A stretch of DNA of 64,000 nt from Thunnus maccoyii. Its lineage: Eukaryota > Chordata > Actinopteri > Scombriformes > Scombridae. The notes under the pieces are model-generated. The model was not told where the DNA came from, searched no databases, and saw only the letters and a list, made by a program, of their open reading frames with translations. Below are positions 1 through 64,000 of this stretch, in pieces. The stretch spans positions 12,950,001-13,014,000 of the forward strand of contig NC_056555.1 of NCBI RefSeq assembly GCF_910596095.1, written 5' to 3'. Every line of letters begins with the position of its first letter. The stretch's first letter is position 1. The translations under genes and the position numbers were made by a program.

Positions 1-2569
1 TGAAATTCCCACACAAACACTATATACTGATTCATTAAAAAATAAAGATGTCATTACTCCCTGCACTGTGTTTTTCTACAAGTTGTCTAACAGCAGGCGA
101 GCTGAAGGATTGTTTAGGAGTAACTCGGATGCCGAGGATGAATTGCAGAGGCACAGCGTGATTCTTTCACTTTCTTTTCTCAGAGATTTTGGGCAGCAAA
201 GCTCGCCTACACACACCAGCTGGCTGTTGTCTGGGGGAATCGCCTCAGCCATCTTTTATCTGATGAAATCAGAGGAAATCCACAAGCAGCCCAAGGCAGA
301 CCACACATCCTTTTTTTTTTTTTTTTATTCCTCTACTCAATAATTCTCAGTGATAGGCCTCTTCTTTAAGCACTGGCACCACTCCTCATTCCAATTAGTG
401 AAGGGCAAAGAGGCCCCCTTGTTTGTCGGCGTGCAAACGGTAATTGGATAATCCCTGAAATTTGGGCGAGTGCACAAAAGGGAATCTGTAATTAAACCAC
501 AAAGTCTGTCAAATATTGACACAGATGAGTCCTGCAAAGTATACGTAGATACAGGGGATGAGTCAACATTAATGTGCAGGTTTTTCAAATTCCACAAATG
601 ATTCCTGTAAAACCAAAGTTTTATGCACAAGGGGGAATGATGAGTTTTTGTTGTGAAGTTTAGCTTCTATTAAAAAATACTGAAAAAAATCAAATCCATC
701 CTAATATTAGGATGGATTTGATATTAGGAACATTATTTTGCATAATCCCTTTGATTAATTATCTTTAAAAAAGCTTTAAATCCACCTTTAACTTGTCTCC
801 TCATGTTCATTTATATCTCTATTTATGAGCAGTTGTGCTCAGTGTGGCACATTTAGCTTCACCATCAGATTCACTAGGTTGTTGTGTTTCAGGTGGTGCA
901 ATAGAGTGTGTGTCACCATCTACATTAACTGAGTTTCCAAAATAACATTTCCACATTTGCAAAAAGTGAGAGCTACTCATACAAAAACAAAAAAAAAAAA
1001 TAGAAAGTAATTTAGTAATCAGAAAACTGTAAAGTGTTAATAGTCCTTGTTTTGCAGCCGCCTTATAATGAAAGTTCCTCAACTGAAGTCCATTCGCCAT
1101 CTTTGAATCGATCGCTACTAACAGTGTGACCTGTGGACGCCCCATTCTGACAGCAGTGTGCTGAGTTACACAGATTTTTCTCAACGTCTCACTAAAACCC
1201 ATCACAAGGAGACGTCTCCTCTCAGAGTCCACTTAATGAGAGTGTAGCGTCAGCGTTTTGGCTGCAATTACAGTGCTTAGGACTCTTTAATGATATGTTA
1301 ATGGCTTGGCTGTATTACCTCTCAGCTGCCCAAACAACATTAAATACCCTGCGGCTGATTAATCCGGCATCCACAAAAACACCCAATTAGAGGGAAAATG
1401 TTTGAATCTTCTTCTGCCAACAACATTGAGCCAAAAAAGACACGCACTGAAAGAAATGCTATATTTTCCCCAAGATACACTAATGGAGAAGATAACTGGG
1501 GCTTTAAAATCAATTCATTCCTTTTTTACACTGAATACATGATTATTTCTTATATTTTAGATGTTCCCTAATGCAGAATGACTTCAGAAGAGTTAGGGTT
1601 ACTTTGCTCAAGGGCACTGTGCCAAAACACACAGCTGTTGTTGAACACTGGGTGTCATGAGGGTCAAACCTGTGACCTCTCAGTTACATAACGCTCTGTC
1701 GAGCCAGCAGGCCTCCCTGCCTACTCACTGCTGCTCTGCAACAAAAGTCAGAGATACCAAGAGACACAGTTAAAACATCTAACATGACTTGCACTAATTA
1801 AGTGCATGTTGTTTTTTTGTTCTACTTAAAATGAAACACCTTGAAAAAATGATGAAAAGTTACAGTCATATTAGTGAGATGACTCCTGACAGAGGTGCTG
1901 AGGAAAACTTTAAAGAAACTATCATCAAAGCAATGACATCCTCCTCAAAAAAAACCTACTGTTCTGCATTTTAAAGCAAAATATTCATTAAAAAAACAAA
2001 GCTCATTCCTCAGCATTACCATTGTGCCAACTACGATTAAGCAGCGACACATTTCCAACAACTCCCAGTGCAACTTCACTCTTGTCAGCACATGATTGCT
2101 GTCGACGTAGAACTCAGGGGGCAATAGTGATTATTAATGTGCAACATCTGAAGTCAACCTCATGAGGGGGAATTCATTTTCCAGGAGTTCCTTTCGTAAC
2201 GTACACAGAGCAGTGACAAAGCACTGCCGAGTCCGTAGAGGAGGAGGAGATCCCAACCCATCTACAAAACACACAGACAACAGAAAGTAGCGAGAGAAAC
2301 TAAAGTCAGATGGTTAAAGGTATATTTTGTCTTGTATTGTGCTTGTACCTAATTCATTCCCAATTTATGGTGCTTTACAGTTTACTTTATACAGCAGTAT
2401 ATAGAGATGGGTGACAAATTGAAGGAAACCCCAACATATAGTGTCCTGGTAGGATGTTGTTCAACCACTAGTCTCAGAACAGCTTTAATGCTGATTGTCT
2501 TTCAACTCCACTCCAGAAACATACACTGGAATAATACCTGTTCTCTACTAATTTGAGAAAACGCAACTA
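1..2569. other. Stretch without a recognised gene
   Basis: I see no multi-exon reading frame and no recognisable domain. The short open frames lack splice context and resemble chance frames. The segments near 340-560 and 1250-1400 are less repetitive than their surroundings and carry several homeodomain-type ATTA/TAAT cores, so they could be conserved non-coding DNA, but that cannot be judged from one sequence. A perfect palindrome at 689-722 is listed separately. Confidence 0.5.
689..722. repeat. Perfect 34-bp palindrome
   Basis: Two 17-base arms meet with no spacer at the central AATATT, and every base pairs. The left arm begins ATCAAATCCATCC. Flanking bases do not continue the symmetry. 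It may be the junction of a small foldback element or a chance inverted duplication. No gene is near it. Confidence 0.9.
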
Positions 2570-2574
2570 CATTT

Positions 2575-3054
2575 TGTCATGATCCCTGCCTCCGTCCTGT
2601 TTATATTGTTTCCGTCGCCCTTTCTGTCTCTGTCCCTGCCTTCAGCCCCACACTCTCTCTTCTCTTGGTTTTGCCGTTCTCCACCTGTCTACCAGATGCC
2701 CCTGGACTTTCTTGCCTGGATCCAACACCTACCTGCTCACCTGTTGCCACTCCCCAATTATGCTCACCAGATGCTCATTACCTCATCAGCCCCAGTAGCT
2801 TATAAACTGGTCCTCTGCCATCCGTCCCCTGCCAGTTTGTTGATGTTGCTTCACTGTATACTTGCATGCTAGCCACCCTGTTACCTGTTTACATGTGGTT
2901 TAGACCGTTCACCTGTTTGTGACCTGCCTGCCTTGCCGCTTCGGACTTTTTGATTATTAAATCCCCTTTTCCCCAATCTATCTTTTTGTCTTTGGTGTCT
3001 GTATTTGGGTCCTCCCCCTGTTTGCCCTGCTATCTCGTACCCACACCCATGACA
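2575..3054 (+). mobile_element. Solo LTR of an LTR retrotransposon
   Basis: The 480-bp block begins TGTCATGA and ends CATGACA, the TG...CA form of LTR ends. Identical five-base direct repeats (CATTT at 2570-2574 and 3055-3059) flank it, as expected for an integrase target-site duplication. The interior is C/T-rich and has an ATTAAA near 2956 followed by T-rich sequence, which fits a polyadenylation region and plus orientation. No internal gag or pol sequence or second LTR lies nearby, so it is most simply a solo LTR left by LTR-LTR recombination. Superfamily (Gypsy or other) is not assignable by eye. Confidence 0.82.
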
Positions 3055-3059
3055 CATTT

Positions 3060-5998
3060 AGGAAAATACACCGTGTGAGCACATTATAAACTAAAATAAT
3101 GATGCAGGAGTCAGTTCATACAGTACTTTAGTGTTGCAAATTCTCTAACAAAGGGCAAATAATCAAATTACTACTGTCACACACTCATCAAACCATTCAG
3201 TGGCCTGTGGATGGAGGCATTGTCATCCTCTGTCATCCTGTCAGGTTTTTCCTATAATTTGTCACTCTGTAACATTTATCAGAGTTCTGCAGTCAGCAAT
3301 GACTTCGCAAAATTACGTTTTTTTTAAATGAAAAACACACAATGAACTCATAAAGCATGATGCATTGTTACACTCCTTAATGATAAGTCTATATAGTCAA
3401 ATATAGTTGACAAAATAATCCCACCTTAAAGTCCATTTAGTAGCGGTTCTGTAGCTTTTGATCATATTATATGATCTTCATCAGCAGATGCAGTCGTTGC
3501 AGTTCATATTTCCATTTGTCTTCTGACGATATTAAATGCCTCTAATGCAAGTTAGTGCATCAATATTTCATCATCCTGAAAGGGCTGATACTTTAAACTC
3601 CCATCCCAAGTACATTTTACCAATATTGTTGTACTTGAGCTAAATATCATTCGTTTTTTATTTCAAATGAGTATTTTCCTATTGTAGTATTATATTTTTT
3701 AATCAATAAAAGATTTGAAGAGCATAGGAGGAGAAATAAAAGCAAAAGCTGAAGTAGTGGTTGAAATATTACTACCAGTAATAAACAGTGTTGAGCATAG
3801 TAACATGTTACAGTGATTACTTTTTACAGTAATTATACAATACAATTTGAAAACAATGAGAAAACTCCCACACACTATCTCGCTCACTGCTGGAATATTT
3901 ATTACTTCATAATGTTTCAGTCTGTCTGACTGAAGGTGTGCAAGAGTTTTTCTTATTGTTTTGACACACCTGTCGCATATTCTGTTGTGCAGAGATTTTT
4001 TTTTTTTTTCCAATTTTTGAGGGAATACAATTTGAAATTCAGTAATTACATTTCAGTTACTAATCCCAGTATCGCTCTGTTACTTTAACATTCTGGGGGG
4101 GAACCTGTTTCCTATCTTACCAGGAGTTTGATGGAGGAATATCAATTTCTCTCTGTGCATTCAGTTGACAGGCTGATATGGTGTCTTGTCAAAGTATGTT
4201 TCCCTGTCAATCTGCGTTTCCCTTTACCTTTACCTGCACACAGCCTTATCCCTAACCAGTTCTCTCTGCTATGCCTAATCATAACCTAAGCCCTAATCCT
4301 AACTGTGGAGGTGGTACAATTCTAACAGAAGGGAAACACTAATCAAAGGGCTCTGGAGGTGGCCTTACCAAAAGAGGATAAATATCCCTCCCTGTAACTC
4401 CAAAGTTGTCTTATTTATATGCTTTGTGTTCTTAGCTGACTTGCTACTGGAGGCGTACAGTGCGTGAAACCTCCAGAGGATGGGATAGGTCTTTTTCACA
4501 CATGTTTTGACATGTTACAGTAGGAAAAGCTGTAAACGATATAATTAACAATGACTGCATTCCATTTAACTGCCTCAGTCCTGCTGGTATTAGGCATGCT
4601 GGATCACTGTCATGGCTTACTGGGACACTTTACTAGAACAAGGCCATCGTTAATGTTATTGATAACACCTGTGCTTTTACCACTATGACAAGTCAAAATG
4701 TCTGCTTTGAAAAAGGCCAATTCTGGAGCGCTGCTGCTATAGTCAGCAGGACTACCATTAAGCTAGACATTGATGGTCAGTAAATACCGCCAAATGTCTG
4801 CTGGCTGTTAGTGTGACCACAACGTCTCGTTTTCTCTTCCTAGATGTGACATTGGGGTGTGGCTGCTTTAAAGTTGTTTAAATAATTACTTTTGCTAGTA
4901 ATTAGTGAACTAGTGTAATTACCTTTTCAATGAGTAATATTTCATGAGTAATTTATTACATTTTTTGACTAATTTGTCCAAAGTCTATAACAAAAGTGAC
5001 AATTTAAATGCAGTCATGTCTTTGACTAATAATATAACTACTCTTGTGGCTATTACAGCTTGTAATAGTTTAACAATCATCATTTTCTCCACCATGAAAG
5101 CTTCTTTCAGAGTGGCAGGCAGGTCTGTGCTTTTACCTCCATCTCGTCTGTCTCTTATCATCTCTCATCAGCAGGGGATGAGAAAGAGGTTGGAAGGGCG
5201 GCAGCTCATCCAAGGCAAAGAGGAGAGCCAAAAGAAGGCAGCATCCTTATCAAAGGCCTGGGTGCTGAGCCTCGGTTAAAAATAGAAACTGAGGGAGATT
5301 GGCATCGATTTCTGCAGGCGTTGACGGCCCGATTGACAGCAGCACCGTGGCGTCGGGCTGTTGAGCCATCGAGGGAATCCGCCAGACTGCCTATGATGAG
5401 ATGAGATGGGAAGATAACTTCTGACAAGCCCTCCGCCCGCCACCCATCTCTAATCACCCCGTCTGCACACACACACGCACACAAACATACACACACAGAG
5501 AGAAAAAGTAATTACCACATGCATGCACATGCACGCACACATGCCGAGACGCACACTTGCTGCCCCCTGAGCAAGTAATGGCACTTTGGCTGGCTGAGCA
5601 TCCACCTGTCTGGTGTCTCCTGCCAAGCCAAAGCTCATGTGCTCACATACATACAAAATACCTCTGGATGTCCCTCCACAGCCACCAGCCACTGTCCTTA
5701 AGGGTTATCACACTAAATCATACTCCATCAGTAAATAGTGCCTAATATCCATGAGACATCCCGAATGGGGATGTCAGCAACCTTTGTTTTACTGCTGTAA
5801 ATGATTTCCACTAAGTGATTACTGTTATTACACTGTCTACTTTACTGCACTTGAATGTTATTCCTTTCCCCGCGGTATTATTATTTAGTCAGGCAAATAT
5901 GCTTAACAGTCTTTTTATCAGTATTTTTAGGATGTCAATGTGAAAATAACAAATCTTTAAATCTAATCGGAGATTATTTTCTTCCTAGCATCTTCAAA
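3060..5998. other. Stretch without a recognised gene
   Basis: AT-rich DNA with no supported exon chain. There is a CA/AC-rich tract around 5466-5500 and a T tract near 3998-4010. Open frames around 5200-5700 fall in this CA-rich sequence on both strands and show no domain. Confidence 0.5.
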
Positions 5999-5999
5999 A

Positions 6000-7167
6000 G
6001 GAATAGTTTAACATTTTGGGGAATACACTTATTCACTTCAGTGCCAAGAGTTAGATGAGAAGATTGATATTATTTACATTTATGTCTGTTTTAAGTCCAG
6101 GTGCAATTAATTTGCCTTTTTGTCTATTACAGCATACATATCTGCTCTGTAAATAATGTGTCCTGTGTTCTCCTTTGAGAAAAAAATCAGAAACCAAATG
6201 GGAGAAATTTATATCCTTATTTCGATACAGAAAATCAAATCTTGAATAAAGCAATAACTTGGCATTCAATCATAGGCAGAGCAGACGGTCACACTGAGCC
6301 TGATAGCATCCTGCTACACAACACAAGAGCCACAGACTCTGAACAACAACCCATATCAGCTTTCCTGCTAGTCTCCCTCTTATCTAAATTACAAACATGA
6401 ACACACATCTTGTCCTGCACCTTAGCTTGTTGAATGACCCACCAAACAAACATTCAGTGGGGAAAAAGTGTGCCACAAACATCAGTTAGCAGGCTAGAAA
6501 GCTAAGTAGCTCCTCAGCTGCAGCTAATTAAACAACATGTAAACATACCTGAAAAATGACACTTTGGACCTGTTAGATGCTGGTTTGGTCATTGCTCCCC
6601 AAAATCCCTGTTATCAACACACTGTCCATGACTTGTATCTACAGCAGTTTGCTTCTCTGTTGTGTACAGTGTAACGTTGTTAGCCTGCCAGCTAATGTCA
6701 ATCAAACAAAACTCTGAAAAACCATGCAACCGGCTTATAACGAAATCAGCATTTCTGATATTTCCCCAAAGACCTGTTTTCTTTATTCATAATAATACGT
6801 TTAAAAAACATTTTTTTGATTGCAAAGACGGATGATTAAATGCCATTTTCAGTTGGACCTTATTATGAAGCTGGAGACAGAAGCCTTTTAGTCAGAAACA
6901 GGTGGCTCTGTCCGAAGGTAACAAAGTCCGCTTACCAGCACCTCTAAAACTCACTAAATAACATGTTACTGTACATCTAGTGTTAGTTTATTTAATATGT
7001 ACAAAAACCTAAGTATCCCTCTCCTGTTTCACTTACAGAGCCAAGCTAGCTGTTTCCCTGTTTTCAATCTTTATGCTAAGCTAAGAAGAGTGGCATTGAT
7101 CTTCTCATCTAACTCTCAGCAAGAAAGCAAACAGGTGTATTTACCAAAACATCGAACTATTCTTCTA
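6000..7167. mobile_element. Inverted-repeat element, family 1 (GAATAGTT...)
   Basis: The left end (GAATAGTTTAACATTTTGGG) is matched in inverse orientation at the right end near 7139-7165, where the plus strand reads ACCAAAACATCGAACTATTC. The sub-terminal parts also pair: leave-type phrases about agreeing with CATCTAACTCTC recur inverted near both ends. Related copies lie at about 52.70-53.14 kb and, as an end fragment, at 59.26-59.40 kb. No transposase frame is visible, so this is a non-autonomous DNA element or a remnant. Confidence 0.65.
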
Positions 7168-7898
7168 ACACTCAAATGTTTACAGTGAGGGCTTGTGGAA
7201 GAAATCATCTTCAATATATGGATATATGTTCATAAAATAATGTTCTAATAAATGTCCTGCCATAAAGATTTAATCTACAGGGCCTCTATCTCACTGAAAT
7301 TCATGGTCTCTCACAAAAGATGTTTTATGTTCTAGGCACCAGCATATGAGATAAGATGGTAGCCTTGGATGGGTAACAAAGCTATCTTCGTTATTTACAA
7401 TTAGAGTTTACTCTGACCCTGTGTGCCAAAGTGTTCCCTCCTCTTGGGTTGCATGATCTGTGCAATACTAGAAGAACTGACTTTTTCTTGTAATCCTTTA
7501 AGTTTTTGGTGTGACTGTATCCATGTATACACTGTGCCAAAGGCTTCTCTAATATCAGATATTTGTTTTCAATAAACTTCATATATTCAAGTAAGAATCA
7601 ACTGAAGTCTGTGGCGTTTCTTCATCTTTATTCTTTATCACAGTTTTATTGGCCAGACATTGTTCAAGTACAAGATTTCTCCAACAGGGCTGTATAGCCA
7701 GGATTATAGAGATGTTTAAGTCATGATTTAAAGTACCCCAAAGTTTTATTTAAATGAAGTTCTTTCATGGAAATTCATCTGGAAACAACTCAACTAACTA
7801 AACTCGTATTAAAATAACAGCCTACCAAAAGTTATTTCTCAGAAACTTAGGGGTTTATTAGAAAATTGCAGACCTGTAAAGTAAAGCGTTTTATTTCT
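7168..7898. other. Stretch without a recognised gene
   Basis: AT-rich sequence between two inverted-repeat elements. No exon, RNA gene or clear repeat seen. Confidence 0.5.
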
Positions 7899-8268
7899 TA
7901 AAGGACCAGTGTGTAGGATTTAGTGGTATCTAGCGGTGAGGTTGCAGATTGCAACCAACTGAATACCCCCCTTCCAAGCATGTAGGAGAAAGCAAAACAT
8001 GAAAGGCCCTCTCTAGAGCCAGTGGTTTGGTTTGATTTGTCCATTCTGGGCTACTGTAGAAACATGGTGGTGCAACATGGCAAGCTCCACGGAAGAGGAC
8101 CCACTCCCTACGTAGATATAAAGGGCTCATTCTAAGATAACGAAAACACAACAATTCTTATTTTCAGGTGATTATACACTAATTAAAACATACTTATGAA
8201 TATTATATTCCATATCTGCCAAGTCCGTTCTACTAGATGCCACTAAATCCTACACACTGCACCTTTAA
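7899..8268. mobile_element. MITE with ~20-bp or longer terminal inverted repeats
   Basis: The element opens TTAAAGGACCAGTGTGTAGG and closes with CCTACACACTGCACCTTTAA, near-perfect inverses of each other. The sub-terminal sequence also pairs (GATTTAGTGG against CCACTAAATC). It is about 370 bp long with no coding sequence. TTAA-type ends could suggest a piggyBac-like target, but this is not decisive. Confidence 0.78.
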
Positions 8269-9969
8269 TACACATATAATTCAGTTGGAGAAATATTGGA
8301 ACCTTTTTTTTTTATTATTGGCCTGGAAGTGATCAAATGTCAATATACTGAGTCTAAAGCGTAAGCTAACATTGCTAAAATAACAAATCCCCCCCCTTAC
8401 TTACATAGTATGCTAAATAGAATACATTATATTACATTTTATATTAAATTATATATATACATTAATTTCACAAATTGCCTCTTTGAAGTGTAGTATATTT
8501 AAAAATATGCAAGGAATTATTAATGAAAAAGATTCACTTAACCTATAACTTTAGTGCTCATAATTCTATAGGTTTTGAGGTTTCTGTAAGATTTTACCAA
8601 AAGTTATATAAGGTTTTCATAAGGGATTTCACAAAAACACCTGAATATCAACATCAACAACTGTGAGACTTAAAATAAAACTAGACTTAAAATCAAGTTC
8701 ATAGAAAACGATTGAGTAAAAATAAGGATGTTTAATTCTGGTGTGGGACATTTGTCACATGCAATCCTCTCTCGCACACTCTCTCTCATCCTTCTTTTCT
8801 CTGACGATTGTAAAATTATCCAATAAAGTCAAAATAATCATCATTAAAAGCCGAAAGTTTGACTTCTACTTATAATTAGGTGATTTGCAGCAATCTGCCA
8901 CAAGGACTCTGTCAATCTGTCAGCATGATCCTCCTCCTGTTAAAACCGCCTCAGAGACAATTACTCTGGGCTCCTCCTAATTAGAAACTCATTGAAATTT
9001 ATGAGTGCCTGTTATGAATTATTGAGTTCTGTTTCCTGTGAGAGATGCCATTAGGGAAGTTTAAGCAAGTGAATTTCTTAAAGGCCCCTTTATCAGTTAA
9101 TGTCCATGTTCAGTTGGATTATCACAAGGTATGTGTCTCCATCTGGTGGTGAAAAGGAGAAATTGTATATTTAAGGTGGTAAATGAGGTGTTTTAATTTT
9201 GGTAACGTTTTGTTTTACAGGTCCCCTAAGTTTATTGTAGTAAATTATGTTAGTAATTTCCAGGTATTTAATTAATTCAATTTGTAGGACATTTTACACA
9301 CATTTGGTGCAAATTATAAGAAAAAAACGTTTTTTTTTTTGCAAAATATCTTAATAAATTAGATAAATCTTGATAATTCTTTAACTGACAGAAAATACTT
9401 AGTATGTAGTTTTGTGGGCTAAACTGAACATTTCTTTGAAAGGGGTATGTAATTTGGTAGTATAAGGGAAATGTGCTCATTATAGTTTTTAAGAAACAAC
9501 TTTATATGCTGAGATGTAGTTTGATAAACTAGGAAAAAACTACACACTGAAAAGTATTTTCTGCTGTATTTTCTGTTATTTGTTATTATTTGTACCAAAT
9601 TGCACCAATGTGTCTGCAAAATAGCATAAAAATTTATAAAAGACCTGAAATTTACTAAGAAAATGTTAAGGAAAATAGTATAAAATTAAAGGGCCTGTAA
9701 AATAAAGCATTACCCACATTTTCCTATCCTGCTGTGTGACAGGTTTGAGTTAGAATATGTAAAAAAAAAATTAACAGCTAAAAATAAAAAGCTGTTTAAA
9801 TAGTTTATTATGAAGATTAAATGTCGGTTTATCTGTTGTTACAGAAGCTCTATTTCAATATTTGCAACAGATGCAACAGTAGGCCTACATACTTAAGTGA
9901 TATGAGGATGCACATTAACAGCTTGTCCAGAGTAAGGAATGAATATATTAATTCCTTCGATATATAACA
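8269..9969. other. Stretch without a recognised gene
   Basis: Very AT-rich. Around 8880-9060 the composition is more balanced, with several AATTA cores and few repeats, so this part could be a non-coding regulatory element. No reading frame with a domain was found. Confidence 0.45.
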
Positions 9970-12078
9970 TCAGACCACAGGGTTCATGGTGATGTTGTGG
10001 ACATTGAGATGTACTCTCATGTTGGATGTTTGGTGAAACGTCTTGTGACAATGAAGACACTGATAGTGAGGTTTCTCTTCTGTATGTGTCCTCATTTGTT
10101 TGCTCAGTGTTGTGTTGGACACAAATATAGTGTCTCCCCTGTGTGGTATCTCCAGTGTACAATGTGGTGAAACTCTTTCTGCATTCCCATTGATGAAGCT
10201 TCTCCCTGTGTGTGAGTGCATGAATGTTTCAGCAGGTCAACTGAGCAATAAAAGGACATACCATATGTGCAAGTGAGTGCACAAGTGAGAATTTAAGATT
10301 TGGTTTAGTAAGAAACTTCTGCAGCAGTGCAAGCAGATGAATCTCTTTTCTCCAGTGTGATACAGCAGATGAACTTTAAGGTTGCCCTGGACCTTAAATG
10401 TCTTATCACACAGGCTCCAGCAAAACAGCCCCTCACTAGTGTGAACACTGCTGTGTCGCTTCACATTTGACAGCCAGCTAAATGCCCTTCCACACTGAGG
10501 GCATGTGTGTTTTTGGTTCTTCTATGAACATTCATGTTTACGTCTAGCTGAATCTTTTTCTCGTTACTCTTTTCACACAGAAAACACTGAAAGGTGTCTT
10601 CTGCAGAGTGAACAACGTGACGCTGCTTCAGATTTTTCTCACAATTTTTGGCCTTTTCAAAGAGTGAAAACAGTGATGTCCTTTCAAGAGTTTCAGAGAT
10701 TTGAACATCTTCCCAAATTCCTGGCAGGTCACTGAAGAGAGGGGTTTTGGGTTCGTGCTGAGTGGTAGGAAGACGTTGGCTCTGCTCCCTGTAGACCACT
10801 GTATCAAGCCCTCTCTCAATGGCTCCTTGTTTCTACTCTGATCCAGATGTCACTTCACTCATGCCACTGAGCTTTCTGAGCATCTGGATTGCTGGATGGC
10901 GGCTTCACCAGCTGTTTCTGCCACAAGAGTTAGTCATGAATTCGCTCAACAGCATCTACACGCCAAGTAGACGATCCAGTCACTGCTATGTGCTTTCAAG
11001 GAAGAGACAGGTGTAATGATAAAATGATTAGTCGATTAACCAATTAGTGGATTGACAGAAAATGAAACAACAGCTATTTAGATGATTGATGCCAGACATT
11101 TGCTGGTTCCACCTTCTCAAGTTTGAGTATTTGCTGCCTTTCTTTGCTTAAAAATAAACAGTGTAAATTGAATTTCTTTGGGTTCTGACATATTTTTATC
11201 AGCCACACCTGCAAAGAAATCATCATGGACTCCTGATAATTTTACTTTTTTCTGAAATTTTATATAGACCAAACAATTAATGAAAAAAATAGTCAGCAGT
11301 TTAATCTTTAATGAAATAGCAACTGTAAGGGAGGCCTCCATGTCATGTTGGAGTTACCATAAATATCAGTTTCTAACACCTGAGCCATAATTACAACTGG
11401 AAAACTGATTTTGCTCAAAGTTCTGATATCTGACTCGGTGATACAGATGTGCCTAAAAACAAAACAAAACAAACCAAAGTCCATCATTCAAGGCAATTAA
11501 AACCAAATTTAATGGATATAGTTTAATCCTCACTCAAACAACTCTGCAATTACACATTGTAAACATGGGAATCTTTCTCATCTGCACCATCCATCCCCTA
11601 TGACATGAATGCAACATGAGATGCCTTAGTAAAGATTCCACAGCGTCATGCTCCAGCTGTGATATGCTAAAATAACGTCAGAGTTGAGAACATGCGGTCA
11701 CATCTGATAAACTATACTTAAAACCAGTTGGAAGACTTGCAACAACATCATATTTATTACCTGATTAACCATTTCCAGCACTGACCTGCATTTAAACTGC
11801 TTTTCCCAACACAAGGCAAACATAGTGACCACAGTATCCCTGCATCAAGCCATTTATACCAAACAGGGGCACTGGAAGAAGAGTCAGGCCATGTGTTACA
11901 TATTTATGTAGTTGTTGCCTACATCATGTTGACACTACAGTCGATTCCTCGCTTCAGTGTCTTCTGTTCTTAATTTCTTGTCCCTGTTTTGTTTCTCATC
12001 CATTATATGATTGACTTGATCTTCACATGTCACTGACGTTTGTTGACATGCGATTGTGGACAGGATGGTGTCTGACAT
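9970..12078 (-). pseudogene. Copy D: decayed TIN2-like/C2H2 gene (linker exon plus finger exon)
   Basis: Fourth and most decayed member of the minus-strand cluster. The linker exon is recognisable at about 12089-11935: ATG at 12078 opens [10 protein letters not shown], close to gene A and gene B, but a stop follows 47 codons later at 11935. The finger exon starts after an acceptor at 10917 with ETAGEAAIQQSRCS, homologous to gene A, and hits a stop at 10861-10859. Downstream, finger remnants appear in shifting frames (a CLHCCRSF finger near 10330, and a nearly intact last finger CLHCHKTFHQTSNMRVH near 10030). The exon is shorter than the 944-nt finger exons of A and B, so fingers were lost. 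No TIN2-like exons were found for this copy. It might instead be the 3' part of copy C with a duplicated linker exon. Confidence 0.75.
11016..11345. mobile_element. Degenerate fragment of MITE family 2 (CTGCAACTAA...)
   Basis: The phrases GATTAGTCGATTAACCAATTAG and the later TTCTCAAGTTTGAGTATTTG match the family found repeatedly between 29.9 and 37.2 kb. It lies in the region between linker and finger exons of copy D. Confidence 0.5.
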
Positions 12079-12389
12079 GGACAATTGTCCTGATGAAGAG
12101 GAAATCGTTCATTCAGGATGACCGAGACAGCATGGACAAGTCTCTAGACTGTGTTGTTGCATTGCTTGTAAAATGCTGGATAAATATTTGGTCCTTCAAG
12201 TAAAGTTTGTGTTCTAGTCTGTTTAGTGTAATGAATATTTTTAACACTCAACCTTCACCTTGTTTCAGGTTGAGAGTAAAGTGCAAATTTTCCACTGTGT
12301 GTTTTTCAGCTCATCCTAGAGTTAATCCATTTGACTGTGAAGCTTTCTACGATCACCAAAACAGTTAGCAGACAGCAAAAAAAAAAACT

Positions 12390-12480
12390 ACATGCATGAG
12401 GAGATGGATAAATTAAAAAATGGATGAATGGATAAATTAAATTAAAATTAAATAAATTAATAAAAAAATAAAAAATAACT
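12390..12480. repeat. A/T-rich low-complexity tract
   Basis: Runs of AAATTAA and GGATAAAT repeats without coding potential. Confidence 0.7.
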
Positions 12481-13254
12481 TCTCTTGGGCATCATAACAG
12501 CTCAAAGACGAACGGGTTGAGAGGTTGTCAAAGTCAAAATTCTTGAGTCTTATCTAATTTATACTCTGTAAACTCATAATTATTATTAAACTTGCTGTCA
12601 AATGTTGAGTTCTCCTGACTAAAACTTGGCTGAACACTCACTCTGTCAAGGACACTTTGAAGAATAATCAGTGTAATCAGTCCTCATTCTGTAAAGTTTA
12701 TGTTCCTGAAGATCTCAGGATGTTTTTGCAGCTTCAAAAATGGGACAGCATCAAAAAAGTGACAAGAATTAAGAGCCTATTATGCTAATACATCTTGCAG
12801 TACATGTGTGCTTTTAATATAATCATGTGCTGATTCAAAGAAATATGATTGAACTTTGTCCTACACCATGTACTGATCTGAAGCCTTCTTTAAATTTTAT
12901 ATATTTGCACAGGAATTAGTGTCTCTTTTTGTAATCAACTGAAGCATAAGACAGTAGAATAATTCCTTTATATTTATAAGAGTGTCATTTGTGTCTCATA
13001 AACACCTGGCAGGGAGAAGGTGCTTTGAGGGACTGAGATGTTGGCATGATCTGCAGGCAGAAAACACAAATAATTTGTAAAGTTTGGTCTTTTTAGCAAG
13101 TATTTTCAACTGTGGCTACAGGTTAAGTAGCCACTTATAATACAGGAAAATGACTCTGAGAATTCTCAGATTGGATGAAAGGTGTGGATTTACTAAGGTA
13201 TGTTTGCAGTTTTAAATGGAACTCTAGGTGAAGACAGCAACAGTGTGGCTTAGC

Positions 13255-14813
13255 TTAAGAGTGTTGAGCTAGTGTTGTAGTGTCACCTGCCACACCAGTG
13301 TCTTCACAATACGGAGAGGAAGCAAGAGGTGACAGCCCACTCTCCCGCAGCTGTGAGTTTGATGGATCACTGGAACTGTCGTCAGTCTCTTCATCACTGC
13401 TGTCGCCACCTTTCCCACTTATTATACTATCAATGTGATCTTCTGATGCCACTGACGTCTGCTTAGATGCAAGTGTGGATAAAATAGTGTCTGACTTGAG
13501 GGAGAACTCACATGAAATAGAAAACCTTCATGTTAGAGGCAGAATTCTTCAAAGAGAGAGATGATGATTGACAGTAATGGATACAAACAAATCAAATCTC
13601 ATCATTTTTGTGCAATCTAAATTCATCAATTATTGTGACAGTTTAGATCAGAAGTAGATATAAACCAAAGCATTAAACTGAATTAAAAAAAAAAAAACAT
13701 CAGTAAAAATGGGCTGATTAGTGCATTATTACTATAGTCTTTTACAAAATGCCAAATGTAACAGGCTTTTACTTTTAGTCAACTTTTGTCGCTGTTTCTG
13801 ATGCTGCAGAATCTTCTTCAGATCCTCATGATCAGAGACAAACTGCTCAAAATGGAAGTCAAAGGAAGACAGGTCAAACATGGAGGACACCTGGAAAAGT
13901 GGAAAAGAGTGGAGAGATGTTCAATTAAGAAGTTCCTATGATTTTTCAATTTTAAAATGTTCAGCACCTATTTTGAAGATTACTCCTGACCGTGTGGGTC
14001 TGTATTTATAATTGTGTGGACACAGGAGTACCGATAATAAACAGCAATGTCCAAGTCTTGATGGGAAGTTAACCACATATTTCACAACCAGAGCCAACCA
14101 CCACTTTCACTGTGATTTTCACACAGTTTTTATCAAGATTTCTTTAGGAAGTAGTGGTTACTGGAGTCCTGCCTTCAAATTTTAGCACCTGCAGATCTGT
14201 CTCTTGGTACAGGATGACTCCAGATGCACAATAAAAATCTTTTTTTACATAACACAGGACATTTGAACAATGACAAGACATAATTCGATGGTTAGGCACT
14301 TTTTTTTCATCCTCCTGCCAAACTTTGAAAAACTTCAGACAGAAACTTCTAGTCGGCAGAGGAACTCCCACAAAAGGATCTGTAACACTGTATCGAAACA
14401 GGGTCTGTCAGTAGTGACAGACTTGTGTGCCATGTCCTATACACAGTTCATTAAAAGAGAGCTGTGTGTTGAACGCCGGTGGGCTTATGTCACACCTATA
14501 TTAGCTCTGGGTTCATTTTTGACTCACGTTTTCACCACTGATATAAAAAAATCAAGATATGTACTTGGTTACTCATAAGAACACCTAATTTCCACATCCA
14601 CTTCACTCACCTGAGATCTTAGTCCCAGGATCAGCTGAGTCCTCTGCTTGTAGTTCATGAGCTCGGGGACCATCTCTGTCACCAACGTGATGAATTCAGC
14701 CAGTTTTCCATATTGTTCCACGTTTCGCTCCAGGGCCACCTGCCACATACAGGCTGACATCAACCTTAGTGGGGGAACTAGGAGGCACAGGGATAACAGA
14801 GGAAGATGAGGAT
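13255..14813 (-). pseudogene. Copy C: decayed TIN2-like gene, exons deleted
   Basis: Four exons of the family are recognisable in order. The first TIN2-like exon (14813-14611, 203 nt) is intact and almost identical to that of gene A ([19 protein letters not shown]). The second and third exons are missing: the sequence jumps from the exon 4 homology (about 14412-14340) to the intron upstream of exon 2, so one deletion removed both. The exon 4 remnant breaks soon after [13 protein letters not shown]. Exon 5 (13890-13773, 118 nt) is intact. The linker exon (about 13511-13255) has lost its acceptor AG, its ATG is changed and it ends in unrelated sequence. No finger exon follows directly. I infer a non-functional copy, though the intact pieces could still donate sequence by conversion. 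Confidence 0.8.
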
Positions 14814-17049
14814 CTGATGACAGATGCAGGCAGTGAGAAGTTAAAAAAAAAACATTAACTTGTATGGTCACACTGTCACACTATCTGATATACACACTCA
14901 ATGGCAGCTTGGAGGGTTACATCCCATCTTTAGACATTCAACAAAGTATATCAGAATCAATCTCAATGTACTTACACAAAATAACAACAATCTTCAGAAA
15001 TATACATAAGGAATGACGATATACAGCTGTGGACGGTAAACAGGATACAAATAGTGCAAAAAAGTGACGAGTGCAAGAAATGCTGATATTAATATTAAAT
15101 GGTTGTTTGTTTTTTTTAAAAAGACGTTACTTTATATACATATAGAAGGTGGTTCTGTATAGTATATTCAGCCTGTTCAATATACAATGAGGGAAATGTA
15201 TTGCTCATTTTGTATTTTAAACTAAATAAATATGTATAATTTGTGGGTACAGTGAGCATTTTAGGGTTCCAGGGTTATTACACATCGATACTCAATTAGA
15301 CAATTGATTTAGCTTTACATAACTTACATATGTTCATATTGCCACATCTAGCAACAAGTTTGTTTGAACCTAGAAGACACTCTATATATATATAATGCTA
15401 TCATGCAAATCCTGTTAACCATTAACTGACTACACAGTTAACCATTTCCTGACGGACAGTGTGTCACAGTGCACATATCCCAGCACATGAAATGTATATT
15501 TATACACCCCATGACTAGAAGCATATAGGAGAAAACACAGACCTCGACATCTAGCCATTTTAGGAGCATGTATGCTAGCTGGCTATGCTTTAGCTACTGA
15601 AGCTATATTTGGCTATATGTAGCGGGATTAATCTCTAATTTTATTTTGAAAGACTATATATACATGGTAAGGTCATGCTTTATGTTTTGCCAATGCATGC
15701 ACTGTTTGGGGAAAGTGTAGCTTTACTTGAACCGAAAAGCTTTCTCTCCATCCTTTTTTTTTCACCCGCTTTCCACGAAGACCGGCCCTACTCTGCCTCT
15801 GATTAGCTAATACTCGTTGCCTTCTTTGGTTAGATTGGTTAGGTTTAGGCATGGGGAGTGTGATTCGTTAGTGTTAGGGTAAGAATATCAGAGTCAGAGC
15901 CAATCAGAGGCAGAGGAGGGGCGGGTCTTAGAAGAATGCTTGTGTGATTAAAAAAAAAATACAACATTGCAACGTCCGGTTCAAATCATTCAAAATCAAG
16001 ATCCTCTCCAGTCATTTATTAAGACTTATAAAATTCTCTGCTATGATCAATAGTGTGTGTCTGATATATTTTTTTTTCACGCAAAAGAAAGTTTAATTGC
16101 CACTTTAAAATCCTTAAAATGACATCTACTCCTTCTCCCTCATTAAAAAATTCCAGTAAATCTATATTTTTTAGAAATATATTTATTGGGTTTTTCAGAA
16201 TTAACACAACAGATACACTAAAAAAAAAAAAAGGTCTACACACACACACACATAGGAACCCCGTAATTCTTATGTAACAGATATGCTGAATAATATTAAA
16301 TTCTCTGTGTTTGTGCACTGGAGGCTTCAAGCTTCCACATCACACTTGTGTTAATTGAATACTGGACCAGTACTGGCTCTCAAACTAGTTGTGATGTCAT
16401 AAATCCTGTTCATAGGCCTGCCCCTTAAAATCTGATTTTCAGTGAGCACAGAGAAACTTTCCACTTTCAACAGATAAATGTGTAAACAGTCTTCTATTGT
16501 CAGACTCTGCACATATATCATTCTGCACAGTGAAGCTCAAATATCCATCTGAAGGAACAAGAAGAAAAACACATTTGAGTGGAGGGGGACTTTGAATTAT
16601 TTAAAAAAAAAAAAAGAGAGAGAGAGAGAAAAAAGCATGATTTACATGTCTAAATTCTCCTCCTAGTTTATACAATATCCCTTTACCTATTGGTAATCTG
16701 TGCTTTCTTTTAATGAGTGCATACCAGATTATATAGTATGTAAAGACAATTAAAACATAATATTCCAATTATACTTTTATTCTGAAGACTCAAAATTTGT
16801 GGTTGCTGGAGCAACGCAGCTGTACATCCAAACAGTTTTCAAAATAAAACCTCAGCTCAAAAAGCTCACATCAAAATGTTGACATCTGTCTTTACTTTCT
16901 ACCCGAAGCAAAAAGCAGATTATTTGAAATTTACTCCCTTGTTCTTTGTCTCATATGATGTATTTTATGTAACATCTTGCTTATAACAGTGTGTTGTGCT
17001 CACAGGTGACCCATCTATAACATACTGAGAATGAAGAACCAGAATTAGA
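14814..17049. other. Stretch without a recognised gene
   Basis: AT-rich, with A/T homopolymers, a short CA tract near 16233-16252 and an AG tract near 16614-16630. Around 15835-15900 a GGTTAGG-type phrase matches the one near 31.21-31.27 kb and looks like part of a dispersed repeat. No exon seen. Confidence 0.5.
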
Positions 17050-17273
17050 ACTGCAATGATTAGTTTACTAATCCATTAATCGTTTTGAGTCATTTTTTAA
17101 GAGGAAAGTTTCCAAATTCTTTGATTGCAGCTTCTCAAATGTAAATATTTTCTGGTTTCTTAAGTCCCCTATATACACTGGGCTCTAGGAAACAGCAAGA
17201 CATTTTTCACCATTTTCTGAATAAATAACTAATCAAGAAATTAATCGACAGATTAATCGTTAGTTGCAACCCC
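17050..17273. mobile_element. MITE family 2 copy
   Basis: Begins CTGCAATGATTAG and ends with the inverse GTTAGTTGCAAC. The interior carries the family phrases CCATTAATCGTTTTGAGTCA and GCTTCTCAAATGT. About 220 bp, internally deleted relative to the longest copies. Confidence 0.65.
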
Positions 17274-17499
17274 AACTGGAATAATGACAAAGATGTATTA
17301 AGTGCAAATTCTTTGTTGCCATTATTTCAAAACTAAAAACAAATCTGTAGTCATCCGATGAATCATAAGCTTGAACTTGCTGCTAATTAGTTGGAGGTCA
17401 ACAAGGTGATTTGAAGTGTTAATGCTGTCCAGTGGACATAAGACAAATGTTTCTATGAGGATGTGTTTGCTTGTACACTCTTTTAGCACCTTGATGAAC

Positions 17500-20400
17500 T
17501 TGCAAGACAAGTTCCCTGCCAGAACCCCACTCTCCATCAAGAAGATGGGACAGTGTATCGTGAAAACCCCAAAGTTTATTACCGTAATTCTGAAATATCT
17601 ATAATTGAGTATCTTAAGAGATAAAATAAAGCAGCATTTAAAATCTCTAGTCAACACATTAGGGGTGGCTGGTTCAATTCCCCCGGCTTTTCCTGCCCAT
17701 GTGTCAAAGTGTCCTTGAGCAAGACACTGAACCCCATGTTGCTCCCGATGGTCAGGCCAGCACCTTGCATGGAAGCTCTGCCACCATCAGTGTGTGTGTG
17801 TGTATGCATGGGTAAATGAGAGGCAAAAATTGTAAAGCGCTTTGTCCGATAAGGTACAAGGGTATAACACAAAACCTTATGCTCTTTAATAATATAGTCC
17901 CCACAAAACATGAGGTGTGTTTACATTCACTACAACGTGTAATATTTCAGTATCCCAAGTCTGTATTTACATACACATTGAGACATACATGTTGTTAGTA
18001 ATTTACTGATATAAAAATGCACTATTGTCATCTATTACTTAAGATACAGTGCACATGAAAACAACCTGTCGCTAAAAACCTCCACAACAGCATGCTAGAC
18101 AGTCCTGTGGACTTTGAGGTGTATCTTCATGTTAGATTTTTGTGAAAACGTCTTGTGACACGTTGAACACTGGTGAGGTTTCTCTCCCGTGTGCGTCCTC
18201 ATGTGTTTCTTCAGTCCTGAACTACAGTGAAAGGATTTGTCACATTGTGAGCAAGGATATGGCCTCTCTCCTGTGTGGTACCTACGATGTACTATTAGCT
18301 GTGCAGCTGAGACGAAACTTTTTCCGCAGGATTCACACTGATGAGGCCGCTCCCCCGTGTGAGTTCGTGAATGCACCAGCAGGGCGCCGGAGCTACAGAA
18401 AGACATACCACAGGTGCTGCACAGATACGGCTTCTCTTTCATATGCATCCTGAGATGAACAGTGCGCGGATATGGCTGTGTGAATTTCTTGTCGCAAAAA
18501 GTACAGGCATACGGGCGTTCACCAGTGTGAATGCGCATGTGGGACTTCAAAACTGATTTTGTCAGGAACCTCTTGTTGCAGTACGAGCAGGGGAATGGCC
18601 TTTCTCCATTATGACGTCGCAGATGAACTGTAAGCGAAGAGTGAAACCTAAATTTCTTCTCACAAAGGCTGCAAGCGAAGGACAGCCCTCCAGAGTTAGA
18701 GTGAATAAGGAAATGCTGATTGAGATCTTTAGGACTTTTATATGTCTTTTCGCACTGAGTGCACTTGAAAGGTCGCTCCGAAGAGTGAACGGAACAATGT
18801 TTTTTTAATTTGGAACGAGATGCGAAAGTCTTGCCACACTCCAGGCAGGTGTTTTTATTGGCTCTTATGGCGTCCTCCCTGAACGGAGGGGAGACATCAG
18901 ATCTGCCTTCTGTTGAGGACTTGATCGTGCTCTCTTCTGATGGCTCCTTGTTTCTACTCAGTTCCAGATGTTCCTTTGCTCCTTTCATTGACCTTTTTGA
19001 GCATCTAGGTTGCTGGAAGGAGGCTTCACCAACTGTTTCTGCCAACAGGAAACAAGAGACTTAAATGACCCATAGAACAGTGAACAGAGTTTATTCACCA
19101 TTGTGAAAATGATTAAATGAAAATCACCAATAGCAAGAAGCAACAATAACAACATTAGTATAAGAGATATCAGAGATGCTCACCACTGTCACTTGCTGCA
19201 CCACCTTCTTCAGAACAAGGAGAAGAAGTGAGTGGTGACAGTCCACAGTCCTGCGGCCGAGTGTATGGATTAACTTCACTGGAACTGTCGTCAGTCTCTT
19301 CATCACTGCTGTCACCACCTTTCCCACTTATTATACTATCAATGTGATCTTCTGATGCCACTGATGTCTGCTTAGATGCAAGTGTGGATAAAATAGTGTC
19401 CGACATGAAGGAGAACTCACCTGAAACAGAAAACCTTCATGTTAGAGGCAGATTTCCATGTAAAGAGTGATACTGATTGACAGTAATGGATACAAACAAA
19501 TCAAATCTCATCATTTTTGTAACAGATTAGATCAGAAGTAGGTAATCAGTAAAAGTGGGCTGATTAGTGCATTATTACTATAGTCTTTTACAAAATGCCA
19601 AATGTAAACAGGCTTTTACTTTTAGTCAACTTTTGTCGCTGTTTCTGATGCTGCAGAATCTTCTTCAGATCCTCATGATCAGAGACAAACTGCTCAAAAT
19701 GGAAGTCAAAGGAAGACAGGTCAAACATGGAGGACACCTGGAAAAGTGGAAAAGAGTGGAGAGATGTTCAATACAAAGGTTCCTATGAATTTTCAATTTT
19801 AAAATATTCAGAACCTATTTGAAGATTACTCCTGACCATGTGGGTCTGTATTCATAATTGTGTGGACACAGGAGTACCAATAATAAACAGCAATGTCCAA
19901 GACTTGATGGGAAGTTAACCAAATATTTTACACCCAGAGCCAACCACCACTTTCACTGTGATTTTCACTATTTTTTTTCCCCAACATTTCTATAGGAAGT
20001 AGTGGTTACTGGTGTCCTGCTGTGATGTTTTAGCACCTGCAGAGCTGTCTCCTGGTACAGGTTGAATCCAGAAGCACAATAAAAACCTTTTTTTTTTTTT
20101 TACATCATACAGGACATGTGACTGGTTATCTACCAAGATGAAGAGACATAATTCGATGGTGCCTGCTTCCTACCTTTGAAAAACTTGGTATTGAGAGGAA
20201 TTCTTCTAGTCGGTAGAGGAACTCCCACAAGAGGATCTGCAACACTGTATCGAAACGGGGTCCATACAGGTCTGGGAACACATCCTTGGACAAGAAAAAA
20301 ATAGCATTAATGAATTAGAGAACATACATATACCGTACACATATATGCAGTAGATGAACAGTAAGTTAATGTACAGAATGAAGAATGACACAGGTAATAA

Positions 20401-21800
20401 CTGAAGCAGAACTCACCTTGAGAAATTTATCCTTTTCATATTTGTCACGGAGTAACGTTTGAACCAGCTCCACAAATGCTGACTTTGATATCTCCACTTC
20501 TCCATCTTCATCCTGCCATGAAGCCCAGAAGAGGTTCATTTTCATAAATATATGATCAGTTTTCCATTCAAGTCTTTCTCCTATCAAATCAATTCATCTA
20601 TAAAATGCCAATAGACTACACTGCCATATTGGGAGGCTGGCCTATTGTATCCAACACTCACAAGAGGAATGGCATATAAATTATCTTTATTCGTCTGCCA
20701 GCTGCAAAGCTAAAGCTTTAGTCTAGAGATTGTTAAATAATCATAAAAGATTGATGACCTTTGTCACATTCATGGCAGTGTGTCCTTACGTCAGACACAA
20801 GGATTTCTCACCTCTTCCACCTTGCAATTTGTTGTGCCGTTTTGGAAAATGTTGAGCTGTTCCTGGATAGCATCACAGTCAATGGGATCCACCTTCTTTA
20901 GAAATTCCAAGATGACCTGAAAAACACAAAATTTGCATTTAAACCTATGTTCAGTGGTGACAGACTCAGGTAACATATGTGCAATGTCCTACATGCAGTT
21001 CATTAAAATACTGAATGAACAGGCAATGCATCTTTCAGTATTAGCTACATGTAGCACTTCATGGATATCACTGAATACCTAGGAAAGAATCCTTTAGTTC
21101 ATGTCAAGTCATAAATACACATTCAGTTTTTGCTTGTTGGCTCTTTTTTATATCAGCAATTTTATTGATGGGGAGACAGTGCAGAATAGAACAATTGACT
21201 TGATAAGAGCAGCATAAGACTAGAAGAACACAAGATAGCAAAACAAAACCCCAACCAATCTCCCCTACGGGCTTTCCCCTCATGAAAACACATACTTAAA
21301 AAACTTTCTCAAAAAGAAAACAGACAAAAAAAAAAAAAAAACAGAATAAAATTGTGGTTCTGATATTTGCATTTGTGGACCAGGCTTCAGTACTGTCCGT
21401 TCTTCAGACCTTGACGCATGAAAAATTAAAAAATGGCAGTGAGCAGGCAGAAAGCTGTGTAGGCTTATGTCACAATTATATTAGCTCTGGGCTCATTTAC
21501 AACTCAGTTTTCGCCACTGATAAAATAAATGAAAATCAATATATGTACTTGGTTAATCATAAAAACGTCTAATTTCCACATCCACTTCACTCACCCGAGA
21601 TCTTAGTCCCAGGATCAGCTGAGTCCTCTGCTTGTAGTTCATGAGCTCGGGGACCATCTCTGTCACCAACGTGATGAATTCAGCTAGTTTTCCATATTGT
21701 TCCACGTTTCGCTCCAGGGCCACCTGCCACATACAGGCTGACATCAACCTTAGTGGGGGAACCAGGAGGCGCAGGGATGACAGAGGAAGATGAGAATCTG
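17500..21800. repeat. Tandem segmental duplication, unit A (partner 25.38-29.70 kb)
   Basis: This block aligns with 25.38-29.70 kb in the same order: 3' flank, finger exon, linker exon, then the TIN2-like exons. The flanks past the stop codons still match (phrases such as TTTACTGATATAAAAATGCAC and TTACTTAAGATACAGT), so the duplication is not confined to exons. The finger-exon end is far more similar between units than the TIN2-like end; see the conversion finding. Confidence 0.8.
17575..17580 (-). terminator. Possible polyadenylation signal of gene A
   Basis: AATAAA on the minus strand, 515 bp past the gene A stop. The matching site in gene B lies 513 bp past its stop within conserved flanking sequence. 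That equivalence supports a shared 3' untranslated region. Confidence 0.35.
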
Positions 21801-22539
21801 ATGACAGATGCAGGTAGAGAGAAGATGGTGCAGTTTCTTGGGATGCCGAGGGCAGCAATGGTTCTCCCAGAACAGGCAGGGAAAGGTTCCTTGCTGAACA
21901 CAGAGGGACTTGTTCAGCAGGAGGACCAGCAGCAATGCACTCCAACTGCAACACCATAGGTTCACTAGATCCTTCGCACTGCAACACATAACAGTGACAT
22001 ATTTTAATTATGTGAAGAACAATTACTCAGCATTGATAACACATATGCAGCAGCAACTCAAAAATACAGGATTATTTCATGCCATACCCATGATATGTGC
22101 AAACTCTCCAGCCACACTCAAAACAAGAGACTGTTGCTATGTTGTTAGCCACACCATGGCCTGTAACTACCTTGCTAAATAGTAGCTAGCTTGTATTGAT
22201 TGAGGATTTAATAGTTCACATTACCTCTCCTGGAAAGTTCGGGTCCGTGGCACGATGCTTGATGAAGTCAGCGAGCCAGTCTAACTTGGTAATAATGGGA
22301 GGTGGGTAGGCAACCCTGCCATTCCTGCCTTTCAGCTTTCTCTTGGCCCTTACATATCTGTCTCGCAGATATTTCCACTTTTGACGACAGGCAGTCTCAT
22401 CTCTCCCAAGCGTTTGCGCGATTTCCCGCCATGAGTTCAATAACAGTTGGCTGTCTTTGTATTCCTTCAAAGACGAGTTATATAAATGCGGGTAACGGCG
22501 GATCTCCTCGCACAACCTCTCTTCAAAACTAGCATACAT
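18095..22539 (-). CDS. Gene A: MADF - TIN2-like (TRFH) - nine C2H2 finger protein
   Basis: Eight exons join in frame into 769 codons: 22539-22225, 21978-21595, 20916-20812, 20512-20417, 20284-20174, 19737-19620, 19420-19184 and 19038-18095. The first exon is a MADF domain (residues 1-105; [30 protein letters not shown]). Exons 2-6 encode the TIN2 N-terminal, TRFH-like domain ([31 protein letters not shown]; later [13 protein letters not shown]). Exon 7 is an acidic, serine-rich linker ([13 protein letters not shown]). Exon 8 has nine C2H2 fingers with TGERP/TGEKP linkers, from CLECGKTF to CSTCHKTF, ending six residues before the stop. MADF and C2H2 domains bind DNA; TIN2 is a shelterin adaptor. 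I infer a nuclear DNA-binding regulator. The start MYASFEER is preferred because an upstream in-frame ATG (22656) would add a poly-lysine run from a microsatellite. The exon at 21978 could also begin at an inner acceptor (21797), matching sister copies and giving a form without MADF. Confidence 0.87.
22225..22539 (-). other. MADF-domain exon heading gene A
   Basis: 105 codons, ending GAG before a GTAATG donor, phase 0, which matches the phase-0 acceptor of the next exon (21978, first residues CEGSSEPM). Conserved MADF features are the N-terminal helix ([17 protein letters not shown]), the central W of [11 protein letters not shown] and the recognition-like helix [14 protein letters not shown]. 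No equivalent exon was found upstream of gene B, copy C or the plus-strand gene. If splicing to the next exon is wrong, this would be a single-exon MADF gene. Confidence 0.72.
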
Positions 22540-22760
22540 TTTGTTTTGTTGAGTGAGCGTAGTCTTCTTCTTCTTCTTCTTCGTCTGCCTCTTTTTCTTC
22601 TTCTTCTTGAGGTTTATGGCGGTTAGCAAACAAAGGTCATGGCGCATTATCGCCACCGTCTGGAATGGTGTGGATCGGAGTGTGCGCAGTCGGCGCGTTT
22701 GCTATGCGCGGGAGATGGTTGTGTCGCTGAACGATTTGAGTCGGCCAATGATTTGATTGC
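22540..22760 (-). promoter_or_regulatory. Candidate promoter of gene A
   Basis: Immediately upstream of the MADF exon the sequence becomes GC- and CpG-richer than the surrounding DNA (CGGCGCGTTTGC, GCTATGCGCGGG). A CCAAT core is present on the plus strand near 22744. Position and composition fit a CpG promoter; no TATA box is evident. Confidence 0.4.
22563..22612. repeat. Interrupted TTC/CTT microsatellite
   Basis: Two TTC-rich tracts separated by CGTCTGCC. Read on the minus strand in the MADF frame they encode lysine-rich runs upstream of the preferred start. Confidence 0.85.
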
Positions 22761-22989
22761 GATAGTTATGTTTAATTTCAATTAATGAAAATAATGTTAC
22801 TTATATTTTTGGAAGTATAGTATGTTAAGATGTATTTACCCTATTTTAACAACCCTTCAGTCATAGTACAACCAGCAGGAGAGAAGAGCAGCCATGCTTC
22901 ATCAAAAGTTATGGGGGCATGTGCTGATTGAGTCGGGAGGGTGTATGTCATTTGTCCAAATGGTACAAACCACATGCATGCACAACTTA

Positions 22990-23205
22990 CATCCACGGTT
23001 GATTCAGATCGTGTAGTATACATGGATGTATTGTAATCCATGGGGGCTTTTTTTGGCATATGCGCCAGCTGAGCAATTCTCCATGGACTGAATGGGTGCC
23101 ATTTTTGGTCCGGTATCCAGCTCTTATAATACATCCATGGTAGTGACCAAGCAAGAAGGGCCTATAAGAAGGGTCTATCTGCAAACACACCCGTTTTAAG
23201 TGCAA
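22990..23205. repeat. Probable dispersed repeat near a THAP remnant
   Basis: Contains the pair CATGGATGTATTGTAATCCATGG and, inverted, TATAATACATCCATGGTAGT, so the block folds on itself around GAATGGGTGCC. No coding domain. It could be part of the element that carried the THAP fragment downstream. Confidence 0.4.
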
Positions 23206-23313
23206 TTAAGTCCTGTCCAGCCTGGAGGGGAAAACAATTCGTTGCTCTCCTTTGACTTGTATTTCGTGAAGGTGCCTCCTTGTCACTTCTGTCTGCTAGC
23301 AAACAACAGAAAA

Positions 23314-23385
23314 ATGCCTAAAAGCTGCTGTGTGGTGGGATGCACTACCAACAGGGTAAAGAATGCAGAATTTTTTATAAGCTGC
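23314..23385 (+). pseudogene. THAP-domain N-terminal remnant
   Basis: An ATG opens MPKSCCVVGCTTNR, the usual beginning of a THAP zinc-binding C2CH domain (MPxxC...C near the start). Similarity fades after about 20 residues and the frame ends soon after. THAP domains occur in host proteins and in P-element-like transposases. With no downstream exon visible, this is most likely a broken gene or transposon fragment. Confidence 0.5.
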
Positions 23386-23389
23386 CAAA

Positions 23390-25370
23390 CCAAAAAACTG
23401 AGCTGGGGTATCAGTATCAGCATTATTGTGGGTATTTGAGATGATGATACAGCTAAATGTTGGCAGATCCAACAATCAGTAATGTTGTGGACAGCAGCCC
23501 ACTCTTGCATCGTAGTGATTGCTAGGTTACCCCTGTCAATTTCACAACGCCTTACTCACTTGTGCTGGTTGTGGACTTTGTCAAATTCTTAAAAATTTGT
23601 GACTGGTGCCCGAGTAGCCAGTTGACGTCTACACAGCACATAGTTTTCTGTCTTTGTGGCACCAGATTGTTTTAGGTTGCTTTCTGTGTTTTGCTCAGTA
23701 ATTAACACAGTGCAATAATCTATTCCACACATGGTAACCTGATGGTGTTTGACGTTAATACATGTCCAATGTACCTTATTTGGCTGGCTGGGGTAAACTG
23801 TGGGGTTGATAGCCAAGTTACAGTCAGTTCTATCACAGGTGTCATACCACTGGTCTCTCATCAACAATAGGTTTGGGGTGTCATCTGGGTTGAAACTGGG
23901 GCAGAGTGGTTGTACTGGCGTAGACACTCTTTTTTGTTCCAAGACCCAATTCGATTGGAACAATGATTACAAAGGCTAAGATTATAAGACATGTGGTCCC
24001 CTGAGACTACAGCCCGTGCACCTCAAGGGGTCCGTTGTCAGGCATTGTCCTCACAATATTACAAGTTACTGTGTATATAAAAACATTTTGCTCCTTAGCT
24101 GTATCTGTAGTTTGACTTGTTGCTTCCCAGATGTGTTAAAATTCCTCTGAGTATTTCCTTACAGAATTTATATAGCTACCCCAATTGATCCTACTACCAC
24201 CCTTTTCGAACTCCCAGCACTCCGCTAGCAGAGAGAGTGATGGAAGAGCTGTTCTAAAGCCTTTTAATTTCACTCAATAATTTAGCACTAATTTTGTACA
24301 TCACAGCCTCAGTGGAGCCTCCCCCATTTCCACCAGCAGCACTGGGATCGGGATTGTCCGGAATGCCTCAGTGCACAGCCTCAGAGCCCAGGTCTCAACA
24401 ACATCCAATTTAGCCAGTGTAGATTTGGAACCTTATGAAGCTTTAGCGAAAGTTCAGTCAGGAAGACTATCTTTTGCATGCTCAGGTCTGTAGTTTTATT
24501 TCTCATACGATCTGTCATTCCCATCCCTCACACATGCTCACTCATAATTTCCTTGCTGTCATTGCCCCTGGCATCAATTGAAAATTTAGGTGTTCATGTC
24601 AGCTGGTCACATCTAACCAATAGCACGGTGACACACCTTCATTGTCAGCCTATCATCTTGCGGCTGTCTTTTTAAATGTTTGTCTCCCTCTCTGCCTTAG
24701 TGTTTTCATGCTGCTGTTATGTGCACCCCACCACCTCCCCATCACCACATACTTCGCAGATTCATCAGTTTGTCAGTTAATCAACCTCACTAGCCTTATC
24801 AGTCTCAGAAGTCATCAGCCGCCACCACCACCAGTGTCTGGACTTCATGGGGGGATTTTTGTAGAGTCTAAGCGCCAAAGACTTTTGATAAGACTAATCA
24901 TCAATATCATCTGTACAATAAACAATTTATTTTTGCTTCATTCACTTGTCTGTCCTGATTGAAATCACTATTAACAGTATTTATTTCAAGTTTATGGCCT
25001 TCATGCTCAAGCATTTTTCTTTTCTTTTCTTTTTCTTACTAGTGCTGTTTACTCTCTGAAAAGTCCTAATAGGTTGACTTCTCCTTGTTGCTTACGACTT
25101 CTTTATTTCCTTCCATCAAAACAGGGATAGGCAGACCACTGCTAATCCAAGCAATTTGATGAATCATACTCCAAACTTGCTTAGCAGTTGTTTCTGTACC
25201 TATAGTGCCACAAAACCTACACCATTACAAGCCTTAATCCACCATGGCAATATTTCCCTCTATTTCCTATTGCCCTTGATTGGAATTGACTTTTCAGCTG
25301 CTTTTCTCACTACAAAACAAAAGGACTTTCTCCATTCTTCTACACTACCCTAACTTATAACATCTCCCAA
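23390..25370. other. Stretch without a recognised gene
   Basis: Lies between gene A and the 3' flank of gene B. Short frames on both strands show no domain. The composition suggests old transposon debris, but I cannot name it. Confidence 0.45.
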
Positions 25371-25562
25371 ATCTGCAGAGTTCCCTGCCAGAACCCTTGT
25401 GTGTCCACAGATGATGAAGTACAATGGCAGTGAAAACCAAAAATCAGGTGAGGCAGTCTGACAGTGACGAGTACTTTGACAAGACTTTAATAATTCTTTT
25501 TCCCTTACCAACCACCACTCTCTTTCAAGAAGATGGGGCAGTGTATTGAGAAAAACCAAAAG

Positions 25563-25568
25563 TTTATT
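25563..25568 (-). terminator. Possible polyadenylation signal of gene B
   Basis: AATAAA on the minus strand, 513 bp past the gene B stop, at the position equivalent to the site past gene A. Confidence 0.35.
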
Positions 25569-26080
25569 ACCGTAATTCTGCAGTTCCGTGGCTGAGTATC
25601 TTGAGAGTTAAAATAAAGCAGTGTTTAAAATCACTGGTCTACACATTCATTAGGGTCATGAATGAACCTTATAGACAGAAGCTCATCATAAGTAATATTT
25701 AGCACAAATAAAGGAGATAATCTGAATTCTTTGTTGACAGCTTTTATCTTCTGGGTAAAATTTGTATACATTGTACACACATATGTCCACATTCTCACTG
25801 TACAAAAGATCACTTGTCATAAAGTCACAAAGAGGCTTTCCTTAACCTTAACATAGCTTATAATTAAGACCTGATTTTAGAATTAACAAAAAACTTAATT
25901 CTCTCTGATAATATGGTCTCCAAAACATAAGGTGTGTTTACATTCACTACGTGTAATATTTGAGTATTCCAAGTCAATATTTACATACACATTGATACAT
26001 ACATGTTGTTAGTAATTTACTGATATAAAAATGCACCAATTGTCATCTATTACTTAAGATACAGTATGTACAACAGTATG

Positions 26081-29000
26081 CTAGATGTTCTTGTGGACTT
26101 TGAGGTGTATTTTCATGTTAGACTTTTGTGAAAACGTCTTGTGACACGTTAAACACTGGTGAGGTTTCTCTCCCGTGTGCGTCCTCATGTGTTTCTTCAG
26201 TCCTGAACTACAGTGAAAGGATTTGTCACATTGTGAGCAAGGATATGGTCTCTCTCCTGTGTGGTACCTACGATGTACTATTAGCTGTGCAGCTGAGGCA
26301 AAACTTTTTCCGCAGGATTCACACTGATGAGGCCGCTCCCCCGTGTGAGTTCGTGAATGCACCAGCAGGGCGCCGGAGCTACAGAAAGACATACCACAGG
26401 TGCTGCACAGATACGGCTTCTCTTTCATATGCATCCTGAGATGAACAGTGCGCGGATAGAGCTGTGTGAATTTCTTGTCGCAAAAAGTACAGGCGTACGG
26501 GCGTTCACCAGTGTGAATGCGCATGTGGGACTTCAAGACTGAGTTTGTCAGGAATTTCTTGTCGCAGTACGAGCAGGCAAACGGCCTTTCTCCATTGTGA
26601 CGTCGCAGATGAACTGTAAGCGAAGAGTGGGACCTAAATTTCTTCTCACAAAGGCTGCAAGCGAAGGACAGCGCTCCAGAGTTAGAGTGAATAAGGAAAT
26701 GCTGATTCAGATCTTTAGGACTTTTATATGTCTTTTCGCACTGAGTGCACTTGAATGGTCGCTCCGAAGAGTGAACATAACGATGGTTTTTCAAGTTGGA
26801 ACTAGATGCAAAAGTCTTGCCACACTCCAGGCAGGTGTTTTTATTGGCTCTTATGGCGTCCTCCCTGAACGGAGGGGAGACATCAGATCTGCCTTCTGTT
26901 GAGGACTTGATCGTGCTCTCTTCTGCTGGCTCCTTGTTTCTACTCAGTTCCAGATGTTCCTTTGCTCCTTTCATTGACCTTTTTGAGCATCTAGGTTGCT
27001 GGAAGGAGGCTTCACCAACTGTTTCTGCCAACAGGAAACAAGAGACTTAAATGACCCATAGAACAGTGAACAGAGTTTATTCACCATTGTGAAAATGATT
27101 AAATGAAAATCACCAACAAAAAGAAGCAACAATAACAACATTAGTATAAGAGATATCAGAGATGCTCACCACTGTCACTTGCTGCACCACCTTCTTCAGA
27201 ACACGGGGAAGAACTGAGTGGTGACAGTCCGCAGTCCTGCGGCCGAGAGTATGGATTAACTTCACTGGAACTGTCGTCAGTCTCTCCATCGTCCTCACAT
27301 GTGTCTTCTATGCTGCAGATCTTTTCTTGATTTCTTTCTTGTGACTTCTCAGTATCTTGTTTTCTGTCTTTACCTCCCCTGTTTATTTTGCGGTCACTAT
27401 GATCCTCAGATGCCTCTGAAGTCCGTTTAGATGTGAGTGCGGAGAGGATAGTGTCTGGCATGAAGGTGAATTCATCTGAAAAGCAGATAACATTCATGTT
27501 AGAAGAACAATCCCATGTAAAAAAAGCACTAGAGTGGTGCTGCCAGTAACATGTCAGACATTAAATTAATTCAACTGCAAATTCAATTGCAATTCAAATG
27601 CAAATTATCAACCATTTAAGCAGTACTAAGGAAGCACTGATACCACATTTTCACTCACTAATTACTTGAAATACCTTAGGAGTACAGACTCTAGTAAAAT
27701 TGTGAGTGCACATTCCCAATGAATGTGCACTCAAAGTCACTGTCATCCAATTTTCCTTAGTGACTGTAATAAAATTAAAAATTGAGTATTGGATGGTGTT
27801 TGGGGATTTGCAAAGGCATCAATACATCAATGAAAATCAGGTATCTGTGCACCTTTGGAGAAATGGAATAACAAATGTTAACAGATTGTTACTCTTAGTC
27901 ATCTTTTGATGCTCCTGCTGATGCTGCAAAATCTTCTTCAGATCTTCAGGATCAGAAACAAACTGCTCCATCTCATAGTCGAAGGATGAAAGGTCAAACA
28001 TAGAGAATACCTGGAAAAGAAGAGTGGGCTGATTTTAAACACAACACTTATCATATATTTAATTTTAAAAATTCTAATTTTCTGCTCCTTCTTTCAATAT
28101 CATTATTTACAATGTGGATCTACATTTCTAATGTGTGTTGGCATAGACTGTTTATTGTAAAATTGCAAATAAACAGAAATCTGTCTGGACTTTCCCACAG
28201 CAGATTTAATTTTTTCTAGACTTGTAAGTGATGCTGAAGTACTGGAGATTGGAGTGCAGCTAAAATTGACCAGCATTTGGTGATTGAGTGGATGGAGACT
28301 TTTTTTCACCTTGCTGCCTACCTGTGAAAAACTTGGTACTGGGAGGAAGTTCTCCAGTCGGTAAAAGAACTCCCACACCAGGATCTGCAGCGCTGTATCA
28401 AAACGAACTCCATATTGTACTGGGAATACATCCTTTTGACAGGAAAAGAAATAGCATAAACATGACCATACATCAAACACAAAGAATAAATAAAGATTGA
28501 AGATATAAGTTAGAAACATATATTAATGACTAATCATTGAAAAACTTAAAAAGTGGAGCTCACCTTGAAAAAACGCTCCTTTTCTGATTGGTTTCTAAGC
28601 AAAGTCTGAACCAGCTCCACAAAAGCCGACCTTGAAATCTCCACCGCTCCATCTTGGTCCTGTCAGTGCATCCAGGAGATTTTTTTACATGCATGAGTTA
28701 CCAGTTTTCCATTCAAATGCTAAAGCTAATTAGACATCTACAACAGTGTAGTGTGTCCTCATGTACAGCACTAAGAGCCTACCTCTTCAGGCTTGAAGTT
28801 TGTTGTCTTCTGTTGGAAACTGTTAAGATGATCCTGGATAGTTTTACAGTCAACTGTATCCATCCTTTTTAACAATTCAAGGATGAGCTGAAAAACACAA
28901 AGTCATTAATGTATACTTTGTGTACTTATATAACAAAACTAATGTTCAATATTGACAGACGAGGCAATGGATGAATTATGTGTGTGTTTAAAAAGTGCTT

Positions 29001-29702
29001 TACTTGTGGAACCTTGCATCCAAATGCAGAATATTTAAAAAAACAGAGTGACTGAGTCTGTTAAAGGCATTTTACATGGTTGCATTAACTTATCTTCACT
29101 TAAAATAATACTGTTTACATGTCTATCCCGAAACAAATGGTGGAAATCTGTTTATTTTTTTCTATTGCAAGTCATTTGTTTCATGATCCACTACTATAAA
29201 ATTTACCATCACAGCTACAGTTATGACTCTGCTCACCCACATGGTGATATGTGATGTTTTGGGTGAAGATATGAGAGGAAGTTTGATGGGAACCGGTCAA
29301 TTCAAGTCAAGTTTATTTGTATAGCTTAATATATTTTCTCAGTGGACTTTACAGGCCAACAGTAAGTGTGTAATAATTTGCACTTTCTGGCGTAATCACT
29401 CCAGGCCCTTGACTCCACTGGGACTGCTTTTTCTCCACAGATAAAATAACAAAAGGTCAAAAATGGCCATAAATAGTCTTTATACCCACATTTACTCACC
29501 CGAGCTCTCAGCCCCAGGATTAGCTGAGATCTCAGCCTGTAGTTCATCAGCCCTGGAACCATCTCTGTCACCAACGTGATGAATTCAGCCACTTTTTCAT
29601 ATTGGTCAACATTTTGCTCTTGGGCCACCTGCCACATACAGGCTGACATCAACCTCAACGGAGGAACCAGCAGGTGCATGGATGACCGAGGAAGATGAGG
29701 AT
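26081..29702 (-). CDS. Gene B: TIN2-like (TRFH) - nine C2H2 finger protein, 5' end not found
   Basis: Seven exons join in frame: 29702-29500 (203 nt), 28887-28783 (105), 28659-28564 (96), 28432-28322 (111), 28010-27893 (118), 27475-27170 (306) and 27024-26081 (944). The first five match gene A and the plus-strand gene exactly in size or nearly so, and in phase, and encode the TIN2 N-terminal, TRFH-like domain ([40 protein letters not shown]). The linker exon is 69 nt longer than in gene A, with a charged stretch (KDRKQDTEKSQERNQ). The finger exon has nine C2H2 fingers and differs from gene A at roughly 18 of 316 residues, several in DNA-contacting helices. The first exon listed begins in phase 1, so a short upstream coding exon is needed; I could not identify it, and no MADF exon is seen. 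Total here: 628 codons including stop. Confidence 0.85.
29293..29345. repeat. Short retroposon tail fragment
   Basis: The phrase TCAAGTTTATTTGTATAGC is the inverse of a 3' end (GCTATACAAATAAA type) also seen at the end of the LINE fragment near 58.47 kb. Only the tail is recognisable. Confidence 0.45.
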
Positions 29703-29914
29703 CTGACAGTGGATGCAAGCGGTGAAACAAATGAACACCATATTATTAACTTGTACAGTCTCAAAACATATAAATATGCACAATAAAGTGATAATAAATC
29801 TTTGACAGTTAAATTGCATCTTAAGACACATACAACGACATTGTAAAAAAGGTTGGGCTGTTCTGGAATAACACACATCAATCACAGTAACTACAATAAA
29901 TATATGCTGCAGGG

Positions 29915-30535
29915 CAAAAACGAATTATTTTCATTGTCTGTTAGTCTGACAATTATTTTCTCAATTAACTGATTAATCGTTGAGTCTAGGGCTGCAACTA
30001 ACGATAGTTTTTATTATCAATTATCTGCTGATTATTTTCTTATTTTATACAAAAATGCCCATTATAATTGCCCAGAGTCCAATGTGACATCTTCAAAAGT
30101 CCAAAATATTCAGTTTACTGTCATATATGACAAAGAAAAGCATCACGTTTTCAGATTTGAGAAGCTGAAACCAGACAATTTCTGGCATTTGTGCTTAAAG
30201 AAGTGGCTAAAATGATTATCCGATTGTGAAAATAGTTGCAGATTAATATTTTGTCGTTCAAATAATCGGTTAATCAACTAATCGTTGCAGCTCTAGTTAA
30301 GTCTATCAAACCTTCAGATTGCTTGTTTTGTCCACCCAACAATCCAGAACCCAAAGATATCTAATTAGCAATCATATAAAACAGAGAAAAGCATTAAATC
30401 CTCACATTTGAGAAGCTGGAACAAGAGATGACTAATGATGATCGTTTGCACAATCATGTCAAAGCCCTGATAATCATAATGATCTGGTGCTGATGTGCCA
30501 AAAGATTAATTAATTGGTTATTAATGAAACCTATA
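29915..30535. mobile_element. Nested MITE family 2: one copy inside another
   Basis: The inner copy (about 29990-30292) begins GGGCTGCAACTAACGA and ends ATCGTTGCAGCTCT. It interrupts an older copy whose left part (ATTATTTTC...GATTAATCGT) is at 29915-29985 and whose remainder (GATTGCTTGTTTTGTCCA, TTTGAGAAGCTGGAACAAG) is at 30300-30535. Near-identical flanks (TGAGTCTA and TAAGTCTA) look like an 8-bp target duplication, as for hAT elements. Confidence 0.7.
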
Positions 30536-30539
30536 GACT

Positions 30540-33160
30540 ACTAGAGTATAACTTCACAAGATGCTTCACATTCCTCACTTTAACACAAACAGCAGAATGC
30601 TCCTCTGATATTACAACCTTAAATAGGCTATTACATTTTTCTCGTAATAACAGTTTATTCTCATAAAATTACGACTTTTTTGTTGTATTACTCGCGTAAA
30701 ATTACTACTTTATTCTCAAAATCTCAGAATTTTTTTCCTCTCAGTGTGACACTAACACTAATCTGTGGGCAACGGGACAAGATTTTGATACCGGAAGCGT
30801 TCTTGTTTCTGATTGTAGTCTGAGTAGTATTGACCAATCATGTTTGAGTGGGGTTTAGTTGAATGCAGGTAAACAGTCCGTACAGAGTGTAAAACAGGTG
30901 TAATGCATTGGTCAAAATGCAATCTCAGAACCTATCGGCTATCATCTGACAACGATTTAGTTCTTTAGCGTTTTTTATAATTTATCTGCATTCTTATGTA
31001 TATATCTGTTTATAGAGATCAGCCGAAATGTCGTCTGGACCATCTCAAGTTGGTAATCGGACTGTAAACAACGACTGGCACACGGAAGAGAAAGTCTTGG
31101 CTCAGATATCCATAATCCAGATATCCCCTGGCTACACTGGAACCCCTGAAATATTGGCCATTGCCCCCCAGAGCAAGCAGGTCTATTTGCAGACTCGTAG
31201 TATCTACACGACACACCCACTTGGTTAGGTATAGGCATGAACAGTGTGATGATTAGGGTTAGAGTTAGGGTTAGGAAAGTGGGTGTCTCATTTAGACAGA
31301 CAGACTCTTCTCCCCCAGAGGCTCGGCTGAATCCAAGTGTCCGAACTTCACTGCACTAGCAGACTTGTGGACATTGTGGGTGCGATCCCAGGAAGTCTGC
31401 GAGTGCTGAGGACTGTCCAAACCCACAATTCATAAAGTCCACAAGGGCCTTCAAGTGGATTTTCTGCAGACTTCAGCAGACTTCACTTGGACAATTACCC
31501 ATAATCTTGCAACACTAGGCTATAAAGTGACAATGTAAAAGAAAATAATAATACTAGTTATTATCATCGATAAAAATAAAAACAATAATTACCATGTTAA
31601 CATTAATAATAAAAGTCTATGCAAAATATTTGCTTTTGATGACATTTACTTTTTTCACTTTTGTTGTATACGTTAATTGATGTAGTGAGGTATAATGCAC
31701 ACACAGAAAAATAGGTTTTTAGGTTTAATAATTTAGGATTTGTTTATGATAATCTGCTAAACTAAACGGGCAAAGGTTGTTTTTTGTCCGTCTACAATGT
31801 GCAGGTCCTCAGTTGAGGATTTACTGTGTATGTAATATTAGCAGCGTTTAGCAGCTCATGTAAAGAGAAAATCTCACTGAGTATTCAGACCAGATTAGTT
31901 GACAGTAACAGGAAAACCGTTGGGAGGCGTTCAGAAAAACACTTTGAAATGAGTTACAGGGTCAGGAATTTCATTTTATCTCTATGGAAACGCTTGAGGT
32001 CTTGACGTGATGACGGTGAACACGTCATGGTGCGTACGACTGAAGTCCACGAGGGCTCAATCCGCAAATCCGGAGGGTGGACATCTGTTGGATTCAGATT
32101 AAATCGTCGTCGGACAGATAGCCGATGGGTTCCGAGATTGAGGATTGTATCTGCGGTCCACACTCCGGAGCAGCAGGTGGCACTAACATATCTCAAACAC
32201 TGTTACCCAGCCTGTATTTTTCGGCCTTTAGGTGGCGCTGTTTCGTACAGGGACAGCCTCTCTGACTTATACAACAATACTGAACTTACACCTCACCTAA
32301 ACTGAGTTTTACTGCAGCTACTGGTGCTACTAAGAACCGTTTAACGTTATTTGACGAACAGTCTCTCTCCAAAACGTTAGAGGCTCACACAGTAAAGATA
32401 CAGACCTGGACTTGTTCCCATTTCAGGACCGTTAACCGTTGCAGCCAGTTGTTCAGCTAACGTTAGCAGCGCAGTTGAAAGCTTTGTCAGTCAACTTGTT
32501 ACGTTTTATATCAGAAAACTACATAAACACCCCTCTCAGTGCATATACAATGTATTGAAGATACAGTAGTCTAGCTATCGTTGCAGGTTTATTATTTCCT
32601 AAAAAAAAAGAAAAGAGTTGTTAGCAAACACTTCCGGTTCCCTGTTTTCAAAGTAAGACAACTCAATAACGGTCGTGTATAGATGGTAATCCTAGATTTG
32701 CGAAACTCTCGTGAGATTTGCGCGTGTTGTGGCTTCATTGTGTGCGTTGTTTGTCATTTATTGTACAAAGTAATTATGTTTCATGGTGTGACAACGCAGT
32801 GGCTAAGGTCTGATTAGATATAGGGAAAGGTAATGATTTGGGTTAAAAATTATCATTTTAAACTAATCTCGCGAGAGTTTTCACGAATCTAGGGTTACCA
32901 TCTAGACACAGTCCTCAATAAACTCATTACTAGTTTGCAGCCTTGAAGAGAATGAGGAGCAATGGACAGTCTGGCAAGTAACTTGTTACCTTTTTTGTCA
33001 TACCATAACAGTTTTTATATGTAAACAGAGAGAGAGAGGAAAACAGCATCAATTTATTTTCGTTTATGTATTTTCCCTCCTTGGTATCATAATCGATGAC
33101 ACATTTTCACAACATCCAACATCACCACTGGTGTAAGAAGTAGCGTAACTCATAGATACC
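30540..33160. other. Spacer between divergent genes
   Basis: No supported exon. Near 31330-31510 there are repeated phrases around GCAGACTTC and GTGGACATTG in both orientations, probably a decayed inverted-repeat element. A short TTAGGG-like run lies near 31.25 kb. The parts around 32.0-32.5 kb and 32.69-32.90 kb are less AT-rich; the latter contains inverted phrases (CCTAGATTTGCGAAACTCTCG against CGAGAGTTTTCACGAATCTAGG). The missing first exon of gene B is expected somewhere here. Confidence 0.45.
32690..32905. mobile_element. Small inverted-repeat element
   Basis: The left end GATGGTAATCCTAGATTTGC is repeated in inverse at the right end (CGAATCTAGGGTTACCATC), giving arms of roughly 35 bp with few mismatches and an AT-rich interior. 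No coding sequence. Form and length fit a MITE. Confidence 0.65.
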
Positions 33161-33539
33161 TAGAGCTGCAACTAACATTTATTTTCATTATCGATTAATC
33201 TGCCAATTATTTTCATGATTAATCGTTTTGTCTGTAAAACTCAGAAGATAGTAAAAAAATAAAAATAAAAATTTAAAAAAAAAGCCCATTGTAAATTCGA
33301 AGATCTATCGTGACGCCTTCATTTGTCTTGTTTTGTCGCATCAATAGTCTAAAATTCAAAATGAATTCAGTTTAATATCATATATGACACATAAATGCTT
33401 TAAATCCTCACATTTGAGAAGCTGCAACCGGCAAATTTTTGGCGTTTTTGCTTAACAAAATGACAAAAATGATGATCATCAAAACAGTTGCCGATTAATT
33501 TTATTTCAATCAATAATTGACTAATCTCTGCAACTCTAC
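33161..33539. mobile_element. MITE family 2 copy
   Basis: Begins TAGAGCTGCAACTAACATT and ends TCTCTGCAACTCTA. The interior has the family phrases TTATCGATTAATCTGCC and TTTGAGAAGCTGCAACC. Confidence 0.7.
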
Positions 33540-34638
33540 TCCTATCCTTTAGATAAGTAAAAGTAGCAATAGTCAAAAATACTCTGTTACAAATAGAAGT
33601 CCTACATTCAAGATGTTACTTGACTAAAATTACAGAAGTATTAACAGCAAAATGTACTTAAAGCAAAAGTACTCATTGGACAGAATGGTCCTTTTAATGT
33701 TGTTATATTATTATATAGAATCATAATATTGGGTTGTTATAATTACTGATGCATTTACATAAGCAGAATTTTAATGTTACAGCTGGTGGAGGTGGAGCTC
33801 ATTCTAACTATTCTATATACATAATCTATAGCACTGCATCATATTTCAGGTCCCTTTATACTGCAGTACACCCAGATCATGCAATAATTATAATAAAAAA
33901 CAACATAAGAATCTCTGTTTCTGTCTGTTTAATATGGTAGAGATCTGGTGACAGGAAAGACTATAATCATCAAATTATATAGTGACCCTTTGTATATTTC
34001 TGCTTCAATAAATATTATCTCTGTTTGAACTTTATGCCCAAATGAAATGAACATGCAAAACATACTGATATTGACTTGATATAAATTGTTCACTTCATAA
34101 CACAGATTGATTTCCTGAGATTTAATGCACATTTCTGGGGGAGACAATGTGTTGAAGTTTGCTCCCTCACTTTTAAGACCGAGGAGTGCAGAAAGGACCG
34201 AGCAGGAATGCTTTGAAGGACCTCACTAATGGAAAAGGAGGTTATCCACAGAGAATCCCAGTTGATCCTGCAGATGGGTTTTTATCAGATTTTGGTCTAC
34301 TTTGTCACACTTAACATCCTGGTTCGTGTACTCTTAGTGCATTAGTGCAAGAGGTGAAAAGTTCAGACTTCTGGCTCCAGGGAAGGAAAAAAGGCAGCCC
34401 AATGCACAACAACAAGTCAATCATTTACTCGAACGAATGAGTGAATTTAATGTGAATTATAATGTGTACATTAGAACATACACAACAGCTGTTTATTAAT
34501 TAATTTAGGAGACAGGTTTCTAAAATAAGTAACACATGCAAGGTAAGAATTAATGACTAAAGGGAGGCAAAAGAATTAGTCCCACCAATACTGTTTTGTA
34601 AAATACATATAAGAAAAAGACAGTGAGGTTTGCTGGGA

Positions 34639-34943
34639 TCTAGAGGTGAAACAATTAGGCGATTAATCGATTAGTAGATCATAACTGATTAATCATTTAA
34701 CTCATTGTTTGAGTAATAGTGCCATTTATTCCGTAGTTCTAGCTTCTCAGTTGTGAAATATGCTGCTTTCTTTATCTTGTGTCATAGTAAATTTAATATT
34801 TTGGGTTTTTTGGAGAGCTGTTCAGGGAAAACAAACAGTTTCATAATGTCAACTTAGGCGTAAGAAAAATGTGATGGGCCTTTATCACTAATTTATTGAT
34901 TAATCAAGAAAATAAAGAAAATAGTTGTTAGTCGCAGCCCTAC
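34639..34943. mobile_element. MITE family 2 copy, diverged
   Basis: Begins TCTAGAGGTGAAACAATTAG, contains CGATTAATCGATTAGTAG and ends GTTAGTCGCAGCCCTA, the inverse of the family start. Confidence 0.62.
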
Positions 34944-35184
34944 CAGGGTCAAAGTTAAGGACATACAGTAAGTTTACTCAAATGCTGTGCTAAAGTGCAC
35001 ATTTGAAGTACTTGTGCTTTACTTTAGTATTTTTATTTTCCACTATTTTAAACTTCTTTCATTACATTTCAGATGGGAAAAATGTGCACTTTACTCCACT
35101 ATATTTATCTGATTTACTTGCACATGAAGGTTTTTCATGCAAAGCATATCATCAATTCCTAAAACATGATGCATTGTTATAGAT

Positions 35185-35367
35185 AGTGCTGCAACTAATG
35201 ATTTTCATTTTCGATCATTTTCTCGATGAATCAGTTAGTTGTTTGGTCTATAAAATGTCAGAAAATGGTGAAAAAATGTTGATCACTGCTTCCCAAACCC
35301 AATATGACGTCCTCAAATAATGTCTTGTTTTGTCCCGACCAACAGTCCTCAACCCAAAGAGATTCGG

Positions 35368-35408
<41 letters not shown>

Positions 35409-35563
35409 TAAAGGAATATTTAAATGTGAGAAGCTGGAATCAAGAGAATTTGGAAACGTTCCTCTTAAAAATGACTCAAAATGATAAACAAATATCAAAA
35501 TAGTTGGTGATTAATGTAATAGTTGACAACTAATTGATTAATCAACTAATCATTGCAGCTCTA
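35185..35563. mobile_element. MITE family 2 copy with intact target duplication
   Basis: Starts AGTGCTGCAACTAATGA and ends TCATTGCAGCTCTA. The flanks carry the same nine bases, GTTATAGAT (35176-35184 and 35564-35572), consistent with an 8-bp hAT duplication plus one chance match. It contains an AT microsatellite at 35369-35406. Confidence 0.75.
35369..35406. repeat. AT dinucleotide microsatellite
   Basis: Uninterrupted alternating A and T over nearly 40 bases inside a MITE. Confidence 0.92.
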
Positions 35564-35719
35564 GTTATAGATTAAATATAGAGCATCATAATAAATATAT
35601 ATTGTAATATAATATGTTGAAATTAGCCATTCTACACTATGAGTAAGTTTTGCTGATGATGTTTCTGTACTTCAACTCTATTTTTGAATGCAACCATATA
35701 TAAACATATACTACATGTT

Positions 35720-36102
35720 ATAAACTAATAGTAAAGTGATGCCTGAGGTAAATGTAAAGCCTGCAGCGCCATCTAGCGTTAAAAAATCTGAATTGCCTGC
35801 TTGATCCGGTCTTCGTCAGCCAACCACAGGAAAGAGGGCTTGCCGTGATCTGGACTGAGGCGGATGGGACCAGAAACCTTTGTTCTGTCTCTCCTCCCAA
35901 TGCGAGAATAAAAAAAACACAAGACCCCTTCAAGCAAAACTGAGCTCGCATCTTGGGGGTTAATGGCGATCGCAGATGGCTGATTTATTAATCAGCAATT
36001 AGCAGAATTTATTTATCAGAGCATTTTTTGTTTTGTTTTCGTGGTCGCTGCAACCGGAGGGGGACATCTGGTCGCTTTTTTTTCTCTCTGTCTAGCTGCT
36101 AA
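35720..36102 (+). promoter_or_regulatory. Candidate 5' region of the plus-strand gene
   Basis: This stretch has more G and C than the MITE-rich DNA to its left and precedes the proposed first coding exon at 36103. It includes GCGCCATCTAGCG and GGCGATCGCAGATGG. It is proposed from position and composition only. Confidence 0.3.
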
Positions 36103-39100
36103 ATGGAAATAAAACGCGGAACTGAAACTGGCAGCGGTGGAGGTGCGTGTACCCTAATGACAAATCACATACGAGTCATTTATTGATCCCTGATCTGCCT
36201 GATCTGTGTGTTTTTGACCTGGTAACCGAAATGAACTGATAATAATAATAATAATAATCCTGCAGTATTTCTATCTTGATCCATAATATTAGCATCTAAA
36301 GTGCAGGCTGTTTTCCATCAGTCCACCTGCTTTTAATCCAGTATTGATCAGACCATCAATATTAGCCTATTTAGTTATTTTTCCCTGTAGTAACTGTCAT
36401 ATGCAATAGGCTGCTGGGTTGCACTGCCTACAACATGATGTGAGTTTGTTGTGAGTTTGATGGATGTTGCTGTCAGTGCACCTGAGAGCAGCACTGTCAT
36501 GTCATTATTTCATCTCGCCCTTTGCCACCACGAGTCAAGTTCACTTCTGCATAGTGTGCTCTGGCCAGCATATGAAGTGTCAGGTGGATGTTGTTGACTC
36601 AAGTTGCTCAGATTGCTTGTTGGAAGTGCTGCTGTGTTATATTTACTGCAGCCTGTTTGCACTTTTTTTTTTAAAGTTGGCTTTGGGTCCTTTTTCTTTG
36701 TCTAAACATCAAAATTGTGGTTAGTGGATATAAAAACCAGCCTGTGTTTTCTCAGACTTAACTTGCACACACATCATGAGGAAATGTAAAGATTTAATAT
36801 TCAGAGGTAATTGTTGTACTAAAACAGTAAACAAGACCAATGACATGCAAAACTGCCACAGCAGAAACCTAAAATTAAGTTTTAATGCTATATTATTCAA
36901 TCAGCACCCTTTATTGTATATGTTTTAATTGTTAACATTGAAATATTTTCCTTTCCCTTTGACAGATAGGAATATGACAGTATACAGTAGGGCTGCAGCT
37001 AATGGTAGTTTTCATTATAGATTAATCTGTTGATATTTTATCAACTTAAACATATTTGCTGTCATGTGTGACAAAGAAAAGCATTAAATCTTCACTTTTG
37101 AGAAGCTGAAACCAGCAAATTTTCTGCATTTTGCTTAAATAATGACTAAAGTGATTATTCAGTTATCAAAATAGTTGCCAGGTAATCATCTGTCGATCGA
37201 CTAATTGATTAATAGAGTAATCATTGCAGCTCTAGTGTACAATATGTCATTTTATATCAGGATATTGATATATATTGCGGATATTGTTTAGTACCATTTT
37301 GTAGAAAATTAATTGAGAAGATGGTTGACAAAACAATCGCACTAAAAGGTCCATTAAGTAGCTGTTCTGGAGCTTTCAATTATATCCATCAAAACATTCC
37401 TGTTCTTCCTCAGCAGATGAGGGTTTATGTAGAAACTTTATGTTTGAGAAACTTACACAAAATAAGCAGACGAGCATGTTTATTTTTTGTTCATTTAATT
37501 AAGCAAATGCCTGACAAAGGTACCTTGTCACAGTGACGCAAACATCATGTAAAAATCTAATATTGCTATTAAGAAGTCCTGCTCATTGATTTGCAAAATC
37601 AATGACCCACAAAGGTCTAATACAATCGGAAATATTAAAGGGATAGCTACGATAAACAGCTGGCGATAGACCAATTTATATTGTCTCACAATATGAACCT
37701 AAAACTGTTGAACAACAAATGCACAGGTGTCGTTATTTAAAGGTTAGAAAACAGTCTGTCTCGGGTTATTTACTCCTGCTCTTGTCTTCTATCAGGTTAA
37801 GTGTATTTATGGGAATTTGAGACTCTCACTGTTGTCTGTTGATGTCTGTAAATTGTCTCTGACTTATATACTGAATTGAAAATAGTTTTAAGTGTCAGTT
37901 ACATTCAATATTAATACATTTTTTGGTGTTTATGTCTCTCCTCCACTTCAGGTAATGATCTTCCAGTCCATTATCTACGCCTCCTGGCCACACCCCTGCA
38001 GCTTTTTTCAGCTGCAATGTGGCAAGTTGTGCAGCAGGGACTTGTGGATCACTACGGGATGCTGGAGGAGTTTGTTACCATGGTGACGGAGCTGGTCCCA
38101 GAGCTGATGAGCTACAGTCAGAGGGCTCAGCTCATCCTGGGACTAAGGGCCAGGGTCAGTAATAACATCTAATACTATAGTAATATTCAGTGCTCCATCA
38201 TACTGAGTTAGAACTTGTACTTATTTTAGCAGTTTGTCTCTTGTTAACAAAACCTGTAGTAGTTTTAACAGGTAAATTTAAAATTAATAAACTATTATAA
38301 GTAGCTCATGAGTAGATGATCAGTGTTGCAGCTACCAAAAGTTTAAATAGTCCCAACACTGTTTTTGATTTATAATTCAGTTATTCTCTCTCACTGACAT
38401 TTGAGACCACTAGTCAAGATACCTCTATTTTTGTAATACTATTTTTTTCATTACAGATGATAATATCGGCTAAACAATTTAAGTGAAAAGTTGAATCTTT
38501 GAAAAATGTACACGAATATCTTAGTATTAAGTATGTCCCCCTTTTGCTTCAATGGCAGCATGCACTCGAGCTGGCATGGACTCCATAGGTTTGTGTAAAA
38601 CCTGATGATTGCTGTTATCCCAGCATGATCTGACAATGATCCAAAGAGCTTCTTGTGACGCCACAAAACGCTTGGCTTTCTCAGTTTTCAACAAGTACCC
38701 CAATAAATGTTCAATGGAGTTGAGGTCAGGTGACTGTGGAGGAAAGTCCATGACAGTCAGAACTCCTTGGTCTTCTCTGGTCTTCAAGTAGTTTTTGCAG
38801 AGCTTTGAAGTGTGTTTGGGGTCATTACCTTGCTGCAGAATGAATCCTTCTCCACAAAGATGCAAACCACAGGGTACAACATGTCTCTGAAGAATGGAGT
38901 GGTACTTCAGTCAGTTCAGTGCAGGTGTCCAACTCTCAAGTAGGCAAAACATCCCCAGATTTGAATATTCTTACCACCAAGTTTCACTGTCGGTTTGACA
39001 CCATGTGGTATCATTCTCTTTCCTGTTCATCTTCTTACATACACCCTTCTGTTACTGCTATCTTAAACTTGGATTCAGTAAATCAGCAAATAAGACTTTT

Positions 39101-42100
39101 TCCAGTCATCCACTGTGAAATGTATTTCTTAGCCTACTGAAATGGTTTCTGCCTACAGATAACCGATACCCCCTGCCAGTGTGGATAAGGCACCAACAGA
39201 CAGCTGTCCTCTATCTCTGACATAGGTATTGAAATTAGTTCCCAAAATCTACACGCACCATCCAAGCCTTGCTTAGGGAACCAAATTCAGCCTGGCTTCT
39301 ATAATCACCGGCTGTCATTAAACCACTACCAACGGGCTTATTTAGTCAGGAATCCTAACAGCAGGGGTCACAACAAAGTGTATTGGTGCAAATAGGTGTT
39401 GGAGGTTTGAAAGTACTCCAAGATGGCCTTCTAACAGGTCATCTCTGGAGGAGGCCCACTCTGTCGGTCGAGGGCTCTCGCCCGGTTTTATTGGGCAGCT
39501 TCAGAGCCCTTTCAGAGTTTAGCCAATTAAGTCCATACTAATAAATCTTTCACTCAATTCTGTACTGAAATCATACCTCATTTACAGCAGTAAATTATCC
39601 TCAGTCACTAAATCTGAACCATTAATTAATTTAATAAACAGTATTAATTTTACCTTTGCAAAATTCAATATAATTTATAATCTAAACAATTTCAAAACTA
39701 ATGTCAGCCTATCCCATAGAAGACGTCTTTGCTCACCTTAAAGGAACACCAGAGGACCTCAGAGATGAGCACAAGTCAGGGACTTTGGTTGGAGTGTATA
39801 AAAATACAAACCAGTTTTATTTGGTTTTACAAAAAAAGCAATCTAAGAATGCAAAAAGTAAAATACAAAAAACTTAAGCAAAAAATTAAAAAGCTAAAAG
39901 ACTAAAGAGAGTCTCAAAGAGATCCCTCAAAACGCCCTGAGGAAAAAAGGGGTCCCGCAAAAAGAAAAAAAGGAACCGGACCCCGAGCCTCTCTTGACTT
40001 TTCATTTTATAACTCTACACCTTCCTCTCACTTGTATTACCACATATCATCTATCTCCAGGACATCTATCAGTTTCATGCTGATGTTACATGACTTTACA
40101 CAGAATATTAACCTTTTCTTTATCTGTCACTTACATCAGACTACATGGAATTTTTCAACTTCTTCTATTTTACATTTGACATTAAAATCAAGGGATGTCT
40201 GCAAGGTGCAGAAATCCACAGCTTCTCCTTTGCCTCAGATTATCTGAAGGTTTCCTAAGTTTTTGATGTTTGTGGTCGTTTTAGTCATCCTTGATGTTTC
40301 AGATCTAGTTCAGTACACGTTGCACAAGTTGTTTAAATCCCCGCAAATGGTTCAAGACATTAAACTATGTTTAATATGTCACCAATTAAAATTAAATAAG
40401 ATGGTCAGAAGTAGGCTTGAGTAGAGTCTCGGCCATATATAGTGCAACTTTCAACACTACCTCAAGCGTTTGGTCTTGTTTCCCCTCCTGAGAAGTGGTT
40501 TAGAAACTGCTACACTTCCTCTGGGACCACTACAAGACAGCCTTCTTTTGACAGTACTTTTGCTGATTGGAGTCTTGCGTTCTTTATTTAGCAAATTTTG
40601 TATCTGTGATGAAGTTGCTTTTCTATCTCTCAGGGAACTTGATGTATTGATCTTCTGATGGTGTGGTCACTTTTGGTCTCCCTGATCGTGCTTTAGATAC
40701 AACTGATCCAGTTTCTGCAAAGCGTTTTAGAGTTCCATGCACTGCCCCCTCAAAAAACCTTTAGTTTAGCCATAATTTGACACTGAGAAAGCCCCTCTTT
40801 GCTTAGAATAACAGTCTGACATCTGACACTTTCACTTAGTTGTGATGCCATGTTTTCCACTATCACAATGCTACTTAGTAAGCAATGATCTTCTGGAAAC
40901 TTGAGGCACAGCCATATTTATAACAAGTGAACACTGGCTGCAAGTTGAGTTTATTGAACGAGCCTCTGATGAGTAGATCAAATCCACCTGAGTGTTATCT
41001 GAACACATGCTTCAATGGAAGGGAATGAAATGGAACTTTCTGATTATTTCCACATTTACATGAAAATATTAGAGATTTTCAGTGTGATCTCAGCCTTTTA
41101 GACCCCACTGTATATCTGTATTTATTTCATAGTAGCAGCAGGTAATACATAAAAATCATAGTCTAACATAGTTTAGCAATGTTCAATTTACAATTCAAGT
41201 CACATAGAAAAGAATCCCTCGATAGCCGTAGTCCAGTGTCACACCAGCTGGTTCATAAGTCAGGGCTGTTTAAGTGTATAGTGTGTCTTTTGTGTTTGTG
41301 TACAACCAGCTGGTTCTGGAGATGTGTCGAGGCGAGCACCCAATGGACATGCAAACCATTCAGCCACATCTGGACAGAATTAAAGCTCCTGTTAGCACAG
41401 CCAAAGATCACCATGTAAGTAAACTGTGACTGGATAAGTTTGCTTTGAGTCTCATGACTGTCAGGGTTGTTGAAACTGTTAAAAACTTGTGTTTAATGTT
41501 ATGAATGAACTGTTTTTTTCTTGAATTTGTATTCTTTTCCAATGAAAGAAACTATAGAAAAAGTAGTTTACTGTAGGTGTGGCTCGTGTGAGCAACTGTT
41601 GTTTGTTTCATTGCCTTGTTTCAAGAATTTCTTTGTTCATATTCACATGTTTGTGTGTGTATATCAGGTCACCATTAACCAGGTGGAGGAATCTGAGGTG
41701 AACTTTGTGGAGTTGGTGCATTCATTACTAGAGGATCCTTCTGACAGAAAATATTTTTTCCAGGTGAGACGACGCTCACTCCTCTAAATGATCATTTACA
41801 CATTAAACTAACAAAAGATTCAAGATATTATCATGGAAACTCCCCAGTAATGTACCATCAGGCATATTGTATATCTCGCAAGGTTTAAGTAAGACAGGCA
41901 CTTTTAGGCTTTGGTATTGATATAACACAATACTGGTCTGAAAGAGTCATCTCATCTGCAGAGATACACGTTCAAATGAAGTATAAAACACAAAATTGGA
42001 CTGAATATCGTAGAGTTTCCTCAGATCTTCTGGGAAAGGTCAATATTTATGCCTGTAGAGATGTTGCAACTTCTGTTGCTTGGGAACATGTTTGAGGACG

Positions 42101-45100
42101 GCTGCCCAGAAAGGGCCTTTGTTTCAGTCTTAAAGTTTAACATCACTCCAGGTAATGCCGGTTTTTGTGATCTGATTTTTGGTTTAGAGTTGTGTGTGGA
42201 TAGAGAGAGTGGACCAGAGAGGGACTGATCTTAACAAATGCAAAACATTTTAGAGTTTTGAGTAGTTTTCTTAGTAAGAAAATCATTCTAACATTCACAA
42301 CAGATGGTGGTGAATCAAACTGGTAACTGCAGGTGTGACAGTAACAAAAATTATCAAGAACCTGATCTGCAGCATTACAGAAGTTCCATTTTTGGAAGCA
42401 TTTGCGCCAAACATAATACTCAACATGAGAGAAACACTGGTACCTGCTGCAAGCTGCAAGCTGCAAGTGCAGTGAGGATACTGTACATCAGGAAAATGAA
42501 ACGACCCCTCAACAAACATACGCTGCAACAATGAGCTCACTGGGACAGGGCAGTTTTCCAATAACACATCTTAAATTATACTTTATTTAAGATGTATCTC
42601 TTTCTTAATCTGTCTATTCCTGTTTTTTATTTTTCTGTCTTTTTCTACTTGCAGGACATCTTTCCTGTGTACTTTGGCTCAAAGTACGATGCAGCCCTTG
42701 AGATGCTTGTGTGGGAGTTTATTTCAAGGCTGGAGGAGCTGCTGCCAGTTCCAGACTTCACACAGGTGCCATATTTCTTATTGAATTCAGTCCTGGCACA
42801 CCGTTATCAACCAATCCTTACAATAATAATAATAATAATAATAATAATGTATGTGAGGGAAGGAGGGTTTGTTGTTCTAGAGAGGAGGATGCTTACCTGT
42901 TACAAGGACAACATTCACATAATGGCAATGTTTTGGCTACTGTTATATCCTTGTTATGTTCTCTGCCCACTACAGTGTTGATGTGGAATGAACAGCTAGC
43001 TGGGGAGGTTATTAAGCTGCGAGGAAGGTCTGCACTCCCTTGTTGTAAGCCAAATGCAACAATCACTATGTATCAACGGGAAATAGGCTCTGGCATTATT
43101 CCAAACTGAGCAACCTTTTCAGGTGGCACATGGGCTCAGTGCAGGGACTCATCTGTCTGCACCACTGACCTAGAGACAGGGTTAACTGGGCGCAGGTGCA
43201 ACTCAGTGTCCCAATGGATAGCCTCCTCCTCTCCCTCTTTGCTCAACCAAGCTGTTGCACAAGAACAAAAACAATACAGAGAAATGGTTTCAATATCCTT
43301 AAGCAGCTACTGTTTTGTAGGTTGACACATTACCCCTCACCATATCAACTTATTTAAACTCAGTTTGGGACATTTGGCAATTTAAATAAAAGTAAATGCA
43401 CAATAAATTACTTCAGGATTAACAAATCTAGCAATGTGTTCTCTCTTCTCAGTTGGCAGCTTTACTTGGAGACACTCCGTCATTACTAGACAACTGTTTA
43501 CAATCCTTTTTCCCGCCAGAGGACATGAAGACAATACTTGAACACCACAGAAACCTTGGTCATTTTGGAGAAAAAGGTACTGTAGGTTTCAGTTTTTTCT
43601 CAGTTGATTGTTAAGTTTACTCATTGTAAAGCATTACTATTAAAACATTTCTAAGAGAGAGTGAACATGCATGGACAAGCATGAGTTTAGACATGTTTGA
43701 CAGTTGCATGATTTATGTTTGCACCAATCTGGGGCTTAATGAACCATTTTTCCTCTCAAATTTAGATCCTAGATTATTACCGATGGATGACTGCATCCTC
43801 TCCTCCCTGTCCCTTCCTCCTGTGACCAAACCTGTCATGAACACTACCTCCTGCTCACCTGCTCTCAAAGACTCAACCCCTCCAGAGTGCAAAGGACATC
43901 CCGGTGCGCCCAACAACACGAGCAGCCTGGAGAGGGCGATCAGGGGGGGCTCTGAGACAATCAGACAGAGACTGAGGGAAACGGGGGACTCGGGCAGCTG
44001 GCAGCTACAGGTTAGAGGCGGAAACTGTAGCATTTCTCAGGAGAGGAAAGTGCAAAACTCAATTAACACACGTCCATGCGATGAAACTATAGACCTCACT
44101 ACATCTAATGAGACAGCGGGCACGGACTCAGCAGCCAATGAGAACAGCCAAAGCTTCAGAGGAGAGCGGGTTCCCAGGAAGAGGAAGCTTAGCGGAGGTG
44201 TAGACATTCCCACAAAGCAGCCTATGGAGGCATCAGCTTTCTTGTAAGATTACCATAAATGTCTATTTGTTACATACAGTGGGAGTTCCCATTGGTTCAA
44301 GTGGGTAGGCATTTGTTGCAGTTGATGTGTGTTACTCCATATGCGTCTTGTCATTTAATCATCTGAAAATACTAATTTATCTCCTGTGTTAAGTGCACAT
44401 TCATTCCATCTCTTTACATTCCTCATATATCATATTGTTTCTGAATTACAGCATGTTCGTTTCCAACCACAATACAAGTACTACAAACGCTTCCAAGCTA
44501 ATTGTTGGAGATTACAAAGTGATGAGATATCACTACGATTGAATTGGAAAATGGTGTGTAAGCCAACATGACATGTTTATCTGTGACATATTTTTCACCT
44601 TTGCAGGGATTCTTCTGTGGATGATGAGAATTCAGATGAGTCTCCTCTAATCTCAATATGGGGAGAATATACAGGTTTGTACAACTTCTAAGTGGATCAA
44701 TGGATATTCGCCTCTGTCTAACCTCAGGCCTTTGACTAACTCTTCACATTTCATTTTAGACTCTCAGGAAGGTTCTTTCCCAGTTGTAACTGACTCAAAA
44801 GTTCCCTGGTCGGACGAGGAGACGCTCAATCTGCTCGACATTTGGGGGAAGGACTCGGTACAGCGGGCTTTGAAGGGCTGCTTGAAGAACCGTCATATAT
44901 TCACTCAGATCGCACAGAAGATGGCAGAGAGGGGCTACATGAGAACAGTTCAACAGTGCCAGACCAGGATCAAACGACTGAAGAAATGCTTCCGAAAGAA
45001 CAACAGGTGGGTATTAAATGACAAGGTTTTTGTAGCTTTTTTCCTGTCTTCCTGCTTGTCTTTCTGTCCAGTAACTTCATTTTGTCAGATAATTCATTTT

Positions 45101-48100
45101 AGCCTTCATGACTGTGGGGGAAAAAAAGCAATTCAAGCAAAAAAAAATGTTGCATTTTCCCTGATCTAACACCAGAGGGAACTCCAGGTTGGAGTATAAA
45201 TATTACGAGCAGCTGGAGCGAGTACTTGGCTCCTCAGCTTCCTCGGCTGTTCCTGAGGTCACCTACGATGTTGAAGAAGTCATTGATGAAGATGAGTCCC
45301 AGGACGACGATGAGGATTTGCAGTTCCTGGGCCACACGAGTCGACAGGAAATCGGTATGATGTCACCATTCTGTGAGTTAATCAAACCACGGCGTCATCA
45401 GTGGTGTTAGATGTTTTATAACTTGAGCCTTAACTTTAAATTCTCTTTTTTTTGAGTTTATATTATTTGATTAAAAATTCAGACGCAGAGCAGACATTAT
45501 AGATTGTTTAGGTGATGTTAAAAGTTTTCTACAAGGCTGTATCCAAACTACTTTACATGTCAATAATCATATATCAGATGAACTTAATATGAATAGATAA
45601 AAGGAACAATACATTTACAAAATAATGAAACAAAATGCATCACCACAAACTACATCCTGTACTCTAAAACTACATTAATTCAACTCAACTTTCAAACAAA
45701 CTCAACAAAAACTGAACATTAGTGGGTAAAAAATGCTGTAATTAATTAACATTTTTTTTATGTTTGTTTAAGGAACTAGAAGCGTTCCCTGGACAGACTT
45801 TGAGACGTTGGCCCTCATCAACACATGGGGTGAAGACAAGATTCAACAGGAGCTGAGAGGAATGCACAGAACCGGGCAAGTTTTTTCCATCATATCCAAC
45901 CAGATGGCTGCCCAAGGATTCTCCCGAACACCCGAGCAGTGCCAAACGAGGCTGAAGAGGCTGAAATCAAGTTTCAGGCAGTGCTACGAAAACAAGTATG
46001 TGTGCTTAGAGCAGAAAATAATAAAAGGAAAAGTTCAGGATTTTTGCTGATATATCCTCTCATCCCCAAACATCAGCATGAAGGGACTGGAGCAAGTTCA
46101 GTGCAAGTTTTACGATGAACTGGCAAGAATTTTAGTGAAGGACCTCCCTTCAGTGCCGCAGTTGGATGAAACACCAGGAGAGGCTGAAGACGACGACAAC
46201 GACTTTCCTGCCTACTCCCATCAGGATATCGGTAAACTCAAATGTTCTCTACCAACTGTAGGGGTTTTGGGAAGAGAGTTCAGATTAACCAACTGTGGCA
46301 TTTTTACTTTCCCTACACTGCATCATCTTGCCCTCTAATGTCTATACACTGACCAATCACAGTGTGTCCCTGAAATCTAGCAAAAAGCAGCACAATCTAA
46401 CGAGCATAAAAAGTTTTCCAACTTCGACTCAAGTTATAGTCGAAGCCTTTAATGAGAAACTGCTGCTTTTAAATAGTGATTCATTGGGTTTAAGATGCTG
46501 GTTTTAACATATTTTATTTTTTGACATGGACCTACACTTTGAGATTTTTAACCTCACCTAACCTATAGACACAAAAATGTGCATCTATATTTTGTCCTCT
46601 TGTTGTCTGTCTTCTATTACTTAGCACTAGACACAATTTTCCACATTGTAAATCTCTAAATTCCTAACTAACTAAAGTGGGATTAGACACTGCTACACCA
46701 GTCAATCCAAAAAGACGAGTAGCGCTGTTCAGTGTATTTCTGCCAAATTTCTCATCAACATAATTTAAACTGCTGAAGTGAATCATGTGCTCCAGTATCT
46801 TCTTTGGATGCAGTTTTTGAGAAGTGGCCCATTGAACTGTTTGTAATAATTTAAAACCACTTTCAAGATGATCAGTGTAAATGCTAGATTGTATCTCTTG
46901 GCTCATCTAATTACTGCATTTGAACCAAATTTATTGTCATAAAAATAATAATACATACAAGTGATTAATTATAACTGTACTGTGATGTATTGTTTGATAG
47001 AAATATACATGTCAACTTTGTCACAAAACCTGTTTGGCTCGGCATCATGGCATATACAAAAAAAAATACAATAAAAGCAGTGTGGCCAACACAAAACAAG
47101 ACAGTGAAATGTAAAATTAGTAAAATGTGTAGATGGTCGGAGTCAACTCAGTTGTCAAATGAAGTGTGAAACCATCCATTCAGATTTTTTCTCTCCTTTA
47201 TCTTTATTTCTTCAGAGTCCGCTGTGGGCATTCAGGAGGACAGGAAGAAAGTCCCCTGGTCCGACAAAGAGACCATCATCCTTTTGGAGATTTGGGGAGA
47301 CCCACAGGTAGAGCAGACTGATATCAATCAATCAGACTGAACTGCCATTTCATTTGACTTCATTATTGCACTTCACAATTTGAATCACCAAAGAATAAAT
47401 TAAAGATTCAGCGGTCTGGAACCTCATCACGCTTTTTTTTCCAGACGTTCAAAAGCAAGGTGAAACTAATATGAATTTCACCCACATTTAGGTCCAGCAG
47501 AACCTGAGACGTTACCCACACAACGGTCACCTTTTCACAGAAATATCAGAGAAACTCTGCGCCAATGGCTACCCTCGCAGTGCAGAGCAGTGCCACACCA
47601 GAATCAAACGGCTGAAATCCAGCTATCGCCAGTGTCAGGAAAGCATGAGGTAAACACTGCACGTGAATATTCATCTTGTATGCTGTACTGTTGACAGCGT
47701 GTTTGTGTGTCTGTTTAAGTCCTTTTTAATACCTGACTTTACCGTCTGTAGCTCATCTGGGACTGTCGATTTTAAATTCTACGATTTGCTGGAACAAATC
47801 CTGGACAAGCAGCCATCGACATCTTCCACCGTGGTAACAGACTCCATTGAAATATCCGAAGACTCCAATGGTGAATCAGTGTCTGAAACAGGTAAAATAT
47901 CCCCTCATCTCTTCAGTGCAGTTTACAGCACAGCAGCAATACTCAAGATTTCTTCCAATTTAAACGTTTGTAATGTTTTCTTTCAAGTAGTATAAATACA
48001 AACAAACAACAAAAAGACATTATTTTGCTCCAGCTTATAAAATTTGAGGATTTGCTGTCTACTTCTTTGTTATATCATTGTAAATTAAATATCTTTTGTG

Positions 48101-51100
48101 GTTTGGACTGTTTGTCAGAAAAAACAAGCAGTTTGAAGACGTTACTTTGGGCTCAGGACATTTTTAATTATTTTCTGACACTTTATTGAAAAATTAATCT
48201 TTTATTGATTATGACAATAGGTTCATTCATTCATGCTCCTATGAGGTTGCTCAAGTGTTTCAGAATTTGCAGAGGAGCTACGAGTTGTATGCTAAGGTTT
48301 ACTTTAGGTTTTTTTAGGTGTCATATATAATTTTTTTTTATTCACTATTGTAAGATTTCAGTTACTTTTTTTCTGTAAAGCAATTACTAGCGTGTAAAAG
48401 CAATGGGAGAAAATCGTGGTGAGGAATTTCAGGAATTATATACAGTAAAAAATAAAAATGGTCAGTACACCTACAATAATCATAAGAAGCTTATGTATGG
48501 ATAACTCATGGACTGTTCACGTCACGTAATAGGCTTATGTGATGTTGTGTGCAATTTTGAGCATTTTCAATTATGAATGGAATCACTGTACTTACAATAC
48601 ACATGCTGAGTTATAAATGTTACTGTATGGGAGTGAATGGGTCTCCCATACACTTAAAGCCCATGAAACCTTTTCCGACCATGTGACAATTACGATATAA
48701 TGGTAAATGCTAAAATATAGTGTAAGAATAGCACAAGTAGAAAAGAGTAACACAGCAGTATCTGTCTCAAGTTAGCTAACAGTAATTAACTTTGGCCACG
48801 AAAGCTACTGGTCATACCAGACCAAGTGGTGCACATTATTGATGTTTAATTCATTTTTTCATTTGTAAGAGGAGAAATGTGTTATTTCTTGTGAGAAAGA
48901 GTGGATTTAATGCTTACATAACACATAATTACTCACAAAATGTATTTGTTATCTCATGTAGAGTTGATCCACGTGCTGTACAAAGCATTTTTAAATTAAG
49001 AGAAATAGCAACCATTGTATTTTTATGCTTCACTGTATTGGAATTTGCTGCATAATAGGAAATGTAATAGTATAGCCAAATCAACTTTACTGGCTGAAAC
49101 TACAGTAACTTGTGAAATAGTGCATTCGTACCAAAACCAGTGCTGACACGCGTTGTGTCTCGACTGTAAGATGGAGAAATCAACATGTCTGCAGATAAAC
49201 CAGCACCCGGCTCGTGGTCAGATGAGGAGACCCTGGCGCTTATCGATATCTGGGGCGAAGAAGAAGTTCAGAGGGCGCTTAGGGGTTTTGTCCACAACGG
49301 GCACGTTTATGCCGACATTTCAGAGAAAATGCACGACCTCGGATACACGAAAACCCCGGAGCAGTGCCGCTGGAAAGTCAAGTCACTGAGGAACAACTTT
49401 CGGCAGTGCTACGACAGGAAGAAGTGAGATCTATCTTTCTTTCTGTTTGCCTTATTGTTTGCAAATATAATCAAGTAAAACCAACTAATAGCCCTTGTTA
49501 CAACTTTTCACTCTTTCTAGATGTGGAAGAAGAGTAGATTATAGGTTCTACAACCAGCTGGAACAAATACTCGGACCGGAGGCGGTTTCTGTTGATGAGT
49601 ACGATGAAAGAGACGAACAACCAGAACAGGATCCAGGTACAGTCAACATCCTTTCACACATTCGCACAGCAGAAAAAGAAATGCTCTATTTGATAAGTAT
49701 TCTGCTGCATCTGCCAGCAATAGGAACAGACAGTGTGAACACAGTATGGACGGAGCAGGAGACGGCGGCTCTCGTTGAGGTCTGGGCGGCAGATGACGTG
49801 CAGCACAGCCTGAAAACCTGCGTCCGTAATGGGCACATATTCATCGACATATCGGAGAAGATGGCCGCCATGGGATACATGAGGACAGCGGAGCAGTGTC
49901 ACTCCAGGATCAAAAGGCTGAAGAAGACTTACAGGCGGTTCTGCAACAGCCGGAGGTAAATAAAATGGAGGAGTGATTGTTTGAGAGACATTTTATTCCA
50001 AATTTTAGTAAAGGTTTCTTCAATTGGTTATCAGAAAACCATCAAAAGGCTGTCAGAGCACTTATCTTAAAATTTTGAAAATGTCCACCACAGCACAGTG
50101 TTTCCAAGCTAACCTTTGATTTATGTTTTCCAGAAGTGGAGGCCGGCCTGCAGTGTTTCGATACTTCGACCTCCTTGCTCCGGTGCTTGGTGACAACTCT
50201 GTGTTTGCCGATGTGGACGGCACTGCTGCTGACGCCACCTTGCAAACCCTTATGGACAAGGATCCTAACATGTGTAGGTTTAAATACAATCAAATCCACT
50301 TAATGAGTGAAATTTGTGTCATTATGCTTTTAAACACCCAATAGTAAAGCTGTTGTTCCTCCTTTTAGTTGAGCAGCCCTCAACCAGCCACCTTCTGTCC
50401 GACCTGAGCAGAAAGACGCCCTGGTCGGACCAGGAGACTCGCACGCTGCTGGAGATCTGGGGTGAAGATAGTGTCCAGCTCACCTTGAAGGGCTGCCTGA
50501 AGAACCGCCACGTGTTTGAGTACATCTCTGAGAAGATGGGTGACCAAGGATATATAAGGACCTCAGAGCAGTGCTACACCCGCATCAAGCGCCTTAAGCA
50601 CGGCTTCCTCCATGAAAAGTCAGTAATGACACAATTATGTCTTCTTCTAAATAAAAGTATCAATTCTATTATTTCTATTTTGTATTTAATAGCCATTTTG
50701 GTTGGTTATATGTCAGACACCTCTGCACATGGTCGAACTTTATGGTAATATAAAGCATTTGAGAAAATCTTTTCTACAAATGATTTTTGATAAAATGTTG
50801 TCAAAATCTTTGGGAAAAACCCTCTTAGCCTGTTTTGGAGGTGTACGATTGAAAATGCATCTCAAACTAAATTTGTTATTTACAGGATATGGAAAATCAT
50901 ACATGTGATATTTTCAAAATGTAAAGGAAAATGATTATTATGCACTTATTATTTTGCACAAAGTAATGTTAAGCATGGCTGCAAGAAGGTCTGCATTAAA
51001 TGTCTTACACAGGCTTCACCCAATTTTATCAATATGCTGCAGCGTTTCCCTCGTAGCATCAGTCCTGACACTTTGAGGCCTTGATAAAGTTTTGATGTGA

Positions 51101-53253
51101 TCCTGAGCAAATCATAGGATGTTTGATTTTGACCAATGAACATTACTCTCTGTGTAGTTTATCATGGAAAATGTTTGTGATTAGCTTTGCCAGCTAATCG
51201 CCAGGCTACATATTCAAATGCGAGGTCACTGGTGGTAACTGTTTTTTTGTCTTCTTTACCCACAGAGAGGAATATAAATTCTTCAGTGAGATGGAGAAAA
51301 TCTTCAGGAAGGAGTTGAAAGTTGACGGACCAGTCGCAGACACGTCGATCATAGATGAACCGGATGAAGGCACCCTTGAACTGAGCCAAAAGAAAGGTGA
51401 AACAAAAAGAAAAATTCACAACGGCAAGGTTGCATGTATAAACATTTAGTTGCAGGACTGAAATGTTTGAAATTAAAAAATCCTCAGTTTTTTCTAATCT
51501 TTAGGTCATTTAGCCAACTCTTGTGAATTGGATTATTAAGTGAATGTAAAATTTGTACAGTGTTGATATTTGGCATCTAAGCTCTGACTTTGTCACTCCC
51601 CACAAAAAACACCAACCTTAGCAGAGCAAGGACTGGGGAGTGATGATAGCAACATTTTAGACATTTAAATGAGTTCCTGAAAAGTGATTTTGCTTTTGGC
51701 CAACCAAAATAATTCCCCCTTTTTTTTTACCAAATGAGTACAGTGTAAATAAACCTGGGTAGCTTTTCTAATTATCATAATAAATGCCAAATACTGTAAA
51801 GATAATGTTTTTTATTCTGTGAACTCTATCTACTTTGTCAGCTGGCTCAAGTAACCCGTGGATGTCCGATAGCTCTAAGCTACCCTGGAGCGATGGGGAA
51901 ACCGAGGTCCTCCTGGAAATTTGGGGGAGCGAGGAGATTCAGGAGAACTTGAAAGGCTGCACCAAGAACAAACACATCTTCATCCAGATCTCTGAGGTCA
52001 TGGCCAGCCAGGGCTACCTGCGCACTCCTGAGCAGTGTCAAACGAGGATAAAGAGGCTGAGGGCCAATTTCCGACACTTCCTAGAAGGCAGAAAGTAAGC
52101 ATGTTTGTATGTTGTTGGGGGATGACCAGGAAGCACAATGACAATGTTGGAGTCTGAACATTCACAAATAAATACAGTTTTATTCTCTAAACATGTTTCA
52201 AACCTCATAATATTTGATCTACTGCTGTTGCTGTAATTTGTGGCATAATTTTCTGTCCCCTTATAAAAAGCTCTGAAATTCTGTCTCATGTTTCCAGAGG
52301 AGAGAAACAGGAATGCAAGTTCTTTGACCAGTTGGTGCAGATATTTGGCAGCAAGTATGTAACCTCTGACCCGCAGGCCGAGGATACAGCCAATGTCGTA
52401 GGTAAGAAAGCACACTGTCTGTCATGTCAGAGATTTTCCATCTTTAGACAGTAGCTTTAACAATAATGCCTGACGTAGTAAGCTATGACAGTTCATAGTA
52501 TAGCAGTATCTCTGGTCCAATTCCTATTTCAAAAGTTAGATGTCATGTCACAGCTACTTTGAGGATTTATTGTCTTTATTGTATTTTTATTTTTTAGTTG
52601 AACACTGTATACTGCACTGTGTACACATTGCAGAAATGTTGGTACTGTTTTCGCTTTAGCACTATTATTATATTACTACTAAAGCAACAACCATTACAGG
52701 AATAGTTTGACATTTTGGGAGCAGCTGGTTAGCTTAGCGTAGCACAAAGACTGAAAACAGGGGGAAACAGCTAGCGTAGCTCTGTCCAAATGTAACAAAA
52801 AACGCCTACCAGCACCTCTAACGCTTACTAACATGTTATATCCCTAACCCATTCAAAAACCGAAGTTAAAAAAAAACATTTCTTGGTTTTACAGAGAATT
52901 GTGTGGTGTTGTTTCTACACTTCTGTGTTTTTGTATAAAGTAAATAAACTAAATATAAAGTGTTAATTAGGGAATTTTAGAGGTGCTAGTAGGCAGATTT
53001 TGCTAACGTTGGACAGACTCAAGCTAGCTGTTTCCAGTTTGTATGCAAAGCTAAGCTAACCGGCTTCTCGCTCTAGCTACATAGTTAGTGTGGAGACTAG
53101 AGAGTCTACCAATCTTCTCATATAACTATTTCTCTCTCATTTCCCTGGCTAAAAAAAATATAGTGCAGCAAAGTAGCTAGCTGCTATCCGGCTCTTTGAA
53201 ATACACAATTTAACGTCTAAAATTTGCTTTCTCTCTCTGATTCAGAGTCTTGA
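36103..53253 (+). CDS. TIN2-like (TRFH) protein with seven tandem trihelix (Myb/SANT-like) modules
   Basis: Exons: 36103-36142 (proposed start, MEIKRGTETGSGG), 37952-38154, 41310-41414, 41668-41763, 42655-42765, 43453-43576, 43766-44243, 44607-44674, 44760-45006, 45176-45354, 45773-45995, 46077-46231, 47216-47307, 47492-47649, 47752-47891, 49171-49423, 49521-49636, 49724-49955, 50134-50273, 50369-50618, 51266-51396, 51842-52094, 52298-52401, 53246-53253. All phases agree, giving about 1301 residues. Residues ~14-226 form the TIN2 N-terminal, TRFH-like domain (LRLLATPLQLFSAAMWQVV; WEFISRLEELLPVP). Residues ~227-408 are a linker with a PRKRKL nuclear signal and a SUMO-binding-like ETIDLT. Residues ~409-1299 hold seven trihelix domains like those of ZSCAN20/ZSCAN29. 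I infer a nuclear multivalent DNA-binding protein. The last exon adds only two residues. The first exon is the least certain part; an ATG at 49185 could start a shorter transcript. Confidence 0.84.
36238..36258. repeat. AAT trinucleotide microsatellite
   Basis: About seven repeats in the proposed first intron of the plus-strand gene. Confidence 0.88.
36988..37235. mobile_element. MITE family 2 copy
   Basis: Begins AGGGCTGCAGCTAATGG and ends ATCATTGCAGCTCTA; the interior matches the family (TTGAGAAGCTGAAACCAG). It lies in the proposed first intron of the plus-strand gene. Confidence 0.72.
38456..41111 (-). mobile_element. Tc1-like transposon remnant, interrupted
   Basis: On the minus strand, 38865-38527 encodes the Tc1 transposase C-terminal part (QQGNDPKHTS, PPQSPDLNSIEHLLG, ending EAKGGHT). 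Homology continues in broken frames to about 39130. The N-terminal region is at about 40850-40600 (MASQLSESVRCQTV, RFAETGSVVSKARSGRPK), with frameshifts and stops. About 1.1 kb of unrelated sequence at roughly 39135-40240 sits between the halves. The element is dead and lies in the intron between the first two TIN2-like exons of the plus-strand gene, in opposite orientation. The outer edges are approximate. Confidence 0.75.
39135..40240. mobile_element. Unclassified sequence inserted in the Tc1 remnant
   Basis: It separates the transposase halves and shows no Tc1 homology. The segment near 39.79-39.95 kb is A-rich. No long frame or LTR-like ends were recognised, so its class is unknown and its limits are approximate. 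Confidence 0.4.
42821..42848. repeat. AAT trinucleotide microsatellite
   Basis: About nine repeats, within an intron of the plus-strand gene. Confidence 0.9.
46232..47215. other. Long intron of the plus-strand gene
   Basis: Separates modules 2 and 3. AT-rich; no exon or named repeat seen. Confidence 0.6.
47892..49170. other. Long intron of the plus-strand gene with repeat debris
   Basis: Separates modules 3 and 4. Around 48115-48225 the phrases GTTTGTCAGAAAAAACAAGC, TTTTCTGACACTTTATTG and TTGATTATGAC recall MITE family 2 but are too decayed to be sure. It is long enough to hold an internal promoter for a transcript starting at the ATG at 49185. Confidence 0.4.
52697..53140. mobile_element. 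Inverted-repeat element, family 1 copy
   Basis: Begins GGAATAGTTTGACATTTTGG, like the element at 6000. Sub-terminal arms pair (GCTTAGCGTAGCACAAAGACTG against the later GTATGCAAAGCTAAGCTAAC; CCAGCACCTCTAACGC against TTTTAGAGGTGCTAGTAGG). It lies in the last intron of the plus-strand gene. Confidence 0.66.
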
Positions 53254-55992
53254 AACCGTCTGTCCATTATCGTAGAGCCATATTGAGAGTACACAACAGC
53301 AGCAGATGGAAGAAGGAGAACAGCCAACAAGGACATTCATGCAGAAACTGTGAATATAACAGCTGTGGTGTGCAGTTGTTTACAGATGACAGAACAGGGC
53401 CTGTACAGGCTCATTCAGATCTACATTTGCCTCTGTATATACTTCAGATACTTTTACATTCTTCAGACATGCAGACCTTCTTAGGCTTGGACTGCTGTGA
53501 GTGTGTGTTTGTGTTCCTCCACCAGAGTGTCTTTTTGATTATTTACGACAGAGCCATGACACTAAAACCAGGACGCTCAGGGCTCGAGGGACAAGAAAGA
53601 ATCTCTGGTTTTGACCTGGTGGGAGTCACACAAGATGCTGTCTTCCTCTGGAAAACATGTTTTTACTTGTATAAAATTTATTTTGTACTTGAATTTGAAG
53701 TAAGTGAAGCAGAGCACACGCAAAAAACGAATACACGCAAGGCCTCTAGCACTGTAACCACAGCCTACATTCGCTTTTTGGTCCTAGTTCAGATCTTACT
53801 TTTGTTTGTCATGTTTGAAATCTAAGTGGTGAAAAGTAAAAGATGAATTTGTTACGTTATTTCTTATTTTTGTTCAGAATTTTATTTATTTACATTAATG
53901 TTTACATATGTATTTCAAAGTTTTACAATTTACTTTAAATATGTTACTCTTTGAACTTTGAGGCATATTTTTTCCACAAATGTGTAGAGGTTTTGTCATA
54001 TCCATTAAAAGAAACTTGAAATGTCTGATTTAGGATTTATTTCTGTGATTTGTTGTGTGTAATAAAAAAAATGTGTTTAAGATTTCAGACTTTGTACAGA
54101 GGAACCATAATGAAAACAATAAAAACCAACAGCAGAAGATGAATTTAAAGTGTAACAATCACAGCTCATTGCAAAATACAGTCTGTTACAGTTGATGAGA
54201 CCAGGAAAGTGGTCAAATGCATATTATCATCCTGCAGAGAAAAGCATATTTACAAAAGTGACAGATAAAAATATGCAAAAATATGTTAATATCATCCATA
54301 TCTAAATGCATGTAGGAATAATCTATATAATCTAAAATGTGAGATAAAACAAGAGCAGAGGTATGTATGGGAGAGAAATTCTGACACAAGTAATTTGATT
54401 GAGTGTCATATCTGTTTCCTTACAAAACTGGCGTTTTGAGTGAATTAGGGATGAAGATTAAACGCACGGGTCTTGATGCAGATTTACACTGGTGTAAGTT
54501 ACTCAGTACATTTACTCAAAAACTATACTCAAGTACATCTCTGAGATACTTTGACCTAACCTGAGTATATCAATATTATGAGATAAAAGTAGTCGTGCAC
54601 ATCCATAAAACCTCAGTGGGAAAGGTGCAGGATACAAGCTCAGAGCTCCCTTTACTTTATTTGTGACATTATATATACTTAACAGGTTAATTTGTTACAT
54701 GTAAAATGTGATAATCTTAAAAAAAATGTGATCCACAGCTCCACCCAACAGTGTTTAAAATACTTACAGTTAGCTTCACATCAACCAACATTAATGCATC
54801 ACAGGGTGGAGTCAATCGTCCAGTACGCAACATCCACAGATGTAATGTGGAAACTTGAAGCCTCCAGTGCACAAACACTGAGAATGGACTTTACAGTGAA
54901 GTAGATATTTCGAACCAAAGAACAATATTTGCATATTAATAAATTCTGGATTTTTCAGTGAGGTTGAATGACTTGCGGTAATTTTATGGATTTCAGGAGG
55001 TAACTGAACTTTTGTGTCACTTAAGTGTCATATTAGCTTCATACAAACTTTTAAATAAATTTTTGTAAAGAAGATTTCGGCCCCCATCAATTACATTGTA
55101 AGTACATTATGAAGGGATCTTCTAATGGTCAGTATGAACAGGTGAAATGATTACAGCAAGAAAAAAACCCTTTTCGATGTTTATTTGGGCACCTGACTGT
55201 TATTATAAGGAAGACTTGAAAAATTGTGTACCCATCCTTTAAATAAATGATCTGAGTACTTCTTTTGGCAGATCCTGCACACATATACTAGGAATGGGAA
55301 ATAAGAAGAAAAGAATAAGTGATTTTCAGGTCTTAAAACATCTTAAACGGTACTAATGTTTTAGAAAGTATGCCCAAAAATGTTTTGTCAAGAACTATCT
55401 CATGTTACTAGCCTCAGTGATCTAGTTTACTCTAACTCTATCGCTCTCATTCAAACAAACTCTACATGATTTACTGCTGTTTACATTGCCTGTGAGGTTC
55501 CTGGTCTGCCTGTATTAGATTAAAGTGGAATGATGGGAAATCAGAGGAGGTTGCTGGGTAACGACTTGTTAATAAGCCAACGTTTCCCGTCACAAGGCCA
55601 TACAAATTTGACAGGGATGTTGAATTATGACAAATACTGTAGTCCCACACTGTAACCATGACCATGCATATACTGATATCACACACTGAAGCAGGCTTTT
55701 CATTACTTTTATGGTCTACGAGTTTGTCGAGCACACAGAGGCGGAGCTGAGCTGGAAAAACAGTAAAGACACTGTTGGTTTGTCCGGATGGCAATGTCGG
55801 TCAGTCACTTTGGTTCACACTGAAATATCTGGTAGGAACCTGGGAAATAGAGACCTTAAATGCCTCATACAAAGGCTCCATCTCTAATATACAGTTCTTT
55901 GAGTTTGACAGGAAAAACCTGTTGCAAAGTGTGAAGGGCAATGTAAAAATATGCCACATACAGCACAAACTGATGATATGACACTACAAAAA
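53254..55992. other. 3' flank of the plus-strand gene; no further gene seen
   Basis: After the stop at 53251-53253 an untranslated region is expected. AATAAA-type hexamers occur near 54059 and 54118. The open frame running to 53825 has no domain and begins in the terminal exon, so I treat it as chance. The rest, up to the tetraspanin stop codon at 55993, shows no exons. Confidence 0.5.
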
Positions 55993-58900
55993 TCAAGGAT
56001 TGTGTGGAGGATCTCTCTCTCTGGGCCAAACAATATTCTCAACTGAAAAAATATGGTGTCCTCTACACCACCAGGCCTGCCTGCCGGGTTTGTCAGCATC
56101 GACCAGCACAGCATTGCTGGGAAGCAGCGGTGAACCTTCCTCTAACAGGACCGTGTAGAAGTCCTTGGGTTTAGAAGGAAATATACACAAGCATTGAACC
56201 CAATGTTGGACTGGAGGTGGGTCTGCCTGTTCCTGGAGCTTCCTCAGCCCCGACAGAGGAATTATGCACACTGCGTTGTCATCACGGTTGCCCTCCGCTG
56301 CTTCTCGTCCCTCTCCCTGCACATTCATCCCTTCCTCTTGACGTAAGACTTCACCGTCAACCTTGCCGCTCTCTTTTGCTTCCGCGTCTTCCCAGTTGTC
56401 CTCCTGTGCTTTGTTATTATTGTTCTTTCTGATGAATACCACTGGAACCATTTTCTCTCCTCCTCGCCTTTTGTATATCCAATAACTCCATTTTGCAACA
56501 CATGCTTCCACAGTTCCCTGAGAACACAAGGAAAACATGTTGCATTGAGTTGGATGGTTCCTTTTAATGCATTATGTTCATATTTGACCTTATGTGTTAT
56601 TTTTGTCTAATTTTACCATCATGTCATTTAACTTACAATGTAAATAATGTACAAAAATGTCATCAGTATACACAACACAGAGAGGGCAGGGAGAACACTC
56701 ACGATGGTGATCTGAAAAAAAAAGAAGAAATAATTAGATTTTTTTTTCAGGCATTTTATATGATGCATCTGAAGATTTGAGAAGCATACACAGTCAAAAT
56801 GTTACTAAATCTTATTGAGTCTTTAAATCTTTTCTACGGTGGCCCTGAAGACCAAATCTTAAACACATGAATAAATTAGAAAACACAACATCATTAGAGA
56901 AAACTTAGTGGCATCTCAGAAAACATGAATTTTCAAGCAGCACATGATGAGACAATTTCACAGCGTCTTTAGGGAATATTCAAACAATCTGTTTGTAACG
57001 TGATATTTCTTACCCAAACTGCCATGACGATCCAAAACGTGGAGCTACGTTTTTCTACAAGGGATAAGACTGTAGGAAGACAAGGCTGCACACACACACA
57101 GAATGTGTCAATAATAAATGCTTGTCATCTCTTTCTTGATCTCTCCTTGTTTTTTTTTGTCATTTAGAGCCACTGAAAACATCAAATTTTATAACTTTAT
57201 ATATTCACGTCTCAATATGCAACAATCAAAGATTAATTCTGGAGGGAAAAAAAGTCCTTGGGTTTTATTAGGAGTTTGACAAACAGAAGTGATCGGGACT
57301 GTGTGGATGTGGTTTCAATGACAACACCACTAAATGTCATTAGCTACTAAATCCCGACTGTCTCTCTACTGCTGGTATATTTATTTACGATCATCTTTAA
57401 GGGGATGATCAAGTCTTCTCTTGAATTTTGATGATTGAGAGGCTGTAAATAAGTATTTCAGCAGTCCAAGCCTAATATATAGAAATCTCTCACTTGAAAA
57501 AAGCACTTTAATTTGGCAGAAAATTGAGTGTGTTCATGTAGGACAACATCACTAGGACAGTGACGGGGAAAAAAAGGATTGTCAGGGCCTTAAATAATTC
57601 AGTTTAACTAAAGCTATATTTTACCTTTTCATAAACAAGGCTGTCTCCAACTCCAACCTAAAACAGAAATACAAACATTATGTGTGTATTATAAACACTG
57701 CAAAATATACTGTGTTATGGAATATATGTTTACTTTGCTTGTTGATGAATCGATTTAATGTGAGCTATGACGGTAATATGTATAAATATACATGTCAGTC
57801 GAACCAAATGATCCAAAGACCCTCAGCTCCCTGGTTAACTGCTTGTTAACAATCAATAAATGGATGAAAAAGAACTTTTTAAAACTAAAACAGGAGAAGA
57901 TGGAAATTTCTCTGATTGGCCCAGAAGCCAAAAGAGATTTGCTGTGTGAGAAACTTGGTAATCTGGCTCTCTCTCTCTCTCTCTATCTTAGACTCTGATC
58001 TGAATTTTAGACATTTTATGAACAAGGTGACCTAAACTGCTCTTTTCAATCTTAGGACTAGCGCAAAGAAACGTCTGTTTTTAACTTTAAAAGATGCAGA
58101 AAACTTAATTCATGCTTTTATATTGAGTTGACCTGACTATTGTAATGCTCGTGTTACAGGTCTCGCTAGAAATATGATCGAGAAGCTGCAACTCATCCAG
58201 AATTCAGTTGCCAGGCCTTAATCAAAGAAGAGAGAGCATATTACTCCAGTGTTATCCTCTCTACACTGGCTCCCAGTTTCTTTAAGAACTGATTTTAAAG
58301 TGCTCTTACTTGTTTTTTAAGCTCTTAGTGGGTTAGGACCAGCCTACATCGCACACAGCTTGACATGTAACTGCCCCCCACGTTTGTTTGTTTCTTCTTC
58401 TTTTCTGTTTTTATTGATCTTTGATTTGACTTTGTCATTTGTATGTAAAGCACTTATATGAAATGTGCTATACAAATAAAGTTCTTATTATTAAGTTATT
58501 ATTATGTGATTAAAATAATTTGTTCATCTTGATAATGTGTGATTTCAAGAAATGATGACACAAATTAATATTGTGACTTCTACGCTGCTGTTGTTTTGCA
58601 GTTATGTGTCTGTTTGAAGGATGAATGACTCACACATCCGGAGCTGTTGTCCTCTCTGTCACATAGGCAGGAGTCTGGGATCGGGGACTTCCAGTCTTGG
58701 TAGCTTTGGAGTCCACAACACTTAAACTGGAGCGAACACACACAAACCAACAGGTGACCTGAAGCTACTTATAAATGTGCTTTATGAATATTTATAAGAA
58801 CACGTGCACATCAAGATCAATAGTAAAGGAACCTACTTTAAAAAACAGCACAATACAATGACTGTCTCTTTAAGTCTTGTCAGACAAAAGATTGTTTTCC

Positions 58901-60663
58901 TCACAGAGAAGCTTATATCCTAAAAGTCAAATTTCCAGTCTTACCTCAGCCTGCCAGTGATACACATTATCGAGTGTACGACAGACTGTGTCAGTCAGCT
59001 GGTTGTGTGTGTTTGGTGGCTTATCTGTCAGAGGTAGCAGAGCCAAGTAGCGCTTCTCAAACTCCTGTAGCTCCTGTAGAGAGATGAGAATCATCAAGAC
59101 ATCTGCAATTATTTGATGATGAACCCTGCTTTATTTCATGCATTCTGGTTTGCTTATTTTTTTCTGTGTGAAGAGAAACCACACCAAGTTAACCAACTCA
59201 TCCACTGATTCGTACCAAACTATAAGCTTAGAGGTTGGATTCTGTTACTGTTGCATGGAACCAGGCCAGCTGTTTCCCCCAGTTTCCAATCTTTATGCTA
59301 AGCTAAGCTAACGCACAGACATCTTCTTATCTAACTCTCCACCAGAAAGTGACTAAGAAGCGTATTTGCCAAAATGTCAAACTTTTGCTTTAAAGTAGCT
59401 CATGTGATGACAACTGAGCAGACATGAGATATGGTTGAAAGCTCAAAAAAAAAGCTACTGTAGTAAGAATACCTTGAATTAAAATGTATTATGTCAAACT
59501 ACGGTTTTCAAGGTAAACTTTCACACTCATGCTAGTTCAGGTTTACAGCATTTAAATATACAGGAAGGGTGTGAGTTGCCCACCTGAGTCTCTTCTTTCA
59601 AAAGGCGTCCAGAATATATAGCCAGAACCAAAAGCAGGCAAATGTTCGTACCCAGTAACTACGGAGAGACAACAAGAGAGGGGAAAGGCAGTTTCAATTT
59701 CAATTTTTTTCCTATAGTTGAATATATAGATGTATATCACATCTTAGACTCAGACATCCACATACCACTTTTAAATAGAAGCCCTTCTTCCTCCAGAATT
59801 CCAGCAGTAGCAAGATACAGGCTGCCATGCTGAGCCCTGAGCCCAAATACACAAGTCTGGCTTCGTTTATCAGCCTGGTCACGTCCTACAAGAACAAACC
59901 TCACAGTCATATGTATCAACACGGACAGAGCACAACACCAGTAAGCAGAGCTGGGTATCAATCGTTCTCGGTACCCTGTTCACTTTTGTTTTAATTATTG
60001 TATAGTTTGATTGTTTTATACAGTAAATTACAGATTTGAATGATTTCTGCTTTTATCATTAACAGGCATACGACAGTTCTGACACCTAAAATGAGATTTT
60101 GTCTTACATTATAATTTGTGTGTAAGTAATCTGATAAAGGAGCAACAATTAGAAACAAAAAGTTTTTTGTAGTTTTACCTCCTGGCTGTTCACGCATTCA
60201 AAGCTCCGGCTATTCAAAAGGTGTCCTGATGCTGTCAAGATGAGCAACACTAAACACCAGACCTGGAAAAAAACATTCTTTACTGTACATCTGCAAATTT
60301 CACTTACACGTTACATTTAAGAGGCAAATATTTTACTTTTTACTCCCCTACACTGATCTCATAGCTGTATTTTCTTTGCAGATTTAAGATTTTTCATGCA
60401 AAACATAAGATCAGCAGATGACTCCCCACTTTTACTTAACGTTATTAAATTGTAATCAAATGAATAATTAAGTAATTAGACCAGCAAAAGACAAAACAAA
60501 GCAAATTGAATTAGGCTATAACACAACAGAACTCATCGATCTATCTATCTCATTGTAAAATGAGTAAAATACTTACCGCATATATTATCACTATAGATGT
60601 TGAAGTCCACAGTGTGGAACTGGGCTTCCGGAAAAATGTAGATTTCTTGTCATCAGCAGCCAT
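55993..60663 (-). CDS. Tetraspanin-like membrane protein with long C-terminal tail
   Basis: Ten exons, all joined in phase 0, give 429 residues: 60663-60577, 60262-60179, 59885-59769, 59658-59584, 59073-58945, 58726-58634, 57657-57625, 57085-57014, 56711-56637, 56517-55993. Four hydrophobic segments are visible: about residues 18-45 (IVIIYAVWCLVLLILTAS), 68-88 (LGSGLSMAACILLLLEF), 97-114 (LLGTNICLLLVLAIYSG) and 230-255 (SVLPALSVLCILMTFLYIIY). Between the third and fourth lies a large extracellular loop with the tetraspanin CCG motif (FKCCGLQSYQDW) followed by SCLC, SSGC and PCLP cysteines. That layout defines the family, whose members organise membrane microdomains. The start is the only ATG before the first segment (MAADDKKSTFF). 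The tail of about 174 residues, on one exon, is far longer than usual; it is charged at first (EDNWEDAEAKESG) and matches nothing I know. I cannot assign a family member. Confidence 0.83.
57782..58495 (+). mobile_element. LINE 3' fragment (Rex1/L2-like)
   Basis: Reads in plus orientation, antisense to the tetraspanin gene, inside its intron. Broken frames give reverse-transcriptase C-terminal phrases (KKNFLKLKQEKMEISLIGPEA; later LIHAFI, LDYCNA and EKLQLIQNSVAR). The 3' end is ATGTGCTATACAAATAAAGTTCTTATTA, the typical tail of fish elements of this type. It is heavily mutated and 5'-truncated. Confidence 0.7.
57967..57986. repeat. CT microsatellite
   Basis: A run of CT repeats within the LINE fragment. 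Confidence 0.85.
59258..59395. mobile_element. End fragment of inverted-repeat family 1
   Basis: Contains AATCTTTATGCTAAGCTAAG, CTTATCTAACTCTC and GTATTTGCCAAAATGTCAAAC, matching the right end of the element at 6000-7167. It lies in an intron of the tetraspanin gene. Confidence 0.6.
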
Positions 60664-62091
60664 GTCTTCACAATTTTATATCTCCAGTTGCTACAACTGG
60701 GTAAACAACCACAAAACTGTCACAGGTCGTATGTTTGGTCGTGAGAAAAGAGAAGAAGGGGTGACCTCCCATACAGAGGCAGGAGCTGGAATATCCCTGA
60801 GATGTCCCTTCTAGTTAAAACACCACCTCTGTATGGAGGGTGAATAATGCCACAACACACATCCCTGGGCTGTCCTTGCCCACTAAGATACCACCTCTGT
60901 ATGGGGGTAAGTACTCCTCCCACTTTGAGTGAATGTATGGCAGCTTGTTGTTGCCAACATGAAGGAAAAAAATGTGCTCAAATCTAATTATAACACTAAA
61001 GTTTCACATTATAATGAAAAAAATGTATTTCCTTATTACAGATTTCATTATAATGATAAAGTTTTCTTATAATTGAGACACAGAGTGGACAATATCCTTA
61101 AAGTGTCCGAATGCTGATAACAACCCCATCTAGTTTAGGCTGGTGTGAAACAAATGTTTGAAATGTATCTCTTAAATCCACCTTCTGGACATGGACTGTA
61201 AAGGTGTATATACTGTATGTAACCATGCGCACCAGCACGTAAGTTACATGGATTTTATCAAACAATCAGAAAGTGAAAAGCAGATAAAACTGTCTATATT
61301 AGCAGTTTCTCATTAACAGTGAGTGAAATATTGTGACCACATTAATTATCTTCCCTGGAATATTACGATAAAGGCTCCTCTTTTTCATCCCATTTCTACC
61401 TGTCTGTCATTTGTTACATGAGGTCCGGTTACAGTTCATATAACAATTTCTTAATGAGCTCTTGAGCACATAAAGAGCAGCAATGTGCTGTATAACTTGC
61501 ATAATATTGTTTTTTATGTAATAATGAGAAAATCGTTATAATTCAAATCTGTAATATATCATTCTGCTTATTTTGAGCTGAGTGTTGAGCATTCTGTGAG
61601 TGTTTTATGATCCCTTAAGGTCCAGTTTCCCTTTAGCTTGGAAAAGTGGTTTGATGGATAAAAAGATTATAACACAAGTGATAAATGGATGATCCCTTTG
61701 ACAAATAAAAATAAGATTTTCTCTAAGAATCCATTCATAGTTTAAATACTCAGTCATGTGCTAACAATGTATGTATCCTGTAGTTTATGTTAAGCTTTTG
61801 GAAGTTACTAAACCAGTTACTAAACCAGTTATCCTTCATCTCTGAGGCCATCTTGTGTACATTTGCATTACACGCATTGAACAAGACTTTTGGGAAGTTC
61901 TAATTAGACTGAATCGATATAGGAAATAGTAAAAAACAGTGTACTTAAACATGTTATAAGTTTTATATTCATACATACAGTAAAAATAGAGGAAGATGGC
62001 TCTGTTAAATCTGTTTGACATACAATATACAACACATGAACTTATTTAACTTGTGTTTTTAATCAACAAAATTGATGGGAGAAGTTTTCTC
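60664..62091. other. Intergenic spacer upstream of the tetraspanin gene
   Basis: Holds its presumed promoter. Three copies of a CCTCTGTATGGGAGG-like phrase occur at 60765-60779 (inverted), 60826-60839 and 60894-60907. Around 60985-61075 the phrase CATTATAATGA recurs with short inverted matches. The remainder is AT-rich without exons. Confidence 0.45.
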
Positions 62092-63826
62092 CTACTTCTT
62101 TGCTTTGTTCTTTCTGGGACTCTCAGCCTTCTGCATGTTTCCAACTACGGGCAGCTTGAAGCTTCTATCAAGTTCCTCGGTCCCTCCAGAAATTGATGGC
62201 AGAACACAAATCGGTCTGTGCAGATTCACAGTCTTTGGCTTTAAGCGCTTGACTGGAGTGTTCTCTATCACGGGCAGTTTGCAGAGGCTGTGCTGCACTG
62301 TGGTGGGCTTCGGGACAGACATTTCAGGTTTGCGTACGTGAATTTGGGGCAGATGACTGGGCAGTTTCATCTGACTGCCCTCCTTGTTACCACAGTTTTG
62401 TTTGACAACTGCACGAAGGAAAAATAAGTTAGTAAAACTTTTGACTGAGAAGCATGAAACATTAGCAAGTGAGCTGTGTAAAGTTGACAGTGTGGCACCA
62501 GCAGGCTAATATATATTCATCTTGAACAGAAACATCCAATCAAGCAACTCCCTGATTATGTTGTGTGTAATATGTAGTTTAGATGCTCTTGGAGGAAAAT
62601 CAAATCACACCTGCAGGTATCACTGGCAGTTTCAATTCCTCAAAGACATGTTTTCGCTGCTGTGAACGCTGCAAGTTCAGCTTGAAGCGGGAGGCTAAGC
62701 AGTGTCTGCTCCAGATCCCAGCCTGCTGCGGGGAAACTGTTATAACTGGTAATGGGGGAAAGTTGGTTGAAACCACTTTGCCACTACCTGCATGCTGATA
62801 AAGAAAAAAAGACAGTCAGCGTATGTTTTTTTTAACTCTTCTTCCCCCCCTAATACTGTTACTATGCAGTGTAAAATAAATGATGTATTTGTTTTGCAGT
62901 TGTTTAGATTGGCAGACTGACCACGGTGTAGCTTCTGTGTTTCCTCGTCAGCCGGTCAGTTTTTGGCGGAGAGTGTTCATGTGAAACAGGCTTGGACATG
63001 TCTGATGTCAGGGGGTCACAGACGTGTCCTGCATGAACCTGGTATGTATCACAAAATAGAAAATAGTTCAGAATGATATTTGAAGGTGACAAAAACACTA
63101 AGATCAAAAACTAGTGTAAAAGTTGTCTTTGTTCAAATGTACTTTGACTATATTTAAATCTACAGAGCAGATCACATTGTAGGACAGTGACTTTACACTG
63201 ACCAGAACCAGAACTTTTGATGTTTTTTTATATATAAATATAAAGTTTATATATTTATATATAAACTATGTGGTATAATGCATGTAAGTAAATCATTTTG
63301 ACAAGACATAATGTTCATCTTTGTAGCATATAACGCACAACTGATGTTACTCAGATTTATTTTGACCCTACTTGTGCATTTTAAGCAAAATATTCTCAGT
63401 TATTCTTCTTAAAAGAACAAATCAATTAAAGTTACAAATGCAGAAAAAGAAACAAGATAAAGACACAGCTCAGGTGCATTAATAGAAATGTATTTAATGT
63501 GTGCAACAGATAGTGGATGAATAATAGATGGAGCTGCAGTGTTGAAAGTTATCTTGTGCTCACCTGTTTTATTTGGTTCAGATCACTTCCATCGTCTCTC
63601 TTGCCCCCTTTTTGTCCAACTTTCTGCAGTCGCCTAGAGAAAAAGCTCAGAGTTTAACCTCTGTTAATATTGATGATCAATACAGTATCCACGTTCTACA
63701 ATATAGTTGCTGAATTTCTCACCTTTGCTTCCTGTCACTCATGGTTTCAGACAGAAAGTATGGTGAACTGCTGAGGTGAAAGTCTCCCACAAAATAGTCA
63801 ATATGCAGTTTGCATATTTTGATGAA
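62092..63826 (-). CDS. 3' end of an unrecognised gene with repeated LPVI-type motifs
   Basis: Five exons join in frame: 63826-63723, 63633-63564, 63038-62922, 62794-62611 and 62408-62092, 264 codons with the stop. The first listed exon starts after a clear acceptor with FIKICKLHIDYFVGDFH, so the gene continues past the window edge; alternatively translation could start at its internal ATG (MSDRKQRRLQK). A basic segment (MSDRKQRRLQKVGQKGGKR) is followed by low-complexity polar sequence. A short motif recurs: LPVITV, LPVIPA, LPSHLPQI, LPVIENTP, LPSISGG and LPVVGN, spaced through the last two exons and usually preceded by K. The C-terminus is basic (SPRKNKAKK). I recognise no domain and cannot name the gene. 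The motif repeats suggest docking sites for a partner; the rest looks disordered. The gene is transcribed in the same direction as the tetraspanin gene, with about 1.4 kb between. Confidence 0.74.
63222..63268. repeat. AT-rich imperfect palindrome
   Basis: TATATATAAATATAAAG faces an approximate inverse TTATATATTTATATATA. Lies in an intron of the right-edge gene. Confidence 0.6.
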
Positions 63827-64000
63827 CTGTAAAGACAAACAGCAGCTGTGACATCACAGTTTCACGTCCATGTTCTATGTTCCACTAAGGAACACGTCTT
63901 CATGTTAAGGAACCACAAATAGGCCAATACTGAAAATATAAATACCATAAACTGTGAAAATAAACTATGAGTCATTAAAGTTCATATTTTCAGGATGAAG

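Follow-up and report, generated by a model that had tools for sequence, protein, structure and literature searches.

The analysed window, a stretch of 64,000 nucleotides of Thunnus maccoyii contig NC_056555.1, is best read as holding three genes and a broken copy from a family that encodes predicted sequence-specific DNA-binding proteins with a TIN2-type TRFH domain (Table 1). In the models of two minus-strand genes (A and B), this domain is followed by tandem C2H2 fingers within a single reading frame. We consider it rather probable that these genes represent a lineage-expanded transcription-factor family, in which the peptide-docking domain of TIN2 has taken on a new role as a module accompanying DNA-binding domains, much like SCAN, KRAB or ZAD.

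The five-exon module can be firmly assigned, from its sequence, to the true TIN2 N-terminal (TRFH) domain. An earlier note on this DNA had proposed a TIN2-like TRFH from motifs alone, together with a profile search of the five-exon translation against the TIN2 N-terminal family. The proposal is borne out, as all three modules match the Pfam family TINF2_N far above its curated cut-off of 29.4 bits (gene B, E 2e-49, 168 bits; gene A, E 2e-45, 155 bits; plus-strand gene, E 2.7e-58, 197 bits) and cover positions 1-148 or 1-149 of the 149 in the profile. Moreover, human TIN2 (5xyf_A) is matched by the single sequence of gene B (E 5.3e-12) and by the family profile (E 1.4e-26), and it is the sole significant solved relative of the module. 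Among Pfam models at E<=0.001, the modules of genes A, B and plus match TINF2_N alone, and no SCAN, KRAB or TRF-family model. This distinguishes them from TRF1/TRF2, which likewise combine a TRFH-fold domain with Myb-class domains; a further difference is that the three Myb units examined here are PF13837. A genome search with PF08558 (TRF-type TRFH) gave zero matches, its controls being equally zero, and therefore carries no information.

In genes A and B, the TRFH exons E1-E5 measure 203, 105, 96, 111 and 118 nt, and in the plus gene 203, 105, 96, 111 and 124 nt, with intron phases 1-0-0-0-0-1 in all three, exactly as previously described. Phase-1 introns are found on both sides of the module in the modelled genes, which is the geometry of an exon-shuffling cassette: with such a symmetric exon block, recombination in the flanking introns can join the module in frame to C2H2 or Myb/SANT-like arrays. 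Genome-wide, the 203-nt first exon is usable in 14 of 18 modelled modules, which exceeds chance, an open-frame acceptor being present at about 6% of eligible lengths; as the 18 modules are paralogs, this figure is descriptive and does not stand for 18 independent trials.

Table 1. Positions in the window of the exons and domains of the TRFH family members.
Feature	Position	Strand	Details
Gene A exon 1, ATG and MADF, phase-0 donor	22225..22539	-	Pfam MADF_DNA_bdg, E 1.1e-16; in-frame splice to 21978
Gene A exon 2, linker and TRFH E1, 384 nt	21595..21978	-	E1 alone, 203 nt, 21797-21595
Gene A TRFH E2, 105 nt	20812..20916	-	
Gene A TRFH E3, 96 nt	20417..20512	-	
Gene A TRFH E4, 111 nt	20174..20284	-	
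Gene A TRFH E5, 118 nt, phase-1 exit	19620..19737	-	
Gene A E6, linker, motif SDTILSTL	19184..19420	-	
Gene A last exon, nine C2H2 fingers and stop	18095..19038	-	Pfam zf-H2C2_2 / zf-C2H2
Gene B TRFH E1, 203 nt, phase-1 entry	29500..29702	-	
Gene B TRFH E2, 105 nt	28783..28887	-	
Gene B TRFH E3, 96 nt	28564..28659	-	
Gene B TRFH E4, 111 nt	28322..28432	-	
Gene B TRFH E5, 118 nt	27893..28010	-	
Gene B E6, linker, MPDTILSAL	27170..27475	-	
Gene B last exon, nine C2H2 fingers and stop	26081..27024	-	
Copy C TRFH E1	14611..14813	-	
Copy C E4 remnant, damaged, contains stop	14323..14403	-	
Copy C TRFH E5	13773..13890	-	Protein identical to that of E5 in gene A
Copy C C2H2 region, decayed	9994..10923	-	
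Plus gene TRFH E1, 203 nt	37952..38154	+	
Plus gene TRFH E2, 105 nt	41310..41414	+	
Plus gene TRFH E3, 96 nt	41668..41763	+	
Plus gene TRFH E4, 111 nt	42655..42765	+	
Plus gene TRFH E5, 124 nt	43453..43576	+	
Plus gene E6 (43766-44243) and E7 (44607-44674), linker with MDDCILSSLSLP	43766..44674	+	
Plus gene, seven Myb/SANT-like units	44760..52401	+	Seven by tblastn, three by Pfam
Plus gene terminal coding exon, TGA stop	53246..53253	+	

Splice sites were chosen partly by reading frame, and for the 384-nt exon of gene A the acceptor retained was the one in phase with the MADF exon. The resulting model of gene A is unbroken from ATG to stop (769 aa, MADF-TRFH-nine C2H2 fingers). The features announced by the earlier note were recovered in the three genes: an MADF exon upstream of TRFH in gene A (Pfam), C2H2 fingers after the module in A and B (nine each), and DNA-binding repeats after the module of the plus gene. 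The latter forms an unbroken chain of 23 exons from E1, with TRFH followed by seven Myb/SANT-like units (tblastn), each made of a Myb exon and a linker exon, the Myb exon of unit three being split in two. The three of these seven units given to Pfam are all Myb_DNA-bind_4 (PF13837), and position 53253, given as the end by the earlier note, is the final base of the stop codon. The first coding exons of gene B and of the plus gene were not found. Copy C does hold a partial module, with E1, a damaged E4 and E5; its E2 and E3 were looked for and not found, and its three C2H2 matches each lie in different short frames. Mosaic exchange was observed among A, B and C. In these predicted genes, the described arrangement is confirmed exon by exon. 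That the module heads DNA-binding domains of three kinds finds support in gene models that are continuous and consistent in phase, and in the TRFH-finger pairs present at 13 further loci beyond the window.

The family had been taken as local, but TINF2_N matches occur genome-wide, at 20 loci (our grouping) on six contigs. C2H2 fingers lie downstream in the same orientation at 16 of them, including the decayed ones of copy C and the 13 outside the window, each of the latter having at least 8 finger matches downstream (counted as matches, not as spliced models). Copy C aside, the fingers are in one open frame at 13 of 15 finger loci, and in two frames at C20:24.419M and C23:5.79M. One of the 16, C23:12.717M, can be read as Myb x4-TRFH-C2H2 x8, the joins being in phase 1 as far as the module. 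Across 11 scanned regions, all 147 finger matches counted share the strand of the finger-bearing modules and none lies opposite; the count omits one stop-containing match (window position 25763, plus strand). An artefactual joining of separate genes was rejected as the main reading because the frames are continuous in two genes (A from its ATG, the plus gene from E1) and TRFH is followed by fingers at 16 of the 20 loci.

Two loci were considered with regard to shelterin TIN2 itself. One candidate, C22:15.37M, has a TINF2_N domain and no finger match within 9.9 kb downstream, but the stretch searched there contains no TRFH-binding motif. The alternative, C5:27.46M, carries a diverged, finger-less tinf2-like gene for which a model with identical intron phases could be built; its exon matches are weak (E 0.009 and 0.063) and reach 75 bits after splicing. 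The sole TPP1/acd match is on the same contig, 4.9 Mb away. The C5 gene shows no TRFH-binding motif in its long final exon, the pattern occurring only inside E1 and in stretches not counted as exons. In a tree, human TIN2 and the C5 gene fall outside the remaining 17 modules; support for this is weak (83/89), the bootstrap had not settled, and a warning of long branches applies.

What the sequence shows is the homology, the structure of exons and phases, the in-frame linkage of the modelled exons, the pairing across the genome and the low dN/dS; expression, partner, DNA target and effect of a repurposed TIN2 domain are our inference. Binding sites on DNA would be selected by the fingers or Myb units; the TRFH domain would dock short peptides as in TIN2 and bring in a cofactor. 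Its partners would be other than TPP1/TRF2, in which case, we propose, the proteins would regulate transcription or chromatin without being part of shelterin. A more specific scenario, to which we give somewhat less than even chances, is that exon shuffling joined the five-exon TIN2 TRFH cassette, on either of its sides, to C2H2 and Myb/SANT-like arrays, that the MADF exon of one gene came from a PIF/Harbinger-type transposon, and that a class of TRFH-guided chromatin regulators resulted, with the groove recruiting new peptide ligands. The MADF exon of gene A would have been gained by another route than phase-1 module shuffling; the likeness of the linker behind it to a transposon exon 2 is only suggestive, 29 of 500 shuffles scoring equally well.

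Of the two functions previously suggested, the repurposed domain fits the evidence and the telomere-associated factor finds no support beyond homology. Accessory shelterin proteins, in which TRFH would still bind TPP1/TRF2 and the DNA-binding domains would target TTAGGG-like sites, telomeric or internal, are in our opinion the least probable explanation. True TIN2 homology speaks for them, as do the contact residues: F152/E153 of human TIN2 are required for TPP1 and TRF2 binding (PMC8262337), and W/E stands at the equivalent positions of A, B, plus and four other fish modules, so that A, B and plus could, on sequence, still bind TPP1. However, the aromatic residue and E are not retained in 11 of 18 fish modules (the diverged C5 gene among the 11), and the TRFH-binding motif [FY]-x-L-x-P is absent from the A, B and plus models, a weak test since the C5 last exon and the C22 stretch lack it too. 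The plus-gene Myb units examined (three of seven) are of PF13837 type, which we take to differ from the TRF telobox type. Furthermore, three zebrafish TIN2 homologues with a common N-domain and different C-termini have been cloned from cDNA and, in the part of that source available, TPP1 is bound by zfTIN2-1 only, the two other paralogs failing to do so (PMC3032778).

Two other readings borrow from known zinc-finger families. A SCAN/ZAD-like pairing, with TRFH modules dimerising mutually and combining the DNA specificities of family members, appears unlikely. The position of the domain and the growth of the family resemble those of SCAN/ZAD genes, and homodimers are formed by the TRFH domains of both TRF1 and TRF2, but the TRFH of TIN2, the nearest relative, is described as binding peptides, namely those of TPP1 and TRF2 (PMC7617103), and this known docking points more to cofactor recruitment than to pairing. 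Silencing of transposable elements in the manner of KRAB/FiNZ, with TRFH recruiting a repressor, would be a sub-case of the repurposed-domain explanation, and we judge it less likely still. It would agree with the many C2H2 paralogs and the mosaic exchange among A, B and C, and knock-down of FiNZ-ZNF derepresses LTR elements in zebrafish (PMC10547256). Nevertheless, only 16 finger loci are present here vs. roughly 700 zebrafish FiNZ genes (PMC10547256), and one study, as far as its available text goes, reports no significant correlation of FiNZ with transposon expression (PMC11603059). In addition, A and B fingers differ at 3 of 36 contact sites vs. 9 of 153 other finger sites; contact residues thus show no excess of changes, and no arms race over target sites is apparent in that pair.

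By sequence, the domain is the same as that of TIN2 (TINF2; PDB 5xyf; Pfam PF14973). To our knowledge TIN2 has no DNA-binding domain, whereas the A, B and plus proteins have MADF, C2H2 or Myb (PF13837) units. As in the SCAN-, KRAB-, ZAD- and FiNZ-zinc-finger families, a protein domain precedes tandem C2H2 fingers, and lineage-specific expansion and clustered copies are seen, but here the domain is the unrelated TIN2 TRFH, spread over five exons and joined also to Myb/SANT-like and MADF domains. A near analogue is ZSCAN20/29, which combines SCAN, Myb-like and C2H2 domains. TIN2 also differs by its TRFH-binding motif (PMC7617103), missing from the A, B and plus models. Zebrafish zfTIN2-2 and zfTIN2-3, cloned from a cDNA library, similarly have a TIN2-like N-domain and other C-termini (PMC3032778), and their membership of the present family is a guess.

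Among the matches listed for shelterin evolution, TIN2 TRFH structure, fish finger families and Harbinger/MADF, in literature covering few subscription journals and as far as the available text of the sources goes, we found no account of a TRFH-DNA-binding fusion. With the same coverage of few subscription journals, no paper naming TINF2_N, PF14973 or IPR029400 was found. Associated domains shape much of the function of zinc-finger proteins, and few are known. If the TIN2 docking domain is one of them, shelterin evolution would be tied to that of transcription factors, fish "TIN2 homologues" might turn out to have no place at telomeres, and for mapping the ligands of the TIN2 groove the paralogs would serve as natural variants.

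Finally, the dN/dS ratios, all point estimates, are well below 1. Among 8 further module pairs, dS was saturated in five and 2.4 in one, and a usable ratio was therefore obtained from two only (0.20 and 0.27). Between A and B, the ratio is about 0.27 for TRFH and 0.26 for the fingers.

Four copies of a five-exon module (E1 to E5) were identified in the window by translation and self-comparison, three on the minus strand (genes A and B, and copy C) and one on the plus strand (the plus gene). An earlier note had described this module as a TIN2-like TRFH domain, and its anatomy was recovered as described there. The exons measure 203, 105, 96, 111 and 118 nt in A and B and 203, 105, 96, 111 and 124 nt in the plus gene, with the same intron phases (1-0-0-0-0-1) in all three. 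Copy C holds a partial module, in which E1, a stop-bearing E4 remnant and E5 are retained and E2 and E3 were not found; its finger region is decayed. Once spliced, the module reaches 168 bits in B, 155 bits in A and 197 bits in the plus gene against TINF2_N, the Pfam model of the TIN2 N-terminal (TRFH) domain. All three values are far over the cut-off of 29.4 bits, and the human TIN2 stretch reaches 191 bits in the same test. When B alone was compared with all solved chains, the human TIN2 TRFH (5xyf_A) was matched with an E value of 5.3e-12, the next match being at 0.51; with a profile built from 17 modules, these values were 1.4e-26 and 0.32. Identity between human TIN2 and A, B and the plus gene is 23-28% across 162-163 aligned positions. 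Judged by its sequence, the module is a TIN2 domain, in agreement with the note.

We then searched the 782-Mb genome (54 contigs), in which the window occupies C23:12,950,001-13,014,000, with the TINF2_N profile. At least 35 exon matches were found at E<=0.001 and at least 56 at E<=10, which we grouped into 20 loci (11 on C23, three each on C12 and C20, one each on C5, C22 and C24). Two of these loci rest on sub-cut-off matches: the C5 module, which reaches 75 bits when spliced, and C20:24.419M, which is partial and was left unassembled. Five exons were modelled at 18 of the 20 loci, the exceptions being copy C and C20:24.419M. The agreement in phase between models is partly imposed, because the script demanded phase 0 for E2-E4 and, among several E5 donors, the phase-1 one was taken; such a donor was not found at one C20 locus, and at C23:19.29M it lies one base past the end entered for modelling. 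The 203-nt E1 acceptor, which was not imposed, exists in 14 of the 18 modules (all except C12:7.767M, C12:17.05M, C23:12.706M and C5) and in copy C. E4 is 111 nt long in 16 of the 18.

The note had also joined the module to DNA-binding exons, and continuous models support this for A, B and the plus gene, the frame of the last being partly guided. The gene A model has eight exons and 769 residues, in the order MADF (Pfam 1.1e-16), linker, TRFH, second linker and nine C2H2 fingers. Its MADF donor, in phase 0, matches the acceptor of a 384-nt exon 2, and the 203-nt form of E1 would require a different first exon. The gene B model runs from E1 to a stop (627 residues, including one codon filled by a placeholder base), and the plus-gene model comprises 23 exons (1280 residues, including one placeholder-completed codon). 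As the splice sites of the plus chain were chosen by eye with the frame as guide, its open frame counts only in part as independent support; the domain matches and the paralogs do support the predicted linkage in one gene independently. The phases of the Myb and linker exons of the plus gene alternate 1-2-1-2, except where an additional intron interrupts the third Myb unit. Its seven Myb/SANT-like units resemble a tandemly duplicated two-exon unit (Myb plus linker exon), and the extra intron of the third lies within the Myb domain.

Coordinates of the features (window positions unless a contig is named)
Feature	Position	Strand	Remark
Gene A model	ATG 22539 to stop ending 18095	minus	
Gene A MADF exon	22225-22539	minus	
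Gene A exon 2 acceptor	21978	minus	
Gene A, 3' half	17865-19304	minus	compared with gene B
Gene B, 3' half	25884-27290	minus	compared with gene A
Gene A, near E1	21459-21824	minus	compared with copy C
Copy C, near E1	14479-14840	minus	compared with gene A
Plus gene, TGA	53253	plus	end of model
Plus gene, Myb/SANT-like units	44760-52401	plus	
Tc1/mariner transposase-like open frame	38527-38910	minus	piece, by eye; in large E1-E2 intron of plus gene
TAACCC-like repeat run	~31240-31275	minus	short, degenerate, by eye; upstream of gene B
C23:12.717M locus	about C23:12,712,396-12,722,543		
C3 MADF match and its neighbourhood	1495-3172 of the C3 stretch examined		transposase fragment

C2H2 fingers stand in line with the module at 16 of the 20 loci, i.e. 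copy C (decayed) and 15 loci with at least eight finger matches; 13 finger-paired loci lie outside the window. The first finger starts 339 to 2638 nt beyond the modelled E5, and all fingers are in one open frame at 13 of the 15 loci (two frames at C20:24.419M and C23:5.79M). In a strand check of 11 regions, all 147 finger matches shared the orientation of the finger-bearing modules, and none had the opposite one. The loci without fingers are the plus gene (Myb instead), C22 (none in the 9.9 kb downstream of the module), C24 (none seen within the 7 kb examined) and C5 (none among the listed frames of the 7.5 kb examined). The TIN2-domain gene at C22:15.36-15.38M, which lacks finger matches and has a Cas/EFS-like SH3 gene (recognised by eye) downstream, is possibly the true tinf2.

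The locus C23:12.717M is readable as Myb x4-TRFH-C2H2 x8, with four Myb/SANT-like exons for each of which phase 1 in and out is possible, the first beginning at its ATG. This order differs from that of the plus gene, the Myb units lying ahead of the TRFH, and together with the other loci it indicates that the module can precede, follow or stand between DNA-binding domains. We traced how the module connects to DNA-binding exons only in A, B, the plus gene and the upstream side of C23:12.717M; all these joins are in phase 1, bar the phase-0 MADF join of A. The motif (S/C/T)(I/V)L(S/A)(S/T)L was found at the start of E6, the linker exon after the module, at 7 of the 18 loci scanned: gene A (TILSTL), the plus gene (CILSSL), C12:17.05M, C22, C23:5.79M, C23:12.706M and C23:19.29M. 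The TILSAL of gene B falls outside this pattern. Fish possess other expanded finger families, e.g. FiNZ (PMC10547256). TINF2/TIN2 is not mentioned in the main text of PMC10547256, PMC11603059 or PMC11600626, and a TIN2-domain/finger fusion was not found described in the literature searched; the combination may well have an entry in domain databases.

The TRFH of TIN2 binds TPP1 and TRF2 peptides (PMC7617103), and pull-down of both is abolished by human TIN2 A15R, F152A or E153A (PMC8262337). At the F152/E153 positions, 7 of the 18 fish modules (A, B and the plus gene among them) have W/E and the rest are otherwise altered; at the A15 position, the modules have M, F, V, L or T. With such changes in contact residues, the groove may have been kept with an altered preference. 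The [FY]-x-L-x-P motif is absent from A, B and the whole plus model. In zebrafish, three cDNA-cloned TIN2 homologues are reported with a common N-domain and different C-termini, of which zfTIN2-1 alone has the TRFH-binding motif and co-precipitates TPP1 (PMC3032778); these direct data favour a loss of TPP1 binding. On this evidence, we favour a module that docks cofactors outside shelterin, a reading that we consider somewhat probable, over rivals in which it serves pairing, transposon silencing or telomere work.

Regarding constraint, dN and dS between A and B are 0.158 and 0.592 in the TRFH and 0.025 and 0.095 in the finger exon, and they are 0.25 and 1.24 for the C12 module pair and 0.25 and 0.91 for the C20 pair, the other six pairs being saturated or nearly so. 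The ratios of these usable pairs (0.20-0.27), taken without a significance test, look like purifying selection. The 3' halves of A and B are 93% identical (96% across the inner 1.2 kb), for 71-86% in the blocks holding TRFH exons, and A and C are 92.6% identical near E1, for 66-76% in the fingers. From this pattern, gene A resembles a mosaic, with its module side near C and its finger side near B, which suggests duplication and putative gene conversion between copies.

Finally, the MADF exon of gene A is matched 18 times elsewhere in the genome. Some of these matches are parts of a single site, and stops are present in 11 of the 18. The best one (64%) lies on C3 in a MADF frame (Pfam 6.6e-13), with a DDE_Tnp_4 transposase fragment in its neighbourhood (E 1.9e-7). 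PIF/Harbinger elements are described as carrying a transposase and a Myb/MADF gene, with repeated domestication of such pairs in insects (PMC9710019). The MADF exon was likely captured from a PIF/Harbinger-type transposon; that the linker of gene A is also exon 2 of the transposon is only suggestive.
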